A DNA stretch of 64,000 nt, taken from positions 165,351 to 229,350 of the forward strand of contig JAJQGJ010000002.1 of assembly GCA_021200565.1 (NCBI GenBank), in the 5' to 3' direction. Shown piece by piece: positions 1 through 64,000 of this stretch; within the stretch, counting starts at the first letter, position 1; every line of letters starts with the position of its first letter. The notes under the pieces were generated by a model, which worked only from the letters and a program-made list of their open reading frames with translations, ran no database searches and was not told where the DNA came from. The stretch comes from Oscillospiraceae bacterium (lineage in GTDB: Bacteria > Bacillota > Clostridia > Oscillospirales > Ruminococcaceae). A program made the position numbers and the translations under genes.

Positions 1-577
1 AGACCGCCTTCGCCGTGTCAACAACTCTCCACATAACCGCAATTCCGATTTCAATCGGGTTTCCGAGGCAGTCGTTAATCTTCTGCCTTGAGTTATTGAG
101 AGTCATAATCTTGAGCGAAATCTTCGTATCAGCAGTCAGATTGATCTCGCCTGCGGCGGCATTTACAAAAATCTGCGAAGCCGAAGCTCCGTGCGACCCT
201 GCAACATCTCCCGACTGGCTGAGCTTGGTCTTCGCAGCCGGATTAAATGACACGCAAAACGGATTGACATAGTAGAATCCGTCGCCCTTGAGGGTTCCGA
301 CATACTTTCCGAAGAGAGTGAGAACCCGAGCTTCCTGAGGCTTAAGAACCTTAAGTCCCATAACCGGAATCCAGCCCAGGCAGCACCAGATGAGCCCGAC
401 AGTCAGTAGTACACCGCCAGGCACCATGCTTCCCTCTTCAAGGAGCACACCGCCGGCAATAATCACCAGCACCGACAAAACCATTTCGAAAATAGTCAGA
501 AGCAAAACCGGCATACCTTTCTTCACATTCTTAACCGGAAACTCCTTCATTCCAACATTAATATTCGCCATAGTCAT
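1..577 (-). CDS. SPFH/band 7 domain membrane protein, 3' end outside the window
   Basis: The minus strand reads open from an ATG at 577 to the window edge with no stop, so the C-terminal part is missing. The first 75 residues hold two hydrophobic segments (around residues 22-45 and 52-70). A stomatin/prohibitin-like domain follows, with PQEARVLTLFGKYVG near residue 82 and an NPIEIGIAVMWRVVDT segment close to the edge. SPFH proteins are membrane-anchored scaffolds that organise membrane microdomains. The ATG at 577 is preferred over the one at 571 because AAGGAAAGGA lies about 8 nt upstream. A consensus-like promoter and a perfect palindrome lie just upstream. The family assignment is firm; its role in this organism is unknown. 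Confidence 0.85.
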   Translation of the reverse strand, partial: MTMANINVGMKEFPVKNVKKGMPVLLLTIFEMVLSVLVIIAGGVLLEEGSMVPGGVLLTVGLIWCCLGWIPVMGLKVLKPQEARVLTLFGKYVGTLKGDGFYYVNPFCVSFNPAAKTKLSQSGDVAGSHGASASQIFVNAAAGEINLTADTKISLKIMTLNNSRQKINDCLGNPIEIGIAVMWRVVDTAKAV

Positions 578-620
578 ACATATTCTGTCCTTTCCTTGAT
601 TTACCTCGAAGCTGCATCAA

Positions 621-643
621 AGTAATATCATTTTGATATTACT
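621..643. promoter_or_regulatory. Perfect inverted repeat over the SPFH transcription start region
   Basis: AGTAATATCA is followed after 3 nt by its exact reverse complement. The palindrome starts directly downstream of the -10 box of the SPFH promoter, so it covers the expected start of transcription. This is a typical repressor operator position, but it could also be a hairpin at the 5' end of the mRNA. Confidence 0.5.
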
Positions 644-672
644 ATCATATCATAAGAAAAGGCAGTTGTCAA
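644..672 (-). promoter_or_regulatory. Promoter of the SPFH gene
   Basis: On the minus strand TTGACA (672-667) is followed after 17 nt by TATGAT (649-644). This fits a sigma-A type promoter and lies about 70 nt upstream of the SPFH start. Confidence 0.7.
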
Positions 673-735
673 GGGGTTATGCGGAATTACTTGAATTTCG
701 CAGGAAAAATTTATGTAAAATCTTCGTTTAGTGAG

Positions 736-851
736 TGTAGGGGCGGATATTATCCGCCCGTTGTGGCTCCAACTGTAGGGTTCGGGCTGGATGTAGAAGT
801 TCGCAAGCGAACTTCGGAAGTTTGGCACAGCCAAACTTCTCCGCCCCTACA
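736..851. repeat. R1 repeat, composite copy
   Basis: The left arm is TGTAGGGGC followed by the palindrome typical of R1. The right end, CCGCCCCTACA, closes the element. The interior contains a GAAGTTCGC/GCGAACTTC hairpin and a related AAGTTTGG/CCAAACTT hairpin not seen in the simplest copies. It lies between the SPFH gene and the end of tuf. Confidence 0.75.
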
Positions 852-859
852 AAATCCCC

Positions 860-904
860 GAAAAAACCCAAAGGCGCAAACACTCTTTCGAGCATCTGCG
901 CCTT
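860..904 (-). terminator. Terminator of the str operon after tuf
   Basis: On the minus strand, about 30 nt after the tuf stop, AAGGCGCA pairs with TGCGCCTT around a GC-containing loop and is followed by GGGTTTTTT. This is a clear intrinsic terminator. Confidence 0.8.
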
Positions 905-936
905 CGGTCAACAAAGGGGTCAAGAAAATGTCTTTA

Positions 937-2136
937 TCAAGCGGTTGCGATAACAACGCCAGAGCCTACGGTTCTGCCGCCTTCACGGATAGCGAAGCGG
1001 AGTCCGTTCTCGATAGCAATCGGGGTGATGAGCTCAACGCTGATCTCAACGTTATCACCAGGCATGCACATTTCCTTTCCTTCAGGAAGGGTGATGGTGC
1101 CGGTAACGTCGGTGGTTCTGAAGTAGAACTGAGGACGATAGTTGGTGAAGAACGGAGTATGACGTCCGCCCTCTTCCTTCTTAAGAACGTAAACCTGTCC
1201 CTTGAACTTGGTCAGAGGATGGATGGATCCGGGCTTGCAGAGAACCTGTCCTCTTTCGATGTCCTTTCTCTGAACACCTCTGAGGAGTGCGCCGATGTTG
1301 TCGCCAGCTTCTGCATAATCGAGGGTCTTTCTGAACATTTCAAGACCGGTAACAACGGTCTTAGCTCTCTCCTCGGTGAGACCGATGATCTCAACTTCGT
1401 CGCCGAGCTTAACCTGTCCACGCTCAACTCTACCAGTTGCAACGGTACCACGTCCGGTGATGGTCATGGTGTCCTCAACAGGCATAAGGAACGGCATATC
1501 AGCCTTACGGTCAGGAGTAGGAATATAGGAGTCTACAGCGTCCATGAGTTCCTTGATGCAAGCATACTCAGGAGCGTTAGGATCGGTGGAAGTGGACTCG
1601 AGAGCCTGAAGAGCAGAGCCCTGGATGATCGGAATATCGTCGCCAGGGAAATCATAAGAGGTGAGAAGGTCACGGATGTCCATCTCAACGAGCTCAAGAA
1701 GCTCAGGGTCGTCAACCTGGTCAACCTTGTTCATGAAAACAACGATTGCAGGAACGCCAACCTGACGAGCAAGAAGGATATGCTCTCTGGTCTGAGCCAT
1801 AGGTCCATCAGAAGCAGCAACAACGAGGATAGCGCCGTCCATCTGAGCAGCACCGGTGATCATGTTCTTTACATAGTCAGCATGACCGGGGCAGTCAACG
1901 TGAGCATAGTGACGGTTGTCAGTCTCATACTCTACGTGAGCGGTGTTGATGGTGATACCACGCTCTCTCTCCTCAGGAGCCTTATCGATCATATCGTAAG
2001 CCTCAAACTTTGCCTGACCCTTCATAGCCAGAACCTTGGTGATAGCTGCGGTTAAAGTGGTCTTGCCGTGGTCAACGTGTCCGATGGTGCCTACGTTAAC
2101 GTGGGGCTTGTTTCTTTCAAATTTTTGCTTTGCCAT
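937..2136 (-). CDS. tuf: Elongation factor Tu
   Basis: The 399-residue product is full length for EF-Tu, the GTPase that delivers aminoacyl-tRNA to the ribosome. The GTP-binding motifs are intact: GHVDHGKT at residues 19-26, DCPGH at 81-85 and NKVD at 136-139. Domains 2 and 3 follow and include the conserved [13 protein letters not shown] stretch. The ribosome site GGGAGG lies about 9 nt before the ATG. It is the last gene of rpsL-rpsG-fusA-tuf. A promoter-like sequence in the 111 nt gap after fusA suggests extra transcription of tuf alone. The C-terminus ends in VVIATA, slightly shorter than many relatives, with nothing to suggest damage. Confidence 0.98.
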
Positions 2137-2173
2137 TGGAATTTCCTCCCTTGAAATTTGTATTGGTACTCTA

Positions 2174-2202
2174 ATATTACCAGATTAGCGACTGAAATGC
2201 AA
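2174..2202 (-). promoter_or_regulatory. Possible internal promoter for tuf
   Basis: On the minus strand TTGCAT and TAATAT are separated by 17 nt in the fusA-tuf gap. The -35 box overlaps the right arm of a 9 bp inverted repeat (GAAATGCAA/TTGCATTTC, 2194-2218). A separate tuf promoter would fit the need for more EF-Tu than EF-G, but the match is only moderate. Confidence 0.4.
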
Positions 2203-2247
2203 GAGAATTTTGCATTTCGTCTCGAAAAAGTTTTGTGAAATTTAGTT

Positions 2248-4332
2248 TTAGTCGTTCGAATGCTTGCGTGAGCTCATAATGTTCTCAGCAACTGACTTCG
2301 GAACATCGGTGTAGCTGTGCGGCTCCATCGTGTACTGTCCTCTGCCCTGAGTCTTGGATCTCAGATCATTCGAATAACCGAACATCTCGGAAAGCGGAAC
2401 CAGTGCGTCTATCTGAGCGACACCAGTGTTGATTTCCTGTCCTAAGATCTGTCCACGGCGTGAGTTGAGGTCGCCGATAGCGGTTCCCATATACTCTTCC
2501 GGAACGATGCAGGCTACCTTCATGATAGGCTCGAGAATAACCGGGTCTGCCTTCTTCATTGCATCCTTGAACGCCATAGAACCGGCAATCATGAATGCAG
2601 TTTCAGAGGAGTCGACCTCGTGGTAAGAACCGTCATAAAGCTCAACCTTGACGTCAACAACAGGATAACCAGCCAGAACGCCAGACTTCATAGCTCCCTG
2701 AATACCCTTGTCTACAGCCGGAATGAATTCCTTCGGAATAGCACCGCCGACGATAGCGTTGGTGAACTCGTAGCCCTTGCCCGATTCGTTCGGAGAAAGT
2801 CTGATCTTGACGTGACCATACTGTCCCTTACCACCAGACTGACGTGCATACTTGCACTCGACGTCTGAAAGCTTTCTGACAGTTTCCTTGTAAGCAACCT
2901 GAGGTGCACCAACATTTGCTTCAACCTTGAATTCACGGAGCATTCTGTCAACGATGATTTCGAGGTGCAGCTCGCCCATTCCGGCGATGATGGTCTGACC
3001 GGTTTCTTCATCCGTCCAGGTCTTGAAGGTCGGGTCTTCCTCGGCAAGCTTGTTAAGAGCTATAGCCATCTTTTCCTGACCAGCCTTGGTCTTCGGCTCG
3101 ATAGCAAGCTGGATAACAGGATCCGGGAATTCCATAGATTCAAGAATGATCGGGTGCTTTGCGTCACAAAGTGTGTCACCAGTTGTTGTATTCTTGACGC
3201 CGACTACTGCATAGATGTCTCCAGCATAGCAGGTGTCGATGTCCTTACGGTGATTTGAGTGCATCTGAAGGACTCTACCCATTCTTTCGTTAGTGTCCTT
3301 TGTGCAGTTCAGAACCGTTTCGCCTGCGTTAAGTGTTCCCGAGTAAACTCTGAAGAAGCAGAGCTTTCCGACGAACGGGTCTGTAGCAATCTTGAAAGCG
3401 AGCGCTGCAAACGGAGCGTTGTCGTCAGAAGGTCTTGTCTCCTCCTCGCCGGTCTCGGGGTTGACGCCCTTGATGTCTTCGATGTCGGTAGGAGCCGGCA
3501 TATAGTCTACAATCGCATCAAGGAGCTTCTGAACGCCCTTGTTCTTATAGGATGTTCCGCAGACAACGGGAACCATCTTGTTAGCGATTGTAGCCGCTCT
3601 GATTCCGGTCTTGAGCTCCTCTATAGTGAGCTCGCCGCCGTCTAGATACTTCTCCATAAGGTCGTCATTAAGCTCGGCTACCGACTCGATGAGCTGCTGA
3701 TGATACTTCTCAGCCTCTTCTTTCATGTTCTCAGGAATTTCTTCAACCCTGATGTCGGTTCCGAGTTCGTTATAGTAAACATAAGCCTTCATCTCAAGGA
3801 GATCTATGATTCCCTTGAAGAAGGTTTCGCTTCCGATAGGAAGCTGTATTGGAACAGCGTTAGCCTTGAGACGCTGATGGATCATGTCGAGGACATGGTA
3901 GAAGTTCGCACCCATGATGTCCATCTTGTTGACGTAAATCATACGGGGAACATTATACTTGTCCGCCTGTCTCCAAACAGTTTCGGTCTGCGGCTCAACG
4001 CCTCCCTTGGCACACAAAACTGTTACTGCACCGTCAAGAACTCTTAAAGATCTCTCAACCTCAACAGTAAAGTCAACGTGACCGGGGGTGTCGATGATAT
4101 TGATTCTATGACCCTTCCAGTATGCAGTGGTTGCAGCTGAGGTGATAGTGATACCTCTCTCCTGCTCCTGCTCCATCCAGTCCATCGTTGCGGCACCGTC
4201 GTGAACCTCGCCGAGCTTGTGGTTGATTCCCGTGTAGTAGAGAATACGCTCGGTTGTGGTTGTCTTGCCGGCATCGATATGAGCCATAATTCCGATGTTT
4301 CGGGTCATCGACAAAGATACATCTCTTGCCAT
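2248..4332 (-). CDS. fusA: Elongation factor G
   Basis: The 694-residue product is the usual length for EF-G, the GTPase that drives ribosomal translocation. The G domain shows AHIDAGKT at residues 17-24, DTPGH at 81-85 and NKMD at 135-138. The C-terminal domains contain GMGELHLEI and the RRGQILG stretch typical of the translocase, with no TetM-like divergence. It lies between rpsG and tuf in the standard str order. An AGGA-type ribosome site lies about 9 nt before the ATG. Confidence 0.98.
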
Positions 4333-4484
4333 ACAAATCCTCCATGCCCCTTTGTGAGGGCGATTTTACCCCTGGCAATGCTATAAGCCTTGCCAGTGCA
4401 GTACTGTCTAACCCAAAAACAGACTGCCGAAAGAAAATACTTTTCTTAAAGATGACAATACGTACTTTCGCACGCCGTCGGAAA

Positions 4485-4955
4485 TTACCAACGGAAATGA
4501 GCAAACGCCTTGTTTGCCTCAGCCATCTTGTGAGTGTCCTCACGCTTCTTGACAGCAGCACCTGTACCGTTCATGGCATCCATGATTTCGCCTGCAAGCT
4601 TTTCCTTCATGGTCTTCTCATGTCTGTCACGTGCATACTTTGTGAGCCATCTTAAGCCCAATGTCTGTCTTCTTGCCGGACGTACTTCCATAGGAACCTG
4701 GTAGGTAGCTCCTCCTACACGGCGAGCCTTAACCTCAAGGTTCGGCATTACGTTTTCCATAGCCTGCTCGAAAGCTTCGAGAGCCGGCTTGCCGGACTTT
4801 GTTTCTACAATTTCGAATGCGTCGTACACAATCTTCTGAGCTACGCCCTTCTTGCCGTCAACCATAATGTTGTTTATGAGACGAGTGACGAGCTTAGAAT
4901 TATACACCGGATCTTCCAAAACATCACGTTTTGCAATATTACCTCTTCTTGGCAC
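4485..4955 (-). CDS. rpsG: 30S ribosomal protein S7
   Basis: S7 binds the 3' major domain of 16S rRNA and starts assembly of the 30S head. The GTG at 4955 gives 156 residues beginning [13 protein letters not shown], which matches the family length and start. GGAGGG lies about 8 nt before that GTG. The ATG at 4973 would add six residues and would place the ribosome site inside the gene, so I reject it. The gene follows rpsL after a 206 nt gap with small hairpins. Confidence 0.96.
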
Positions 4956-5161
4956 TTCGCTTCCCTCCTTCATTAAAAAATGTTATCATGGGTACTCGTT
5001 TTCACCCGAGAAAAGCTGTCGGAATTGCTGTCTTCAAGCTCTCCCGCAGTGACCCCGTCAGTCCAATAGAGATTAACTTACGAACGCCGTTCGTATATAT
5101 ATGTTAACCCCACAGACTGTGGTGGATTTTTACTTAGTTTTGCTTTTCAGCGTTTTCTGGC

Positions 5162-5584
5162 TTACTTCTTTGCAGCCTTCGGTCTCTTTGCACCGTACTT
5201 GGATCTTGCCTGCATTCTCTTGGCAACGCCCTGAGTATCAAGAGTTCCTCTGATGATGTGGTAACGAACACCAGGGAGGTCCTTAACTCTGCCGCCTCTG
5301 ATGAGAACTACACTGTGCTCCTGAAGGTTGTGTCCGATTCCGGGGATGTAAGCAGTGACTTCTGTGCCGTTTGTAAGGCGGACTCTTGCGATCTTTCTCA
5401 TAGCAGAGTTAGGCTTCTTAGGAGTCTGGGCCTTTACAGCAGTGCAGACGCCTCTCTTCTGAGGGCAGGACAAATCGACGCTGACTTTCTTCTTGGAGTT
5501 GTAAATCTTCTGAAGTGCGGGAGCAGTGGACTTGTAGACAGAAACTTCTCTTCCCTTGCGAACCAACTGGTTAAAGGTAGGCAT
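5162..5584 (-). CDS. rpsL: 30S ribosomal protein S12
   Basis: S12 sits at the decoding centre and controls translational accuracy. The 140-residue product starts [13 protein letters not shown] and contains [16 protein letters not shown] and the conserved [26 protein letters not shown] loop region, where streptomycin resistance changes usually occur. Both conserved lysine sites look wild type. GAAAGGAGAG lies directly before the ATG at 5584; longer readings run into the leader. It is the first gene of the str operon. Confidence 0.97.
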
Positions 5585-5625
5585 GTTTTCTCTCCTTTCA
5601 TAAAAATTTGGTTGTGGACATAAAC

Positions 5626-5673
5626 CGGAAGTTGCAAAGCAACTTCTTAGATGGCTACGCCAGTAGCCATCTG
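5626..5673 (-). promoter_or_regulatory. Two hairpins in the str operon leader
   Basis: In the rpsL leader, GATGGCTAC pairs with GTAGCCATC (5652-5673), and GAAGTTGC pairs with GCAACTTC (about 5626-5645). The second hairpin closely resembles one in the argC leader and others near R2 copies, so it may be a dispersed hairpin and not a specific control site. Confidence 0.4.
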
Positions 5674-5688
5674 TCCGCACACTATTTC

Positions 5689-5717
5689 ATTATAATTGTT
5701 GACTAAGCAAATGTCAA
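5689..5717 (-). promoter_or_regulatory. Promoter of the str operon
   Basis: On the minus strand a perfect TTGACA (5717-5712) is followed after 17 nt by a perfect TATAAT (5694-5689), about 100 nt upstream of rpsL. Confidence 0.85.
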
Positions 5718-5821
5718 GAAAAATTTTTCAGAAAAAAGCGACGAATTTGCGCTCAGCAAACCCATCATTACTGGTGGTTTTGTGCAAATAAAATGCAAAA
5801 GCGGAATATAAGATATAAAAT

Positions 5822-5849
5822 GAAGAAGACGCCAAAAGGCGTCTTCTTC
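5822..5849 (-). terminator. Terminator after tRNA-Leu
   Basis: A perfect 12 bp stem, GAAGAAGACGCC with its complement and a 4 nt loop, lies about 20 nt past the tRNA 3' end. It is followed on the minus strand by ATTTTAT. The U tract is short, so the strength is uncertain. Confidence 0.65.
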
Positions 5850-5869
5850 AGCAGCTCGCTTGCGAGCTG

Positions 5870-5956
5870 TGGTGCCGGTGACCGGGGTCGAACCGGTACG
5901 GTATCTCTACCACTGGATTTTGAGTCCAGCACGTCTGCCAATTCCATCACACCGGC
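5870..5956 (-). tRNA. tRNA-Leu, anticodon CAA
   Basis: The 87 nt RNA has a 7 bp acceptor stem (GCCGGTG with CACCGGC), discriminator A and an encoded CCA end. The anticodon stem CTGGA/TCCAG encloses a loop with CAA, which reads UUG. A long variable arm (GGTAGAGATACC) marks it as class II, as expected for leucine. The T arm contains GGTTCGACCCC. Confidence 0.95.
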
Positions 5957-5969
5957 AGGCACAGATTAA

Positions 5970-5998
5970 AGTATATCACAAGAACCAGAGGTTGTCAA
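5970..5998 (-). promoter_or_regulatory. Promoter of tRNA-Leu
   Basis: On the minus strand TTGACA and TATACT are spaced by 17 nt, about 14 nt upstream of the mature tRNA 5' end. Confidence 0.75.
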
Positions 5999-6028
5999 GC
6001 GTTTTTTGAGACAAAATAGCGGCGTTCG

Positions 6029-6391
6029 CTATCTCCTCCCAAACCTGTCCCCAAACACCTTTCCAAGGACAATTCCCAGCAATGTTGCAAGCATGATGAG
6101 TATGACATATATCCACGCTGTCGAGTTGAAGAAAATACTGACGCAGGGAATGAATGCGCAGCCGGATTCGAGGGCGACGAGCCATTCGCTGCCGTGGTTT
6201 CTTCCGTAGAAGAAGCCGACAATCAAACCGCAGCAGAGGTCAAACATCGGGAGCATGTTATAGATTGAGCCTATTGCTGCACTGTACTCCTCGCCGACAT
6301 TCGAGACAACAGCTATCAGAATTATCGGCATAGCGTAGAAAAATACTATCATCGTGATAAAATAAGGAAGCGTTCTTTCAAATCTTTCCAT
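6029..6391 (-). CDS. Small membrane protein of unknown function downstream of RqcH
   Basis: The 120-residue product starts MERFERTLPYFITMIVFF and has four likely membrane segments (about residues 10-30, 42-60, 68-88 and 92-112), ending in a short basic tail DRFGRR. I do not recognise the family. The ATG at 6391 lies 8 nt after the rqcH stop, so the genes are probably transcribed together; an earlier start would overlap rqcH. The ribosome site is weak (GTAGG). Its place next to a ribosome quality-control factor may be coincidence. Confidence 0.7.
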   Translation of the reverse strand: MERFERTLPYFITMIVFFYAMPIILIAVVSNVGEEYSAAIGSIYNMLPMFDLCCGLIVGFFYGRNHGSEWLVALESGCAFIPCVSIFFNSTAWIYVILIMLATLLGIVLGKVFGDRFGRR

Positions 6392-6398
6392 GCTGAGC

Positions 6399-8162
6399 CT
6401 ACTTTCTGTCTGATTTGAGAGCCTCAACCGTCTCCTCGTCGGGAGTGACATAGAGGGTCTTCTGGTTGGTGAAGATTACCATTCCCGGCTTGCCGCCGGA
6501 CGGCTTTTTGACGTAACGGACAAGGGTATAGTCCACCGGAACTAGAGAAGAATTCCGTGCAGACGAGTTATAAGCCGCAATAAGTGCCGCCTCCTCGATG
6601 GTCCTTTCCGGAACGTCTCCGCCGTGCGCCGAAATTATGACATGCGAGCCGGTGAAGTCCTTCGTGTGGAGCCAGATGTCCGTCTTCTCGGCAGTTTTGA
6701 GAGTGAGCTGGTCGTTCTGGCGGTTGTTTCTTCCAACCTGAATCCTGAATCCGTCTGAAGAGCGGTACTCGATAGGAGGAAGCGGCTTTGAAGCCTTCCC
6801 TTTCGAGCGTGCCAGTCTCACGTATCCCTCAGAAGCGAGTTCCGCCTTTATTTCAGCCAGTTCTCCTTCGGAAGAGGCACGGCTCAGCGAATCGAAAACC
6901 GATTCGAGATATTTTATCTCGCTCTCGCCGGATGCTATCAGCTCACGGAGCTTGCGGTCTGCGGTGTCGGCTTTTCTGTATTCCCTATAGTACTGCTGCG
7001 CATTCTGAGCCGGAGTCAGCCTGCGGTCAAGCGAAATAGTGACCTCCGGGCAATTCTCATCATAGAAATTTTCAAGAACTGCGCTTCCGTCGCCCTTTTC
7101 GATCCGATACAGGTTCGCCATAATGAGGTCGCCCTTGATTCTGAGCTCATCCCGGTTCTCGCAGTCTTTCAATTCAAGCTTCTGCGCCGCAACTCTGCGC
7201 TCTGTTCTCTCGCTCAGGCTCATAACAAGCTTGAATAGGTCCTGTGCACGCTGCCTCGTCTGAAGTGCGGTATCACGTTCACGATAGAAGCTGTCCAAAA
7301 GCTCCGACGGGCTGTCATATTCTCTCGAAATCATCAGATTTCCATACTGATGGATGTCCACGAAACAGAAATCCTTCATAAGCCCGCTTTTGTCTTTCAG
7401 GATCACATACTTGTTCCTGCCAGCTTCGATGTCGCTTGCAGTGTTATTTAAGTAGAAGAGAAGCCGCCCCATCTCGTCATCCGAAAATTCGCTTGCCGGC
7501 TTCTCGCCGCCACGAAGGGCATAGAAAACCGCTTCCCTTGCAAAAACAGGCGAGATTCCCTCGATTATCTTTACGAGTGTTTTCGACGGGTCTTTTTGTG
7601 AAGACGAGCGCATACCAAGCTCGAGCGCAGTCTTATCTATTTCGAAAAGGCTCATCCTCTCATCTCTTGGCGGAAGCGAATAGGCAATTCCCGGCAAAAC
7701 AAGCCTAACGCTCGACATGTCCTCGCTGACACGCTTTATCGAGTCGATGACTCTTCCGTCCTGATTTACGAGAACGACGTTTGAGCATCTGCCCATAATC
7801 TCAGCGGTAAGGGTCAGTGTAACCCTGTCACCGAACTCGTCAGTCGCCTCGAAATCGAAATTGAGGATTCTCTCAAACCCATCCTGCCGGATGTCGATAA
7901 GCTTCGCCGAGCCGAGGTGCTTCCGGAGGAGCATACAAAACATCGGCGGAGTTTTTGGGTTTTCAAGCTCGCTGTGGCTGAGGTGAACCCTCGCAGTACC
8001 AGCATTCGCCGAAAGGAGAACCTTCTTTGTTCCCTCAGACAGCGTCCGAAAGCTTATTATTAAATTGTCCCGTGATGGCTGATGGATCTTGTCCACCCGT
8101 GCCCCAATGAGGCTTGCCATCTCTTTTCTAAGAAGACTTAAATAAACACCATCTAAAGCCAA
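6399..8162 (-). CDS. rqcH: RqcH/NFACT family ribosome quality-control protein
   Basis: The product has 587 residues. Bacterial RqcH binds stalled 50S subunits and recruits tRNA-Ala to add a C-terminal alanine tail that marks the nascent chain for degradation. Older annotation calls the family fibronectin-binding protein. Visible are the NFACT-N region with the DxxR-type VDKIHQPSRDNLII motif (residues 23-36), a helix-rich middle part with coiled coil around 290-430, and the NFACT-R (DUF814) domain near 460-575 with DIWLHTKDFTGSHVII. The start is TTG at 8162, with GGAGG about 8 nt upstream. It lies in an operon with nif3-like and trmK genes. Confidence 0.93.
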   Translation of the reverse strand: MALDGVYLSLLRKEMASLIGARVDKIHQPSRDNLIISFRTLSEGTKKVLLSANAGTARVHLSHSELENPKTPPMFCMLLRKHLGSAKLIDIRQDGFERILNFDFEATDEFGDRVTLTLTAEIMGRCSNVVLVNQDGRVIDSIKRVSEDMSSVRLVLPGIAYSLPPRDERMSLFEIDKTALELGMRSSSQKDPSKTLVKIIEGISPVFAREAVFYALRGGEKPASEFSDDEMGRLLFYLNNTASDIEAGRNKYVILKDKSGLMKDFCFVDIHQYGNLMISREYDSPSELLDSFYRERDTALQTRQRAQDLFKLVMSLSERTERRVAAQKLELKDCENRDELRIKGDLIMANLYRIEKGDGSAVLENFYDENCPEVTISLDRRLTPAQNAQQYYREYRKADTADRKLRELIASGESEIKYLESVFDSLSRASSEGELAEIKAELASEGYVRLARSKGKASKPLPPIEYRSSDGFRIQVGRNNRQNDQLTLKTAEKTDIWLHTKDFTGSHVIISAHGGDVPERTIEEAALIAAYNSSARNSSLVPVDYTLVRYVKKPSGGKPGMVIFTNQKTLYVTPDEETVEALKSDRK

Positions 8163-8177
8163 ATTAAAACCTCCGGT

Positions 8178-8963
8178 TTATACCGTTTTTGCCAAAAAGC
8201 TCTCTAACGAAACCACAAACTCAACATCCGTAAACTTCTTACTTAAAACTTCCTTCAGATACTCCATCGCTATGGTTTCAGTCTCAAAGTGCCCGGCGTC
8301 GATGAGGGTGATGCCGAGGCGCTCAGCTTCGATGAAGTTATCCTGCTTCACGTCTCCCGAAATATAGGCGTCGCAGCCCATTTCATATGCGTTTCCAAGA
8401 TACGAGCCGCCAGCTCCGGAAATCATGCCGACGGTTTTTATATTCCGGTTGCCAGCTACGTACTTGATAGCTATGCAGCCAAACCTCTCCTTGCAGAGCT
8501 TTGCGAGCTCATCAGGAGTCATCTCTTTGTCAGTCTCACCAACTGCACCATAGCCTACTACCCGACCTGTCACCGGGTCATTACGGTTTATATCTACTAT
8601 CTTGTGAAGATTCTTAAGCCCAAGCTTATCCACCATCATGTCGCTGATGCCATATTCGGCACTGTCTAAGTTGGTGTGGGACGAGATGCAAGCTATGCCT
8701 TTTCTGAACATCAGAGCTGCCGGAACTGTAGGATCAAGGCTCTTGAGCGGGTGGAAGATAACCGGATGATGGGTTAAAATCAGCTGGCAGCCGAGTTTTT
8801 CGGCTTCCAGAATTGCAGGAATCGAAGCGTCGAGGGCACAAAGAGCCTTTGTGACCGGTTCATCACCGTCACCGACCAGCAGCCCCGAATTGTCCCAGCT
8901 GTCCTGCGTGCGGTATGGCGCAAAGCTGTCTATATAATTGTAAATATCTCTTACTGTAGTCAT
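8178..8963 (-). CDS. Nif3-like dinuclear metal centre protein
   Basis: The 261-residue product belongs to the Nif3/YqfO family. It has the metal-binding histidines of LILTHHPVIFHPLKS (about residues 60-74), the SSHTNLDSAE segment near 93-103, and the C-terminal DAGHFETE with its His and Glu ligands near 222-229. The biochemical role of the family is not settled. It overlaps the stop of trmK by 4 nt (ATGA), so the two are translationally coupled, an arrangement common in Firmicutes. Firmicute relatives often carry a PII-like insert; this copy is short and lacks a full one. Confidence 0.9.
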   Translation of the reverse strand: MTTVRDIYNYIDSFAPYRTQDSWDNSGLLVGDGDEPVTKALCALDASIPAILEAEKLGCQLILTHHPVIFHPLKSLDPTVPAALMFRKGIACISSHTNLDSAEYGISDMMVDKLGLKNLHKIVDINRNDPVTGRVVGYGAVGETDKEMTPDELAKLCKERFGCIAIKYVAGNRNIKTVGMISGAGGSYLGNAYEMGCDAYISGDVKQDNFIEAERLGITLIDAGHFETETIAMEYLKEVLSKKFTDVEFVVSLESFLAKTV

Positions 8964-9640
8964 TTTTCAGCCTCCCCGAGGAGCCTTTCCAGCTCATCAG
9001 CCGTCGATTCAAGCTCACTCACTTCATCAATATCCGGATTTAACGCCTTTTTCATGCCGTTTGCAGCATCTCTCAGGCGTTTTACCTGCGCCGCCAGATA
9101 TTCTCTCGAAATTTCTTCGCCGAGATCAAGTCCCGAAGCCAGGCATTCCGCCTGGGCAAGAATTTTCACTTCGCCGGAATACTTCGCATTTATCACGGGA
9201 TAGGTAAACTTCCCGTCGGCAACGGCTTTCTGCTCCGAAATCTCAAAGCCGTTCCGTGAAAGCCAGTCAATCAGCTCCCAGGAGCGGGTGTTCGGCTGCA
9301 GAATCAGGTTGGCTCTTTCAGCCTTGTCCTTATCATTTGCAAGAATATCCCTTATCATCTCGCCGCCCATTCCGGCGATGACGATGTCCGAAATGCTGTC
9401 GTCCGAAAGCTTTGTGAGCCCGTCCGAAAGAACCGTCTCAATCCTGTTTTCAAGCCCGGCAGCTGCAATATTCTTCTTTGCAAAGGAAAGCGGACCCTCG
9501 GCAATGTCGCAGGCATAAGCCCGGTCACATCTTCTGGAACTGACAAGATAAATCGGAAGCCAGGCATGGTCAGTCCCGATGTCAGCTACCACTCTGCCGC
9601 AAACCATTTCCGAGCAGCACAAAAGCCTCTTACTCAGCAT
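8960..9640 (-). CDS. trmK: tRNA (adenine(22)-N1)-methyltransferase
   Basis: TrmK methylates N1 of A22 in the tRNA D-loop region using SAM. The 226-residue product starts MLSKRLLCCSEMV and has the SAM motif VVADIGTDHAWLPIYL (about residues 18-33), an ACDIAEGP motif and the family signature IVIAGMGGEMI near 95-105. A C-terminal coiled coil follows. I chose the ATG at 9640, which overlaps the upstream gene by 11 nt. A TTG at 9673 would add 11 residues with no better ribosome site. The gene is coupled to the downstream nif3-like gene. Confidence 0.92.
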   Translation of the reverse strand: MLSKRLLCCSEMVCGRVVADIGTDHAWLPIYLVSSRRCDRAYACDIAEGPLSFAKKNIAAAGLENRIETVLSDGLTKLSDDSISDIVIAGMGGEMIRDILANDKDKAERANLILQPNTRSWELIDWLSRNGFEISEQKAVADGKFTYPVINAKYSGEVKILAQAECLASGLDLGEEISREYLAAQVKRLRDAANGMKKALNPDIDEVSELESTADELERLLGEAEK

Positions 9641-9860
9641 TGTTTTGTTCCGCTTCGGGAGAATGCTCCGCAAAATATGCTTTCAGCTCCTCAAGAAAGT
9701 CGTCGGTGTCGACTCCATGCACAGCACAAGCCTCGTCAACAGTCTCAAACAGAGCCGCCGGGCAGCTGAAGCAGTGCATCCCGATCTCCATAAACAAATC
9801 CGCACACCCACTGTCATAGGCGACGATGTCATATATCATGGTGTCTTTTGTGATTTCCAT
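9630..9860 (-). CDS. DUF1858 domain protein
   Basis: The 76-residue protein begins MEITKDTMIYDIVAYDSG and contains GMHCFSCPAA, the CxxC centre typical of the small DUF1858/ScdA N-terminal-like family. These proteins are linked to redox or metal handling, though the role of the stand-alone form is unknown. GGAGG lies about 9 nt before the ATG. Its 3' end overlaps trmK by 11 nt, so it probably opens this operon. Confidence 0.85.
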   Translation of the reverse strand: MEITKDTMIYDIVAYDSGCADLFMEIGMHCFSCPAALFETVDEACAVHGVDTDDFLEELKAYFAEHSPEAEQNNAE

Positions 9861-9917
9861 CCTATGTACCTCCTGAAAACTTGCGCTCCCTGCGGTTGAA
9901 CCCTCTCAGAGCAATTT

Positions 9918-9989
9918 TGTAGGGGCGGATATTATCCGCCCGAAACCCGCAATCGGCACTACAGCGGGCGGATAATATCCGCCCCTACA
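9918..9989. repeat. R1 repeat, complete copy
   Basis: Two inverted arms, each containing GGGCGGATATTATCCGCCC or its complement, start with TGTAGGGG and end with CCCCTACA around a 23 nt centre. Each arm is itself a near palindrome, so the transcript could fold either as one long stem or as two hairpins. Confidence 0.85.
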
Positions 9990-10031
9990 CATTTATTTTA
10001 TTATACGCCATTTCTCCGCCCATTTCAACCC

Positions 10032-10063
10032 CAAAAGAAAAATCGGCGGAGAATCTCCGCCGA
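10032..10063 (-). terminator. Terminator after the zinc-ribbon gene
   Basis: On the minus strand TCGGCGGAG pairs with CTCCGCCGA and is followed by TTTTTCTTTT, about 25 nt after the stop codon. Confidence 0.85.
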
Positions 10064-10088
10064 CGAAAGTTTCTTAGTAAGCCACTTT

Positions 10089-10355
10089 TTAGTGCTGTCT
10101 CTGCTTTGCAAAGCAATCGCTGCAATATACAGGGCGGTCATCATGGGGCTTGAAAGGAACTCTTGCTTCTTTACCGCAAGATGCGCAAACAGCTGTGTAA
10201 TACTGCTTGCCCTCGTCCTTCTTGGCTCTTCTGCAATCCTTGCACATCTTAGGCTCGTTCTCAAAGCCCTTCTCTGCATAGAATTCCTGCTCACCGGCTG
10301 TAAAAACGAATTCTTTTCCGCAATTACGGCATACCAACTTCTTGTCTTCGAACAT
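10089..10355 (-). CDS. Small zinc-ribbon protein
   Basis: The 88-residue protein has four CxxC pairs: CRNC (residues 9-12), CKDC (38-41), CASC (57-60) and CSDC (78-81). This makes two zinc knuckles, as in the CxxC-x17-CxxC zinc-ribbon family of small Clostridia proteins. Its partners are unknown. The ATG at 10355 has a GAGGG-type site upstream, and the gene stands alone with its own terminator. Confidence 0.85.
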   Translation of the reverse strand: MFEDKKLVCRNCGKEFVFTAGEQEFYAEKGFENEPKMCKDCRRAKKDEGKQYYTAVCASCGKEARVPFKPHDDRPVYCSDCFAKQRQH

Positions 10356-10502
10356 ATAATTCCCTCACTTCATAGTATTTGCCGTGCGGACTAAACCAGC
10401 AATCAGTGCGTAAAACAATCTTTGCGAATTAGTTAACATGGCTTGTTTTATTATAGAACCCTGGGATTGGGTTTCTACCGAAAAAATCACTGAGGTCTAT
10501 CC

Positions 10503-11024
10503 TCAGCCCCGAAGCTTACGCCTGATTCTCTGAAGAGCATTGTCGACAGATTTCGGAGTTATCTTAAGCTCCCTGGCTGTCTCAGAATGGCTCTTCCCCT
10601 CGAGATAGCACCTGAAAACCTTGCCCTCCAGCTCTGAAAGCCGGCTTTCGGCAAGCTGTCTGAGCTCGTCCGTTTCCTCGCTCGACATGAGAATGCTTTC
10701 GGGAGAGCCCTGGTCTGCAATCTCAAGCTCGTCCATCGGCTCTTCGCTGCCCATGATCCTCTTAGAACGGCGGATAGAATTTATCATCCGGTTATTTATG
10801 CAAGAGTATGCATAAGTCCCGAACGATGCACCCTTCCCCTCGTCGAACGTTCCAACGGCGTTCATAAGACCGATAAGACCCTCTGAGCAGAGGTCGTCAT
10901 AATCAAATCCTCCTGCCGAATAGATTCCGGCAAGGCGCCTCACCGTTTCAAGATGTCTCGATATAAGCTCCGAATAAGCGTGCTCGTCGCCCCTGACAAT
11001 AGTCAGAAGCTCACGTTCGGTCAT
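10503..11024 (-). CDS. Sigma-70 family factor, SigH-like
   Basis: The 173-residue product has region 2 (YDDLCSEGLIGLMNAVGTF, then ASFGTYAYSCINNRMINSIRR) and region 4 (LEGKSHSETARELKITPKSVDNALQRIRRKLR), with no region 1 or 3. It most resembles SigH of Firmicutes, which controls entry into sporulation and post-exponential genes, but it is shorter than the roughly 215 residues usual for SigH. The ATG at 11024 has AGGAG 9 nt upstream. Longer readings enter the ftsZ terminator and ftsZ itself. It has its own promoter downstream of ftsZ. Confidence 0.85.
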   Translation of the reverse strand: MTERELLTIVRGDEHAYSELISRHLETVRRLAGIYSAGGFDYDDLCSEGLIGLMNAVGTFDEGKGASFGTYAYSCINNRMINSIRRSKRIMGSEEPMDELEIADQGSPESILMSSEETDELRQLAESRLSELEGKVFRCYLEGKSHSETARELKITPKSVDNALQRIRRKLRG

Positions 11025-11079
11025 AGCCTGGTACTCCTCTTGCCTCAACCGAACCACCTCGCACTTCGTTTCATCCACT

Positions 11080-11108
11080 ATAATAACATTGCTAAGTGAA
11101 AAAGTCAA
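11080..11108 (-). promoter_or_regulatory. Promoter of the SigH-like gene
   Basis: On the minus strand TTGACT and TATTAT are spaced by 17 nt, about 55 nt upstream of the sigma factor start. Confidence 0.65.
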
Positions 11109-11143
11109 GTAGTAAGAGAAGTATTTGTGAAATTTTTTGAGAC

Positions 11144-11177
11144 AAAAATCCCCGGCAACCAATAGCTGCCAGGGATT
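11144..11177 (-). terminator. Terminator after ftsZ
   Basis: On the minus strand ATCCCTGGCA pairs with TGCCGGGGAT and is followed by TTTTTG, 14 nt after the ftsZ stop. It closes the division cluster. Confidence 0.85.
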
Positions 11178-11190
11178 GAATGTCAGATCA

Positions 11191-12264
11191 TTACTTAAAG
11201 AACTCTCTCCACATGCTGTCGTAGAAGGAGCCGTTATCCTCGGATGAATCCTTTGCAGGTTCTTCGCTCTGGGCTTCCGGCTTTTCCTCGCTTTCCTCTT
11301 CGGGAACAGCATAGGTGTCGAAATCGGATGCGATGACGATGATGTCGATGGTGTCGGAAAGATTCTCGTTGAAGTCGGCACCGAAGATGAGGTCGACATC
11401 TTCAGCGGCAGCCTTGGTGATGGTGTCGGTGAGTTCACTGACGTCGCCGGTTCCGATGTCCTCGCTCATGGTGATGTTGATAAGGAGTCTCTTTGCGCCC
11501 TTGATAGAGGTCTCAAGCAGCGGGCTTGCGATGACCTGCTGAACAGCGTCCGCAACCTTGTCCTTGCCTTCGCCGTGACCGATTGCCATGTGGGCATAGC
11601 CTGCATTCGACATAATCGACTTGACGTCCGCAAAGTCGACGTTGATTTCGCCGTGACGGAGAATAAGCTCGGTTACACTCAGAACTGCAGTCTTGAGAAT
11701 ATCATCAGCCAAGCCGAACGACTGGCGCATTGTGAGGTTCTCTCTGCCTGTCAAAAGCTTCTGGTTCGGGATGACGACCAAGGAGTCTACGTTCTTGACG
11801 AGAGCCTCGATTCCCTTTTCAGCGGATGCAGCCTTCTTCTTTCCTTCAAAGCTGAAAGGCTTTGTAACGACTGCAACGGTGAGGATGCCCATGTCACGGG
11901 CAATCTCAGCTACTACGGGAGCAGCACCTGTTCCGGTTCCGCCGCCCATACCGGCTGTGATGAATATCATATCTGCACCCTTAAGGGTGTCCTGGATTTC
12001 GTCCTTTGATTCCTGAGCGGCTGCTTCGCCAACCTCAGGCTTTCCGCCTGCTCCAAGACCGTGGGTCAGCTTCTGACCGATCTGAATCTTAGAAGTCGCC
12101 TTAGAATTCTTGAGAGCCTGTGCATCGGTGTTAATAGAAATGTACTCAACATTCTGAATTCCCGTCGCTACAATGCAGTTCAAAGCATTTCCTCCGCCGC
12201 CTCCGACTCCGACGACTTTGATTTTTGCAAGGTCAATGCCTTCATTTTCCATGATAAAGCCCAT
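11191..12264 (-). CDS. ftsZ: Cell division protein FtsZ
   Basis: FtsZ is the tubulin-like GTPase that forms the division ring. The 357-residue product has VVGVGGGGGNALN near residue 20, the GTP signature GGMGGGTGTGAAP near 105 and the T7 loop NVDFADVKSIM near 205. The ATG at 12264 has GGAGG 8 nt upstream; a TTG at 12279 would place that site inside the gene. The C-terminus is an acidic linker of about 30 residues ending SFYDSMWREFFK. It lacks the usual IPxFLR-like peptide that binds FtsA, SepF and other partners. It is the last gene of the dcw cluster and has its own promoter. Confidence 0.96.
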   Translation of the reverse strand: MGFIMENEGIDLAKIKVVGVGGGGGNALNCIVATGIQNVEYISINTDAQALKNSKATSKIQIGQKLTHGLGAGGKPEVGEAAAQESKDEIQDTLKGADMIFITAGMGGGTGTGAAPVVAEIARDMGILTVAVVTKPFSFEGKKKAASAEKGIEALVKNVDSLVVIPNQKLLTGRENLTMRQSFGLADDILKTAVLSVTELILRHGEINVDFADVKSIMSNAGYAHMAIGHGEGKDKVADAVQQVIASPLLETSIKGAKRLLINITMSEDIGTGDVSELTDTITKAAAEDVDLIFGADFNENLSDTIDIIVIASDFDTYAVPEEESEEKPEAQSEEPAKDSSEDNGSFYDSMWREFFK

Positions 12265-12315
12265 TTCTACTTCCTCCAATAGTCTATAGTTAATCCCGAG
12301 GGATAATGTTCTTAC

Positions 12316-12373
12316 TGTAATCCGCCCGTGTGTTGAACACCACGTTGGTCGGGCAGATAATATCCGCCCCTAC
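12316..12373. repeat. R1 repeat, degenerate copy in the ftsQ-ftsZ gap
   Basis: The right arm GATAATATCCGCCCCTACA is well kept, while the left arm is reduced to CTGTAATCCGCCCG. It lies between the ftsZ promoter and ftsZ, so it will be transcribed in the ftsZ leader. Confidence 0.7.
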
Positions 12374-12387
12374 ATCTATTCTATATT

Positions 12388-12416
12388 ATTGTATCATGAA
12401 TTTTCCGGTTTGGCAA
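12388..12416 (-). promoter_or_regulatory. Promoter of ftsZ
   Basis: On the minus strand TTGCCA and TACAAT are spaced by 17 nt, about 125 nt upstream of ftsZ, in the gap after ftsQ. Confidence 0.6.
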
Positions 12417-12446
12417 TAGTTTTGTGAGATTATTTCTCGATATTTT

Positions 12447-13334
12447 TTATGGCTCTGTCTCTTCTGAGGCTTCAGTCTCTGAGACTTCGTTTCCTGCCAT
12501 GTCTGCTACCTTGTCTTTACTCTGTTCAAGCTCCTCGAGTCCCTCATCGGGTATAAACGACACTCCCGAGGAGGAGCTTATATAGATAAGCTCGCCGCTT
12601 GCATCGGCATCAAGATTTGCCTCGATGATTGTGATGAGATACCTCATCTTGTATTCATAGTCAAGTGAGCTTCCGAAATCTATTATGATTCTCCCGCCGC
12701 CATAGCTCATCGTTATGTCGGTACGGTCGGTAATGTCGATATAGTCAATCTTTCCAGGGCAGATGTCGTCGATGACGTCAAGAAGGTTCATGATAATAGA
12801 CTTCTTGTTTTCATCAGAGGACGTGAATTCGTCCCCCAGAGAAACGTCGATAAGGTCGAGCCCGTAAATCTGCAGAAGCTCCTCGTTCGGCTCAGCCTGC
12901 TCGGTTGAAAGGTATCTTCCACTCCGGCTGATGACGGCGTATCGGTTCCCTTCATACTGGCAGCAGGCGAACTCCTCAGCCTCGGTTATCTCAATGACGA
13001 TAGTGTCAGGCAGCTCTCTTGAAACGCTGACATCGTCGATATATATGAGTGCCTTTTTGATTCTCTGCCCAGTCGCACTGAGGTCGATGTTATAGAGGTT
13101 TTCACTGTCCCCGAGTCCTGCCGCTGCAAGGATTTCGGAGTTTGAATAGCGTGAGTTTCCCGAAATCTCGTAGTTCTCGACCTTGAAGAAAACCGTTCTT
13201 GAAAGGATATAGAGGATAATAACTGCGACAACAAACAGCAAAAGATAGTAAAGCGACATGTTGCCACGACGTCTGCGCCTTTTTTTGCGTCTGCGCTGAC
13301 CAGACTGTGGATTTGTCTTTACAACGTCCTGCAC
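12447..13334 (-). CDS. ftsQ: Cell division protein FtsQ/DivIB
   Basis: FtsQ/DivIB is a bitopic membrane protein that links divisome subunits. The 295-residue product has a very basic cytoplasmic tail (RRRKKRRRRR near residues 14-23), one membrane segment (about 28-47), a POTRA domain starting at VENYEISGNSRYS, and a beta domain. The C-terminal 30 residues are acidic and rich in Glu and Ser. The start is GTG at 13334, with GGAGG 8 nt upstream. It lies directly after murA. Confidence 0.92.
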   Translation of the reverse strand: MQDVVKTNPQSGQRRRKKRRRRRGNMSLYYLLLFVVAVIILYILSRTVFFKVENYEISGNSRYSNSEILAAAGLGDSENLYNIDLSATGQRIKKALIYIDDVSVSRELPDTIVIEITEAEEFACCQYEGNRYAVISRSGRYLSTEQAEPNEELLQIYGLDLIDVSLGDEFTSSDENKKSIIMNLLDVIDDICPGKIDYIDITDRTDITMSYGGGRIIIDFGSSLDYEYKMRYLITIIEANLDADASGELIYISSSSGVSFIPDEGLEELEQSKDKVADMAGNEVSETEASEETEP

Positions 13335-13363
13335 TTTGCCGTCCTCCTCTCAAGATTTGTCTG

Positions 13364-14623
13364 TCATATTCTCCTTATATCCGCTCCGACTGATGATAAA
13401 GCCGTTTCGATGCTTTCATAGCCACGGTCTATATAGTGTACGTTTGAAATTTCCGACTGTCCCTCTGCACCAAGTGCCGCAACAACCAGCGCCGCACCAG
13501 CTCTCAGGTCAAAAGCTCTGACCTTGGCGCCGCAAAGGCTCTTTACTCCCTCGATGACCGCAACCTTTCCCTCAGCCTTGATGTTTGCACCCATCCGTCT
13601 CAGCTCCGGAGCCGCCATGAAGCGGTTTTCGAAGATGTTTTCAACAATCACGCTCGTTCCCGCCGATTTACTCAGCGCTGCCATCACAATCGGCTGGCAG
13701 TCGGTTGGAAATCCCGGATACGGCATCGTGCGAATGGTTCTCACCGCCGTTATCGGCTTGCGTGCGCTGATAAAAATCTTGTCGTCATACGGATAAACTC
13801 CGCATCCCATCTCCGAGAAGACTGACATGCAGGAATACATATCCGATGGTCGGACACCCTTAAGCATCAGCTCGCCATGCGTGACAGCAGCCGCACCCAT
13901 ATAGGTTGCCGCCTCGATTCTGTCCGGCATGACCGAATATTCGCAGCCGTGAAGCTCGGGGACGCCGTTTATAACAAGCGTCGACGTTCCTTGACCGGAG
14001 ATTTCAGCCCCGCATTTTGTGAGATACCCTGCCAGGTCTGCTATTTCCGGCTCCCGGGCAGCATTGCGGATGACCGTTTCGCCCGCTCCCAGTGCCGAAT
14101 AGAGCATTATATTCTCAGTCGCTCCGACTGACGGAAGCGAAAGCGTTATATCTGCATTTGCAGGACGGACTCCCGCAGTGCAGTCCAATATTCCGTGATC
14201 AACTGTTATCCTGACGCCGAGCCGTCTTAGTGCTTCCAGATGCAGATCTATCGGTCTCGGTCCAAGCTCGCACCCGCCTGGAAATGACAGTCTGCAGTGC
14301 CCTACTCTTCCCAGAATTGCGCCCAAAAACACAATCGAAGAACGCATCTCGTGCATAAGCCCGTCGGAAACAGTATCTCCGTTGGCATCAGCTGAATTCA
14401 CAGTCACGGTGCTCCCCTCATGCGAAATTTCACAGCCAAGAGACCTGAGAATCCGCATAGCGGCAAAGGCATCGGAAAGGGATGCACTATTATGTACTAC
14501 GCTTATATTTCCGCATAAAAGCGTCGCCGCAAGTATCGGCAATACGCTGTTCTTCGCTCCGTGAACTCTGATTTCGCCCGTGAGTCTCCTGCCGCCCTCA
14601 ACCAAAAGCCTGCTACTCTCCAT
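13364..14623 (-). CDS. murA: UDP-N-acetylglucosamine 1-carboxyvinyltransferase
   Basis: MurA transfers enolpyruvate from PEP to UDP-GlcNAc, the first committed step of peptidoglycan synthesis. The 419-residue product has the substrate motif HGAKNSVLP (residues 21-29) and PGGCELGPRPIDLH, in which Cys118 is the residue attacked by fosfomycin, so the enzyme should be sensitive to that drug. The ATG at 14623 has GGGAG 9 nt upstream. A TTG at 14638 gives a longer reading that would include the ribosome site. Confidence 0.96.
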   Translation of the reverse strand: MESSRLLVEGGRRLTGEIRVHGAKNSVLPILAATLLCGNISVVHNSASLSDAFAAMRILRSLGCEISHEGSTVTVNSADANGDTVSDGLMHEMRSSIVFLGAILGRVGHCRLSFPGGCELGPRPIDLHLEALRRLGVRITVDHGILDCTAGVRPANADITLSLPSVGATENIMLYSALGAGETVIRNAAREPEIADLAGYLTKCGAEISGQGTSTLVINGVPELHGCEYSVMPDRIEAATYMGAAAVTHGELMLKGVRPSDMYSCMSVFSEMGCGVYPYDDKIFISARKPITAVRTIRTMPYPGFPTDCQPIVMAALSKSAGTSVIVENIFENRFMAAPELRRMGANIKAEGKVAVIEGVKSLCGAKVRAFDLRAGAALVVAALGAEGQSEISNVHYIDRGYESIETALSSVGADIRRI

Positions 14624-14687
14624 CTCAACCGCTCCCAAAACATGATGTTATAGAGCATAATATGATGGAATGGGGGAATGGGTGATT

Positions 14688-14734
14688 TGTAGGGCTCCTG
14701 CGAGAGATTCGAGCGGATAATATCCGCCCCTACA
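14688..14734. repeat. R1 repeat, partial, overlapping the murG stop
   Basis: The right arm AGCGGATAATATCCGCCCC plus TACA is intact and the left arm is reduced to TGTAGGGCTCC. Read on the minus strand, its TGTAGGGG supplies the TAG stop codon of murG. Confidence 0.75.
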
Positions 14735-15863
14735 TATTCAATACTTCCTCAATAACTGCCCCGACCCTGTCCGGCGTATCCTTGATATAAAGCTTAGCTG
14801 CGTTAGCCGACAGCTCTTCAAGCCTCTTCGGGTCATGAATCAGCTCGCTGACCGTCTGGATAAGAAGCTCGCTCGTCAGATCCTTCTGCTCGAACATGAT
14901 AGCGGCACCGGCATCGGAAAGAACCTTTCCGTTATAGAACTGATGGTTCTCTGCCACTATCGGCGACGGAACCAGGATTGAGCCGCAGCCGACGGCTTCA
15001 ATTTCTGTAAGAGCCCCCGCACCGCAGCGGCTGATGATGAGGTCAGCAGCCTCCATGCAGGTGGACATGTTGTCGATGTACTCTTTGACGATGAAGTTCG
15101 GGTGCTCCGATAGATTCACGCCGTTGGTCTGAAGCGACGCCGCAAAGCTTCCTCTGCCGTTTTTGCCGTAGGAATGGATGTGGCTTATCTTGATATTATT
15201 CTCGCAGTACCATGCGATCAGGTCTGAAACCGTTTCGTTGATTCTTCCGGCTCCGAGGCTTCCTCCTGTTGAAAGGATGCAGAGCTGATCTGTCGGCAGC
15301 CCGAGAGCTTTCTTGGCTTCGGTTTTTGAGAGCCTGTCCACAAAGCCGTGTCTCACGGGAAGACCGGTCACAATGCACTTCTCACTCTCTTTTATATATT
15401 CCTTTGCACGCTCGACTGTGAGCATGACCCTGTCGGCTTTTTTCGCAAGAATCTTGGTGGTAACTCCCGGAAAAGCGTTCTGCTCGTGGATGACCGTCTT
15501 GATTCCCATTGCCGCCGCCTTGTGAACAATAGGCTCGCAGGCATAGCCGCCGGTTCCGATGACGATGTCCGGCTTGAAGTCGTCAATAATCTTCTTCGCC
15601 TTGTGCCCGGATTCTAAGAAATACTTCGTTGCGACGGCATTTCTCTTGATATTATTAAGGCTAATCTTTCTCTGAAATCCCGCAACCTCCATCGAAACGA
15701 ATCGGATTCCCTCCTGCTCGACAAGCTTTTTCTCGATTCCGTTGGGAGTACCGACATATAAAAATTCGGCGTCGGGATGATGAGCTTTAATTATCTCATA
15801 GATGGCAATGGCGGGGTTGACGTGCCCCGCTGTTCCTCCGCCGGAAAGTATCACTTTTAGCAT
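14730..15863 (-). CDS. murG: UDP-GlcNAc:lipid I N-acetylglucosamine transferase
   Basis: MurG adds GlcNAc to lipid I to make lipid II on the inner face of the membrane. The 377-residue GT28-family product has GGGTAGHVNPAI at residues 8-19 and the UDP-binding region SRCGAGALTEIEAVGCGSILVP near 275-296. GGAGA lies about 7 nt before the ATG. The protein ends EEVLNM, and its TAG stop lies in an R1 repeat, so the original 3' end may have been changed by the insertion. Confidence 0.95.
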   Translation of the reverse strand: MLKVILSGGGTAGHVNPAIAIYEIIKAHHPDAEFLYVGTPNGIEKKLVEQEGIRFVSMEVAGFQRKISLNNIKRNAVATKYFLESGHKAKKIIDDFKPDIVIGTGGYACEPIVHKAAAMGIKTVIHEQNAFPGVTTKILAKKADRVMLTVERAKEYIKESEKCIVTGLPVRHGFVDRLSKTEAKKALGLPTDQLCILSTGGSLGAGRINETVSDLIAWYCENNIKISHIHSYGKNGRGSFAASLQTNGVNLSEHPNFIVKEYIDNMSTCMEAADLIISRCGAGALTEIEAVGCGSILVPSPIVAENHQFYNGKVLSDAGAAIMFEQKDLTSELLIQTVSELIHDPKRLEELSANAAKLYIKDTPDRVGAVIEEVLNM

Positions 15864-15878
15864 AATATTTCTCCAATC

Positions 15879-17156
15879 CTAAATATTTTCGCACTGCCGG
15901 GAAACTCCCAATATTACTCCCATCTCGACAAGCTGAATCATCAAAGCCGAGCCGCCGTAGCTGAAGAACGGGAGAGTAACGCCGGTGTTCGGAAAAGCAT
16001 TGCAGGCTACACCTATATTGAGTATCGCCTGAAGCCCTATCTGAAACGTTATCCCGGCTGTGATGAGCATTCCGAACTTGTCGGGAGCCTTCCTTGCTAT
16101 CCGGAAGCCACGATATATAAACAGTGCAAAGAGAATTACAACAACCAATCCGCCGATGTAGCCTAATTCTTCGACTATTACGGCAATAATCATATCGTTC
16201 TGAGCTTCAGGAAGCCAGAGATATTTCTGCCTCGATTCGCCGAAGCCTAAGCCAAACCATCCGCCAGAGCCTATTGCAATGAGCGACTGCATCGTCTGCC
16301 AGTTGTCGTCGTCAATGACTCCTTCTTCGATTGTGTCCATACTGTTAAGTCGGTCAGAGATATATGAGAGTCCGCCCTCTCTTGTCGCAGCATAGACGAG
16401 CAGCACCGCAATTCCTCCGACAGCGACAATCATGAACATCTTGAAGACGTCCCTATAGGGTATTCCCGAAAGCAGCACCACGCAGAACCAAAGCGTTCCC
16501 ATGATGAGAAGTCCGGAAATATGCCTCTGCAGAACCATATTGAGGCAGACGGCTGCCAACGATGCAAGAAGCGGCGTGTATTTTTTCAGGAACGGCTTGT
16601 TCACCTGCTTCGGGTTTTCGACAAGCCGGACGCTGAGAAACGCAGTAAAGATGATGAGAACCGGCTTCATAGCCTCCGACGGCTGGAATGAAAATGAGCC
16701 TATCTCAATCCATCGCCTTGCACCGGCGTTTTCCGTTCCGAATAACGAGGTATACGAGAGCAGCACAAACATAGCGAGGTAGCCTAGGGCGATGACGTTT
16801 GAATTCGAGAGAATATGGTAGTCGAAAAACGACACAAACAGCATCACGACAACTCCGATGATAGCCGCAATTCCCTGGGTTCTGACAAATCTGTAGCCGT
16901 CGTCGTAGTAGGTAAGTCCTTCGATATAGCTCGCCGAGAAGACCATGATGAGCCCATATACGAGCATGACGATAACAATGACAAAGAAGACGGGATCCAT
17001 GCTGCCGTCGATGAGCCTTAGCTTCGGCTCACGAATCTTCTTCGCCTTCTTAGCTTCCTTTTTAGCCTTCCTGCCCGTGCCTTTGGTAACGGTAATAGTC
17101 CTCGAAGAGCCATCAACGCCCGAGCCGATTATGTAGTTTGTTCTTTTTTCAGCCAA
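15879..17156 (-). CDS. ftsW: SEDS-family peptidoglycan polymerase FtsW
   Basis: The 425-residue product is a multi-pass SEDS glycosyltransferase that works with a class B PBP at the septum. After a basic cytoplasmic extension of about 50 residues (KAKKEAKKAKK) there are about ten membrane segments. The conserved NTGVTLPFFSYGGSALM block lies near the C-terminus and WLPEAQNDMIIAVI in the large loop, which fits FtsW. The start is TTG at 17156, with GGAGG about 9 nt upstream. RodA is the alternative, but the position in the dcw cluster favours FtsW. Confidence 0.92.
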   Translation of the reverse strand: MAEKRTNYIIGSGVDGSSRTITVTKGTGRKAKKEAKKAKKIREPKLRLIDGSMDPVFFVIVIVMLVYGLIMVFSASYIEGLTYYDDGYRFVRTQGIAAIIGVVVMLFVSFFDYHILSNSNVIALGYLAMFVLLSYTSLFGTENAGARRWIEIGSFSFQPSEAMKPVLIIFTAFLSVRLVENPKQVNKPFLKKYTPLLASLAAVCLNMVLQRHISGLLIMGTLWFCVVLLSGIPYRDVFKMFMIVAVGGIAVLLVYAATREGGLSYISDRLNSMDTIEEGVIDDDNWQTMQSLIAIGSGGWFGLGFGESRQKYLWLPEAQNDMIIAVIVEELGYIGGLVVVILFALFIYRGFRIARKAPDKFGMLITAGITFQIGLQAILNIGVACNAFPNTGVTLPFFSYGGSALMIQLVEMGVILGVSRQCENI

Positions 17157-17190
17157 AGCGTTCGCCTCCCCCCTAATTACGCATTACGAA

Positions 17191-18210
17191 TTACGAATTA
17201 CGAATTGAAAGATATGTTGCCAATATCCCCAGCGCCCCAGCAGCCAATGTCACCCCCGAGAACACCCAGAGTATCTTATATTCGCTCCAGCCGCAGAGCT
17301 CGAAGTGGTGGTGAATCGGTGCCATTTTGAAGACACGCTTGTGCCTTATCTTGAAGCTTAAAATCTGGATGACGTCGGAGAGCATTTCCACGACATAGAT
17401 GATTCCGACGAGCGGCATAAGGAGCTCGAGCCCCGATGCCATTCCCATTGCGACAACTGCGCCGCCAAGGAACATCGAGCCGGTGTCGCCCATGAAGACC
17501 TTTGCGGGGTGCAGGTTCCAGATAAGAAATCCTAAGCATCCTCCCGCAACCGCCATCGAAAATGCGCTCATCTCCCAATTATCAAGGAGCACAAATATAA
17601 GTACAAACGCAAGAGAATATACAGTCGTGACCGAGCCAAGAAGCCCGTCGACGCCGTCAGTGAAGTTGACGGCATTCACCAAAAGATAGATGCACACGCC
17701 CATCAGCGGATAGTAGAACCAGCCGAAGTTGACTTCCCCGATGAACGGGAATACAACCGAGGTTGTGTTGCCCAAGAAATAGAGAGCCACAAGATACCCG
17801 ACAACTATCACAACCTGCATGACAGTCTTCGCCTTGACGCTAAGTCCCAGATTTCTCTTCTTGACTACCTTGATATAGTCGTCAATGAAGCCAACCAGCA
17901 TGAAAAGCATCGCAATGCCGACGGCAAGCAACAGCTTCCAGCCCGCATTTTCGGGAGTGTCTATCATGTGAGCTGAGCGGTATGCCTTTATAATCAGGTA
18001 ACCGATCCATGTGCATATCGGAACTGACACGATAAACATGAACCCGCCCATAAGAGGAGTTCCCTCTTTGGACTTATGCCAGGCAGGACCTATATCGAGT
18101 ATATGTGACCCCGCTTTGAGCTTTCTGAGATATGGAATCAATATGACCCCCAGCGCCCCGGCAATAATGCAGGACAGAATTCCGACTATAATGTTAATCC
18201 AATATGGCAT
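17191..18210 (-). CDS. mraY: Phospho-N-acetylmuramoyl-pentapeptide-transferase
   Basis: MraY moves phospho-MurNAc-pentapeptide onto undecaprenyl phosphate to give lipid I. The 339-residue membrane protein has ten predicted segments and the family motifs VGFIDDYIKV (near residue 101), NAVNFTDGVDGLLG (near 177) and FMGDTGSMFLGG (near 239), with a histidine-rich APIHHHFE near 302-309. AAGGAT lies before the ATG. Short tandem copies of TTCGTAA overlap the last codons. Confidence 0.96.
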   Translation of the reverse strand: MPYWINIIVGILSCIIAGALGVILIPYLRKLKAGSHILDIGPAWHKSKEGTPLMGGFMFIVSVPICTWIGYLIIKAYRSAHMIDTPENAGWKLLLAVGIAMLFMLVGFIDDYIKVVKKRNLGLSVKAKTVMQVVIVVGYLVALYFLGNTTSVVFPFIGEVNFGWFYYPLMGVCIYLLVNAVNFTDGVDGLLGSVTTVYSLAFVLIFVLLDNWEMSAFSMAVAGGCLGFLIWNLHPAKVFMGDTGSMFLGGAVVAMGMASGLELLMPLVGIIYVVEMLSDVIQILSFKIRHKRVFKMAPIHHHFELCGWSEYKILWVFSGVTLAAGALGILATYLSIRNS

Positions 18211-18216
18211 GATTTT

Positions 18217-19671
18217 TCATCCTTCTTGTAGAGCTTCCGCTACAACTTCCCTCTCATCAAAATGTATCTTCCCAGTGGAAAGAATCTGATAGTCCTCATG
18301 ACCCTTGCCGCAGAGGACTATGACATCGTCCTTTCTGGCGTTGTGAATTGCCCAGAAGATGGCGTCACGGCGGTTGTCTATTTCAATATATTCCCGGAAT
18401 TCCGGCGAAAGACCGGCTATTATGTCCTCGATTATTGCGTGCGGCTCTTCGCTTCGGGGGTTATCCGATGTTATAACCAGAAAATCCGCTCCCTGCTCCG
18501 CAGCTTTCGCCATCAACGGGCGCTTCTTTGCATCCCTGTCTCCGCCGCAGCCAAAGAGGCAGACGATTCTTCTATGGTCTCCTGCACTTTCACGGACATT
18601 CTTAAGAATATTCGTGATAGCATCGGGCGAATGGGCATAGTCGATGATGACTGTGAAGTCTCTTCCAGTGGGGACAACCTCGCATCTTCCTCTAACTCCC
18701 TGAATCTTAGAGATAAGCGGCACTGTCTTCTCAGCGCCGATTCCGGCAAGCTCCAGAACCGCAATAGCAGTCATAGTGTTCGAAACGTTGTAGCTTCCAG
18801 GAAGCGGAATCTCGACTTTATAGCTCTTCAAAGCATTCGAATACCAGTATGTCGACTGATGAGCCGAAAGCTTTATCATATCGGCATAGAAATCAGCTTC
18901 CTTGCGGATCGAAAGAGTGTATTTCGGGCAATCGATCTCATTAAAGAGCCGCTCGCCATAGGGATCATCGATGTCGATAACGGCGTTTTTGCTCCTCTGG
19001 AAGAGAAGCTTTTTCGCCTGATAGTAGTTTTCCATGCTGCCATGGACGTCAAGGTGATCCTGAGTGAGGTTAAGAAAAGCCGAAACCTCAAAGACACACT
19101 TTCCGAGCCTCTCCTGCTCAAGACCCTGGGAGGAAGCCTCCATTACGGCATATTCGCAGCCGGCATCGACCATCTCGCTTAAGAGCTCAAAGAACTCATT
19201 CGGCATAGGTGTTGTATTCTCAGCGTGAATAAACCGACTGCAGACTTCATTTCCACATGTCCCGATAAGCCCAGCCTTGATTCCCAATGCGTCAAGAAGC
19301 CGCTTGATAACTGTAGTTGTGGTGGTCTTTCCGTTGGTGCCGGTGATGCCGATGAGCTTGAGCTTTCTCTCAGGATTATGATACCAGTTCGCCCATAAAG
19401 TCGACAAAGCAAGGCGGGTGTCACGGACGACAATCTGGTGCTCCACTCCGCAGTCATGCTCGACAACAAAGACCTGAACGCCCTTCTTGCTGATCTCCGG
19501 CACAGCATCATGCGCATCAAACTTAGCGCCCTTGAGAGCGACAAAGAGCGTAGACTCAGACATCTCTTCCCTTGAATCGGAAGAGATTTTATCAATTTCG
19601 ATGTTGGGAATATCTTCGGGAGTGACCGTGCATATTCCAGCTAATAGGTCGTATAACTTCAAATTTAACAC
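18217..19671 (-). CDS. murE: UDP-MurNAc-tripeptide synthetase (meso-DAP adding)
   Basis: MurE adds the third residue of the stem peptide using ATP. The 484-residue product has the ATP loop GTNGKTT (residues 111-117), a QAKKLLF carbamylated-lysine region near 218-224 and DNPR at 403-406. DNPR marks enzymes that select meso-diaminopimelate over lysine. The start appears to be GTG at 19671 with only a weak ribosome site; initiation a few codons later cannot be excluded. An R2 repeat separates it from the upstream PBP gene. Confidence 0.95.
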   Translation of the reverse strand: MLNLKLYDLLAGICTVTPEDIPNIEIDKISSDSREEMSESTLFVALKGAKFDAHDAVPEISKKGVQVFVVEHDCGVEHQIVVRDTRLALSTLWANWYHNPERKLKLIGITGTNGKTTTTTVIKRLLDALGIKAGLIGTCGNEVCSRFIHAENTTPMPNEFFELLSEMVDAGCEYAVMEASSQGLEQERLGKCVFEVSAFLNLTQDHLDVHGSMENYYQAKKLLFQRSKNAVIDIDDPYGERLFNEIDCPKYTLSIRKEADFYADMIKLSAHQSTYWYSNALKSYKVEIPLPGSYNVSNTMTAIAVLELAGIGAEKTVPLISKIQGVRGRCEVVPTGRDFTVIIDYAHSPDAITNILKNVRESAGDHRRIVCLFGCGGDRDAKKRPLMAKAAEQGADFLVITSDNPRSEEPHAIIEDIIAGLSPEFREYIEIDNRRDAIFWAIHNARKDDVIVLCGKGHEDYQILSTGKIHFDEREVVAEALQEG

Positions 19672-19719
19672 CAGCTTTCATGTGGTAGATGTCGCCTGGC
19701 GGCGACCGTGCTTCGCACA

Positions 19720-19855
19720 CCCTCTCAGTCTGCGCCTGACGGCGCAGCCAGCTCTCCCAGAGGGAGAGCCGAGTTACTGCTCTATCAAAGATTTTGTAAG
19801 GGCGAAATTCTTGGCTCCCCCTCTGGGGGAGCTGTCAGCGAAGCTGACTGAGGGG
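19720..19855. repeat. R2 repeat between the PBP gene and murE
   Basis: The element is bounded by CCTCTCAGTC and GACTGAGG-type ends. Inside are a CTCTCCCAGAGGGAGAG hairpin in the left half and a CTCCCCCTCTGGGGGAG hairpin in the right half. It is transcribed as part of the dcw operon. Confidence 0.85.
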
Positions 19856-19874
19856 GTGCGTCTCCGCAGGAGGT

Positions 19875-19900
19875 GCGGGCGGATAATATCCGCCCCTACA
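19875..19900. repeat. R1 right arm next to R2
   Basis: A single R1 arm, GGGCGGATAATATCCGCCC with flanking CTACA, lies between R2 and the stop of the PBP gene. Confidence 0.75.
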
Positions 19901-19908
19901 TCGGGTCA

Positions 19909-22152
19909 TCATCCCGAATCCTCATTTACAACAAAGTACGCTTCAATAACAGTTCCAACCTCTACTGTCGTTCCGACGGTGTAGTTTGATGTGCCGGAGC
20001 ATACGGCGCCGCTCTTTTCGGCGGCTCCTCCCAATGGCAGAAGGTTCAGACCTGCTTTTGTCAGCAATCTGTTTGCCTCCGTAAGCGAGCAGCCGGATAT
20101 ATCGGGTACAGTTGTGTACTGAACGTCATAGTCCTCATCGGTATAGACGACAACTGTGCAGCCGGTTGGCATGGTGCTTCCGCTTGCAGGAACCTGCCTG
20201 ATGACTGTGTCTCCCTCGCCTATGACCTCAATCTCAAGTCCGAGGGCTTCAAGAGTCGATGTCGCCTGTGAAACCGTCGAGCCTCTTATATAAGGAACTG
20301 AAACGTCCATGTCCTCAAGGTCTTCCTCGGTATACTCTGCGTAATATCCCAGATATGGGAGTATTTCGGTCAATGCTTCAACAACAACCGGTGCCGCAAC
20401 TGCGGAGCCATAGTAAAGACCGTTTGTCGGCTCGTCAACCATGACAAGCATTATTATCTCCGGATCGTCGGCGGGATAGAATGCGACGTACGAGGAAACG
20501 TAGGTGGTACCGGATGAATCCTCATCAAGCTTCTGTGATGTTCCTGATTTTCCGCCGATTGAGTAGCCCTTGATGTAGGCGTTGCTGCCGGAGTTTGTGT
20601 TTACAACAGTTTCGAGAACCTCACGCATGGTTTCCGAAGTCTCCTCCGAAATAACCTGACGCTTGATGGTGGTCTCGTTCTGCATGATTATATTTCCCTC
20701 GCTGTCGACTACCTTGTCGACGACGTATGGGGTGAGCAAATATCCGCCGTTGATGACTGCTGCATAGGCGCAGAGCATCTGGATTGGGGTTATCTTATTA
20801 GCCTGACCGAACGAGCTCGATGCCAGGTTTACAAGCGTCATGCTGTCCGAGTCGATATAAAGGCTGTTCGACTCTGCTGGAAGGTCGATTCCCGTCTTTT
20901 CAGTAAGACCGAAAGCCTCGAAGTATTTGCAGAAAGCCTGGGCTCCGAGCATCTGTCCGATGATTACGAATGCCGGGTTGCAGGAGTTGGTCATAGCCTC
21001 AACAAAGGTCTGCTTTCCATGCGAGCCGGAGGTAGAAACGCTCCAGCAGTGGTATGTAGTATCCATAACGGTGATGGCGCCGGAGCATGTGAAGGTGTCG
21101 CTCAAGGTTATAGCTCCCTCTTCAAGAGCCGCCGAACCGGTTACAACCTTGAAAACCGAGCCCGGGAAGTAGAGACCGGAAATAGCCTTGTTGTTCCACT
21201 GGGTGTTCCACGCCTCCGCAAGAGCCGCATTATACACTTCATCTGTGACTGTTCCGTCAAGACCGGCTAAATATTCGGAAAGCGACTCATCGGTGATGAC
21301 CGAAGGCTCGTTCAGGTTATATGTCGGCGAAGAAGCCATTGCATAGATAGCTCCCGTCTTGCAGTTCATGACAATAGCGCATGCGCCGTCTTCAGGGTCA
21401 TTCGCAGCGACTGCGTTCGCAAGTGCCTCTTCGACGTAATACTGGATTGTCGCATCAAGTGTTGAATAGACCGAGTAGCCGTCGACAGCGTCATAGCTCT
21501 GCTTATATTTATACTGAATCTCAGAGCCGTTTGCATCGATAGCGGTGACGATAGCGCCATCCGTGCCGGTGAGATAGTCGTCATAGGACGCTTCTATTCC
21601 ATAAATTCCGTATCCGTCATAATGCAGGTGACCTATAACGTTTGCCGCCAGGTCATCCTGAGGGTAATACCTTTCGGTTGTAGCCGTCGCTCCGACTGAT
21701 GTGATTCCGGCTTCGCTCATAATTGTCAGGATTTCTGTCGCCGTCGTCTTGTCGACTTCGGTTGCCAAGACCTGATAGGCGTTATTCTTCGAGAGCTTTT
21801 CTTCTATTACGTCCTCATCGATGCCGAGGTATTCTGAAAGAGTCTCGACGATGAGGTCTTCCTGCTCGGTGTCTCTGTCTCTGAATGTCGTCGGGTCGAC
21901 GAAAACGGTGTAGACAGTGACGCTCTGCGCCAGAACCTGACCATTCGTGTCATAGATTGTTCCTCTGGTTGAGCTGATTGTCGTCGTTTTAAACTGCTGT
22001 TCGTTGGCGAGCGCCTGATACGTTTCACTGTCGACGATTGCAACCTGATACATGCTGTAGGTGACATACGCAAGCGCAATCATCATGACCGCTAAAAAAG
22101 GTATCAGTAGCCGCCGCTTCATTTTTGGAGTCGTTTTTTTATTCTCTGCCAT
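19909..22152 (-). CDS. Class B penicillin-binding protein with PASTA domains (FtsI/SpoVD type)
   Basis: The 747-residue product is a septal transpeptidase. It has a membrane anchor at about residues 14-33, a dimerisation domain, and a transpeptidase domain with SVFK (332-335, catalytic Ser332), SCN (390-392) and KSGT (535-538). Two PASTA domains follow (about 620-675 and 680-740). The ATG at 22152 has AAGGAG 7 nt upstream; the TTG at 22170 would include the site. Position and PASTA tail leave two options: division PBP FtsI/PBP2B or sporulation protein SpoVD. With one such gene in the cluster, division use is more likely. Confidence 0.93.
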   Translation of the reverse strand: MAENKKTTPKMKRRLLIPFLAVMMIALAYVTYSMYQVAIVDSETYQALANEQQFKTTTISSTRGTIYDTNGQVLAQSVTVYTVFVDPTTFRDRDTEQEDLIVETLSEYLGIDEDVIEEKLSKNNAYQVLATEVDKTTATEILTIMSEAGITSVGATATTERYYPQDDLAANVIGHLHYDGYGIYGIEASYDDYLTGTDGAIVTAIDANGSEIQYKYKQSYDAVDGYSVYSTLDATIQYYVEEALANAVAANDPEDGACAIVMNCKTGAIYAMASSPTYNLNEPSVITDESLSEYLAGLDGTVTDEVYNAALAEAWNTQWNNKAISGLYFPGSVFKVVTGSAALEEGAITLSDTFTCSGAITVMDTTYHCWSVSTSGSHGKQTFVEAMTNSCNPAFVIIGQMLGAQAFCKYFEAFGLTEKTGIDLPAESNSLYIDSDSMTLVNLASSSFGQANKITPIQMLCAYAAVINGGYLLTPYVVDKVVDSEGNIIMQNETTIKRQVISEETSETMREVLETVVNTNSGSNAYIKGYSIGGKSGTSQKLDEDSSGTTYVSSYVAFYPADDPEIIMLVMVDEPTNGLYYGSAVAAPVVVEALTEILPYLGYYAEYTEEDLEDMDVSVPYIRGSTVSQATSTLEALGLEIEVIGEGDTVIRQVPASGSTMPTGCTVVVYTDEDYDVQYTTVPDISGCSLTEANRLLTKAGLNLLPLGGAAEKSGAVCSGTSNYTVGTTVEVGTVIEAYFVVNEDSG

Positions 22153-22287
22153 TCTAACTCCTTCCTCCAAAAAATCCCACGTTCCGACTTTTTGCCTCTT
22201 ATTGAAGAAAGCTAAGTTTACCCTTCAATATTCAAGAAGGCAAAACTTAACTCCCTCGTACTCTATCACATTTACTATACTATTTAC

Positions 22288-22791
22288 TCAGAACCCGAGA
22301 TATTCGAATATGTCACTGAACCAGTTCTTGAGGATTACGAAAATGTTCGAGCTTTCCGTCTCGACAACCTCGATGACGGTGTCTGCCTCGACCTCGACAT
22401 ATTCAATCTGAGATTTGTCCAGCTTTTCGAGTCCTAAAACGTTCTGCGCATATTCCTCAACGCTCTTGAGCGATGTTTTCGATTCATACTCAGCGGCTAA
22501 GCTTGCGTTGTCGCTTTCGATTTCTGCGAGGCTCGACTCAAGGGAGCTTATCTCGCTGAAAAGACGGTTTGTCTCGACCTTGCCATAAAGAAGTGCAAAC
22601 ATGACCGCCAGTACAACAGCCGCTGTCACAAAAATCGTGAACAGATTCTGAGGAAGCGCAACGGTGTTCCGCCTTATCTCTATGCGAGGCTTAGCCTTCG
22701 GCTCTGCCTTGGGCTGCGGCTTCGGCACAACATTGCTCTTCGGCTCATAAACCGATATGTCATAAGCTAAATTGTCATCACGATATGCCAT
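22288..22791 (-). CDS. ftsL: FtsL-like bitopic division protein
   Basis: The 167-residue product has a proline/lysine-rich cytoplasmic tail of about 60 residues (KPQPKAEPKAKPR), one membrane segment (near 62-82), then a coiled coil (SSLESSLAEIESDNASLAAEYE) and a C-terminal acidic part. This layout and its position between rsmH and the PBP gene identify FtsL; sequence identity in this family is low. The ATG at 22791 follows AAGGACG. A longer reading would start inside the R2 repeat. Confidence 0.82.
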   Translation of the reverse strand: MAYRDDNLAYDISVYEPKSNVVPKPQPKAEPKAKPRIEIRRNTVALPQNLFTIFVTAAVVLAVMFALLYGKVETNRLFSEISSLESSLAEIESDNASLAAEYESKTSLKSVEEYAQNVLGLEKLDKSQIEYVEVEADTVIEVVETESSNIFVILKNWFSDIFEYLGF

Positions 22792-22810
22792 GATTTCACG
22801 TCCTTTTCGT

Positions 22811-22929
22811 ACCCTCTCCGTCTGTGTCTGCGGCACATCCACCTCTCCCAAAGGGAGAGGCAAGAGTTCGTTCTTTGCAAATCTTGGCTCCCCCTCTGGG
22901 GGAGCTGTCAGCGAAGCTGACTGAGAGGG
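22811..22929. repeat. R2 repeat between rsmH and ftsL
   Basis: The element carries CTCTCCCAAAGGGAGAG and CTCCCCCTCTGGGGGAG hairpins and ends in GACTGAGAGGG, two nt past the rsmH stop codon. It fills most of the rsmH-ftsL gap. Confidence 0.85.
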
Positions 22930-22930
22930 T

Positions 22931-23854
22931 CTACAGCTTCTCTATTATCCTAAGCTTAGCCGAATGACTGCGATTATTGCTCGCAAGCTCCGCTTCGCTC
23001 GGCTCAATAGGCTTCTTTGTTATTATCTTTCCTCTCGGGGTTCTGCCGCATACGCATACAGGAAACTCCGGTGGGCAGATGCAGCCCTGGGCGAAGCTTA
23101 AAAACCTCTGCTTGACCATTCTGTCTTCAAGCGAATGGAATGTTATTACGCAGAGTCTTCCTCCCGGCTTGAGCCGCTCAAAGCCCTTGTCCAACGCTTC
23201 GGAAAGTTCTCCGAACTCGTTATTTACTTCTATTCTTATCGCCTGGAAGGTCTTTTTGCAGGGATTTTTATCCCTTTTCACCTTTGCAGGAACCGATTCT
23301 CTTATTATATCCGCAAGATCTCCGACGGTTCTTATCTCGCCCTTTTCCCGCTCACGTACGATGTTTGAAGCAATGCTTTTCGCAAATCTCTCCTCGCCAT
23401 ATTCAAAAAGAATCCGGGTTAAATCTTCATACGAATAAGTGTTGACAACGTCCTTAGCACTCAGCCCGCTCTCGCTCATTCTCATGTCGAGATCTGAGTC
23501 TTCTGAGTGATAGGAAAACCCCCTGTCCGGGTTGTCAAGCTGATAGGAGCTTACGCCAATATCGAGGAGCAGCCCATCAATGCCGTCAATCTCAAGTTCG
23601 TCCAAAATCTTATCGACGTTTCCGAAGGTGCCCTGAACGACTGTGGCATTCAGCCCGAAAAGCCGCTCTCTTGCAACTTCAACCGCTTCGGGATCTCTGT
23701 CAATCGCTATGAGCATACCGCTTATAAGCTTTTTTGCTATTGCCCTTGAGTGACCGGCACCGCCTGCGGTTCCGTCAACATAAATTCCGTCAGGCTTTAT
23801 TGCAAGCCCATCTATACATTCATCTAAAAGAACCGGTATATGCCGAAATTCCAT
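22931..23854 (-). CDS. rsmH: 16S rRNA (cytosine(1402)-N4)-methyltransferase
   Basis: RsmH (MraW) methylates N4 of C1402 in the ribosomal P site. The 307-residue product has the SAM motif YVDGTAGGAGHS near residues 26-36, GLLLDIGVSSYQLD near 95, a DRGFSY segment and GGRLCVITFHSLEDRMVK near 232. AAGGAT lies before the ATG. It lies 14 nt after mraZ, and its stop abuts an R2 repeat. Confidence 0.96.
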   Translation of the reverse strand: MEFRHIPVLLDECIDGLAIKPDGIYVDGTAGGAGHSRAIAKKLISGMLIAIDRDPEAVEVARERLFGLNATVVQGTFGNVDKILDELEIDGIDGLLLDIGVSSYQLDNPDRGFSYHSEDSDLDMRMSESGLSAKDVVNTYSYEDLTRILFEYGEERFAKSIASNIVREREKGEIRTVGDLADIIRESVPAKVKRDKNPCKKTFQAIRIEVNNEFGELSEALDKGFERLKPGGRLCVITFHSLEDRMVKQRFLSFAQGCICPPEFPVCVCGRTPRGKIITKKPIEPSEAELASNNRSHSAKLRIIEKL

Positions 23855-23868
23855 GAAACTATCCTTTA

Positions 23869-24300
23869 TCAGAGGTCTTCAAGAGCCGCATAGAGGTCGT
23901 CGGGAGAGATGGACTGGGTGAACTCTTCATAGGTCGACTTGTCCCATATTTCCGCCGTTTCGATAGCACCGACAACATAAACGTCCTTAAGAAGCCTTGC
24001 GTATTCTCTCAGAGCCTGTGGCACCAGAATTCTTCCGAGCTTATCCGTTTCAACCGGAATAGCGCCCTTGATATAAATCTGCTTGAGGATTTCCTTGTTT
24101 TTGCCCTCACGCATGAGCGAAATCTTGTCACGAAGCTCGTTCCATTGCTTTTCCGAGTAGGCAACAAGCCGATGGTCGGCACCACGGGTCAGTATGAATC
24201 TGTCGCCCAAGACATCACGAAACCTCTGTGGAAAGCTCATTCTGCCTTTCACATCAATAGTATAAGGGAGCTCACCGCTCATTTTCATCTCGTCCGGCAT
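23869..24300 (-). CDS. mraZ: Transcriptional regulator MraZ
   Basis: MraZ is an AbrB-fold regulator that binds repeats in front of its own operon and controls the dcw cluster. The 143-residue product carries two SpoVT/AbrB-like halves, YTIDVKGRMSFPQRFRD near residue 12 and VETDKLGRILVPQALRE near 87. The ATG at 24300 is chosen because GAGGTG lies 7 nt upstream. A GTG at 24324 would add eight residues and overlap the operator repeats. Confidence 0.92.
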   Translation of the reverse strand: MPDEMKMSGELPYTIDVKGRMSFPQRFRDVLGDRFILTRGADHRLVAYSEKQWNELRDKISLMREGKNKEILKQIYIKGAIPVETDKLGRILVPQALREYARLLKDVYVVGAIETAEIWDKSTYEEFTQSISPDDLYAALEDL

Positions 24301-24306
24301 CAGATT

Positions 24307-24353
24307 CACCTCACTTTTTGCCACCTTTTAACACTCGATACCACTCAGTACAC
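24307..24353 (-). promoter_or_regulatory. MraZ operator: direct GTG repeats with 10 nt spacing
   Basis: On the minus strand GTG-centred units occur with exact 10 nt period at plus-strand CAC positions 24312, 24322, 24332 and 24342, with further GTG at 24351 and 24307. Units such as AGGTGGCAAA and GAGTGGTATC resemble known MraZ boxes. They lie between the -10 box and the mraZ start, so MraZ binding should block transcription of its own operon. Confidence 0.7.
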
Positions 24354-24355
24354 CA

Positions 24356-24384
24356 ATTATAGCATTATCTTCTGCAAAATGCAA
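24356..24384 (-). promoter_or_regulatory. Promoter of the dcw cluster
   Basis: On the minus strand TTGCAT and a perfect TATAAT are spaced by 17 nt. The MraZ repeats begin directly downstream. Confidence 0.7.
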
Positions 24385-24445
24385 TAGGGAATTTCGATTC
24401 TCGGGAATTTTTTGAAGGGGTAGCGGCGCCGCCTGCGGCGGCGCA

Positions 24446-24554
24446 CCTCTCAGTCAGCCTTCGGCTGACAGCTCCCCTTGACAGGGGAGCCATAATTGCG
24501 CATAAAAGGCTCCCCTTTTTAAGGGGAGCTGTCGAGCAAAGCGAGACTGAGAGG
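24446..24554. repeat. R2 repeat, complete copy
   Basis: This is one of the clearest copies: CCTCTCAGTC and GACTGAGAGG form perfect 10 bp terminal inverted repeats. Inside are AGCCTTCGGCT, CTCCCCTTGACAGGGGAG and CTCCCCTTTTTAAGGGGAG hairpins. It sits between the divergent mraZ and argC promoters and has no coding capacity. Confidence 0.88.
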
Positions 24555-24571
24555 TTCCGCAAAAATAACTA

Positions 24572-24600
24572 TTGCAAAAAAACTGCATATGATGTATAAT
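24572..24600 (+). promoter_or_regulatory. Promoter of the arginine operon
   Basis: TTGCAA and a perfect TATAAT are spaced by 17 nt. The 75 nt leader holds two hairpins, GGGATG/CATCCC and GGAAGTTGC/GCAACTTCC. I see no clear ArgR box. Confidence 0.75.
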
Positions 24601-24674
24601 ACACTTTGGGATGTAAACATCCCGAAGCGGGAAGTTGCTACGCAACTTCCACTCTAATTTCGGGAGATTAATAT

Positions 24675-25712
24675 ATGAAGATAAAAGTAGGTATTATCGG
24701 CGCAACAGGTTATGCCGGCGCAGAGTTAGTAAGACTGCTGAAGCAGCGTGATGATATAGAAATAGTGAGCTTAGGCTCTAGAAGCTACACCGGAACGCCT
24801 CTTTCAAATGAATACGGCGCACTCAGGGGCTATGAAGACGATGAATGCTGCGGCGAGGACATGCTTGAAATGTCGAAGAATGTCGACGTCATATTCACCG
24901 CCACTCCTCAGGGCTTCTGCGCTTCACAGCTTTCGGAGGAGATTCTATCGAACTGCAAGGTCATCGACCTCAGTGCAGATTTCAGAATAACCGATGTGAA
25001 TATTTATGAAGAGTGGTACAAGATTCACCACCCCTGCCCGGAGTTTATTAAAGAGGCGGTCTATGGCTTGCCTGAAATCAATCGGGAGAAGATAAAGCCG
25101 GCAAGGCTTATAGCCAACCCCGGCTGCTATCCGACATGCTCATTCCTTAGCATCTATCCGCTTCTCAAAGTCGGCTACATAGATCCCGAATCGATTATAA
25201 TTGACGCCAAGAGCGGCACAACAGGCGCCGGAAGAGGTGCGAAAACCGCAAACCTCTTCTGCGAGGTCAATGAGTCTATAAAGGCTTATTCTGTTGCCGC
25301 ACACCGGCATGTCCCGGAAATTGAGGAGCAGCTTTCAAACGTTTCTGGACGTGACATAAAAATCAGCTTCACTCCGCACCTCGTTCCCATGCAAAGAGGA
25401 ATTTTGGTGACTGCATATGCAAGTTTGACTAAATCAGTAACTCCCGAAGAGCTTCATGCGGCATACGTAGACTGCTATAAAGATGAATATTTCGTCCGTG
25501 CCCTCCCCTATGGCACTCCTCCGGAGACGAGATGGGTCAGAGGTTCGAACCTTTGCGACGTTTCCTGCAAGCTGGATCAGCGCACAAACAGAGTTATTAT
25601 GATGGGCGCTATCGACAACATGGTCAAGGGCGCCGCAGGACAGGCGATACAGAACATGAACCTGATGTTCGGGCTGCCGGAGACTAAAGGGATTGAGCAG
25701 CTACCGCTGTAA
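24675..25712 (+). CDS. argC: N-acetyl-gamma-glutamyl-phosphate reductase
   Basis: ArgC reduces N-acetylglutamyl phosphate to the semialdehyde with NADPH, the third step of arginine synthesis. The 345-residue product has the dinucleotide motif GATGYAGAE (residues 9-17), the active-site Cys151 in ANPGCYPT and a C-terminal PHLVPMQRGI stretch. GGGAG lies about 9 nt before the ATG. It is the first gene of argC-GNAT-argJ-argB-argD. Confidence 0.96.
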   Translation: MKIKVGIIGATGYAGAELVRLLKQRDDIEIVSLGSRSYTGTPLSNEYGALRGYEDDECCGEDMLEMSKNVDVIFTATPQGFCASQLSEEILSNCKVIDLSADFRITDVNIYEEWYKIHHPCPEFIKEAVYGLPEINREKIKPARLIANPGCYPTCSFLSIYPLLKVGYIDPESIIIDAKSGTTGAGRGAKTANLFCEVNESIKAYSVAAHRHVPEIEEQLSNVSGRDIKISFTPHLVPMQRGILVTAYASLTKSVTPEELHAAYVDCYKDEYFVRALPYGTPPETRWVRGSNLCDVSCKLDQRTNRVIMMGAIDNMVKGAAGQAIQNMNLMFGLPETKGIEQLPL

Positions 25713-25731
25713 TGCGCCCTGGCAGGGCGCA

Positions 25732-25782
25732 CCCCTCCACCACCGCCTTTGGCGGCGGTCCCCCTCCCCTTGACAGGGGAGG
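25732..25782. repeat. R2-related half element between argC and the GNAT gene
   Basis: A variant with CCCCTCCACC end, a GCCTTTGGCGGC hairpin and CCTCCCCTTGACAGGGGAGG. It has no U tract, so transcription of the operon should continue. Confidence 0.7.
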
Positions 25783-25809
25783 CATTACCCTCAGAAGAGA
25801 GGTCACATA

Positions 25810-26274
25810 ATGAATAAAACTTCCAGCGCCACCCTGCGCCCCATGACAATAGAAGACTATCCCGAGGTGTTTTCTCTCTGGGAAAGCATTGAAGGATTTG
25901 CAATCCGCAGTATTGACGACTCGTATGACGGCGTGAAGCGGTTTCTGGCACGCAATCCGGGACTCAGCGTTGTAGCAGAGATAGGTGGCAAGCTCGTCGG
26001 GACTATTCTCTGCGGAAGCGACGGCAGAACCGGCTATTTCTACCACGTCTGCGTCGAAAGAAGCCACCGCAACAAAGGCATCGGAACCGAAATGGCAAGG
26101 TTCTGCACAAACGCCCTCAAAGCCGACGGCGTGAATAAAATAAGCCTCATCGCATTCAAGCAGAATCGCCTCGGAAACAGCTTCTGGCAGTCGACTGGCT
26201 GGTCACCGAGGGAAGACGTGAATGTCTATGATTTGGTTCTCAATGATGAAAATAAAATAAAAAGAAATATGTAG
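25810..26274 (+). CDS. GNAT family N-acetyltransferase in the arginine operon
   Basis: The 154-residue protein has the GNAT acetyl-CoA loop in VERSHRNKGIGTEMARF (near residues 80-96, Q/RxxGxG/A type) after a GYFYHVCV strand. GNAT enzymes move acetyl groups to amines, and the substrate here is not readable from sequence. Its place between argC and argJ suggests an acetylglutamate-related step or a regulatory acetylation. It shows no clear likeness to ArgA or to the NAGS module. The stop codon TAG is the first part of an R1 repeat (last codons NM-stop). Confidence 0.85.
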   Translation: MNKTSSATLRPMTIEDYPEVFSLWESIEGFAIRSIDDSYDGVKRFLARNPGLSVVAEIGGKLVGTILCGSDGRTGYFYHVCVERSHRNKGIGTEMARFCTNALKADGVNKISLIAFKQNRLGNSFWQSTGWSPREDVNVYDLVLNDENKIKRNM

Positions 26275-26339
26275 GGGCGGATATTATCCGCCCGCATCGC
26301 CTACGATAATTTCTCGGGCGGATAATATCCGCCCCTACA
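26270..26339. repeat. R1 repeat, complete copy, overlapping the GNAT stop
   Basis: Two full inverted arms surround a 22 nt centre. The TGTAGGGG start supplies the GNAT stop codon. It lies inside the arginine operon. Confidence 0.85.
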
Positions 26340-26379
26340 CAAGCCTGTACAACCAATACAGAATTCTGGAGGAATAAAT

Positions 26380-27615
26380 ATGCCAACAAAAATCGAAAAA
26401 ATATCCGGCGGCGTAACTGCCGCTATCGGCTTTTCTGCCGGGGCTTATGCCGCAGGAATCAAATATCAGGGCAGAGACGATATAGCTATGATTTATAGCG
26501 AAGTCCCTGCCACCACTGCCGGAACCTTCACTACTAATCTTGTAAAGGCGGCACCCGTTCTCTTCGACAAGGAGATTGTCGAAAACTTCGAGACTTCTCA
26601 GGCTGTCGTCATCAATTCAGGGGTTGCAAACGCCTGCACCGGGCGTGAGGGCTTCGAGTGCTGCGAGGCGGTTTCGGATGAAGCGAAATCGGTTCTCGGG
26701 CTCGGCGAGGGCTCAGTCCTGGTCGCATCAACCGGAGTTATCGGCAAGCAGCTTCCGATTGAGAAGCTCAAAGCCGGCGTCAAGGCGCTTTCCGAAAGGC
26801 TTGGGGACGATGAAGCCCACGGCACTGCGGCTGAAAAAGCCATCATGACGACTGATACCAAGCCGAAAGAGGCTGCAGTCAGATTCACTCTCGGCGGCAG
26901 GACGGTCACCCTGGGCGGCATGTGCAAGGGCTCGGGAATGATTCACCCGAACATGTGCACAATGCTCTGCTTCATAACCTCTGACATTGCAATTTCGAAA
27001 GAGCTGCTCACAAAGGCTCTCAAATCCGACATTCAGGATACATTCAACATGATTTCTGTCGACGGCGACACCTCCACAAACGACACTGTAATTTTAATGG
27101 CGAACGGTCTTGCGGGCAACCCCAAGATTACCGAAGAGGGCGAGGATTATGAGCTCTTCTGCAAAGCTCTTCGCATAGTGACTGAAACTCTGGCAAAGAA
27201 GATTGCCGGCGACGGCGAGGGCTGCACAGCTCTTCTTGAGGTAAAAGTCGTCAACGCATCTGATAAAGAAACAGCCAGAATTCTTGCAAAGTCTGTTGTC
27301 TGCTCGAGCCTCACGAAGGCTGCAATCTATGGTCACGACGCAAACTGGGGAAGAATCCTCTGCGCACTTGGCTATTCGGGAGCGAAATTTGATCCCGACA
27401 AAACGGATCTGTACTTCATAAGCGCCGCCGGAAAGCTACGGGTTGTCGAAAACGGAATGGCTACCGACTACTCGGAGGAATTCGCCACAAAGATTCTTTC
27501 AGAGCCGGAAGTGACGGTCATCGCCGATGTTCACGACGGAAAAGCAACCGCCACCGCCTGGGGCTGCGATCTCACATATGACTACGTTAAAATAAACGCC
27601 GATTACCGCTCTTAA
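26380..27615 (+). CDS. argJ: Glutamate N-acetyltransferase/ornithine acetyltransferase
   Basis: ArgJ recycles the acetyl group from N-acetylornithine to glutamate, and in bifunctional forms also uses acetyl-CoA. The 411-residue precursor cuts itself before a conserved threonine to give two chains. Here the site reads KGSGMIHPNMCTML with Thr194 present but Cys193 where most relatives have Ala. GGAGG lies before the ATG. A single ArgJ in the operon supports the cyclic arginine pathway. Confidence 0.95.
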   Translation: MPTKIEKISGGVTAAIGFSAGAYAAGIKYQGRDDIAMIYSEVPATTAGTFTTNLVKAAPVLFDKEIVENFETSQAVVINSGVANACTGREGFECCEAVSDEAKSVLGLGEGSVLVASTGVIGKQLPIEKLKAGVKALSERLGDDEAHGTAAEKAIMTTDTKPKEAAVRFTLGGRTVTLGGMCKGSGMIHPNMCTMLCFITSDIAISKELLTKALKSDIQDTFNMISVDGDTSTNDTVILMANGLAGNPKITEEGEDYELFCKALRIVTETLAKKIAGDGEGCTALLEVKVVNASDKETARILAKSVVCSSLTKAAIYGHDANWGRILCALGYSGAKFDPDKTDLYFISAAGKLRVVENGMATDYSEEFATKILSEPEVTVIADVHDGKATATAWGCDLTYDYVKINADYRS

Positions 27616-27683
27616 AAGATGTACACAGTTGCCCTTGGCAACTGAAGTACAATGTACAATGATATATGAAGGAGAAATTACGA

Positions 27684-28595
27684 ATGACAGAGAATATAAC
27701 AAGTGTCCCTGATATTGATGTAATGCAAAAGGCGCAGGTGCTGATTGAAGCTCTGCCCTACATACAACGGTTCAACCGCAAAATTATCGTCGTCAAGTAC
27801 GGCGGGAGCGCAATGGTCGACGAAAAACTGAAGCTTTCGGTCATCCAGGACGTCGTGCTTTTGAAGCTCGTCGGGTTCAAGCCGATAATCGTTCACGGCG
27901 GCGGCAAGGAGATAAGCCGCTGGGTCGGAAAGGTAGGAATGGAGCCGCATTTTGTGAACGGCTTGAGAGTTACCGACGAACCGACGATGGAAATAGCCGA
28001 AATGGTTCTGAACCGTGTCAACAAGAGCCTTGTGCAGCTTGTAAACGAGCTCGGAGTCAAGGCTGTCGGCATCAGCGGCAAGGACGGAATGCTCTTAAAG
28101 TGCGAGAAGAAGCTTTCAGGCGGCGAAGACATCGGCTTTGTCGGCGAGATTACCGAGGTCAACCCGAAGATTATCTATGATCTTCTTGAGAAAGACTTCC
28201 TTCCCATCATCTGCCCCATCGGCTTCGACAACGATTTCTACAGCTACAACATCAACGCCGACGATGCGGCTTGCGCCATTGCAAGAGCTGTAAGCGCAGA
28301 AAAGCTTGCTTTCCTGACCGACGTCGAGGGCGTTTACAGAGACTTCAACGACAAGTCGACTCTCATTTCCGAAATGACCGTTTCGGAGGCTCAGGAATTT
28401 GTCCAGAGCGGCGGCTTGGGCGGCGGAATGCTCCCGAAGCTCCAGAACTGCATCGACGCCATCAACCACGGCGTCAACCGTGTTCATATCCTGGACGGAC
28501 GAATCGCCCACTGCCTCCTCCTCGAAATCTTCACCAACAAAGGAATCGGTACCGCCATTATAAGAGATGGTGGGGAAAGGTATTATAAGGGATAA
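27684..28595 (+). CDS. argB: Acetylglutamate kinase
   Basis: ArgB phosphorylates N-acetylglutamate, the usual control point of arginine synthesis. The 303-residue product has VVKYGGSAM, the VHGGGKEIS loop and the [12 protein letters not shown] region of the amino acid kinase fold. The N-terminal extension before the kinase core ([17 protein letters not shown]) is the helix found in arginine-inhibited hexameric forms, so feedback inhibition is likely. The ATG at 27684 has AAGGAG upstream; an ATG at 27666 would include that site. Confidence 0.95.
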
Positions 28596-28600
28596 CTGTT

Positions 28601-29782
28601 ATGCAAACATATATTGACCGTGCTGAAAGCACGCTTTACAAAACCTACTCCCGCTTCCCTGTTGTGTTTGAACGGGGAGAGGGCGTGAGATTATACGATG
28701 ACAAGGGTAATGAATACCTCGATTTCGGAGCCGGAATCGCTGTTATGGGTCTTGGGTATCACTATCCCGGGGTTGACGAGGCGGCAAAGGCTCAGATCGA
28801 CAAGCTCGTTCACACTTCCAACCTCTTTTACAACATTCCCGCAACCGAGGCTGCCGAAAAGCTGTTGAAAATTTCCGGGATGGACAGGGTCTTCTTCACC
28901 AATAGCGGCACCGAAGCCATTGAGGGCGCTCTGAAGATTGCGAAGCGTCACGCCTATAACCGTGGGCTTCCCTCCGATTACGAGATAATCGCCATGGAGC
29001 ACTCCTTCCACGGAAGAAGCCTTGGCGCACTTTCCGTCACCGGAAACGCTCACTATCGTGATCCCTTCGCCCCGCTGATTCCGAATATCAGGTTTGCAGA
29101 GTACAATAATCTTGACAGCGTGAAGTCGCTTTTCTCGGACAAGACCGTTGCCGTCATCATGGAGACCATCCAGGGCGAAGGCGGAATCTATCCGGCAACG
29201 GAAGAATTCTTAAGAGGTGTCCGTGAGCTCTGTGACAAGACGGGTGCTCTTCTTATCCTCGATGAAATCCAGTGTGGAATGGCAAGAAGCGGCAGCATGT
29301 TCGCATGGCAATATTACGGCGTCAAGCCGGATGTCATGACCGTTGCAAAAGCTCTCGGAAACGGCTTCCCGATTGGAGCTTTCCTGGCGCAGGGCGAAGC
29401 CGCAAACGCAATGACCGTCGGCGACCACGGCTCGACCTACGGTGGCAATCCTCTCGTCTGCGCCGTCGCTTCAAAGGTATTGGACATTTATAAAGAAAAA
29501 GACATTCCCGGACATGTCAAGTCTGTCGGAGAATATCTTTTCGATAAGCTTGAAGAGCTGATGAACTCTTCCGATAAAATTGTTGCCCATAGAGGCAGAG
29601 GCTTGATTCAGGGACTTGAATTGGGCGTCCCGGTTGCGGACATAGTAAAGTCTGCGCTTCTTGACGAGCACCTGGTCCTCATTTCAGCAGGAAAGAATGT
29701 CATAAGATTCGTCCCGCCGCTGATTATTACGGAAAGCGATGTGGATGAGATGGTGGAAAAGCTTGGAAGAGTAATTGCCTGA
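28601..29782 (+). CDS. argD: Acetylornithine aminotransferase
   Basis: ArgD moves an amino group from glutamate to N-acetylglutamate semialdehyde using PLP. The 393-residue class III aminotransferase has the NSGTEAIEGALK phosphate-binding segment (101-112), the LLILDEIQCGMARSG block near 217-231 and Lys250 in TVAKALGNGFP. It starts 5 nt after argB and is the last gene of the operon; argF and carbamoyl-phosphate genes are not in this window. Confidence 0.95.
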   Translation: MQTYIDRAESTLYKTYSRFPVVFERGEGVRLYDDKGNEYLDFGAGIAVMGLGYHYPGVDEAAKAQIDKLVHTSNLFYNIPATEAAEKLLKISGMDRVFFTNSGTEAIEGALKIAKRHAYNRGLPSDYEIIAMEHSFHGRSLGALSVTGNAHYRDPFAPLIPNIRFAEYNNLDSVKSLFSDKTVAVIMETIQGEGGIYPATEEFLRGVRELCDKTGALLILDEIQCGMARSGSMFAWQYYGVKPDVMTVAKALGNGFPIGAFLAQGEAANAMTVGDHGSTYGGNPLVCAVASKVLDIYKEKDIPGHVKSVGEYLFDKLEELMNSSDKIVAHRGRGLIQGLELGVPVADIVKSALLDEHLVLISAGKNVIRFVPPLIITESDVDEMVEKLGRVIA

Positions 29783-29807
29783 CGGCGATGCGCTCGCTAC
29801 GCTCGCA

Positions 29808-29942
29808 CCCCTCCACCGGCTTCGCCGGTCCCCTCCCCTTGACAGGGGAGGCTTTTTATTTTCCTAACAAACTTTTGGAAGAGCAAAAATAGGCTCCCCT
29901 TTTTAAGGGGAGCTGGCTGCGCCGTAGGCGCAGACTGAGAGG
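29808..29942. repeat. R2 repeat, hybrid copy after argD
   Basis: The left half is the CCCCTCCACC variant and the right half the standard GACTGAGAGG variant, so the copy is a chimera of two sub-types. The left half also acts as the arginine operon terminator. Confidence 0.8.
29832..29862 (+). terminator. Terminator of the arginine operon, formed by an R2 half
   Basis: CCTCCCCTTGACAGGGGAGG forms a strong 8 bp stem followed by CTTTTTATTTT, about 50 nt after the argD stop. The hairpin is part of the repeat. Confidence 0.75.
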
Positions 29943-30003
29943 TGCCGCGAGCCGCAGGCAAGCGGCGTCGGTGCCGAAGGCACCGACTAATTCAGCAAAG
30001 CGA

Positions 30004-30927
30004 CTATTCCCCCAATCCCTCAGCCACACCCATAACGAGTATACCCGCCATGACAATGGCGATGGCTACATACTGCTTCAGGGTCAGCTTTTCTTTCAGG
30101 AAGATTCTTGAGAGCACTATTGAAACTATGCTGTATGCCGAGATGAGCGGGGCGGCGACGATGGCGTTGCCACTCATGGCGTAGACGTAGAAATACTGTC
30201 CGGCTGTCTCGAAGATTGCGGCGGCGACCTTGTTTCCCTGCTTCGGGAGGGCTATCTTTTCTTTCTTGATAACAAGAACATAGAAAAGAAGAATCAGCGC
30301 AGCGATGAGGAACGTCAGCATATAGGAGATGTTCGCAACATCCTCGATGTTCTCTTCGGTGACGCTTACGAGCGGAGTGAGCTCAATATCGAGATAAAAC
30401 GCATCAAAGAACGTTCCCAAAGCGTCCAAAACCGCATAGACAAGCGGGAAGATGAGCGCCACAAAGCCGTTTATATACTTCTTGTCAACATCCTTGACCT
30501 CGCCGACTTCCTGTCTCTCAAGGATTCCGATGTAGACAACGCCGACGGTAACCAGGATTACCGATACTGCCGACATGAGGTCTAAGCTCTGCCCGAGGAA
30601 GATGATGCAGAGAATGGTTACAACTGCTCCAGACGAATTCTCAACCGGCGAGCAGATGGAAAGCTCAAGGTATCTCAAGCCCGCATAGCCGACAACCATC
30701 GAAATTATGTACATGAGCGAGGTCGGCAGATAGTAGATAAGGTTCAGCGGGTTGTAGTCAAACCCACTTGCTATAAGCATCACTATCGCCTGGATGCCCA
30801 TGATGAGACCGACTGCTATTGCGGTCAGATAGTGACTGTATTTTTCCGATTCGTCTGCGCCCTTCTTATAGAACAGGTCGGCGGCGCCCCAGAGAAACGT
30901 CGTCAGAAGCGTGAATAAAAACCACAT
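30004..30927 (-). CDS. EamA/DMT family transporter
   Basis: The 307-residue product has about ten membrane segments in two EamA-like halves, with a hydrophilic loop near residues 135-150 and another near 190-205. The first half opens FLWGAADLFYKKGA and the last helices hold the SRIFLKEKLTLKQY turn, both typical of drug/metabolite transporters. The substrate cannot be read. It stands alone with its own promoter, convergent with the arginine operon. Confidence 0.85.
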   Translation of the reverse strand: MWFLFTLLTTFLWGAADLFYKKGADESEKYSHYLTAIAVGLIMGIQAIVMLIASGFDYNPLNLIYYLPTSLMYIISMVVGYAGLRYLELSICSPVENSSGAVVTILCIIFLGQSLDLMSAVSVILVTVGVVYIGILERQEVGEVKDVDKKYINGFVALIFPLVYAVLDALGTFFDAFYLDIELTPLVSVTEENIEDVANISYMLTFLIAALILLFYVLVIKKEKIALPKQGNKVAAAIFETAGQYFYVYAMSGNAIVAAPLISAYSIVSIVLSRIFLKEKLTLKQYVAIAIVMAGILVMGVAEGLGE

Positions 30928-30985
30928 ATAATAATCCCCTAACTAATAATAGTTTTCAAAGAAGTGCAAGTTTGCACGATTTGAA

Positions 30986-31014
30986 AGTATATCATAGTTG
31001 GGGGAAGTTGTCAA
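30986..31014 (-). promoter_or_regulatory. Promoter of the EamA gene
   Basis: On the minus strand TTGACA and TATACT are spaced by 17 nt. A small GTGCAA/TTGCAC hairpin lies at the start of the leader (30963-30977). Confidence 0.75.
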
Positions 31015-31042
31015 GATTCAATTTGAAATTCGGAATAAAGAT

Positions 31043-31175
31043 TGTAGGGGCGGATATTATCCGCCCGTTGTGGTGCCAGATGCTTCGGTTCGGGTGGATA
31101 ATATCCGCCTGTTTTTTCAATATTCGTCCGAATTGATTGCCGATGGGTATGCGGGCGGATATTACCCGCCCCTAC
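31043..31175. repeat. R1 repeat, expanded copy overlapping the ppk stop
   Basis: It holds three R1-type palindromic arms, the last slightly changed to GGGCGGATATTACCCGCCC. Its end CCCCTAC gives the TAG stop of ppk on the minus strand. Confidence 0.75.
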
Positions 31176-33298
31176 TTTTTAAACGCCTTTTTTATTCTCT
31201 CCAAAATCCCCGACCTGTGCTTAATTTCTTCTGAAAGCTGCAGCTCCTCCCGCTGGAAGACCTCCTGGCAGCTGCGGGGGCTCGAATTGTCCTTGATGCG
31301 GTGATAAGTGCCGTCCGAAGCCATAGCCCGGGCTTTCACGTTGTCGAGCTGAAGCTCGTCTATGATGTGGAGGAGGCGTTTGCGGGTTTCTTTATCTGTG
31401 ACCGGGCAAGCCACTTCCACACGGCGCTCAGTGTTTCTGGTCATGAAGTCGGCGGAGGCAATATAGAGCTTTGAATCGTTTCCACGCCCGAAGCAGTAGA
31501 TTCTTGAGTGCTCAAGATACCGCCCGACAATCGAGAACACTCTGATATTCTCCGTCAAGCCCTCGATTCCGGGAAGCAGGCAGCAGATGCCACGGATATT
31601 CATAACAACCTCGACTCCCGCATGCGAAGCCTCGGCAAGCTTGTCGATAAGCTCCCTGTCGGTGAGGGAATTGAGCTTCAGGAAGATATATCCGTCCGAC
31701 TTTTTCTTTATCTCCTCGTCGATAAGTTCAATTACCCGCTCCTTGAGGCTAAAAGGCGAAACCAAGAGATGCTGATACTTGCCGTCAAGGTTCGCTGTCG
31801 CCATGTTCTGGAAGAGAAGCGCTGCATCCTCGCCTATCTCCTGATTGGCGGTCATAAGCGAGAGGTCGGTATACTGCCTGGCGGTCTTTTCGTTGTAGTT
31901 TCCTGTGCCAATCTGGGTGATGTATCTGACGTTGCTGCTACCACGGTGGTTTCTTTCCCTCTTCGTTATAAGGCAGATTTTCGAGTGAACCTTGATTCCC
32001 TCGAAGCCATAGAGAATGGTGCAGCCTGCTTCCTCGAGCCGCTCCGCCCAGTAGATGTTATTCTGCTCATCAAACCGGGCTCTTAATTCCATCAGAACTA
32101 CAACATGCTTGCCGTTCTCGGCTGCAGCACAGAGGTATTCAACAAGCCTGGCACCGGCTGAGAGCCTGTAGATGGTTATCTTGATAGAAAGCACGCTCGG
32201 GTCGACAGATGCTTCCGCAATCATCCTGAGAAACGGCTCCATCGACTCGTAGGGATAGAACATCAGAACGTCATGCTTCTCAACCTGCGGAATAATCTTC
32301 TCGTTTTTGTTTAAGTACGGAGTGAACTGCGGCTTGTAGACCGGATCGCAAAGGGTTGCAACGCTTTCTTTTGGAAGCAGGTCGCTCAATGAGAAGAGAT
32401 AGTCAAGGTGAATCGGATATTTCATCGTGAAGACCTGCTCACGGGTAAGCGTCAGTGTCTTGCAGAGCGTCCCGATAAGCTTTTCACTTAAGCTTCCCTC
32501 GATTTCGAGCCGGACAGGCGCCAGACGGCGACGTTTTTTCACTATCTTCTGCATGAGCCGCCTGAAATCCGTCTCGACGTCATAAGCCTCATCCTCCGGC
32601 GAGATGTCGGCATTTCTGGCGACGGAAATTACCGCCTTCTCTGTGATTTCATATTCTGAGAAAATAGTTCCGACCAGTTCACATAGTATATCCTCAGTCA
32701 GGATAAAATGAACTCCACGCTCCTCAAGCCGAAGGAATTTTGGCAACGCCTGCGGGACAGGAAGAATCCCGATGAGCTCCTGACCGTCACGCCTCAGGCT
32801 CATGATAATATTGAGCCCCTTGTTCGGCAGATGCGGAAACGGATTATGCATGTCGACTATCTGCGGCGAAAGAATCGGTCTTGCTTCGTCCTCAAACCAG
32901 GCTAAAACCTGCTTTTTCGCCTTTTCACTTAAATCTCCATAGGAAAGCCTGCATATATTGCACGCCCGGCAGAGTGATTCTAATTCCGCCATCACTTTAT
33001 CTCTCTTTTTATAAAGAGGAATAAGCGCCTTAAAGATTGCCGAAAGCTGCTCTGATGGCGTCTTCCCCGTCTTGTTGTCGACGTGGGTGTGTTCCTCCTT
33101 CAGTAAACTCATATCGTGAAGAGAACCGACACGAACCATAAAGAATTCGTCAAGATTCGACGTAAAAATAGCCGCAAACTTGAGCCGTTCCATCAGCGGC
33201 ACACTCTCATCCTTGGCTTCTTCCAAGACTCTTTCGTTAAACCGAAGCCAGGATAATTCCCTGTCCTGCGTATACCGTAAATCTTTCTCAATACTCAT
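31172..33298 (-). CDS. ppk: Polyphosphate kinase 1
   Basis: PPK1 reversibly transfers the gamma phosphate of ATP to polyphosphate. The 708-residue product has the N-terminal helical domain (RELSWLRFNERVLEEA), the head domain, and two catalytic C-terminal domains with the histidine motifs KVHSK and LEHSRIY, the first being the likely phosphorylated histidine. AAGGAGG lies directly before the ATG at 33298; longer readings begin inside an R2 repeat. It follows ppx. The C-terminus ends KAFKK, with the stop supplied by an R1 repeat. Confidence 0.95.
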   Translation of the reverse strand: MSIEKDLRYTQDRELSWLRFNERVLEEAKDESVPLMERLKFAAIFTSNLDEFFMVRVGSLHDMSLLKEEHTHVDNKTGKTPSEQLSAIFKALIPLYKKRDKVMAELESLCRACNICRLSYGDLSEKAKKQVLAWFEDEARPILSPQIVDMHNPFPHLPNKGLNIIMSLRRDGQELIGILPVPQALPKFLRLEERGVHFILTEDILCELVGTIFSEYEITEKAVISVARNADISPEDEAYDVETDFRRLMQKIVKKRRRLAPVRLEIEGSLSEKLIGTLCKTLTLTREQVFTMKYPIHLDYLFSLSDLLPKESVATLCDPVYKPQFTPYLNKNEKIIPQVEKHDVLMFYPYESMEPFLRMIAEASVDPSVLSIKITIYRLSAGARLVEYLCAAAENGKHVVVLMELRARFDEQNNIYWAERLEEAGCTILYGFEGIKVHSKICLITKRERNHRGSSNVRYITQIGTGNYNEKTARQYTDLSLMTANQEIGEDAALLFQNMATANLDGKYQHLLVSPFSLKERVIELIDEEIKKKSDGYIFLKLNSLTDRELIDKLAEASHAGVEVVMNIRGICCLLPGIEGLTENIRVFSIVGRYLEHSRIYCFGRGNDSKLYIASADFMTRNTERRVEVACPVTDKETRKRLLHIIDELQLDNVKARAMASDGTYHRIKDNSSPRSCQEVFQREELQLSEEIKHRSGILERIKKAFKK

Positions 33299-33321
33299 AC
33301 TTTCCTCCTTGGCTATTCGCA

Positions 33322-33440
33322 CCCTCTCAGTCAGCCCCTGCGGGTCTGCCAGCTCTCCCAGAGGGAGAGCCAGGATTGTCTTGTGCCGCAAAACTCGGCT
33401 CCCCCTCCGGGGGAGCTGTCGCCAAAGGCGACTGAGAGGG
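33322..33440. repeat. R2 repeat covering the ppx-ppk junction
   Basis: A complete R2 copy with CTCTCCCAGAGGGAGAG and CTCCCCCTCCGGGGGAG hairpins. The ppx reading frame runs through it and stops at TGA within the CTCTCAGTC end. Confidence 0.85.
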
Positions 33441-34361
33441 CGCACCGCAGGCACGAATCACATGCTTGATAAGATACCCCTCTCTCACGCCGCACATGCT
33501 GACCGTTATCTCTTCAGCGTTCAGTGCTTTCGAGATGGTTTCGAGGACTATGAGCCCTGGAATTATGGTGTGGATTCTGTCGGGAACTATCTTTAAGAGC
33601 TCGTGGATGTTATCGCTGTCCGGCTTCTTGATTCGCTTCAGAAGCATTTTGAGCTCTTCGACTGAGATTATGTTGTAGTCATCAGAGCGGCAGAAGAAGT
33701 GGTTTGCAACCTGTGAAGCCGCCCTGATTGTCCCTCCGACTCCGCAGATGTGCGCCGCCGGGCTCAGATCGACGTTTGCCCTTTCAAGCTCCTCCTCGAC
33801 AGCTTTGTGAATCTTCTTTCGCTCCTCCTCCGTCGGATAGAAGCCGTTGACGTAGCGGTTGAAGAGGTTCAGAGACCCAATCGGCAGGCTGTAGGTCGAA
33901 AGAATTTTCCCGTCCTCGTTTTCAAGGACGTTCTCATATCGGAGTATTTCAGTTGAGCCGCCGCCTAAGTCTATCATTACGCCTTGCTTGTGAGTGATTC
34001 CAAGAGTCGCTCCGGTGAAACTGAGAACAGCTTCCTCCTCGCCGGAAATGACGTCCACGGAAATACCCGTCTCCTCAAGTATACTCTCTACAACCTCCTC
34101 GGTATTCGAAATGTTTCTTAAAGGTGCAGTCGCAAACACATGCATCTCGGGGATGTCGAGATTAGTGAGGAGCTTTTTATACTCCAGCAGCGTCTTGCAG
34201 ATAATTCTGATTCCCTCCGACGGAAGCCGCCCAGATTTGATGTAGCTTGCAACTCCAGCCATGGTCTTTCTGTGCATTAAAAGCCGGTTCTCCCCACCCT
34301 CGCATTTGTAAACCGACAGCCTTATGGTGTTGGACCCAATGTCCACAATTCCGCAAATCAT
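33327..34361 (-). CDS. Ppx/GppA family phosphatase with a repeat-encoded tail
   Basis: The family degrades polyphosphate or pppGpp. The 344-residue product has the actin-like fold phosphate loops VDIGSNTIRL near residue 6 and VMIDLGGGSTEILR near 133, plus GVGGTIRA near 210. The core ends at GVREGYLIKHVIR. The last 37 or so residues are proline-, serine- and glycine-rich and come from reading through an R2 repeat. It is probably an exopolyphosphatase because ppk follows directly. The ATG at 34361 follows GGGGGA; one at 34379 would add six residues. Confidence 0.9.
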   Translation of the reverse strand: MICGIVDIGSNTIRLSVYKCEGGENRLLMHRKTMAGVASYIKSGRLPSEGIRIICKTLLEYKKLLTNLDIPEMHVFATAPLRNISNTEEVVESILEETGISVDVISGEEEAVLSFTGATLGITHKQGVMIDLGGGSTEILRYENVLENEDGKILSTYSLPIGSLNLFNRYVNGFYPTEEERKKIHKAVEEELERANVDLSPAAHICGVGGTIRAASQVANHFFCRSDDYNIISVEELKMLLKRIKKPDSDNIHELLKIVPDRIHTIIPGLIVLETISKALNAEEITVSMCGVREGYLIKHVIRACGAPSQSPLATAPPEGEPSFAAQDNPGSPSGRAGRPAGAD

Positions 34362-34465
34362 CCTATAATTATCCCCCATTACTAGTAATCATATTCGGGT
34401 TTATTATAAGGGATGATGTGTAAAGTCTGATAGCGTTAGGTGGTTAAGTGTGGTTTAATTCTAAC

Positions 34466-34538
34466 TGTAGGGACGGATATTATCCGCCCGCACCAGGACG
34501 ACACCTTAAAAAACGGGCGGATAATATCCGCCCCTACA
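34466..34538. repeat. R1 repeat, complete copy
   Basis: Two inverted arms with one substitution (TGTAGGGACGG) in the left arm, upstream of the ppx-ppk genes. Confidence 0.82.
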
Positions 34539-34597
34539 ATTATCCCGTCGAAAGTAAATATTACCCTCAGTATACCCTAACTCTTGAAAATAAAGAA

Positions 34598-34677
34598 TGT
34601 TGAAAACTCTGTGAGTTTGTTGAAAAGAAAAGCCCGAAATCAAGGGGTTCTCAACATTTTCAACAGAGTTTTCAACA
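34598..34677. repeat. Nested TGTTGAAAA repeats
   Basis: TGTTGAAAA occurs at 34598 and 34619, and its complement TTTTCAACA occurs twice near 34657-34677. A perfect 15 bp pair, TGTTGAAAACTCTGT and its complement, spans the block. TTTTCAACA differs from the DnaA box TTATCCACA at two positions. No gene is seen from 34362 to 34844; this block, the R1 copy and a terminator are all I can make out there. Confidence 0.55.
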
Positions 34678-34794
34678 AAAATCCGATGAATACCGATTGT
34701 AAATGAAAAAATATAGGACTAAAACCCAAAAAAGCCCGAATAAATTTCGGAGAAGATTGGGGATTTCAACCTGAAATTTTTTGCAGTTTCGACG

Positions 34795-34829
34795 AAAAAG
34801 CCCGCCACTCGGGTTGCCGGGTGACGGGA
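34795..34829 (-). terminator. Terminator after the 90-residue conserved gene
   Basis: On the minus strand CCCGTCAC pairs with GTGGCGGG and is followed by CTTTTTC. Confidence 0.75.
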
Positions 34830-34844
34830 CTTTCCATTTTACAA

Positions 34845-35117
34845 TTACCTCGTCGCCAACCAATCGTGTGCGAGGTCTATAGCCTCGAAGAGGCTTTTCT
34901 TTTCGGTTGTCTTGGTGATGCGCTCCATGGCGGGGACGTTCTCATCGGTCAGCATTCTGTAAACCCTGACCTTCGTTGCGACATCAACGTCGCCCTTCTT
35001 CTCAGAAGCCGCTATCTGCATATAGACAACCTCCTTATCCCCCATGCTGCCATAATAGAGCTCGTTGCCCTTGCGGACAAGCGGCATGCCTTTATATTCA
35101 AAAAACTGTTCTGCCAT
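34845..35117 (-). CDS. Conserved small protein of unknown function
   Basis: The 90-residue protein starts MAEQFFEYKGMPLVRKGNELYYG and ends SLFEAIDLAHDWLATR. It is soluble, mixed alpha/beta in character, with no metal or catalytic motif. I recall similar short proteins in Clostridia but do not know a function. AAGGA lies about 9 nt before the ATG at 35117. It has its own terminator and is separated from the ABC genes by R1 and R2 repeats. Confidence 0.75.
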   Translation of the reverse strand: MAEQFFEYKGMPLVRKGNELYYGSMGDKEVVYMQIAASEKKGDVDVATKVRVYRMLTDENVPAMERITKTTEKKSLFEAIDLAHDWLATR

Positions 35118-35145
35118 TATATTCATCCTTCCTGAATTGATATAA

Positions 35146-35191
35146 GCCTCCCCTGTCAAGGGGAGGGGGACCGGCGAAGCCGGTGGAGGGG
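35146..35191. repeat. R2-related half element
   Basis: CCTCCCCTGTCAAGGGGAGG and ACCGGCGAAGCCGGT hairpins followed by the GGTGGAGGGG end of the CCCCTCCACC sub-type. Confidence 0.7.
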
Positions 35192-35216
35192 TGCGACCTC
35201 CGAAGAGGGTCGCATC

Positions 35217-35287
35217 TGTAGGGGCGGATATTATCCGCCCGATGTTATGCTGCCGAGAGGTACGGGCGGATAATATCCGCCCCTACA
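35217..35287. repeat. R1 repeat, complete copy
   Basis: Two full inverted arms with a 21 nt centre, 15 nt past the stop of the DUF4340 gene. Confidence 0.85.
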
Positions 35288-35301
35288 ATCAGCCTATGGC
35301 T

Positions 35302-36792
35302 TTACCACGCCATCGTAATATCATCGCTCGTGCCGCCTGCTATAAACGTCTCGACGTTTGTCTTAAGCGTCTGGATGTAGCTTATCGGCTGGCTGAATGA
35401 GGTGATGCCGTTCATCTTTATCGTGACACGGTTGTTGCCGTCGTCATAGAATTCGAGTACATCTCCTCCGGTTTCGGTTATAATCTCCATCTTGCAGACG
35501 AGCTTTGCATCTTCATCCGGATCTTCAAGACACAGATCATCTATAGGACACTTCAGAATGAACTGATAGAGCACCTTAAAGGTGTCGATGTCTACAAACT
35601 CGTTCTGATAGGTTGCGACAAGATAATCCTCATCCTCATCGGCGGTGATGTCGAAATAGTAGGCGGTGGTCTCATCTCCATCGTAGAACTCGATGTTGAT
35701 ATAGTCGATTCTGTAGATATAGTTCGAGGTCATCAGGCTCGACATGATGTCAATAGGCATGAATGTGACCCATGGGAGGTCGTCAACCGAGAAGGTATAG
35801 ACGCAGTCGATTCCCTCATAGTAGCCATAGTAGTATGCCGGCTCGCTGGTGTCGTTTCCTGAGCTGTCGGTGACATAGGATGCGACGTTTCCGATTATGA
35901 GTGAGTAGGTCTGAAGCTCCGCCTCGATGTAGACGGTGCAGTAGGGATCGGAAAGACCGTAGTAGTCCATATCCTCATCAGTCGGGAACGGACAGACAGC
36001 GTCGGTTGCAGTCAGTCCCCACATGCCATAGATAACGTCGTTCGAGTTGGTTATATCAAGATATGCGTAAACCGGCGAGGTCATGACCTGAGACGATGCC
36101 ATCGAGACTTCATCCGTCGCATAGTTCTTGGTGTCGTCCTCGAAGGTGACATCATAGTCGAGATCCTTTCTCATGACTATCATATGGTCTATTGTCGGAG
36201 ATGTGCTGGTTGAAGTCAGCTCGCTCAAGATTATGAGGCTTATAAAGTCCTCTTTTGCGTAGTAGAAGTATCTTGAGGAGTTCGACAGAACTGTGTATAC
36301 GTCGTTCGAGTCGCCGAGACGGACATAGACAGTCGAACTGGTCGAATCTGCCGAGTCGATTCCGTAGTAAACGGTGTAGACTGTTCCGTCATTCAGAGTA
36401 ACTGTGACCTTTGCTGTCGGGTCGTCATCCGAAAGACCATACTTTTCAAGGTTTTCTGCGTTCTCCTCAACAAGCGACTGTGCCGTGATGGATGAAATGC
36501 AGTTTCCGGCAGCTGCAAGAGTTGTGGAATTCTGGTTCAAGCCCTCAAGCTCGTCGATGGTGAAGGTTCCATCCGAATCCTGAGTGACAGTGTATTCGCC
36601 GTATTCGTTTGAGATGACCATTGTAGAGATGTCGTCACGGCTTCCGCTGTAGACATAGGTTGTTGTGTCGACGGTGTCGTCGTCAGAGGAAACGCTGACG
36701 TCAACCTGCGTCAGGAGAAGAATTCCAAGAACGACAAGCATACATAGAACGAAAACAGCAACGATTATAAGGCTTTTTTTCTTGGAAGTCAT
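35302..36792 (-). CDS. DUF4340 domain lipoprotein-like membrane protein of the Gld-type exporter
   Basis: The 496-residue product has one N-terminal membrane segment (about residues 7-27) and a long extracytoplasmic part rich in Asp, Ser, Thr and Tyr with repeated DUF4340-type beta units (EKYGLSDDDPTAKVTVTL near 120; MDYYGLSDPYCTVYIEA near 270). DUF4340 proteins are found beside Gld-like ABC exporters, and their role is not known. The start shares TAATG with the stop of the GldG-like gene, so the two are coupled. Confidence 0.85.
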   Translation of the reverse strand: MTSKKKSLIIVAVFVLCMLVVLGILLLTQVDVSVSSDDDTVDTTTYVYSGSRDDISTMVISNEYGEYTVTQDSDGTFTIDELEGLNQNSTTLAAAGNCISSITAQSLVEENAENLEKYGLSDDDPTAKVTVTLNDGTVYTVYYGIDSADSTSSTVYVRLGDSNDVYTVLSNSSRYFYYAKEDFISLIILSELTSTSTSPTIDHMIVMRKDLDYDVTFEDDTKNYATDEVSMASSQVMTSPVYAYLDITNSNDVIYGMWGLTATDAVCPFPTDEDMDYYGLSDPYCTVYIEAELQTYSLIIGNVASYVTDSSGNDTSEPAYYYGYYEGIDCVYTFSVDDLPWVTFMPIDIMSSLMTSNYIYRIDYINIEFYDGDETTAYYFDITADEDEDYLVATYQNEFVDIDTFKVLYQFILKCPIDDLCLEDPDEDAKLVCKMEIITETGGDVLEFYDDGNNRVTIKMNGITSFSQPISYIQTLKTNVETFIAGGTSDDITMAW

Positions 36793-38396
36793 TATCTGTG
36801 TCTCCTCCTCAGCCATACGGCGATGCCGATTACTATTGTGATGACAGGGATAACTATTGCGAATGCGACGTTAAGCCCGTTCTCAACAGATTTGCTGACC
36901 ACAACTCCACTAGACTGAACCGTCTTCGAGGTGATTGTGATGCCCTCGGTCTTTTCTGTTATCTCATTGAGTAAGCTCAGGAAGAAGTCGCCGTTATTGA
37001 ACTGCGAGCTCGACATGAGTGTGCTTGTGAGCATGATGTCAGAACCGACTGCTATAACGTGAGTATAGCCGGAAATGTGGGTGTCCTGGTTGAGAACCTT
37101 GTAAACTCCCATCGCAACTGAATAGAAGCTTCCTCTTTCAGTAGCGTCGCTGGTTGTCCAGTCGTCAGAGGTGTCGTACATGTCCTTGAGGACCGCATTT
37201 TCAGAGGTCTGAACGAGAATCTGGCAGGTATAATACCCGTCGCCATCGTCAAATCTCGTGGAAACTGCTCTTGAATTCGGAACATAGAGTGAAAGATACG
37301 GGTTCGCAATATCGTCCGAGTAGTCCTCCGAAACCATAGTCTGGAAGGTGTAGTTCTGGTTGCCGGAATAGTAGCTTGTGTCCGTCTCGTAGATGACCTT
37401 ATACTCAACTGTCAGACCGTACTTATAGAGAAGTGCGTCAAGGTTCGGCGTTTCAGCCTGCTCGACAGATGCGACATAGAGCAGATCCTTCTCAAGCTGA
37501 CCGTTATTATTGAGCCAGGTTTCAATCTTTGAGATTTCCGAAGTGGTGTAGTCGATCTTCGGAGCCGGGATTATGATGAGATCAACATCCTCGGGGATGT
37601 CTTCGGTCTGGATATTGATTTCAGTAATGATGTAGCCGTTCTTGTCAAGAAGGTCTGTAAGCCCCGTCACATCCGACTCGTCAGCACCCGGGAATGTGAG
37701 CGTTGCAACGGTTATCGGGTTGGCATCGGTTACTGTCATGATGGCGCTCGTTATCGCTTGCTCAGCGCAGGAGCCGGTTACAAGACCATAGGTGACGTAC
37801 ATCTGATGAGTATAGAGCGCACCATATGATGCCGCCATTGTGCTCACATAGCTCTCATAGCCCTCCGAAACCTCGATTATGTCGGCAAGGGAGACAACCT
37901 TGACTCTCGTGTGGTCGCCGTCGCCGAGCTCGATTATGATGTCGCCGGTTTCAAGCGCCTGAGAATAGTTCGCAACGAAATCAGGGTTTGAATTGAGGTC
38001 CTTATAGGTGACTACTATAAGAGGGTTGTACTGTGTATACTTGTCCAGCAGCTCTGCGCACTGAACCGAATAGTCGCTCACAGAGCGGTATTCATCCTCT
38101 GTCGCCATAACGGTTATCGAAACAGGGACATCGATGCCCTCGATATACTCGATAGTCTCATCCGAAACGGAATAGATGCTGTCGCCGGTCAGGTCGAGTG
38201 TAATCGGGAACCTGTCGAAAAGCATCGTCATTATAACATTGACGAGTACAACTGCGGCAACGAAAAGCACCGTCATAGCTGTTGCGAACGAGCCATGCTT
38301 GAGCTTTCGCTTGTTAAGAGGCTTTCTCTCACGCTTCGGCTTGACCACGGTTCCCGCAGTCTCATTAGCTTCCTGCTTTTTTAAAGATAGTTTCAT
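36792..38396 (-). CDS. GldG-like ABC exporter auxiliary protein
   Basis: The 534-residue product has a basic N-terminal tail, one membrane segment near residues 40-62, a large outside region and a second membrane segment near the C-terminus followed by RRRHR. The segment DLTGDSIYSVSDETIEYIEGIDVPVSI, broken here over several strands, is typical of GldG/ABC-type uncharacterised transport auxiliary proteins. AAGGAGGG lies before the ATG at 38396. It is third in the exporter operon. Confidence 0.87.
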   Translation of the reverse strand: MKLSLKKQEANETAGTVVKPKRERKPLNKRKLKHGSFATAMTVLFVAAVVLVNVIMTMLFDRFPITLDLTGDSIYSVSDETIEYIEGIDVPVSITVMATEDEYRSVSDYSVQCAELLDKYTQYNPLIVVTYKDLNSNPDFVANYSQALETGDIIIELGDGDHTRVKVVSLADIIEVSEGYESYVSTMAASYGALYTHQMYVTYGLVTGSCAEQAITSAIMTVTDANPITVATLTFPGADESDVTGLTDLLDKNGYIITEINIQTEDIPEDVDLIIIPAPKIDYTTSEISKIETWLNNNGQLEKDLLYVASVEQAETPNLDALLYKYGLTVEYKVIYETDTSYYSGNQNYTFQTMVSEDYSDDIANPYLSLYVPNSRAVSTRFDDGDGYYTCQILVQTSENAVLKDMYDTSDDWTTSDATERGSFYSVAMGVYKVLNQDTHISGYTHVIAVGSDIMLTSTLMSSSQFNNGDFFLSLLNEITEKTEGITITSKTVQSSGVVVSKSVENGLNVAFAIVIPVITIVIGIAVWLRRRHR

Positions 38397-38409
38397 AAAA
38401 TCGCCCTCC

Positions 38410-39138
38410 TTAGCTCCAACGGCGTCTTTCAATAACACGGACGGTCAGGAATAAGAACACAACCACCATGCTTACAAAGAAGAGGACGTTTGAAAAGTCG
38501 AATAATCCGTAGGTGAAATAGGTGTATCTCGAAACGACAGAAAGCTCATAGAGGATGTTCGAAATCCAGGTTACGTTGATGACAGAAGCTATTGACGAGA
38601 TGAGATACATGACCAAAATTGCCGCAAATCCGCCAACAGCGGCTATAACCTGGTTCTCGGTCAGTGAAGACACGAACATGCATATCGCTATGAACGCAGC
38701 GCCGATGAGAAGGAGCCCGACAATGTTTCCGATAACCTCGAGCCACTGAACCTCAACAAAGAAGTTGAGAACTATTGCATAAACAAGTGTTATAGCGACT
38801 CCCATCGAATAGACTAAGAACGCCGCCAGATACTTTCCGACTACAAGCGAGCCAAGGCTTACGGGAGCCGTCAGCAGACACTGGTCGGTCTTGTTCTTCA
38901 TGTCCTCCGAAATGGTTCTCATCGTTAAAATAGGAATCAGAACCATCAGGACATAGAATAAAAGCGCAAACATTGTCGACATGTCGCTCGTGAGATACAG
39001 AAGCCCGTCCAACGAGCTTGTCGAAACAGCGGATATGCAGAAGAGTACTCCCGACGCAGCATAGAAAGCCGTCAGGAAGATGTAGCCGATGAGCGAGGTG
39101 AAATATGAATTCAGCTCACGTTTGAATATTGCTTTCAT
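38410..39138 (-). CDS. ABC-2 type permease, GldF-like
   Basis: The 242-residue product has six membrane segments and starts MKAIFKRELNSYFTSLIGYIF, with PILTMRTISEDMKNKTDQCLLTAPVS near residue 67, the pattern of GldF/NosY-type permeases. It overlaps the ATPase gene by 4 nt (ATGA) and is therefore expected to form a complex with it in the membrane. Confidence 0.9.
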   Translation of the reverse strand: MKAIFKRELNSYFTSLIGYIFLTAFYAASGVLFCISAVSTSSLDGLLYLTSDMSTMFALLFYVLMVLIPILTMRTISEDMKNKTDQCLLTAPVSLGSLVVGKYLAAFLVYSMGVAITLVYAIVLNFFVEVQWLEVIGNIVGLLLIGAAFIAICMFVSSLTENQVIAAVGGFAAILVMYLISSIASVINVTWISNILYELSVVSRYTYFTYGLFDFSNVLFFVSMVVVFLFLTVRVIERRRWS

Positions 39139-40133
39139 GCCTTTTTCGCCTCCCCATGGTTGTCGAGTGACTCAGCTTTCTGATTTATGAACTCGTCGAC
39201 GCTTTCGCCCATCGTGAGTCTTAAGAAGATGTCTTCAAGCGTCAGCTCACTGGGTCTTAGTCCCATGATGTACCAGTTTCTCTGGGAAAGACGCTTGTTG
39301 AGCTCCCGCCTTATGTCAGTTCCCTCAACAGCTTCGATGTTATATTCCCAGACGCCCTTTTCACGCTGCATGTCGGCTAAAACCGAAACAACTCCGGGAA
39401 TTGCGCTTATGACCTTTATGACCTCGTCTCTCGGTCCGTCGATTCGGGCTATAAGCTTGTGGTCGGCGGTAAGCGTGTTCGAAAGATTGTCGGCTGTGTC
39501 GTCTGCTATAATCCTGCCATTATTTATGATTACGATTCTGTCGCAGACAGCCTGGACCTCGCTTAGGATATGCGATGAAAGAATTACTGTGTGGTTCTTT
39601 CCAAGCTTCTTGATAAGAGTTCTTATCTCGATAATCTGCTTCGGGTCAAGTCCTACCGTCGGTTCGTCAAGGATAAGGACGTTAGGGTTTCCGACAAGCG
39701 CCTGAGCCAAGCCGACACGCTGTTTATAGCCCTTTGAAAGGTTCTTGATGAGTCGGTCATAGACCTCCTCAATCTTGACAAGCTCGCATATTTCCTGCAG
39801 ATGAGTGTTCCGAGGGATCTTGCACCCCTTGAGCTCATACATGAAATTCAGGTACTCTTTGACGGTCATGTCAAGATACAAAGGCGGGAATTCGGGAAGA
39901 TAGCCTATCTCCTTCTTTGCAAGAAGCGGCTCTTCAAGGATTTCTCTGCCGTTTATATACGCCTCTCCGCTTGTGGAGGAGAGATAACCCGTCAGGATGT
40001 TCATTGTCGTGGATTTTCCTGCGCCGTTCGGTCCCAAGAAGCCTAAGATCTCACCGTTGTGAGCCTCGAAGCTTATGTTGTCGACCGCCAGTTTGTCGCC
40101 GTAGGATTTACAAAGGTTTTTTACCTCAATCAT
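39135..40133 (-). CDS. ABC transporter ATPase, GldA-like
   Basis: The 332-residue ATPase has Walker A GPNGAGKST (residues 34-42), the signature LSKGYKQRVGLAQAL near 135, Walker B VLILDEPTVGLDP near 157 and an H-loop SSHILSE near 190, followed by the DUF4162-type C-terminal domain of exporters. It is first in the four-gene exporter operon and lies 93 nt after gltX on the same strand, so shared transcription is possible. Confidence 0.93.
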   Translation of the reverse strand: MIEVKNLCKSYGDKLAVDNISFEAHNGEILGFLGPNGAGKSTTMNILTGYLSSTSGEAYINGREILEEPLLAKKEIGYLPEFPPLYLDMTVKEYLNFMYELKGCKIPRNTHLQEICELVKIEEVYDRLIKNLSKGYKQRVGLAQALVGNPNVLILDEPTVGLDPKQIIEIRTLIKKLGKNHTVILSSHILSEVQAVCDRIVIINNGRIIADDTADNLSNTLTADHKLIARIDGPRDEVIKVISAIPGVVSVLADMQREKGVWEYNIEAVEGTDIRRELNKRLSQRNWYIMGLRPSELTLEDIFLRLTMGESVDEFINQKAESLDNHGEAKKA

Positions 40134-40226
40134 CGGGTATTACGTCCTTTCCGGAAAATTCCGAATCTAGTCTTACACATTGTACACCCGTTTTGTGTAC
40201 TCTCTGTGACTCTTTGAAGAAATACA

Positions 40227-41678
40227 CTATCCGAGCATTTCGAGCGAACGGTGAATTCTCTTAAGCGTCTCATCACGCCCGATAATTTCGGCAATCTCGA
40301 ACGCTCCGCCTGGAGTGAACTGCTTTCCGCTGATGGCAACACGAAGCGACCAGAGTACAACGCCATTCTTGACGCCCATCTCTGCAATAAGCTCGAAAAG
40401 CCTGTCGTGAAGTGTGTCAAAGTTCCACTCACTCTCTGGGATAGCTTCAAGTACAGGAAGAACACGGTTAAGAGCATCTTTGGCTATCTCACAGTTGGTC
40501 TTCTGCTTTTTGTTTTCATAGAGACTGAGGTCATAGTCGGGCATCTCGTCGATAAAGTCGACCTGCTCGGGGATTTCAGAGAGCACCTCGGTTCTCTTCT
40601 GCAAAAGCTCCGAAATCTTCGAAATGTCGACATCCTTCTTGACTACGCTTCTGATATACGGCTCTGCCAGCTCGGCAAACTTCTCAGGAGAAAGTGCACG
40701 GATATATTCGCCGTTGATAGCTTTTAGCTTCAGCGGATCGAAAATAGCCGGAGACTTTGAAAGCCCGTCAATCTCGAACTCTTCAATAAGTTCAGGGAGA
40801 GAGAATATCTCTCTTTCGCCCTTCGGAGCCCAGCCGAGGAGCGCAATATAGTTGATGATAGCTTCGCTTAAGTATCCCTTTGCAACCAGGTCTTCAAACG
40901 ATGCGTCGCCGTTGCGCTTTGAAAGCTTATTGTGCTTGTCCTTCATGATGGGTGCGACGTGGATATACTTCGGAACCTCCCAGCCGAAAGCCTCATAAAG
41001 AAGGTTATATTTCGGAGCTGAAGCTAAGTATTCATTGCCTCTTACTACATGTGTAATGCCCATCAGGTGGTCGTCGACTACGTTTGCAAAGTTGTATGTC
41101 GGCATTCCATCAGCCTTCAGAAGGATCTGGTCGTCAAGAGTAGAATTCTCGACAGTGATGTCGCCGAAGAGCTCATCGTGGAATGTGGTTGTGCCCTCAA
41201 GAGGAATCTTCTGGCGGATGACGTAGGGTGTTCCCGCATCCAATTTAGCCTGAATCTCTTCAGGGGAAAGATTGCGGCAGTGCCTGTCATACATCGGGCT
41301 TATTCCGGCTGCTTCCTGGACGGCTTTCAATTCCGTCAGTCTGTCCTTATCGCAGAAGCAGTAGTATGCTCCGCCCTTTTCAACAAGCTCAAGAGCATAT
41401 TTCTTGAAAATGCCCATTCTTTCCGACTGTACATAAGGTCCATAATCTCCGCCGACATCGGGACCTTCGTCCCAGTTAAGACCAACTGCCTTCAGTGTGC
41501 GATAAATTGTATCGACTGCACCCTCGACATATCTCTCCTGGTCGGTGTCCTCGATTCTAAGTATAAACTTTCCTCCATACTTCTTGGCTATGATGTAGGT
41601 ATAAAGTGCCGTACGAAGATTACCTATGTGCATATAGCCGGTTGGTGATGGCGCAAACCTCGTTCTTACTTCACTCAT
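40227..41678 (-). CDS. gltX: Glutamate-tRNA ligase
   Basis: GltX charges tRNA-Glu, and in most Firmicutes also tRNA-Gln as the first step of the amidotransferase route. The 483-residue class I synthetase has HIGN at residues 17-20 in place of HIGH and KLSKR near 252. The anticodon-binding helical domain fills the C-terminal half. It starts 25 nt after ribF with a poor ribosome site. I see no T-box in front of it. Confidence 0.95.
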
Positions 41679-41703
41679 TTCAGGTTGACCGATTGACTGT
41701 CAA

Positions 41704-42591
41704 TCAGTCTTCCTCCCTTCTTTTATCTATGTCTTTATTGATAGTAGCCGTCAGTTCTCCGACAGATGAAAATCTCTTTTCATCCCGATAGAACTTCTTT
41801 AGCTCCACTTTTATTTCCTTGCCATACAGATCGCCGACGTCGCCCAAAATGTGCGTCTCAAGACCGATTTCTCCCGAAGCACTCACAGTCGGCTTGACTC
41901 CGACGTTTGAAATGCCCTTGTATTTCTCGCCGGTTGAAAGAACGGTAACGTCGCTCGAGTAGACCCCGAATCTTGGAACGACTTTCTTTGGTGTGAGCGG
42001 GATATTGACAGTTCTTATTCCCATCTCACGCCCCATGCTCATTCCGTGGGTGACCAAGCCTTCGAAGAAGTACTTATATCCAAGGAGCTTGTCAGCCTCA
42101 GCCATCTCGCCATTCTCTATAAGAGCCCGGATTCTCGTTGTCGAAACCGTCTCGCCGTCACAGCTTAAGAGCTTGACAATTTCCGACTTCATTCCGAAGC
42201 TTCCGGAAAGGCTTTCAAGAAGCCTCGAATCGCCCGAAGCCTCTTTTCCGAACCGGAAATTCTCGCCGCAGAGCACTATATCGGCATTGAACTCATCCCT
42301 GAGAGTTTTCCTGACAAAATCCTCGGGACTGGTGTCACGGACGCTCGCAAAGTCGGCAAAATAAACCCTGTCAGCTCCGTATTCCAGTAGCTTCTTCGCT
42401 TTCTCATCATCTGTCAGAACAAAGCTGCGATGCCCTTTGGTGTCCACTTCGGATGAGCGGAAGGTGTAGACAAGCTTTTCATCCGCATTTGTGTCCCGAA
42501 GAGCCCGGAGAGCCGCCTGATGCCCGATGTGGACTCCGTCGAAGAGCCCGAGTAAAACCGCCCTATTTACAACTTTATCTATACTAATCAC
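41704..42591 (-). CDS. ribF: Bifunctional riboflavin kinase/FAD synthetase
   Basis: RibF makes FMN and then FAD. The 295-residue product has the N-terminal nucleotidyltransferase domain with GLFDGVHIGHQ (residues 15-25) and GENFRFGKEASG near 108, and the C-terminal flavokinase domain from about 165 with a shortened PLTPKKVVPRFGVYSS segment where PTAN is usual. The start is GTG and overlaps the truB stop by 4 nt (GTGA). Confidence 0.93.
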   Translation of the reverse strand: MISIDKVVNRAVLLGLFDGVHIGHQAALRALRDTNADEKLVYTFRSSEVDTKGHRSFVLTDDEKAKKLLEYGADRVYFADFASVRDTSPEDFVRKTLRDEFNADIVLCGENFRFGKEASGDSRLLESLSGSFGMKSEIVKLLSCDGETVSTTRIRALIENGEMAEADKLLGYKYFFEGLVTHGMSMGREMGIRTVNIPLTPKKVVPRFGVYSSDVTVLSTGEKYKGISNVGVKPTVSASGEIGLETHILGDVGDLYGKEIKVELKKFYRDEKRFSSVGELTATINKDIDKRREED

Positions 42592-43478
42592 CAGAAATTC
42601 TTGACTATTCTAATTTCGCCGTTTTGAACCTTGCAGAGCCCTAAGAATTCACTTCCGAAGATTCTATAAGTCTCGCCCTCTTTAGCTCCCCTGACACGTC
42701 CGGCATCAAGCTTCACACCGTTTTTATACATCCTGGTCTGAGCTTCGGAAAGCCTGAGCGCCTTGTAGCATTCAAAAAGCTTATCCACAGGGATAATTCT
42801 TCCGGAAGCCACTTCGAAAGCGTTTTCGCTCGCTCTGAGCTCTTCAAGAGAAATGCAGTCTTCAATCTTAAAGCCGTGCGCCGAGATGCGCCGGAGCGAA
42901 GTCATGCAGCCGCCGACGCCCAAGGCATCTCCCAGGTCGTTTATAAGGGTGCGGATATATGTGCCTTTTGAGCAGGAGATGAGAAGAGTTCCCGTTCTTT
43001 CGGCTTCGTTGTAGGCTTCGAGCCTGAGTTCATATATCGTGATTTCTCTTGGCTTTCTCTCGACGTCAATTCCCTGCCGGGCGAGGTCATAGAGCCGCTT
43101 GCCGCCTACAGACACAGCCGAATACATCGGCGGGAGCTGCTGGATACTTCCACGGAATTCTGGCAGCTTCTCCGAAATCTCAGCCTCCGAAACCGGTTTA
43201 TCCGATTGAGACAGAACCTTTCCCGTAATATCCTGAGTGTCGGTGGTTTTACCGAGGGCGAAATCCGCACGATATGACTTTTCATCAACCGGCAGGATGT
43301 CGCAGGCACCTGTCGCCTTGCCGACAAGAACCGGCAGAACGCCAGTCGCCATCGGGTCTAAAGTCCCGGTGTGACCAAGGCGCTTTTCGTGAAGAATACC
43401 ACGAAGAACTGCGATAACGTCAAAGGAGGTATACCCCGAAGGCTTGTCTATCAGCAGGATACCGTTCGGAACTGTCAC
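42588..43478 (-). CDS. truB: tRNA pseudouridine(55) synthase
   Basis: TruB makes pseudouridine 55 in the T loop of tRNA. The 296-residue product has GHTGTLDPMATGVLPV with the catalytic Asp41, then the YSA segment MYSAVSVGGKRLYDLAR and a SKGTYIRTLINDLG block. The C-terminus contains a short PUA-like part. It starts with GTG overlapping the nrnA stop (GTGA) and overlaps ribF at its end, so the three genes are coupled. Confidence 0.95.
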   Translation of the reverse strand: MTVPNGILLIDKPSGYTSFDVIAVLRGILHEKRLGHTGTLDPMATGVLPVLVGKATGACDILPVDEKSYRADFALGKTTDTQDITGKVLSQSDKPVSEAEISEKLPEFRGSIQQLPPMYSAVSVGGKRLYDLARQGIDVERKPREITIYELRLEAYNEAERTGTLLISCSKGTYIRTLINDLGDALGVGGCMTSLRRISAHGFKIEDCISLEELRASENAFEVASGRIIPVDKLFECYKALRLSEAQTRMYKNGVKLDAGRVRGAKEGETYRIFGSEFLGLCKVQNGEIRIVKNFW

Positions 43479-44434
43479 AGATATTTCCTTGTGACTTCGA
43501 GGAGCTTTGCCAGAACCTCTCTCGCCTTGCCTTCGATGGTGCAGCCGGCAGCTCTTAAGTGCCCGCCGCCTCCGAACTCACCGCAGATTGCTGCGGCATC
43601 GGCATCTGTAGTCCTCAAAGATACCTTGAACAGCTGCGGCTTGTCCTCCTGCTGCTTGAGGGTGTAGCCAAATCTGACGCCCTCGATTGTGAGAGGAATC
43701 TGCGCAAATGCGTCAAGCTCCGCTCTGTCGATAAGAAATTCGCTTACAATCTGGTTTGTTACGGTCATGAAGCCGATGCTTCCGTCCTCGAAGAAGCGCA
43801 TGTCGCTGATGAGCTTCTGCTCCGCCATAATTCTGCTGCGGGACTTGATGTCGAACATTTTTCTGTTGATGTGCTCAAAATCGACGCCCATTTCCATAAG
43901 CTTTGCAGCTGCGATGTGAGCCGATGGAGTCGTATTCTGGAACTTGAAGCAACCGGTGTCGGTTGCAAGACCGGTGTAGAGATTTGTCGCCATCGGAAGG
44001 GTGATTTCTGCTCCCATATGCTCGAGGAGCTCGAAAATGATGAGGCATGCAGCGGATGCTGAAGCGTCGACATATGACTTCTTCGCAAAGAACCTGTTTG
44101 AACCGTGATGGTCGATGCAAAGGTCAATCTTATCGGCATATCCCATGAGCTCGTCTCCCAAGAGCGAGGTGTCGGAGATGTCGACTGAAATGACGAACTT
44201 CTCATCAAAAGCTTCCGGCTGGTAGTCTCCTATCATGAAGTCATATCTTGCCGGGAAGCCGTCAGAATTGACAACGTTTGCGTGCTTTCCCTGTGACCTT
44301 AAGTAGAGGCAAAGCCCCATTCCCGCACCGATGCAGTCGCCATCCGGGCTCTTGTGGGTGAGAATGGTGACATTGTCGCAGCCCTGCAGTATCTCAGCCA
44401 CCTCATCGTAGCTTTTTAGTTTCATATTTTCCAT
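43475..44434 (-). CDS. nrnA: DHH/DHHA1 phosphoesterase, NrnA type
   Basis: NrnA degrades very short RNAs and 3'-phosphoadenosine phosphate. The 319-residue product has the DHH motifs LTHKSPDGDCIGAG near residue 26, VDISD near 85 and CIDHHGSN near 106, and the DHHA1 loop GGGGHLRAAG near 290. GGAGG lies upstream of its ATG, at the end of rbfA. Confidence 0.93.
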   Translation of the reverse strand: MENMKLKSYDEVAEILQGCDNVTILTHKSPDGDCIGAGMGLCLYLRSQGKHANVVNSDGFPARYDFMIGDYQPEAFDEKFVISVDISDTSLLGDELMGYADKIDLCIDHHGSNRFFAKKSYVDASASAACLIIFELLEHMGAEITLPMATNLYTGLATDTGCFKFQNTTPSAHIAAAKLMEMGVDFEHINRKMFDIKSRSRIMAEQKLISDMRFFEDGSIGFMTVTNQIVSEFLIDRAELDAFAQIPLTIEGVRFGYTLKQQEDKPQLFKVSLRTTDADAAAICGEFGGGGHLRAAGCTIEGKAREVLAKLLEVTRKYL

Positions 44435-44435
44435 C

Positions 44436-44795
44436 TTAGTTGTCGTCCTCCTTAATGTCCATTTCCCTCAGCAGCTTGGAAATGTGTGCGGAATATTCGC
44501 TCGAATCGTCCGCTATAAACTTGAGCTCGGGAGCCTTTCTTATATGGAGGCTGTCGGAGATTCTGCGCTTTATCATCCCCGATGCGCTCTCCAAGCCCTT
44601 AACAGCCTCCCTGGCTTCTTCAATACCATTTAAACTTGAAACGTAAACTCTTGCACTTGAACGATCTCTCGTGACCTCGCAACGTACAACGGTGAGCATC
44701 CGATCCTTGATTCGGGGGTCTTTTAATTCCCCGAGCATAGTGCTCATTATCCTCTGCAGGTCAGAAGAGAATCGCTCTGATTTATGGTCTGGCAT
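44436..44795 (-). CDS. rbfA: Ribosome-binding factor A
   Basis: RbfA binds the 30S subunit late in maturation and helps form the 5' helix of 16S rRNA. The 119-residue KH-fold protein has the expected RISDSLHIRKAPELKF core. AAGGAG lies before the ATG. An R2 repeat separates it from infB. Confidence 0.93.
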   Translation of the reverse strand: MPDHKSERFSSDLQRIMSTMLGELKDPRIKDRMLTVVRCEVTRDRSSARVYVSSLNGIEEAREAVKGLESASGMIKRRISDSLHIRKAPELKFIADDSSEYSAHISKLLREMDIKEDDN

Positions 44796-44837
44796 TTATT
44801 TTCTCCTTTGGATTACTTTGCTCGCCTTCGGCTCGCA

Positions 44838-44992
44838 CCCTCTCAGTCAGCTTCGCTGACAGCTCTCCCAGAGGGAGAGCCGAGTTTTTGACCCCGGAAA
44901 GCTTTGCGTAAACGGAAATCTTGGCTCCCCCTTTGGGGGAGCTGGCGCCGCAGGCGACTGAGAGGGCGCCGGCGAAGCCGGTGGTGGAGGGG
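44838..44992. repeat. R2 repeat between infB and rbfA, extended
   Basis: A complete copy (44838-44966) is followed by a fragment of the CCCCTCCACC sub-type (GCCGGTGGTGGAGGGG), which abuts the infB stop codon. Confidence 0.82.
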
Positions 44993-47470
44993 TTATTCCG
45001 TCTCATTCAGCTGATACGCCTCAAACACGTCTCCCTCCTTGAAGTCGGTGAACTTCTCGAGGGTGATGCCGCATTCGTAGCCCTGGGCGACGTCACGGAC
45101 GTTATCTTTGAAGCGCTTCAGGCTCGACATCTTGTCTTCGGCTATTACTATGCCGTCACGGACAACTCTGACCAAATCGTTTCTTGAAATCTTTCCTGAA
45201 AGGACATAGCAGCCCGCAACCTGACCGACGCCGGTTATCTTGTAAACCTGTCTTACTTCGACACGTGCGGTGTCCGTTTCGACGAACTTCGGAGCGAGCA
45301 TGCCCTTCATGGCAGCTTCGATCTCTTCAATAGCCTCATAGATGACTCTGTAGGTCTTGAGTTCAACTCCGTCACGCTCGGCATTCTCTTTGGCAACCGG
45401 ATCCGGTCTGACATTGAAGCCGACGATGATAGCTCCTGATGCGCCTGCAAGCATGACATCCGACTCGGAAATAGCTCCGACGCCGCCGTGGATTACACTA
45501 ACCTTTACCTCGTCGTTAGAAATCTTTTCAAGCGACTGCTTTACAGCCTCGACTGAGCCCTGGACATCCGCCTTGACGATGATAGGAAGCTCCTTCATTT
45601 CGCCTTCGTTTATCTGGCTGAAGAGGTTGTCGAGAGTTACCTTCTGATTCTGCTTGAATACCTCTTCCTTTGCTTCCTGCTTTCTCTTTTCTACCAATTC
45701 TCTTGCAAGCTTTTCGTCGGCAACAGCGTTGAATACGTCACCCGCTGCCGGAACCTCTGCAAGACCGGTTATCTCAACAGGAACTGAAGGTCCTGCATCG
45801 TTGACAGTTCTTCCCTTATCGTCGGTCATCGTTCTGACACGTCCGACAGCAGTTCCTGCGATGATAACGTCGCCAGAATGAAGAGTACCGTTCTGAACCA
45901 AAACTGTCGCAACCGGTCCACGTCCCTTGTCGAGTCTTGCTTCAATAACCGAGCCCTTCGCAGCTCTGTTCGGATTAGCCTTGAGCTCCAGAACGTCAGC
46001 AACAAGAATTATGTCCTCAAGGAGCTCATCTATACCCTTGCCTGTCTTAGCTGAAACGGGAACGCACATGACATCGCCGCCCCAGGCTTCGACAACCAGG
46101 TTGTGCTCGGTGAGCTGCTGCATGATTCTGTCAGGGTTTGCGCCCTCTTTATCCATCTTGTTGATGGCGACGATGATGGAAACTCCCGCAGCCTTTGCGT
46201 GGTTGATAGCCTCAACCGTCTGCGGCATGATTCCGTCGTCGGCGGCGACAACAAGGATTGCAATATCTGTGACCATTGCGCCTCTGAGTCTCATGGCGGT
46301 GAACGCCTCGTGACCGGGGGTGTCGAGGAATGTGATGTCTCTGCCACCAATGGAAACCCTGTAAGCGCCGATGTGCTGGGTGATGCCGCCCGCTTCGGTG
46401 GCAGTGACATTTGCATGGCGGATCTTGTCAAGAAGCGAAGTCTTTCCGTGGTCGACGTGACCCATTACGACTACAACAGGATCTCTCGGCTGCAGGCTCT
46501 CTTCTGTGTCCTCTTCGTCGACAATAAGCCGCTCTTCGATGGTGACAACTACTTCCTTCTCGACTTTAGCGCCCATTTCCTCTGCAACGAGTGCAGCGGT
46601 GTCGAAGTCGATGACCTCGTTCTGGGAAGCCATGACGCCCAAGCCGATGAGCTTCTTTATTACGTCGGAAACGGTGGCCTTGAGCCTGGTTGCGAGCTCT
46701 GATACTGTGATCTCATCCGGAATCTGAACTCTGACCTTCAGCTTTCTTGCACGCTCAAGCTCCATGCGCTTCATTCTCTCGGCTTCCGACTCACGCTTTG
46801 TTGAAAGCTTCTCCTTCTTCTGCTGGCGTGACTTCTGGGTGAGCTTCTGCTTCTTCTGATAGTTGTCGCCGCCACGGTTCTTAGAGTCAGCTAAGTTGTC
46901 ATAGTGCTCATTATACTTGTCGATATTGACATAGCTTCCCCTCGTGTCGACAACGTGGGTCTTCTCACGCTGGGCATAAGTGGTGCTCTCGCTCTTTCCG
47001 GTGACAAGCTGGATTCTTTCGCCACGCTCCTTCTTCTTTGCGGGCTTCTTGTCATCACGGCGCTTTTCTTTCTTCTCTTCAACCGGCTTAGCCTCTTCCT
47101 TGGGAGCGGTCTTCTCGACAGTCTCCGGCTTCACTTCCGGCTTCGGAGCTTCCTTAACCGGCTCAGCGGGCTTTTCAGCCGACTTCGGCTCTTCGGCTTT
47201 CGGAGCCTCCGGCTTCTTAGCCTGCTCCTGCTTGGGGGCTTCAGCCTTCGGAGCCTTAGGCTTTCTTACCGGCTTGTAGGAGAAGTAGTCATCAAAGCTA
47301 CTCACCTGATTCTTTCCGGTGAACACTTCAAAAACATAGTTGATCTCCTCAGGACCTAAAATTGTCGAGCCCTTCTTGACTCCAAAAAGCGGAGTCAGGC
47401 AATCGATGACATCGTTGACCGGGATGCTCAGGTCTTTGGCAAGATTGGATAATTTATATTTCGTAATCAT
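44993..47470 (-). CDS. infB: Translation initiation factor IF-2
   Basis: IF-2 brings initiator tRNA to the ribosome. The 825-residue product has the N-terminal IF2N helix bundle ([16 protein letters not shown]), a long low-complexity region rich in Lys, Glu, Pro and Ala (about residues 68-150), a second IF2N domain, then the G domain with [17 protein letters not shown] and NKMDKEG, and the C-terminal C1/C2 domains. The ATG at 47470 has AAGGAG about 9 nt upstream; a TTG two codons earlier is less likely. Confidence 0.96.
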
Positions 47471-47482
47471 AGGCAAATCTCC

Positions 47483-47794
47483 TTATTTGGGACTGGTTCC
47501 TTGTAGCCTCTTTACGGCGGCTTTTGCAAAACCCGCATCGGTTACGGACATGATTCCGTAGACCTTTCCAAGAGCTGACCCAACGTCATACAATGTCTCG
47601 GGGATCTGATAAATCGGGGTTTCATACTCCTCACAGACACGGGTGATTTCGCTCAAGGAGCGTTCCGCCAGGTCGCTGGTCACAAGGACGATATATGCTT
47701 TTCCGGAGCGAACAGAGCCTTTCACTTCGTCCATTCCGAGGGTGAGCTTGCCGGCTTTCCGGCAGATGCTCATTAAATTCATTATATCAGCCAT
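47483..47794 (-). CDS. L7Ae/L30e family ribosomal-type protein
   Basis: The 103-residue product belongs to the L7Ae/L30e/S12e group (YlxQ in Bacillus), which binds K-turn RNA. It shows SICRKAGKLTLGMDEV near residue 8 and IVLVTSDLAERSLSEI near 35. The ATG at 47794 overlaps the end of the ylxR gene by 8 nt and follows a purine-rich GGAGG. Its place between ylxR and infB is the usual Firmicute order. Confidence 0.88.
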   Translation of the reverse strand: MADIMNLMSICRKAGKLTLGMDEVKGSVRSGKAYIVLVTSDLAERSLSEITRVCEEYETPIYQIPETLYDVGSALGKVYGIMSVTDAGFAKAAVKRLQGTSPK

Positions 47795-48089
47795 TTCCGC
47801 CGCCTTCCTCCGATTGTGATTCAACCGCTGCTATGTCAAGTGAAAGCCTTTCGTAAATCTCACCGGGGATTTCACATTCAAGGCTTCTCTCAAGGCTCCT
47901 CTTTTTGCGAGCCTTTCCGAGACATTCTGACTTCGGGCAGATATATGCGCCTCTTCCCGACTTCTTTCCTGTCGGGTCGACTAGTATCTCGCCGTCTGGC
48001 GTTCTCACAATTCTCACAAGCGACTTCTTCTCCCTCGGCTCACCGCAGCCAAGGCAGGTTCTTATCGGCTTTTTCTTCAGCTTTTGCAT
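47787..48089 (-). CDS. ylxR: YlxR family (DUF448) RNA-binding protein
   Basis: The 100-residue basic protein has the family start RTCLGCGEPREKKSLVRIVR and the GRGAYICPKSECLGKARKKRSL block. YlxR is thought to act with RNase P or as a nucleoid-associated regulator. GAGGA lies before the ATG. It lies directly after nusA. Confidence 0.9.
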   Translation of the reverse strand: MQKLKKKPIRTCLGCGEPREKKSLVRIVRTPDGEILVDPTGKKSGRGAYICPKSECLGKARKKRSLERSLECEIPGEIYERLSLDIAAVESQSEEGGGNG

Positions 48090-48090
48090 A

Positions 48091-49230
48091 CTATTCCTCT
48101 GTTGTGGAAGAAGACTCGTCAGAGGCTTCTTCCCTAGCTACGTTAGCAGCTAGTGCGCTAGGCGAGAGGATGTCGATCTTGTAGCCGGTGAGTCTGGCTG
48201 CAAGCTTTGCATTCTGACCACGGTTTCCTATTGCAAGTGAAAGCTGCGATTCAGGAACGACAACTCTTGCCGACTTTATCTCATCGCTTTCGATGGTGAC
48301 GCTTAAGACCTCTGCAGGAGAAAGAGCCTGCTTGATGAATTCTGCGTCGTCGTCCGAGTACTTGATGAGGTCTATCTTCTCGCCGCCGAGCTCCGAGACG
48401 ATAGCGCCGATTCTTGAACGGCGGTTGCCGATGCAAGCTCCGATGGCGTCAACGTTCTCATCATTTGAGGAAACAGCAATCTTGCTGCGTGAGCCGGGCT
48501 CGCGGGCGATGGATTTTATCTCTACAATTCCTTCATATATTTCCGGAACCTCGAGTTCAAACAGCCTTCTTACAAAGTCACGGTGAGTTCTTGAGACCTT
48601 GACCGACGGCTTTCTGTCAGGATTAAGTATTCCGACGACGTAGACCTTGATGATGTCGCCGGGTCTGAGCTCCTCTCCGGGAATCTGTTCTCCCTTCGGG
48701 AAGTAGATTTCGTCTTTATCAATAGAGAGGATTGCGTTGCCGGTTGCCGGCTCGACCTTCTGGACTGTTGCGGAGACAATCTCGTGCTCCTTGTCCTTAT
48801 ACTGCGAAACAAGTCTGTCTCTCTCGAACTGCTTTAAGTCTGAACGGATTGACTGCTTCGCAGACGATGCCGCAACTCTTCCGAACGCCGACGGTGAAAC
48901 AGGAATCTCAACAGTTCCGCCGACGAATGCGCCGGTGTCGATGGTTCTTGCCTGCTCAAGGGTGATTTCGTTTGCGCTGTCCTCCGGCTCGCCCTCGACA
49001 ACCGTCTTCAGGATATGAATTTCAAACTTCTTTGTCTCGGGATCGAGGTCAACTCTGACGTTCTCGTTTCCGGGATAGTCTCTTTTGACTGCCTTGAGGA
49101 TGCCCTGCTTTATCTTTTCGAGTAGCTCAGAAATCTCAATTCCGCTCTCCTCCTGCAAACCGTCGATAGCACCGAACAGCTCGTCTAAATTAAGCTCATG
49201 AGTCTGAGCCGCCTTAGTTTTTCTTCTCAT
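48091..49230 (-). CDS. nusA: Transcription termination/antitermination protein NusA
   Basis: NusA binds RNA polymerase and promotes pausing, termination and antitermination. The 379-residue product has the N-terminal polymerase-binding domain, an S1 domain near residues 140-205, KH1 and KH2. KH2 keeps SLAIGNRGQNAKLA. In KH1 the usual GxxG loop reads CIGNRRSRI, so the second glycine is an arginine. A short acidic C-terminal tail replaces the extra repeats of Gram-negative NusA. Confidence 0.95.
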   Translation of the reverse strand: MRRKTKAAQTHELNLDELFGAIDGLQEESGIEISELLEKIKQGILKAVKRDYPGNENVRVDLDPETKKFEIHILKTVVEGEPEDSANEITLEQARTIDTGAFVGGTVEIPVSPSAFGRVAASSAKQSIRSDLKQFERDRLVSQYKDKEHEIVSATVQKVEPATGNAILSIDKDEIYFPKGEQIPGEELRPGDIIKVYVVGILNPDRKPSVKVSRTHRDFVRRLFELEVPEIYEGIVEIKSIAREPGSRSKIAVSSNDENVDAIGACIGNRRSRIGAIVSELGGEKIDLIKYSDDDAEFIKQALSPAEVLSVTIESDEIKSARVVVPESQLSLAIGNRGQNAKLAARLTGYKIDILSPSALAANVAREEASDESSSTTEE

Positions 49231-49312
49231 ATTGTTTTAACCAGTCCTTTCTGTGGTTAGTGATTATTATTGTTGCATATTATTCTACGTTGACACGCCG
49301 ACTGCGTCGGCG

Positions 49313-49432
49313 CCCTCTCAGTCAGCCACTTTGTGGCTGCCAGCTCCCCCAAAGGGGGAGCCGAGATTTGTGACCGCCGCTACTTCTTGGCTCTCCCTCT
49401 GGGAGAGCTGTCGCCGAAGGCAACTGAGAGGG
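49313..49432. repeat. R2 repeat between rimP and nusA
   Basis: A complete copy with GCCACTTTGTGGC, CTCCCCCAAAGGGGGAG and CTCTCCCTCTGGGAGAG hairpins. It starts 17 nt after the rimP stop. Confidence 0.85.
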
Positions 49433-49449
49433 TGCACGGCAGATGCGAA

Positions 49450-49941
49450 TTACGCATCAAATACATCCTCGTCATCGAAAAGTGTGATTTTGGCGCACTC
49501 TTCGAATTCGATTCTCTCTTCGTTTTCGTTTTCATCTATAACGGTGATGCCGTCCTTATCATAGCCGGTGAGAACTCTTAAAATCTCCTTTTCTCCGTCA
49601 CGAGGACGAATGAAGCGGATTCTTACCGGGTCATTCAGGCAGACCTCGAAGTGGTCGAGCCGCCTTAGCTCTCTCCCAAGCCCCGGGCTTGACACCTCGA
49701 AGATGTAGGACTGCTTAATCGGGTCCAATTCGTCAAGCTTGTCGCTAAGCGGTCTATGCAGCGCCTCGCAGTCGTTCATGTCAACTCCGCCGTCCTTGTC
49801 GATGATGATCCGAAGGTACCACGAAGCTCCCTCTTTTTCATACCGTACATCCCAGAGATAGAGCCCCAATTCATCGCACATTGGCTCGGCAATCTCCCGG
49901 ACTTTACTGACTGTCGGGCTGTCAGATTTAATTACAGACAT
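49450..49941 (-). CDS. rimP: Ribosome maturation factor RimP
   Basis: RimP acts in 30S assembly. The 163-residue product has the family core LGLYLWDVRYEKEGASWYLRI, DCEALHRPLSDKLDE and EVSSPGLGRELRR. The ATG at 49941 follows AAAGGGGTG. It is the first gene of the rimP-nusA-ylxR-L7Ae-infB-rbfA-nrnA-truB-ribF run. Confidence 0.94.
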   Translation of the reverse strand: MSVIKSDSPTVSKVREIAEPMCDELGLYLWDVRYEKEGASWYLRIIIDKDGGVDMNDCEALHRPLSDKLDELDPIKQSYIFEVSSPGLGRELRRLDHFEVCLNDPVRIRFIRPRDGEKEILRVLTGYDKDGITVIDENENEERIEFEECAKITLFDDEDVFDA

Positions 49942-50018
49942 ACTTTCACCCCTTTCAAGGTCATCCAAAACAAAAGACCGGAACGAGATTCCAGCCTTTC
50001 ATAAGAGTTATTAAATAT

Positions 50019-50046
50019 AGTATACCACAGATTTTTGAAAATGCAA
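50019..50046 (-). promoter_or_regulatory. Promoter of the rimP-nusA operon
   Basis: On the minus strand TTGCAT and TATACT are spaced by 16 nt, about 80 nt upstream of rimP. Confidence 0.6.
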
Positions 50047-50109
50047 GAGGGAAATGAAAATTTGTTGAGAAAATCGAAAATCAAAGCGTCAACACAGCGA
50101 ATTATTCTG

Positions 50110-50138
50110 TTGACACATCAGGAAACATATGGTATAAT
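50110..50138 (+). promoter_or_regulatory. Cassette 1 peptide promoter
   Basis: Perfect TTGACA and TATAAT with 17 nt spacing. The transcript would begin near the shared leader motif AGCAAGAGAG. Confidence 0.85.
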
Positions 50139-50199
50139 GTCGATAGCAAGAGAGTGAAAAAGCGGCTTGATCTTCGATAAAACTAGGGGAGGTGGCTGT

Positions 50200-50304
50200 A
50201 TGACGATTTTCGAGATAATCTCAACGATTATTTCTTTGATAAATCTGATTGCGGACATTTTCTTTAGAATCCTCGGCTTAAAATCCGGGGATAAAAAGAA
50301 ATAG
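50200..50304 (+). CDS. Cassette 1: 34-residue membrane peptide, candidate type I toxin
   Basis: The peptide starts MTIFEIISTIISLINLIAD and ends GLKSGDKKK. It has a single hydrophobic segment over most of its length and a basic tail. GGGGAGG lies 8 nt before the ATG, and the leader carries its own consensus promoter. A convergent promoter downstream drives RNA from the other strand. Similar genes recur four more times in this window. The layout resembles Fst/Ldr or holin-like type I toxins, which damage membranes when overproduced, but no family is recognised and toxicity is inferred. Confidence 0.75.
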   Translation: MTIFEIISTIISLINLIADIFFRILGLKSGDKKK

Positions 50305-50412
50305 CCGCGATCTAAACTAATAGGGACGGCTGATTTCCAAATTTGGTGCAGGCTCTGTATCTGCACATTTTAGATCAAGCATGAACTGTTAGGGCAGTTC
50401 CGCTCTCTTGCT
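50292..50412 (-). ncRNA. Cassette 1 antisense RNA, candidate antitoxin
   Basis: About 120 nt, from a consensus promoter to a hairpin (AGCCG with CGGCT) followed by ATTTCTTTTT. It begins with AGCAAGAGAG, then a GAACTG/CAGTTC hairpin and a TGCAG/CTGCA-type hairpin. It overlaps the 3' UTR and last codons of the peptide mRNA. Confidence 0.7.
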
Positions 50413-50418
50413 ATTACT

Positions 50419-50447
50419 ATTATACCCCAAAGCCGCCCGATTGTCAA
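50419..50447 (-). promoter_or_regulatory. Cassette 1 antisense promoter
   Basis: On the minus strand TTGACA and TATAAT with 17 nt spacing. The -35 box starts 8 nt after the fruK stop codon. Confidence 0.85.
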
Positions 50448-50454
50448 CAGCTTT

Positions 50455-51354
50455 TTATTTTTTCAGAAGCCTTTCAAACTCCTCTTTAGTGCAGAATGTC
50501 GTTCCGTCATGGGAGATTGCTCCCGCTGCTGCGGTTACTGCATACTTGAGAACCGTTTCGAGAGGCTGATTCTCTGTGAGAGCCAGAATCGCTCCGGCAA
50601 GCATATTGTCTCCGGCGCCTGAGGTACTTCTCACCGGGACTTTTACAGCTTCGCAGCTATAGCACTCGTTTTCGGAAACTATGACCGCTCCGTCTTCGCC
50701 TCGGGACACAAGAGCTATCTGCACGCCGTAATCGGAGATGAGCTTTCTTGCAGCCGAAACTATCTCGCTTTCGGAAGAAATCTTCCCGACAACCGTTTCA
50801 AGCTCGTAAATGTTCGGCTTTATCATGAACGGCTTGGCTTTTAGCCCTTCAAGAAGCAGCTCGCCCTGTGCGTCGAGGATGACTTTTCCACTCGAAAGCT
50901 CGCCGAGTGCACGATAGATGCCGCTTCCGACGCCCTTCGGGACGCTTCCGGCAAGGACTATGAACTCGCTGTCCTTGGAAGACTCTATAATCGAAGCCTT
51001 CAGCACTTCGATGCTTTCAGAACTGACTTCCGGGTTCGACTCGTTTATCTCAACCGTCCGCCCGAGATCAGTCTCCATAATCTTCAGGTTCGTTCTGAGA
51101 CATCCCGGACATTCAGTAAACCGGCACTCAACGCCCTCGATTTCAAGAGTTTCGGGGATAGCCTCGCCACCGGAAAAGTTAAACCCAATCGCCCGGCTCG
51201 TTACTCCCAATCTCGAAAGAGCCCGGCTGACATTGATCCCCTTGCCGCCAATGTCAAGACTGACCTGCTCAACCCGGTTCATAGAATCCAGATCCAATTT
51301 CCCGGTCTTCACCGTTTTATCTAAACAAGGACTAAGCGTAACTGTGGTTATCAT
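50455..51354 (-). CDS. fruK: PfkB family sugar kinase, probable 1-phosphofructokinase
   Basis: The 299-residue ribokinase-fold enzyme starts MITTVTLSPCLDKTV, the pattern of FruK/LacC hexose-phosphate kinases, and has GGKGINVSRAL near residue 36 and the anion hole STSGAGDNMLAGA near 240. It probably turns fructose 1-phosphate into the bisphosphate. Tagatose 6-phosphate kinase is the alternative, since no PTS gene lies beside it. GGAGG lies before the ATG at 51354. There is no terminator before the cassette 1 antisense promoter. Confidence 0.85.
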   Translation of the reverse strand: MITTVTLSPCLDKTVKTGKLDLDSMNRVEQVSLDIGGKGINVSRALSRLGVTSRAIGFNFSGGEAIPETLEIEGVECRFTECPGCLRTNLKIMETDLGRTVEINESNPEVSSESIEVLKASIIESSKDSEFIVLAGSVPKGVGSGIYRALGELSSGKVILDAQGELLLEGLKAKPFMIKPNIYELETVVGKISSESEIVSAARKLISDYGVQIALVSRGEDGAVIVSENECYSCEAVKVPVRSTSGAGDNMLAGAILALTENQPLETVLKYAVTAAAGAISHDGTTFCTKEEFERLLKK

Positions 51355-51380
51355 AATAAAACCTCCGGTAGAATGCAAAT

Positions 51381-51424
51381 GGCTCCCCTGCTAAGGGGAG
51401 CTGTCAGCGAAGCTGACTGAGAGG
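51381..51424. repeat. R2 half element upstream of fruK
   Basis: GGCTCCCCTGCTAAGGGGAGC, then CAGCGAAGCTG and CTGAGAGG. Confidence 0.75.
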
Positions 51425-51462
51425 TGCGCTGACCAACGGGAGGCGTGTCGCCGCAGGCGACA

Positions 51463-52731
51463 TCATGCCTTCGCCACTTTCTTCGCCGGTTTATCTGCAT
51501 CCGGATCAATCTCCCCTGCCTTCTTAAGCGCTATCTTGGTAAGCGTCGGTCCTACCAATTCGTAAACCATGACCGAGAAGAGAACTACATTTCTTATGAG
51601 CGCACCGTCCTGCAGATTCGCAGCAGTTGTCGCCATTCCGAGCGCAACGCCTGCCTGAGGGAGAAGAGTGATTCCCAAATATTTCTGAATTTCCGCACTG
51701 CAGCCGGTCATTTTGGTAGAGCTGAACGCTCCGAAAATCTTTCCGGCAGAACGGAAGACGATATAGGTTATACCGACAAGCAGAACGAGCGGCTGTGTCA
51801 GAATGCTGAGATCCAATTCCGCACCGGAAATTACGAAGAAGAGGACGTTTACAGCGGATGTCCACCGGTCGTCGTTCTCCATAACTGTGCCCGAAAGCTC
51901 ACTTGTGTTGCAGAAGATTGCGCCGGTTATCATGCATGTGAGTAAGAGCGAGAAGCCGATCTTCACTCCGCCTATTTCAAATTCCGACATCGAAACGGCA
52001 GCAGCCAGGATAACAATTCCTATCGAGATAGACATTCTGTTTGCCCTTGACTTGAAGAATTTCTCGAACCATCTGAGAATAAGTCCCATAACAATGCCCA
52101 AAACTATCGAAAGTACAATCTCAATAACCGGCTCTAAGATGATGTTCACAACCGAAACTCTTCCCTGCTCGAGAGCGTCTGCAATTCCATAGGAAACGGA
52201 GAAGAGAACCAAGCCCACTGCGTCATCGATTGCTACTACCATCAGTAGCAGCTTTGTGAGCGGTCCGTGCGCTTTATACTGGTTGACGACCATCAACGTT
52301 GCCGCAGGAGCGGTTGCGGAAGCGATTGCTCCGAGAGTGATAGCCGCCGGAAGAGATATAGCATCCGGGAAGATGAAATGAAGTGCAACAAGCCCGATGT
52401 CGACGACAACGGTTGTGACAACAGCCTGCAGAATTCCGACTGTTATTGCCTGCTTGCCCATCGATTTGAGCTCGCTGACCTTGAATTCGTTTCCGATAAG
52501 GAACGCTATAAATGCCAGAGCTACCTGTGAAATAATAGAAAAGCTGTCGACTTCCTCAAGCGACGTAAAGCCCAGACCCTCAATTCCGAGAGCACCCAGG
52601 CAGAACGGACCCAAAAGTATACCTGTAACGAGATAAGCCGTAACGGCGGGAAGATGCACCAGCTTTGCAAGTCTTGTCATCAGAAGCCCGCAAATCATTG
52701 CGAGTGCCAGACATATCAGAATTTCCTCCAT
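51463..52731 (-). CDS. Cation:proton antiporter, CPA2 type
   Basis: The 422-residue protein has about twelve membrane segments and the Na/H exchanger fold. LLMVVAIDDAVGLVLFSV holds the adjacent aspartates (near residues 167-168) of electrogenic CPA2 exchangers, after ATAPAATLMVV. The C-terminus is short, hydrophilic and lysine/alanine-rich, with no TrkA domain. The transported ion, Na or K, cannot be told. The ribosome site is weak. It has its own promoter. Confidence 0.88.
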   Translation of the reverse strand: MEEILICLALAMICGLLMTRLAKLVHLPAVTAYLVTGILLGPFCLGALGIEGLGFTSLEEVDSFSIISQVALAFIAFLIGNEFKVSELKSMGKQAITVGILQAVVTTVVVDIGLVALHFIFPDAISLPAAITLGAIASATAPAATLMVVNQYKAHGPLTKLLLMVVAIDDAVGLVLFSVSYGIADALEQGRVSVVNIILEPVIEIVLSIVLGIVMGLILRWFEKFFKSRANRMSISIGIVILAAAVSMSEFEIGGVKIGFSLLLTCMITGAIFCNTSELSGTVMENDDRWTSAVNVLFFVISGAELDLSILTQPLVLLVGITYIVFRSAGKIFGAFSSTKMTGCSAEIQKYLGITLLPQAGVALGMATTAANLQDGALIRNVVLFSVMVYELVGPTLTKIALKKAGEIDPDADKPAKKVAKA

Positions 52732-52783
52732 TTTTGACCCACTTCTTTCCTGAAAATAATCGAGATATTCTGATCAGTTACTA

Positions 52784-52812
52784 AGTATAGCACAATGTGC
52801 CGGCTAAATCAA
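52784..52812 (-). promoter_or_regulatory. Promoter of the antiporter gene
   Basis: On the minus strand TTGATT and TATACT are spaced by 17 nt. Confidence 0.6.
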
Positions 52813-52887
52813 AGTATTTTTTGCACAATCTTATTGTGCGGAAAAGGGAGGAAATTGGCGATACTGCTCGCCCTACGGGCTCGCAGA

Positions 52888-53007
52888 CCCCTCAGTCAGC
52901 CTACGGCTGACAGCTCCCCTTAATAAGGGGAGCCAATAGCAACCTATCCGAGAATACAAAAGGCTCCCCTGTCAAGGGGAGCTGGCGCCCGAAGGGCGCC
53001 TGAGAGG
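52888..53007. repeat. R2 repeat between the antiporter and ClC genes
   Basis: A complete copy with CTCCCCTTAATAAGGGGAG and CTCCCCTGTCAAGGGGAG hairpins, followed by GGAAGTTCGGC/GCCGAACTTCC and CAGTTGCCC/GGGCAACTG hairpins up to the ClC stop. Confidence 0.82.
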
Positions 53008-53055
53008 TGGAAGTTCGGCAGCGCCGAACTTCCGCAGTTGCCCGTAGGGCAACTG

Positions 53056-54660
53056 CTATACATCCACCGCCCGTCTCGACTCAATCTTCTGCTCCCCCAC
53101 AATCGCATAGAGCTCCTCTTTCGTCGCAGAGTTGTCGTAGGTCATATACCTAACATGCAGGATGTCGCCTTCTCTTAAGGTGTTGTCGCCATGGCTGTCT
53201 ACCTCGGCTCCGGCGAGCTCGCCGTGCTTGACCGAAAGGACAAAGAGGTTCTGAGGCCAGAAGATGTCTCTTATCTGCTTTCCGACGGCGAAGGTGTTCA
53301 CGCCAACGGTGACGAACGTGTCGATGACCTTCGGAACCTTGCCATAGTTTATCTCTCTGATTCTGCCGGAAACAACCTCTTCATTGATGGATTCTGCGCC
53401 GAACGCTTCGGTCACTATATATGACAGCGCAGCCGCAAGTATTACCGGGAGGATATTTCCCGAGCAGCCAAGAGCTTCAATCGAGAAGACCATCGCCGTC
53501 AGCGGGCACTTCATCATACCACTGATTCCGGCGGTAATACCAAGAACAACAATGGTGCTGTAGTACTCAGAGCCGATAAGCCCGGCGCTGATTGTAACAT
53601 CGGCAACGAGCGATGCGACAAGCGCACTCAGCACAATAATCGGGACGAACATACCGCCGTTGATGCCGGTGTTGTTCGCAGCAAGCAGCATTGTAGCACG
53701 GTACAGAAGTATCGCAAGGATTATATACCAGATGACCTTTCCCTCAAGCAAGCTGTCGACAAGGTCGTGACCGGTTGAGATGAAGTCATAGGAAATGAGC
53801 CCGAATGCGAATGTCAGCATGAAGACGATGAATATCTTGAGCCTCAGGCTCATTGCAGAAAGAGTCTCGCCGATGAATCTTCTCATCACCATGAAATAGT
53901 GGAGGAATGCAACCGACATCAGCCCGACAATCAGTGCGCAGACGGCAATAACCCAGAGCTGCGAAAGCCCCAATTCCTTGACGTATTCTGAGATGCCCGG
54001 GAACATGTCGGCGTCCATTCCAAGAAGCGGACAGAGCCCACGGACGGTTATCGACGAAAAAAGAACCGACGAAAAAGCCGTCATTATAATCATCGGGCTG
54101 ATTCTCTGGTGAGCCTCTTCTATTGCGAACATGATTCCGGAGATTGGCGCATTTGTCGCCGCAGTGAATCCAGCGCACGCTCCGCCGGTCATGACATACC
54201 TGTCCCAAGCCTGGTTCTTTCCGGCAAGGGTCTTGACCGTTCCACGTCCTATAGCTGTTCCTATCTGGACGCTCGGTCCTTCGCTGCCTAAAGGCACTCC
54301 GACAAAGAAGCTTGAAAGCGATGCCAGGGTTACTCCGACAAGGTTTTTGAGCCAGTTGAAGCGGATTCCACCACGGAGGATTCCTATTGCCGTCGGAATT
54401 CCGCCGCCCTTTAAGTTTGGTGTCTGCTTGTAGACGAATGCAAGCACTGCCGCCATACAACCTAAAATCAGAATTGCAGGTAGAACCAGCACCGGCTTGC
54501 TTCTGACTGCAGAGTAGACAGTTTCGGACAGATTTATAACCTTACCGGCAGCAAATCTATATAAAACGATAAAAGCTCCAGTAATGGTACCCGCAATAAA
54601 GCTGAATATAAGCGCCGGCAAGGCGATATTTTTGACGTAATTTAAATTGCGTTTGAACAT
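53056..54660 (-). CDS. ClC family chloride transporter with TrkA-C domain
   Basis: The 534-residue product has the ClC fold with GGGIPTAIG near residue 87 (selectivity loop, Gly where Ser is common), PLGSEGPSVQIG near 119 with the gating glutamate, and GINGGMFVP near 335. A glutamate pair in IEEAHQR is at the position of the internal proton glutamate, so H+/Cl- exchange is more likely than a channel. A C-terminal TrkA-C-like domain (about residues 450-520) may sense a ligand. The ribosome site is weak. Confidence 0.92.
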   Translation of the reverse strand: MFKRNLNYVKNIALPALIFSFIAGTITGAFIVLYRFAAGKVINLSETVYSAVRSKPVLVLPAILILGCMAAVLAFVYKQTPNLKGGGIPTAIGILRGGIRFNWLKNLVGVTLASLSSFFVGVPLGSEGPSVQIGTAIGRGTVKTLAGKNQAWDRYVMTGGACAGFTAATNAPISGIMFAIEEAHQRISPMIIMTAFSSVLFSSITVRGLCPLLGMDADMFPGISEYVKELGLSQLWVIAVCALIVGLMSVAFLHYFMVMRRFIGETLSAMSLRLKIFIVFMLTFAFGLISYDFISTGHDLVDSLLEGKVIWYIILAILLYRATMLLAANNTGINGGMFVPIIVLSALVASLVADVTISAGLIGSEYYSTIVVLGITAGISGMMKCPLTAMVFSIEALGCSGNILPVILAAALSYIVTEAFGAESINEEVVSGRIREINYGKVPKVIDTFVTVGVNTFAVGKQIRDIFWPQNLFVLSVKHGELAGAEVDSHGDNTLREGDILHVRYMTYDNSATKEELYAIVGEQKIESRRAVDV

Positions 54661-54694
54661 TTGCGATTAATGAACCCCTTTTGTTATGCTAAAC

Positions 54695-54748
54695 TTGTAG
54701 GGGCGGATATTATCCGCCCGTTGTAGTGCTGACCATCTTGGTCGGGCT
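54695..54748. repeat. R1 repeat, partial, at the degV stop
   Basis: A complete left arm and a worn right arm (TCGGGCTATTTC). The worn end overlaps the last codons and stop of the degV gene. Confidence 0.7.
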
Positions 54749-55598
54749 ATTTCTTAAAGAACAATACCCCAAGACAATTCGGTCCGCAATGGCAGGAGAC
54801 GGTGCAGCCGGCATAGGTCTCAAGGATATTCTCATCCTCAAACGGCTGCAGCTCCTTGACGAGCAAGCGCACCTTGGTGACTATGTCGTCCGGAACATGC
54901 GAATGGGTGATGAAAATCCTTCCGGTGTCGATGTCTGTTCTTCCCGCAAGCCTGCCTCGGACGTAGTCAAGGATCGACTTTTCCATCGATCCACGGTACT
55001 TCTTCCCGACAATCATTGTGCCTTCCGAAACGACTATCTCAGGTCTTAGCTTCAGAAGATTCGCCCCGAAAGCGACAACTCCGCTGCATCTGCCGCCTTT
55101 CTGGAGATAGTCAAGCGTCTGCAAAACGAAGCTGACGTCGAGTTTCTCCTTCATCTCATTGAGCTTTTCGGCAATTTCAGAAGCCGATAGCCCGTCGTTT
55201 GCAAGCTCCCTTGCCTTGATTGCAAGGTGCCCCGAGCCGGTTGAAAGATTTCTTGAATCGACGGGATAGACATGCCCGAGATCGGATGCTGCGATGCAGG
55301 CGTTCTGGTAGCAGGAGGAGAACTCGCTTGAGATGTTGATGTGAACAATCTCGCAGCCCTCGTCGACAAACGGTTTGAAAACGTCCTCATACTCGGAGAC
55401 CGAAACGGCAGACGTCTTCGGAAGGACGCCAGTACGCCCGACGTAATCAAAGATCTCAAGCGGCGTGACATCCACTCCATCCCGCCTCATCTCCTCGCCC
55501 AGGATCGTCCCAAGCGGAAGGGGCTTAATCTCATACTTTCGATAAAGCTCCGGACTCAGATCACATGTCGAGTCGCAGGTTACGATTATTTTGCTCAT
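54747..55598 (-). CDS. DegV family fatty-acid-binding protein
   Basis: The 283-residue product belongs to the DegV/FakB family, whose members present fatty acids to FakA kinase for phospholipid synthesis. It has the N-terminal IIVTCDSTCDLSPEL segment, TSAVSVSEYEDVF near residue 64, and the fatty-acid-binding serine region NISSEFSSCYQNA near 88. AAAGGAG lies before the ATG at 55598. No fakA is in the window. Confidence 0.92.
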   Translation of the reverse strand: MSKIIVTCDSTCDLSPELYRKYEIKPLPLGTILGEEMRRDGVDVTPLEIFDYVGRTGVLPKTSAVSVSEYEDVFKPFVDEGCEIVHINISSEFSSCYQNACIAASDLGHVYPVDSRNLSTGSGHLAIKARELANDGLSASEIAEKLNEMKEKLDVSFVLQTLDYLQKGGRCSGVVAFGANLLKLRPEIVVSEGTMIVGKKYRGSMEKSILDYVRGRLAGRTDIDTGRIFITHSHVPDDIVTKVRLLVKELQPFEDENILETYAGCTVSCHCGPNCLGVLFFKK

Positions 55599-55639
55599 GT
55601 AGGTACTCCTTTCGAATTTAGTATTCATTATGTAGAACT

Positions 55640-55714
55640 TGTAGGGGCGGATATTATCCGCCCGCCATACGATGACGGCGAACCATATTCGGGCGGATAA
55701 TATCCGCCCCTACA
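55640..55714. repeat. R1 repeat, complete copy
   Basis: Two full inverted arms with a 26 nt centre, between degV and the cotH-like gene, ending 3 nt before the cotH stop. Confidence 0.85.
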
Positions 55715-55716
55715 TT

Positions 55717-58194
55717 TTACCACCACCTACTCGGCAGCTCCGCCTCCAATATCCTTTCCTTTGGGTACGGCGTGAACTGGACATAGCTGTCCGAAAGCTC
55801 ATCATACTTAAGAGCTGAATTCTTTGCGGCGTCTCTCAGATACACCTCCGAAATCACTTCACCTTCGGCATCTCTAAGAGTGACCGTCTCGAATTCGCTG
55901 AAATTGAAGCTCAGCTGAACCAAGCCGACGGAATCGTCACGGAGATAGTTCTTGCAGACCAGCTTGAGCTCCTCGCCGGAAGCAAGGGCTCCCGAAGTTA
56001 TTGTGTATGAATATGTACCGTCGGAAACGCTCAGCCCGACGAGGCTGACTGTCTCTTCGCCGTAATTTTTAATCGTTACGTAGTCCTGATAGCTGCCCTT
56101 GTAGCAGACCTCCGAAATCCGGAGCCCGGCTGTGTCGCAGCTCGTCACGAGGCTGATTTTTATATTGTCGCCGTAGAGTTCACCCGAAATCTCGACTTCC
56201 TCGTCATAGACCTTCTCGCCGTTGATCTCCCAGTACTCAAACCGGTAGCCTTCAACCGGCTGGCAGGAAAGAATCTGTGAAGTGCCATCAAAATAGTAGC
56301 CGCTGAATGTGTATTCGTCACCCGGGTCAATTCTGGCTGTATTATATGTTATTTCGGCGTGGTCGGAAGCCACGATTCGGACAAAATAGGTTGATTTTGA
56401 ATCGTATTCCGGGAAAATAGCGCTAATCTGCGTCTTGGCGGAGTAGGGTCTGCCCTCGATCCAGTCTTTTGCATTCTCAAGCTCGCTCGAAATGCTCCAG
56501 GTTGAGGTCGTTCCCGCCTCGCCGGCTTTGACAATCTCGTGAAGTCGTTCTGTGTTGAGGCTGTCGAGGACGTCCGAAACCTTGTCTGAATCACAGTACC
56601 AGTTCATGATGTCGCACAAAATGTTGACAAACCGCTCTTTGATGTCGTCCCGCTTGCAAAGCGAGATGAGAAGGTCGCTTCGGGTGTATTTTTCGCCGTC
56701 GTCGTGGACGTCGTCATACCAGTCCTCCGGCATGAGCCCGAAATACTCCTCATCGAAGAGATCCTTGATGTTATACTCGAAGAAGCTTGAGCCATAGAGA
56801 CCAAGTGCGAAGTCGTTGTCGTAGATGAGGAACCGCCACTTGCCGTCGAAGACTTCATCTTCAGAGGAAAGTGAAGTATCCCCCGAAACAAATCTATACA
56901 CTTTGTAATTATTATTGGGCCAGTCGCCGTTGCCTACGTAGGCGCACATGGCGTAGTAGGTCAGCATGTTGTCGATGTCGACAAGCTCCTCGAACTCGGC
57001 AAAAATGGCATCATCAGTGAGATCCTTGTAGGCATATGCCTGAACCGCTTCCCAGTCGCTCTTTGCTTCCTCAAACCGGTCATCATTATTACCATCTGTA
57101 ATCATGTACTCGCAGCCCTCAAGTATGTCCCAGGTTCCCTGCTCGACGGCATACTGGTGGTCGAGCCAGTCCTCCGAATAGGTGTCCTGAACCCAGGCGA
57201 AGCCGTAGTACTCGCCGTTGAGGAAGACAGCCGCAGCCCGGCAATTCTTGGCGTCCAGCCCGGCGTCCGCTGCGAGCGTCGAGACAACCTCATCCCTCTC
57301 GAAGAGATAGCCGTTGTCGTTTGCGCCGGCACGGAGGGAAATCTTGTTGTAGGACTTGATCTTGTCGCCGTTGACGTCCGTTTCGTCGGTGAAGAATTCG
57401 TATCTGAAGCGGTCATTTTCCGAGTCATACTCCTCCCGGGCATAGAGCCGGAGGTTTTTCTGGCTGTTAGAGCGGCTCCATCCGCCGTAAATTCTCAAGC
57501 CGCACGCCTGTGAGATGACGCAGCTGCCGTCGTACTCATAGACCTCGACATAGGCTGGGCGCTCACCCTCCATTCCGCTCTGGTTCCAGTTGGCGGGATC
57601 AGTCGGAACGATTTCGCCCTCTGGGTCGGTTGCCAGGTAGTCATCCCGCATCTTTCCGGCGATGAAAATTCCGTCCTCATAGTTATAAAGGTAGTCCGGG
57701 TCGATTGAAATTGAGAAAACGAGGCAGTCGAACCGCTCGCTGATGTTCGCTCCAAGGAAGTAGCTCCGGGTGACGGTCTCCGAAAAGCTCCCGTCAGAGT
57801 AGACGGCGCAGGCACGGATGGTGTAAAGAATGCACTCTTCGCTGTCCTTGACCTGCATCGTGATTCCGCCTGAGTAGCTTTCGCCGGAGGTCTGCGGCTC
57901 CGAGCCGTCAGTAGTATATAAAATGTCCGTCACTTCAAGATTTCCGGCGGCTGATGAGCTGAGATAGAGGTGCTGAGTGCTCGAATAGAACCCGCAGTCG
58001 ATAGAAAACCTCACCGGCTCCTGGTCAGTCGAACCGACGCTGTCCGTAACGAGCGACGAAGTCGTGATCTGAGAAGCATGAAAGCTCACCCAGTTCTGCG
58101 CAAGAATTGTAACGACAATGAGCACCGCCAGAAAGACCGCCACCGCCGCCGTGAGAATCACCTTATATTTTGCCTTGCCATTAGTACCGTTCAT
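55717..58194 (-). CDS. CotH kinase family surface protein
   Basis: The 825-residue product has one N-terminal membrane anchor (about residues 10-32), a chitobiase/hexosaminidase C-type beta domain near 90-140 (DILYTTDGSEPQTSG), a CotH kinase domain near 160-500, and a lamin-tail-like beta domain near 660-770. CotH kinases phosphorylate proteins on Ser; here FLIYDNDFALGLYG carries the DxD-type metal site. GGGAG lies 7 nt before the ATG at 58194. It has its own promoter and no spore-coat neighbours, so a wall role is as likely as a spore role. Confidence 0.87.
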   Translation of the reverse strand: MNGTNGKAKYKVILTAAVAVFLAVLIVVTILAQNWVSFHASQITTSSLVTDSVGSTDQEPVRFSIDCGFYSSTQHLYLSSSAAGNLEVTDILYTTDGSEPQTSGESYSGGITMQVKDSEECILYTIRACAVYSDGSFSETVTRSYFLGANISERFDCLVFSISIDPDYLYNYEDGIFIAGKMRDDYLATDPEGEIVPTDPANWNQSGMEGERPAYVEVYEYDGSCVISQACGLRIYGGWSRSNSQKNLRLYAREEYDSENDRFRYEFFTDETDVNGDKIKSYNKISLRAGANDNGYLFERDEVVSTLAADAGLDAKNCRAAAVFLNGEYYGFAWVQDTYSEDWLDHQYAVEQGTWDILEGCEYMITDGNNDDRFEEAKSDWEAVQAYAYKDLTDDAIFAEFEELVDIDNMLTYYAMCAYVGNGDWPNNNYKVYRFVSGDTSLSSEDEVFDGKWRFLIYDNDFALGLYGSSFFEYNIKDLFDEEYFGLMPEDWYDDVHDDGEKYTRSDLLISLCKRDDIKERFVNILCDIMNWYCDSDKVSDVLDSLNTERLHEIVKAGEAGTTSTWSISSELENAKDWIEGRPYSAKTQISAIFPEYDSKSTYFVRIVASDHAEITYNTARIDPGDEYTFSGYYFDGTSQILSCQPVEGYRFEYWEINGEKVYDEEVEISGELYGDNIKISLVTSCDTAGLRISEVCYKGSYQDYVTIKNYGEETVSLVGLSVSDGTYSYTITSGALASGEELKLVCKNYLRDDSVGLVQLSFNFSEFETVTLRDAEGEVISEVYLRDAAKNSALKYDELSDSYVQFTPYPKERILEAELPSRWW

Positions 58195-58242
58195 TTTAAT
58201 CTCCCGCAAAACCCGCATAAAATCAAAAATCTGCTACCTTAT

Positions 58243-58271
58243 ATGATAGCAGATTTGAGGGGAAATGTAAA
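58243..58271 (-). promoter_or_regulatory. Promoter of the cotH-like gene
   Basis: On the minus strand TTTACA and TATCAT are spaced by 17 nt. It faces away from the cassette 2 antisense promoter 15 nt further on. Confidence 0.6.
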
Positions 58272-58285
58272 GACCAAAAAAACTA

Positions 58286-58314
58286 TTGACAAAGCAATAG
58301 CAATGGGGTATAAT
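58286..58314 (+). promoter_or_regulatory. Cassette 2 antisense promoter
   Basis: Perfect TTGACA and TATAAT with 17 nt spacing. Confidence 0.85.
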
Positions 58315-58319
58315 AATAG

Positions 58320-58441
58320 CAAGAGAGCTGAACTGAAGTCACTCAGTTCGGGTTCAACCTTATATGTACTGCTGAGTAACAGTACTAAATTCGGAAATTG
58401 ACCGTCCCCTTGTGTCTTAGGCTAGGCGGTTATTTCTTTTT
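58320..58441 (+). ncRNA. Cassette 2 antisense RNA, candidate antitoxin
   Basis: About 122 nt. It starts with AGCAAGAGAG, followed by a GAACTG/CAGTTC hairpin, an AGTACTG/CAGTACT hairpin and a terminator stem ACCGTCC with GGCGGT followed by TATTTCTTTTT. The terminator loop carries CCCCTT, complementary to Shine-Dalgarno-like sequence. Confidence 0.7.
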
Positions 58442-58534
58442 ATCCCCGGATTTTAAGCCGAGGATGCCAAGTACTATGTCCGCCATCAGATTAATTACAG
58501 ATATTACCGTCGTAATAACTTCGAAAATCGTCAT
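58430..58534 (-). CDS. Cassette 2: 34-residue membrane peptide, candidate type I toxin
   Basis: The peptide starts MTIFEVITTVISVINLMAD and ends GLKSGDKKK, identical in sequence to the cassette 3 peptide. AAGGAGG lies 8 nt before the ATG. The leader holds AGCAAGAGAG and GGTTTGACC. The last four codons and stop form the U tract of the antisense terminator on the other strand. It lies between the cotH-like gene and a solitary antisense-like RNA. Confidence 0.75.
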   Translation of the reverse strand: MTIFEVITTVISVINLMADIVLGILGLKSGDKKK

Positions 58535-58615
58535 AGCAGCCACCTCCTTAGTTTTATCGAAGGTCAAACCGCAACAATCGCCGCATGCAAGCAATTATCC
58601 TCTCTTGCTGCCAGT

Positions 58616-58645
58616 ATTATATCATAGGTTCATAATGCTTGTCAA
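58616..58645 (-). promoter_or_regulatory. Cassette 2 peptide promoter
   Basis: On the minus strand TTGACA and TATAAT are spaced by 18 nt, one more than in all other cassettes. Confidence 0.8.
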
Positions 58646-58664
58646 CAAGATTATTTGCTAATTT

Positions 58665-58772
58665 TAAAATAAAACCGCACCTGATTGATTCAGTGCGGCA
58701 TTCCGTAAGATAGTCATTGATTATCGGAAAGAGTGACCGCTACTTGAATTGCCGTTCAGGTAGCCTCTCACC
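58665..58772 (-). ncRNA. Solitary cassette-type RNA without a peptide gene
   Basis: About 108 nt from a consensus promoter to a terminator (CCGCAC with GTGCGG, then TTTTATTTT, 58665-58698). It begins GATGGTGAGAGG, as in the cassette 5 peptide mRNA, and has CGGTCACTCTTTCC in common with cassette 5. No ATG with a ribosome site is found opposite, so this looks like an antitoxin RNA that lost, or never had, its partner. Confidence 0.6.
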
Positions 58773-58778
58773 ATCTAC

Positions 58779-58807
58779 ATTATACCCCACCGCTATTGAT
58801 TTGTCAA
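58779..58807 (-). promoter_or_regulatory. Promoter of the solitary RNA
   Basis: On the minus strand TTGACA and TATAAT with 17 nt spacing. The 51 nt from 58779 to 58829 are identical to 59369-59419 at cassette 3. Confidence 0.8.
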
Positions 58808-58820
58808 TAGCTTTTTTTAT

Positions 58821-58981
58821 TGTAGGGGCGGATATTATCCGCCCGAAAACCCCGACGACTCGTGGTATTTCCCGCAAAAATGCGCCGTCGCAAAGCGGCG
58901 GATGATGTTCGCCCAAAGCCGAGACGATGCACAACAGCGGGCGGGCAGGTTACGAAGCAAACTGTATATCCAGCCCCTACA
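58821..58981. repeat. R1 repeat, expanded copy left of cassette 3
   Basis: It starts with a normal R1 arm and ends with a variant, GCCCCTACA preceded by TGTATATCCA. Its last 48 nt (58934-58981) are a perfect inverted match to 59411-59458 on the other side of cassette 3. Confidence 0.8.
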
Positions 58982-58988
58982 TTTTATA

Positions 58989-59007
58989 CTATGCAACTTT
59001 TGTTTGA
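58989..59007 (+). promoter_or_regulatory. Conserved block upstream of the cassette 3 peptide promoter
   Basis: CTATGCAACTTTTGTTTGA, found also upstream of the peptide promoters of cassettes 4 and 5 in the same orientation and close spacing to the -35 box. Confidence 0.55.
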
Positions 59008-59013
59008 ATTTTG

Positions 59014-59042
59014 TTGACATGGGGTGGTGGATGTGGCATAAT
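59014..59042 (+). promoter_or_regulatory. Cassette 3 peptide promoter
   Basis: TTGACA and CATAAT with 17 nt spacing. Confidence 0.8.
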
Positions 59043-59123
59043 GTCGACAGCAAGAGAGGATAATTGCTTGCATGCGGCGATTGTTGCGGTTTGACCTTCG
59101 ATAAAACTAAGGAGGTGGCTGCT

Positions 59124-59228
59124 ATGACGATTTTCGAAGTTATTACGACGGTAATATCTGTAATTAATCTGATGGCGGACATAGTACTTGGCATCCTCGG
59201 CTTAAAATCCGGGGATAAAAAGAAATAA
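59124..59228 (+). CDS. Cassette 3: 34-residue membrane peptide, candidate type I toxin
   Basis: Identical peptide and identical 186 bp DNA (59048-59233) to cassette 2 in opposite orientation. The peptide is MTIFEVITTVISVINLMAD followed by a short hydrophobic stretch and GLKSGDKKK. AAGGAGG lies before the ATG. The 3' UTR and antisense part differ strongly from cassette 2, so each antisense RNA should match only its own mRNA beyond the stop codon. Confidence 0.75.
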   Translation: MTIFEVITTVISVINLMADIVLGILGLKSGDKKK

Positions 59229-59362
59229 CCGCCCCAACTTAGCGTCATAAAGGAACGGTCGATTCTCAAATTTAGTGCCACTCCTCAGCTTATTCCACTA
59301 AGTTGAGTTAAGAGCACATATTGGGTCGAACCGGAACTGAGTGTGATCAGTTCGGCTCTCTT
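59216..59362 (-). ncRNA. Cassette 3 antisense RNA, candidate antitoxin
   Basis: About 145 nt. It begins AGCAAGAGAG, then GAACTG/CAGTTC hairpin, GGTTCGACC, a long imperfect hairpin around CTCAACTTAGTGG, and a terminator stem ACCGTTCC with GGGGCGGT followed by TATTTCTTTTT. Confidence 0.7.
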
Positions 59363-59368
59363 GCTTAT

Positions 59369-59397
59369 ATTATACCCCACCGCTATTGATTTGTCAA
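59369..59397 (-). promoter_or_regulatory. Cassette 3 antisense promoter
   Basis: On the minus strand TTGACA and TATAAT with 17 nt spacing. Confidence 0.85.
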
Positions 59398-59410
59398 TAG
59401 CTTTTTTTAT

Positions 59411-59480
59411 TGTAGGGGCTGGATATACAGTTTGCTTCGTAACCTGCCCGCCCGCTGTAGTGCAAGTTGTGGGTTCGGGA
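59411..59480. repeat. R1-type repeat right of cassette 3
   Basis: Begins TGTAGGGGCTGGATATACA. The first 48 nt are the perfect inverted partner of 58934-58981. Confidence 0.8.
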
Positions 59481-59489
59481 GGTACCCCC

Positions 59490-59525
59490 AAAAAAACTCC
59501 CCCGTCTGTCTGCATCAGGCGGGGG
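59490..59525 (-). terminator. Terminator of the surface protein gene
   Basis: On the minus strand CCCCCGCCTG pairs with CAGACGGGGG and is followed by AGTTTTTTT. It is a strong intrinsic terminator about 40 nt past the stop. Confidence 0.88.
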
Positions 59526-59563
59526 AATCTGAATTTTAATTATCCTTCGTTAACAGGAGGAAA

Positions 59564-61216
59564 TTATCTTCTCTTAGAAGCAACAGCAGCAGCTGCAGCT
59601 ACAGCCATAGGAACGAGAGCCAGAACGATACCAGTGGTAGGGTTGGTCTCAGCAGCAGGCTCCTCATCAACAACAGAGAGGTCCTCGCCGTCGTCTTCAG
59701 TCTCAGTCTCGCCTTCCTCAACAGGCTGCTCGGTATCAACAGTTGTCTCGTCAACAGGCATGTTGATAAGGAGGTAAGCACCGCCGTCAGCGGAAACCTT
59801 CAAAGCAGCACCAGAATCCCACCAGTTCTTGTTGGTGTAAACATCGCTGCTGGAAATAGTAGCGGTTACGAGCTGATGAACATAGAATGTGCCATTGTAG
59901 ATACCATAAGTGGTATTGTAAAGGAGGCTAGGATCTACGTCGAAGGTGAGCTTATCGGTAGAACCATTGAGTACATAGGTGCCAGCAACCTTGTTGTAGA
60001 AGCCCAAAGAGCTAGCAGAAGAATACCAGAGTGTGCTGTTGGAGTTGTCCAAGCTGGTGCTGTCAACGTTAGCATAGAGGGTGTAAACAGCCAAGCCAGA
60101 AACATAACCAGTTCCGTAGGTGGAGAGGTCGATAACAACCTGAGCAGTTGCGCCTTCAGTAGCAGCAGCAGTAGCTACGATAGCTCTGTTAGCAAGGGTG
60201 TGATCCCAGTAGAGAGCAGAACCAGTTACGTCAGTACCGGTAGTGTCGGAAATGATGGTAACAGTGCTAGCGCTGGAAGAAGAAGCGTCGTCCTTGGTTA
60301 CAGAACCGAAGTCTACGATGTCCTTAGCGTTGATAGTAGAAGGTGTGGAACCGTCAACAGGAGTGTAGGTGATCTTCATAGAAGAACCATAGTTAGAGCT
60401 GTCATAGTTAGCAACTCTTACAGTGTAGTCAGTGGAATCGTCGATAATGACCTCATCTGCGAAGAAGCCGTCGCCATCGGTATCAACAGTAGTGTCAACG
60501 AGCATAGCAGTTACATTAGCGTTGTCGCTAACCCAAGCATCGAATGCACCGGGCATCCAACCAGAGTATGCGCCGTAGCCAGAAACACCGAGAAGGCTGT
60601 CAGCATCAACATAGGAGATAACGTCATTGCAAGCATCCAAATAGCTGGTGCTCTGAGCAGTAACAGTAGCAGTGATGGTTACAGGGGTGTTCTCAGAAAC
60701 CAAAGTGGACTGAGGAATCTGTGCGTTGCCAACAGTGCCATAGTTTCTTGCGAAGTATCCAACATCAACATACTGAGTGTATACACTGTAGTTGTAGCCG
60801 AGCCAGTAAACATAGCCATTAGCATCAGTAAGAGCTGCGTTTACGTCAGTTGTATAAGTTGTAGTATCAGTACCATCAACATAGATAGGAGATACATCAG
60901 TAGAAGCATCAACGCCCTTAAGGGAAACGGTTACGCCGTTAACAGTAAGGGTGTATGCGATGTCATAAGCTGCGAAGCTACCATAAGCTGCCAAGTTAGT
61001 AGGCAAGATAACCTCGAGCTGGTCACCATTGTTGAGGTAACCGAAGATTGCATAAGCGGGAACGGTCCAAGTCATGGTAGCTGAATAGCTATAGCTGGTA
61101 CCATTAGTGAGCGGGATCTTGATTGTCTCGTACTCAGTAGCGAATGCAGAGAGAGCCATTGCAGAGATGGCGAGCGTGACTGCCAAAACGACAGCCAAGA
61201 GCTTTCTCATTTTCAT
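59564..61216 (-). CDS. Large secreted surface protein with NPTTG wall-type C-terminus
   Basis: The 550-residue product starts MKMRKLLAVVLAVTLAISA, a signal peptide with a likely cut after ALSAFA near residue 27. The mature part is rich in Thr, Ser, Asp, Tyr and Val with no motif I recognise and no cysteine-based fold. Two calcium-type DTDGDGFF residues lie near 260-270. An acidic linker is followed by NPTTG, a hydrophobic segment and KRR, which resembles a sortase sorting signal. AAGGAGG, a perfect promoter and a strong terminator suggest high expression. The reading upstream of 61216 is leader sequence. Confidence 0.85.
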   Translation of the reverse strand: MKMRKLLAVVLAVTLAISAMALSAFATEYETIKIPLTNGTSYSYSATMTWTVPAYAIFGYLNNGDQLEVILPTNLAAYGSFAAYDIAYTLTVNGVTVSLKGVDASTDVSPIYVDGTDTTTYTTDVNAALTDANGYVYWLGYNYSVYTQYVDVGYFARNYGTVGNAQIPQSTLVSENTPVTITATVTAQSTSYLDACNDVISYVDADSLLGVSGYGAYSGWMPGAFDAWVSDNANVTAMLVDTTVDTDGDGFFADEVIIDDSTDYTVRVANYDSSNYGSSMKITYTPVDGSTPSTINAKDIVDFGSVTKDDASSSSASTVTIISDTTGTDVTGSALYWDHTLANRAIVATAAATEGATAQVVIDLSTYGTGYVSGLAVYTLYANVDSTSLDNSNSTLWYSSASSLGFYNKVAGTYVLNGSTDKLTFDVDPSLLYNTTYGIYNGTFYVHQLVTATISSSDVYTNKNWWDSGAALKVSADGGAYLLINMPVDETTVDTEQPVEEGETETEDDGEDLSVVDEEPAAETNPTTGIVLALVPMAVAAAAAVASKRR

Positions 61217-61327
61217 GATAAATTTCCTCCTTAAAGAAATTATTTTTATCCCTATAAACGGGTATAGAGATTCGAGTTTTGGGCATAATATTTGCCCGAT
61301 TTGTTCGGAATAACCCGACACACCGAC

Positions 61328-61356
61328 ATTATAGCACCGAGGTGAGGTCTTGTCAA
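61328..61356 (-). promoter_or_regulatory. Promoter of the surface protein gene
   Basis: On the minus strand perfect TTGACA and TATAAT are spaced by 17 nt. The leader to the ATG is about 105 nt. Confidence 0.85.
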
Positions 61357-61403
61357 GTACTTTTTTAAATATTTGATGATCACTAGCACTCCTGCGGAGT
61401 GCG

Positions 61404-61518
61404 CCCTCTCTGTCAGCTTCGCTGACATCTCCCCCAAAGGGGGGAGACAAGTTTTCACCTCATCCACGCTCTTGGCTCTCCCTCTGGGAGAGCTGTCGCC
61501 ACAAGGCGACTGAGAGGG
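61404..61518. repeat. R2 repeat upstream of the surface protein gene
   Basis: A complete copy with CTCCCCCAAAGGGGGGAG and CTCTCCCTCTGGGAGAG hairpins. Confidence 0.82.
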
Positions 61519-61707
61519 CGACGGCGAAGCCGTCGTCGCCGCAAGGCGAATTAGAGGTCAATATCGGTCTCTCGGAATTAGCCTTCCGCTGTTTAAGTAG
61601 TGTCAAAAAGGGCGCAAAAAGTTGCAAAAAGTTTTGAAAAAATTATTTTTGGGCAAGATGCATAATTTGCGAATGATTTTGAGACAGCTGATGAGCATAG
61701 TGCACAA
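61519..61707. other. Stretch with no gene seen
   Basis: A/T-rich sequence with the loosely repeated GCAAAAAGTT. I see no reading frame with a ribosome site, no hairpin of note and no promoter pair. Confidence 0.5.
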
Positions 61708-61776
61708 TGTAGGGGCGGATATTATCCGCCCGCTGTTGTGCCATCGTCTCGGCTTGGGGCGAACATCATCCGCCCG
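61708..61776. repeat. R1 repeat, worn right arm
   Basis: A full left arm and a changed right arm (CATCATCCGCCCG). A CCAGCCCCTACA end remains at 61911-61922, so the R2 half at 61809 may have been inserted into this R1 copy. Confidence 0.7.
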
Positions 61777-61808
61777 AACCCAAGCATAACGTATCCTCGC
61801 ACAATTAT

Positions 61809-61854
61809 GGCTCCCCTACGCTTAGGGGAGCTGTCGCCGCAGGCGACTGAGGGG
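61809..61854. repeat. R2 half element within an R1 copy
   Basis: GGCTCCCCTACGCTTAGGGGAGC followed by GTCGCCGCAGGCGAC and TGAGGGG. Confidence 0.7.
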
Positions 61855-61952
61855 TGCGACCCCGCAGGGGTCGCTCGGCAAGGCGGCTTCAGCCGCCGCA
61901 GACGATTTATCCAGCCCCTACACTTAAATACAATTAAAATAAAACAGAGCTA

Positions 61953-61981
61953 TTGACAAAACAGCCTTTTAGGGGTATAAT
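61953..61981 (+). promoter_or_regulatory. Cassette 4 antisense promoter
   Basis: Perfect TTGACA and TATAAT with 17 nt spacing. Confidence 0.85.
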
Positions 61982-61986
61982 AAAAG

Positions 61987-62104
61987 CAAGAGAGCGGGGC
62001 TGCTGTAACAGCCTCGGCTCAACCAAAATGTGCAACTTCAGGGTTACACTAAAAGTGGAATTGGTCGAGGACTTGCTAACCTAGCTCTCGGCTATTTCTT
62101 TTTG
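61987..62104 (+). ncRNA. Cassette 4 antisense RNA, candidate antitoxin
   Basis: About 118 nt. It starts AGCAAGAGAG, then a GGCTG/CAGCC hairpin, GGCTCAACC, and a weaker terminator stem (CGAG with CTCG) followed by GCTATTTCTTTTT. Confidence 0.65.
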
Positions 62105-62196
62105 TTCCCGGATTTTAAGCCGAGAACGCCAAGTACTATGCCCGCAATCAGATCTATCAGTGAAATCACGATGGAGATCACGTCAGAAATCGTCAT
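62092..62196 (-). CDS. Cassette 4: 34-residue membrane peptide, candidate type I toxin
   Basis: The peptide starts MTISDVISIVISLIDLIAG and ends GLKSGNKKK. It has the same length, the same hydrophobic pattern and nearly the same tail as cassettes 1-3. GAGGAGG lies 8 nt before the ATG. The leader carries AGCGAGAGAG and GGCTTGAAC. A longer in-frame reading upstream has no ribosome site and crosses the promoter, so the short form is preferred. Confidence 0.75.
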   Translation of the reverse strand: MTISDVISIVISLIDLIAGIVLGVLGLKSGNKKK

Positions 62197-62257
62197 AACG
62201 ACCACCTCCTCAGTTTTATCCAAGTTCAAGCCGTTTTTTCGCTCTCTCGCTGCCGAC

Positions 62258-62286
62258 ATTATAACATATATTCGGTACGCTGTCAA
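62258..62286 (-). promoter_or_regulatory. Cassette 4 peptide promoter
   Basis: On the minus strand TTGACA and TATAAT with 17 nt spacing. The conserved block CTATGCAACTTTTGTTTGA lies at 62293-62311, just upstream of the -35 box. Confidence 0.85.
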
Positions 62287-62325
62287 CGATTTTCAAACAA
62301 AAGTTGCATAGCGCAAAAAAGGCTA

Positions 62326-62354
62326 TTGACAAAATAGCTCAGGTGGGGTATAAT
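62326..62354 (+). promoter_or_regulatory. Cassette 5 antisense promoter
   Basis: Perfect TTGACA and TATAAT with 17 nt spacing. Confidence 0.85.
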
Positions 62355-62359
62355 AAAAG

Positions 62360-62472
62360 AGGTGAGAGGGTTGCCAGAAGTGAGAATTCAGGCAACGATC
62401 ACTCTTTCCAAAATTCGATGAATTTAGTTCTAAGTAACCGCGCTGAAATGCTCAGGCGCGGTTATTTCTTTC
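62360..62472 (+). ncRNA. Cassette 5 antisense RNA, candidate antitoxin
   Basis: About 112 nt. It starts with GAGGTGAGAGG, has a GTTGCC/GGCAAC hairpin and a strong terminator (ACCGCGC with GCGCGGT, then TATTTCTTT). The 5' end differs from cassettes 1-4 and resembles the solitary RNA at 58.7 kb. Confidence 0.7.
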
Positions 62473-62551
62473 GGCGTTCGCCAAGGTCGAGACCTAATCT
62501 GATGGCTGTCAATACAAGAAGTATCAACTGGATGGTTTGTGCGATGTCCAT
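62462..62551 (-). CDS. Cassette 5: 29-residue membrane peptide, divergent relative
   Basis: The peptide starts MDIAQTIQLILLVLTAIRL and ends GERRKK. It shares size, one membrane segment, a basic tail and the convergent layout with the others but almost no sequence. GGGAGG lies about 9 nt before the ATG. Its last codons form the U tract of the antisense terminator, as in the other cassettes. Confidence 0.65.
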   Translation of the reverse strand: MDIAQTIQLILLVLTAIRLGLDLGERRKK

Positions 62552-62604
62552 TGAGGCTCCACCTCCCTTCGCAGGGAAAGAGCGACCATCCTCTCACCAT
62601 CGAC

Positions 62605-62633
62605 ATTATAACACATATTTCATGCACTGTCAA
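62605..62633 (-). promoter_or_regulatory. Cassette 5 peptide promoter
   Basis: On the minus strand TTGACA and TATAAT with 17 nt spacing. The block CTATGCAACTTTTGTTTGA lies upstream at 62640-62658. Confidence 0.85.
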
Positions 62634-62665
62634 CAAACATCAAACAAAAGTTGCATAGCGTAAAA

Positions 62666-62690
62666 TGTAGGGGCGGATATTATCCGCCCG
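62666..62690. repeat. R1 single arm after metA
   Basis: One complete left arm, 5 nt from the metA stop. With the CCCCTACA end at 61911-61922 it brackets cassettes 4 and 5. Confidence 0.7.
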
Positions 62691-62695
62691 TCTTT

Positions 62696-63613
62696 TCACC
62701 CAATCTCCTCCACATCATAAGGCGTGGTCTGATATACAAAGTAGTTCAGCCAGTTCGAGAACAGGAGGTTCGCATGCGCACGCCATCTGACAATCGGCGG
62801 CTGAGTCGGGTCATCGTTTGGGAAATAGTTTTGCGGGACTTCTATCGGAAGCCCTTTTTCTTTGTCCCGGAAATACTCCCGGGCGAGGGTCATGGGGTCA
62901 TATTCCGAGTGACCGGTGACAAAAATCTGCTTGCCCTCAGCGGTCATGCAGGCGTAGAGCCCGGCTTCTTCGCTCGAGGCTAATATCTTAAGCTCCGGAA
63001 TCTTCTCAACGTCCTTGGTGTCGATTGTCGAATTTCTCGAATGTGGGGCATAGAAAACGTCGTCGAAGCCACGGAAGAGGATCGGGTTTTTGTAGCTCAC
63101 ACGGTGTGGGAACACCCCGAAAAGCTTTGCGGGAAGCTGTTTTTTCTTGATTCCGAAGTGATAATAGAGTCCTGCCTGCGCCGCCCAGCAGATGTGAAAG
63201 GTCGAGTGGACGTGGGTTTTCGACCATTCGAAAATCCGGCAGAGCTCGCCCCAATACTCAACCTCCTCATAGTCCATATGCTCAACCGGCGCACCCGTTA
63301 TGACCATTCCGTCATAGCGGTGATTTTTTATCTCGTCGAAGGTCTTGTAGAAGGAGATGAGATGCTCAGCCGAAGTGTTCTTCGACTGGTGCGAAACGGT
63401 GTGCATCAGTTCAAGCTCAACCTGAAGCGGTGTGTTCCCGAGGAGGCGTGCAAACTGGGTTTCAGTCTCGATTTTAGTCGGCATAAGATTCAGAAGGAGA
63501 ATCCGGAGCGGACGGATGTCCTGCGTCGCCGCCCTTGTTTCCGGCATAATGAATATGTTCTCATCCTGCAGCGTCTTAGCCGCCGGCAGCGAATTCGGGA
63601 TTCTGATTGGCAT
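62696..63613 (-). CDS. metA: Homoserine O-acetyltransferase, MetA fold
   Basis: The enzyme activates homoserine for methionine synthesis. The 305-residue product has the nucleophile Cys142 in FHICWAAQ and a catalytic His/Glu pair (TGHSEYD near 234). Residue 111 in TGAPVE is Glu. In this family Glu111 selects acetyl-CoA and Gly111 succinyl-CoA, so the product should be O-acetylhomoserine despite the metA name. AAGGAGG lies directly before the ATG. It follows the metY-like gene on the same strand. Confidence 0.94.
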
Positions 63614-63672
63614 CAGATTCCTCCTTTCTTAGTGGTTGTCGCCTGACGGCGACGCGCCTCCTGCGGAGGCGC

Positions 63673-63786
63673 ACCTCTCAGTCAGCTTCGCTGACAGCTC
63701 CCCTTAAAAAGGGGAGCCGTAACTGCGCTAAACTAAGGCTCCCCTGTCAAGGGGAGCTGGCTGCACCGCAGGTGCAGACTGAGAGG
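63673..63786. repeat. R2 repeat between the metY-like gene and metA
   Basis: A complete copy with CTCCCCTTAAAAAGGGGAG and CTCCCCTGTCAAGGGGAG hairpins, followed by an AAGTTTGC/GCAAACTT hairpin near the metY stop. Confidence 0.85.
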
Positions 63787-63843
63787 TGCTATTTCAGGCT
63801 CCGCCTGAAATAGCAAGTTTGCGAAGCAAACTTCAATTATATA

Positions 63844-64000
63844 TCAGATATTATCTAACGCCTGCCTAATATCCCCGATCAGATCCTCCGCACTCTCAAG
63901 TCCGCAGGAGAATCTGACGAGATCTGAAGGCACGCCTGCTGCGATGAGCTCTTCCTCATTCATCTGACGGTGGGTTGTGCTTGCCGGGTGGAGGCAGCAG
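63844..64000 (-). CDS. O-acetylhomoserine sulfhydrylase, C-terminal end only
   Basis: The last 51 codons are present; the rest lies beyond the window. The visible part, with [31 protein letters not shown] and a final helix [11 protein letters not shown], is the C-terminal signature of the Cys/Met PLP-dependent enzymes, closest to MetY. MetY makes homocysteine from O-acetylhomoserine and sulfide, which matches the acetyl specificity predicted for the neighbouring MetA. Confidence 0.85.

Follow-up and report, generated by a model that had tools for sequence, protein, structure and literature searches.

Five convergent peptide/antisense RNA cassettes

The DNA analysed here (the window) is a stretch of 64,000 nt of contig JAJQGJ010000002.1, from the 2.2 Mb genome of an Oscillospiraceae bacterium (GCA_021200565.1). 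An earlier sequence-only reading had proposed that the same plan recurs at five sites, and we re-located all five cassettes in the sequence. A promoter scan confirmed near-perfect, face-to-face promoters around the peptide at each of them, and the predicted membrane peptides of 29–34 residues with a basic tail, their strong ribosome sites and an antisense RNA gene ending on the last codons of the peptide were likewise found in all five.

Cassette 1 (50110..50447, forward strand) has its toxin promoter at 50110-50138 (+) and its antisense promoter at 50447-50419 (−). The predicted toxin mRNA starts with a short box (box 1, ATAGCAAGAGAG, 50143..50154, +), whose complement lies at 50403-50414; the peptide MTIFEIISTIISLINLIADIFFRILGLKSGDKKK is encoded at 50200..50304 (+), and the antisense RNA gene (50291..50414, −) runs from its 5′ box to a U-tract on the AAAAAGAAATAG codons. 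Cassettes 2, 3 and 4 are, as cassette 1, of type A. Cassette 2 (58286..58645, −) encodes MTIFEVITTVISVINLMADIVLGILGLKSGDKKK (58430..58534, −) and an antisense RNA at 58318..58443 (+), and cassette 3 (59014..59397, +) encodes an identical peptide (59124..59228, +) with its antisense RNA at 59215..59365 (−). The terminator stem of the cassette 3 toxin mRNA (59382..59401, +) flanks the antisense promoter's −35 box on both sides. Cassette 4 (61953..62286, −) contains the peptide MTISDVISIVISLIDLIAGIVLGVLGLKSGNKKK (62092..62196, −) and an antisense RNA gene at 61989..62105 (+). Cassette 5 (62326..62633, −) belongs to type B, with a different family of both peptide (MDIAQTIQLILLVLTAIRLGLDLGERRKK, 62462..62551, −) and antisense RNA (62361..62475, +). 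Additionally, an orphan type B antisense RNA gene (58661..58772, −) has a perfect promoter of its own (58807-58779), and a search for its peptide partner found none. A MITE-like family also occurs near the window cassettes.

Measured from box 1 up to a point that lies 14 nt within the end of the peptide frame, the antisense RNAs of cassettes 1 to 5 would measure 124, 126, 151, 117 and 115 nt; the 110–145 nt previously proposed thus hold for cassettes 1, 2, 4 and 5, with that of cassette 3 being slightly longer. Judged by eye in the window, the toxin mRNAs would continue for about 140–175 nt beyond the antisense end at the stop codon; the terminator of the cassette 1 toxin mRNA, again by eye, appears weak.

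The scan identified eleven perfect (12/12) promoters in 49800-63000, nine of which belong to cassettes; the tenth cassette promoter (59014, CATAAT) matches at 11/12. The remaining two are the one at 58807, which would drive the orphan RNA, and one at 61356, close to where an unrelated ORF begins. Genome-wide, the scan found 72 + 75 perfect patterns; read backwards, the pattern gave 0 + 1. Moreover, in 59 of the 60 loci fetched around peptide matches the peptide is enclosed by two convergent promoters, the exception being L067.

The peptide frames are under purifying selection

In five peptide types, pN/pS is 0.26–0.43 in frame versus 0.73–2.22 in the shifted frames, so that the reading frame, whose conservation the sequence-only reading had made a test of its proposal, is kept in related genomes and is under purifying selection. 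The peptides have a hydrophobic core (best 19-residue Kyte-Doolittle mean of 2.1–2.6, depending on the type), and all 76 distinct peptides have at least two K/R among their last eight residues. The exact tail AAAAAGAAATA is a type A feature, present in 33/35 A1, 16/16 A2 and 12/23 A3 cassettes and absent from the listed tails of types B and C. None of the five window peptides matched Pfam or NCBIfam over the cut-off, and three of them gave no match in PADLOC; PHROGs returned nothing below E 0.01 for three window peptides (two of type A, one of type B) and six others. The single match in a PDB profile search (E 0.17) was disregarded.

Antisense RNAs and matching 5′ ends

In the consensus structure derived from 49 antisense RNAs, 95.3% of the cells are paired, a value that was equalled in 0 of 500 shuffles. 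Both sides have changed in 11 of 18 pairs (matched in 1/500 shuffles), and the covariation score and the number of further pair types were reached in 0/500 and 15/500, respectively; these shuffles ignore the relatedness of the 49 RNAs. Three helices of the antisense RNA are thus backed by compensatory changes. Rfam gave no match to RatA (RF01776), either over the whole window at the gathering score or in 58200-62700 at E values up to 5, where the cassette RNAs were without any match; its overall output comprised one tRNA and four sub-threshold matches, none positioned on a cassette RNA. If the reading of the cassettes is true, they would add two RNA families for which the searched copy of Rfam has no counterpart.

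The first ca. 10 nt are identical in both RNAs of a cassette and differ between cassettes, so that the toxin mRNA could close its 5′ end on its own 3′ end. The match of box 1 to its own partner has a mean of 10.1 nt, versus 6.3 nt in 2000 permutations (sd 0.2, maximum 7.2). These common starts could instead be a DNA operator or an initiation sequence and have no part in RNA–RNA pairing, which would agree with their purine-rich composition and with their position directly downstream of both −10 boxes. We consider this improbable, but worth keeping in mind: there are about a dozen forms of the box, several per genome, most of which fit their own partner best, whereas a common regulator would keep a single form; furthermore, in 10 of 100 cassettes the shared stretch is shorter than 7 nt.

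We favour pairing between RNAs, and folding predicted 5′–3′ pairing above 0.5 in 96/96 mRNAs, with the box having been selected beforehand for its match. The predicted accessibility of the Shine-Dalgarno sequence was low in the full-length as well as in the truncated mRNA; activation by 3′ processing, for which truncation should free this site, is therefore without support from folding. The 5′ boxes do not appear to be a general trait of Hol_Tox-like loci outside the clade, because individually they are near the shuffle level; among these loci, only L151 and L153 show two collinear boxes of 9–10 nt.

Distribution in the genus

Two covariance models retrieved 204 antisense genes (119 + 85) from the same 11 of the 31 genomes of the genus, with 11–25 genes per genome; in this genome and related ones together, 96 distinct cassettes follow the plan. 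The five copies reported earlier are all real, although they are part of a larger set: this genome has 18 antisense genes, two RNA families and the neighbouring orphan RNA, and a relative has up to 25 antisense genes. At 72 of the 85 type B loci, a filter picked up a small frame together with a facing promoter, the frame picked not being that of the family in at least three (L203, L254 and L255). One genome of the genus (G023) contains type A3-like peptides inside promoter pairs, yet gives no R1 match. In sister genomes, different cassette types occupy the same chromosomal site.

A putative type I toxin-antitoxin system

We propose, with a probability of about 0.82, that the cassettes are chromosomal type I toxin-antitoxin pairs that would work like txpA/RatA. 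As far as can be read from the DNA, the antisense RNA gene overlaps the toxin mRNA gene, has its own promoter and specifies a structured RNA, and the small hydrophobic peptide gene has a conserved frame. Cassette anatomy, selection on the frame, the co-varying antisense structure and the matching RNA ends thus make a type I assignment well supported. Within the genus, this gut bacterium and its close relatives contain many copies of a gene pair that most likely combines a small, membrane-damaging peptide with an antisense RNA that would silence it, and this RNA is distinct in nearly every copy of a genome.

One promoter would produce an mRNA of ca. 285–390 nt (means by type) for a single-helix membrane peptide of 27–38 residues, and the facing promoter a structured antisense RNA of roughly 100–150 nt, fully complementary to the 3′ region of the mRNA and ending through a U-tract on the lysine-tail codons. 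In its full-length form, the mRNA is predicted to be closed, with its first ca. 10 nt (box 1) paired with its own 3′ end, to which a second box, located before the ribosome site, would often pair too; the Shine-Dalgarno sequence would be covered by local pairing. The antisense RNA would probably first touch the mRNA through a loop–loop interaction with the mirror hairpin of its 3′ region, and would then form a long duplex to be destroyed by a double-strand RNase. Should the antisense supply fail, the longer-lived mRNA might be processed or opened, and the peptide would damage the membrane.

The peptides might, alternatively, be non-toxic small membrane proteins with a regulatory or structural role, whose dose the antisense RNA would merely tune. 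Conservation of a peptide is, indeed, no proof of toxicity; eight of the nine neighbouring window proteins scanned matched Pfam, mostly as housekeeping proteins and none phage-like, and we found no match for one window peptide in phage and plasmid collections, or for the cassette end pattern in viral contigs. Nevertheless, we regard this as rather unlikely, because 11–25 antisense genes per genome, a patchy presence in the genus and different cassette types at one site better fit an addiction module, and because the layout and the tail resemble those of known toxins.

Membership of the Fst/par family, to which the layout had been likened, is very unlikely. As in Fst/par of pAD1 (described in PMC7472228), there are convergent promoters, a toxin of about 30 residues (29–34 here) with a charged tail, and repeats at the 5′ ends of both RNAs. 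However, the PXXXG motif reported for the Fst toxin (PMC7472228) is absent, with zero prolines in the five window peptides; the likeness also fails in that the cassettes have no common bidirectional terminator, as read from the sequence, and in that their repeats, the same in both RNAs, are inverted instead of being direct repeats read oppositely. Finally, the repeated units, the inverted copies and the MITE-like family close by might evoke mobile non-coding terminator/promoter repeats with accidental frames, a reading that the in-frame pN/pS of the five types contradicts, as do the ribosome sites at 5/5 window peptides, and that we consider practically discarded.

Divergence of the antitoxins

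The toxin halves of cassettes 2 and 3 are identical from box 1 to the stop codon and their antitoxin halves are 62% alike, and the same antisense hairpin loop is rarely common to two cassettes of one genome. The rarity of shared loops, the divergence of these two antitoxins and the different cassette types at one site suggest selection for mutually incompatible antitoxins, for which the statistics are only suggestive. In 37 independent close pairs, the hairpin loop changes faster than the other columns, with an odds ratio of 4.8 (p 1.5e-7). It is, however, not hypervariable alone: the terminator loop and a few other columns change equally fast, which leaves room for relaxed constraint. Likewise, the greater divergence of the antitoxin halves of co-resident paralogues is suggestive (Mann-Whitney p 0.14, with 8 within and 149 between; label shuffle 0.027).

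Tentatively, the type I pairs might form an incompatibility system, a possibility to which we give somewhat less than even odds. The hairpin loop would act as a barcode that, with the end boxes, fits only its own mRNA, and duplicates would persist only if their antitoxin half had changed, either through mutation or through recombining with another cassette; 11–25 mutually non-neutralising addiction cassettes could then coexist, their shared promoter and terminator ends would let types swap at fixed sites, and orphan antisense RNAs would be trans-acting remnants able to disarm a toxin.

If the type I assignment is true, one clade of gut Clostridia would be unusually rich in such loci, with 18 antisense genes here and as many as 25 in one relative, as compared with the 14 modules given for Bacillus subtilis and the 13 potential modules in the genome of Clostridioides difficile (PMC6563280). 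Its ca. 200 related toxin–antisense pairs would be a natural series for reading the rules of RNA–RNA specificity, and cross-neutralisation assays would offer a direct test of why so many type I systems build up on chromosomes.

Comparison with known systems

Two known systems share part of the plan. The C. difficile modules CD2517.1-RCd8 and CD0956.2-RCd10 are, by their description in PMC6563280, also clostridial and convergent, with peptides of 34–59 residues and charged C-termini; unlike the cassettes, many C. difficile modules are located in prophages and near CRISPR arrays, and a shared box does not figure in the C. difficile and other Gram-positive accounts of that source. AapA/IsoA of Helicobacter also has several chromosomal copies and a toxin mRNA closed by 5′–3′ long-distance pairing, according to PMC6733600, as predicted here; in that account, however, the 3′ element covers the Shine-Dalgarno sequence, whereas in the cassettes the 3′ end would be bound by the 5′ tip and the pre-Shine-Dalgarno box, and the sequence with which the antisense RNA begins recurs in the paired 5′ leader.

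The closest known systems appear to be those of the TxpA/RatA–Hol_Tox group. No window peptide reached the gathering score of Pfam Hol_Tox (PF16935); at E values up to 5, it was matched by 2 of 16 type A/C peptides (best E 0.085), a value far above that of the S. danieliae peptide, which barely passes (E 1.7e-05). Alignment to Hol_Tox with hhalign gave a probability of 89%, above 100/100 column shuffles; nevertheless, 12/100 shuffles reached it when the first five columns were kept, so that most of the signal comes from the start motif. A DNA module at the stop codon and terminator (AAAAAGAAATARCCG) is common to type A cassettes and TxpA/Hol_Tox loci; the end module GGNRAYAAAAAGAAATARCCG retrieved Streptococcus loci above the Hol_Tox, RatA and rli28 cut-offs, and a Hol_Tox locus in the same genus has a nearly identical end module. 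The earlier proposal of a new family thus agrees with the lack of any match over the cut-offs in Pfam, NCBIfam and Rfam, but the AAAAAGAAATARCCG module, the layout and the M..xE start tie the cassettes to this group, of which they probably are a diverged, clade-specific branch.

As in B. subtilis, where RatA is described to overlap the 3′ part of the txpA mRNA by ca. 120 nt (PMC3531473), the antisense RNA would overlap the toxin mRNA at its 3′ side over a similar length, and the small membrane peptide, the M..[FY]E start and the lysine end are shared with the clostridial and streptococcal members examined of the Hol_Tox/PepG1-SprG group. Unlike these, the cassettes have peptides and RNAs below the family cut-offs, 11–25 antisense genes per genome and several RNA types, an antisense RNA that ends at the stop codon, a toxin terminator inside the antisense promoter and identical 5′ boxes on both RNAs.

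Convergent cassettes in the window and across the genus

All five places at which the sequence-only reading had described one shared plan carry, by sequence reading and promoter scan, a toxin-side promoter, a ribosome site, a peptide gene and an opposing promoter. These are cassettes 1 to 5, at window positions 50110-50447, 58286-58645, 59014-59397, 61953-62286 (all type A) and 62326-62633 (type B). The peptides have, as proposed, 29 or 34 residues, each with a strong ribosome site, and the promoters are as good as claimed: nine of the ten are perfect TTGACA/TATAAT promoters and the tenth matches at 11/12 positions, with spacers of 17–18 nt. Perfect promoters number 72 + 75 genome-wide, versus 0 + 1 for a reversed-pattern control. 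By chance, some 0.35 convergent pairs 280–420 bp apart are expected in the whole genome (an estimate, 72 x 75 x 140 / 2.18 million); four with both promoters perfect lie within the window alone. A 628-residue frame at 59564-61450 (-), without a Pfam match at E 0.001, has a perfect promoter (61356-61328) near its start.

A protein search of the window's own genome returned nine places. Four are the window's type A cassettes; the five new ones all have convergent perfect promoters. In a sample of 60 genomes (this one, 30 of its genus and 29 others), peptide profile matches at E ≤ 0.01 were confined to the genus, the best outside reaching 0.03, and a promoter pair enclosed the peptide at 59 of the 60 loci fetched around profile matches. 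Requiring both promoters at 10/12 or better, one of them at least 11, and a small frame with a ribosome site and a basic end kept 100 distinct cassettes from the fetched loci; four were set aside as 'other', and the remaining 96 comprise 35 of type A1, 16 A2, 23 A3, 10 B and 12 C.

Two covariance models were made, R1 on 49 antisense RNAs of types A and C and R2 on 12 of type B. R1 gave 119 matches (E ≤ 0.01) in 11 of the 31 genus genomes. R2 gave 85 below an E of 1e-8, in these same genomes; weaker R2 matches, most of them lying opposite a strong match on the other strand, were not counted, nor were lone matches at E 0.001–0.005 in three further genomes. Together the two models give 204 antisense genes in these 11 genomes, 11–25 in each and 18 in that of the window. 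Under stricter filters, R1 had no match in the other 118 genomes of a sample of the family, which included at least one further genus member, G022, likewise without a match. The clade contigs named in a DNA-pattern scan are Oscillospiraceae/Ruminococcus MAGs. The set of type I-like cassettes is real, large and clade-specific.

Peptide gene and antisense RNA

Judged by its substitutions, the peptide frame is a gene. Pooled pairwise pN/pS in frame was 0.43 for A1, 0.38 for A2, 0.29 for A3, 0.32 for B and 0.26 for C, versus 0.73–2.22 in the two shifted frames (equal-length pairs, 3–40% divergent, start codon and last five codons excluded), which bears out frame conservation in related genomes. 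A hydrophobic core and at least two K/R within the last eight residues are common to all 76 distinct peptides.

The antisense RNA is structured, as its alignment indicates. Three helices were named in 49 RNAs, hairpin 1, hairpin 2 (missing from type A3) and the terminator; 95.3% of their cells are paired, compared with 25–56% in slid versions, and 11 of 18 helix pairs have changes on both sides. The covariation score was equalled by none of 500 shuffles, which ignore relatedness. RNAalifold alone returned only hairpin 1 for the type A/C set and two helices for type B. Two commonest pairs of the terminator helix are G-U in the antisense RNA and would be A-C in the mRNA, so it is the antisense strand that folds there.

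Most type A peptide genes end, stop included, in AAA AAG AAA TA(A/G), followed by CCG or TCG; read on the opposite strand, this stretch supplies the antisense terminator with its U-tract and the end of its stem. An exact AAAAAGAAATA occurs in 33/35 A1 (the other two being read-through frames), 16/16 A2 and 12/23 A3 cassettes, whereas the B and C tails listed show variant forms. The toxin mRNA has a separate terminator, with its stem around the antisense promoter's -35 box; this terminator is most distinct in cassette 3 and weak by eye in cassette 1. As the antisense RNA ends on the last codons and the toxin terminator lies inside the antisense promoter, the antisense RNA spans nearly the whole 3' UTR and reaches about 12 nt into the coding sequence. 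Inverted repeats of 54 nt, 98% complementary, flank cassette 3 (58928-58981 and 59411-59464). Type C cassettes (L103, L105, L111-L118) measure about 400-415 bp, and their long toxin leader contains hairpins and, upstream of the ribosome site, a GGTCGACC-like palindrome; their antisense RNA also contains GTCGAC or a close variant.

Shared 5' ends

Both RNAs of a cassette begin with the same first 10 or so nt downstream of their -10 boxes, and these 5' boxes vary between cassettes (AGCAAGAGAG, GACAAGAAAG, GACATGAGGAG, AGCAAGAGGG, GGTGAGAGG, GACAGAGAAG and others). Across the 96 cassettes the longest common 5' stretch averaged 10.1 nt, whereas 2000 permutations averaged 6.3 (sd 0.2) and never exceeded 7.2, and a second box scored 9.2 versus 7.6 permuted (sd 0.16); at least 7 nt were shared in 90 of 100 cassettes, ten falling below. 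The two ends of the mRNA are thus able to pair with each other. Folding predicted this closure for 96/96 mRNAs; since the box was chosen for its match, the permutation is the real test. No Shine-Dalgarno release on mRNA truncation appeared in the predicted folds.

Chromosomal sites, orphans and loop variation

Eight of the nine neighbour proteins of the window cassettes have a Pfam match (NusA, RimP, PfkB, Na/H exchanger, CLC channel, DegV, CotH, homoserine O-succinyltransferase) and one has none. The site of cassette 1, upstream of rimP, was compared, partly by eye, with that of ten relatives. It holds type A in the window's genome and, as another subtype, in G006, type D in G024, G001 and G027, and type B in G013 and G030; it is empty in G025, occupied by a MITE-like repeat in G029, and has rearranged flanks in G002 and G019. 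At all seven filled sites the cassette starts with AAAAAGC(T/C)GTTGACA directly after the pfkB stop. The type D peptide, with an A-like start and a B-like end (MSITEVLLLLDILLSAISLGYQLGSHRRK in G024), looks like a hybrid of A and B; its cassettes (2138-2460 of L282 in G024; 994-1318 of L284 in G001) have their own 5' box, AGCAAATGGGGAC in G024.

A MITE/REP-like palindromic repeat, GGGGCGGATAWTATCCGCCC, lies at 54696-54720, 55640-55714, 58821-58847, 61706-61732 and 62660-62690, and has 111 exact genome matches on both strands (control 0), with several cassettes nearby. A similar repeat occupies the rimP site of one sister genome instead of a cassette. Elsewhere, a convergent perfect pair 183 bp apart occurs twice (G000:C1:2617-2799 and 5971-6153, L104), the copies 3354 bp apart; this 7.6 kb contig is perhaps a dimer-assembled small plasmid with antisense copy control.

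Of the 85 type B antisense loci, 13 did not pass the toxin filter; six of these 13 have a perfect opposing promoter, and there a peptide could simply have been overlooked. Clear orphans, defined as having no opposing promoter above 10/12, include those at window 58661-58772 (-), L101 404-516 (-) and L223 509-622 (+), each with a perfect promoter and no peptide found, the last two upstream of apparently the same gene in two genomes.

Within a genome hairpin-1 loops rarely recur: among R1 RNAs, 1 of 634 pairs shared a loop, and among R2 RNAs 7 of 319 (the loops of three R2 RNAs not being parsed), and two G024 copies have antisense RNAs identical except for the hairpin-1 core, with different loops. 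Cassettes 2 and 3 are identical from box 1, the start of the toxin mRNA, to the stop; their antitoxin halves, the remainder, are 62% identical, gaps counted, a value that none of 24 matched between-genome pairs matched or undercut. In the other two closest within-genome pairs these halves are 93% and 97% alike. Between genomes hairpin-1 loops also mostly differ unless the RNAs are close, and the loop evolves no faster than the terminator loop. The paired tests of antitoxin divergence within versus between genomes are weak (0.14 by Mann-Whitney, 0.027 by label shuffle). That distinct loops might serve as barcodes within each genome is an interesting, unproven hypothesis.

Relation to known systems

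None of the window peptides scores as a member of a curated Pfam or NCBIfam family. In the literature library searched, mainly through listings and the openings of abstracts, there was no description of this cassette family. The end module GGNRAYAAAAAGAAATARCCG was found in 50 stretches of a 257 Gb collection, 20 of them outside the clade by our own count. Six of these carry, by reading, a TxpA-like peptide (L119, L166, L147, L151, L153, L155); two of the six are Streptococcus danieliae contigs above the Rfam rli28 cut-off, with RatA above cut-off at one place each and a peptide above the Hol_Tox cut-off. The promoter finder placed a convergent pair around the match in two of the 20 (L153, L155). 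The remaining 14, five read and nine passed through the promoter finder only, look like chance.

Among the 31 genus genomes, one has a Hol_Tox locus above cut-off; its end module is almost identical and its layout similar. In a 197-genome family sample, the type A profile had matches at E ≤ 0.01 in seven genomes other than that of the window. Of the ten loci fetched, seven show convergent promoters once the threshold is relaxed. Compared with seven Hol_Tox-like peptides, the type A profile gave a match probability of 89%, with much of the score coming from the first five columns; type B matched the type A and Hol_Tox-like profiles weakly (70% and 63%).

Three features rule out Fst/par membership on the criteria of PMC7472228: the motif, the terminator and the orientation of the repeats. 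The proposal of a new type I family stands as to type I-like anatomy, reading frame and structure; the cassettes are probably not wholly new, as the end module ties them to TxpA/RatA loci. AapA mRNAs are known to undergo 5'-3' closure (PMC6733600), which resembles that predicted here. The cassettes would work like txpA/RatA, of which they are probably a diverged branch. In txpA/RatA the two RNAs overlap by about 120 nt and decay requires RNase III (PMC3531473); by analogy, the RNA duplex of the cassettes would be degraded in an RNase III-dependent manner.
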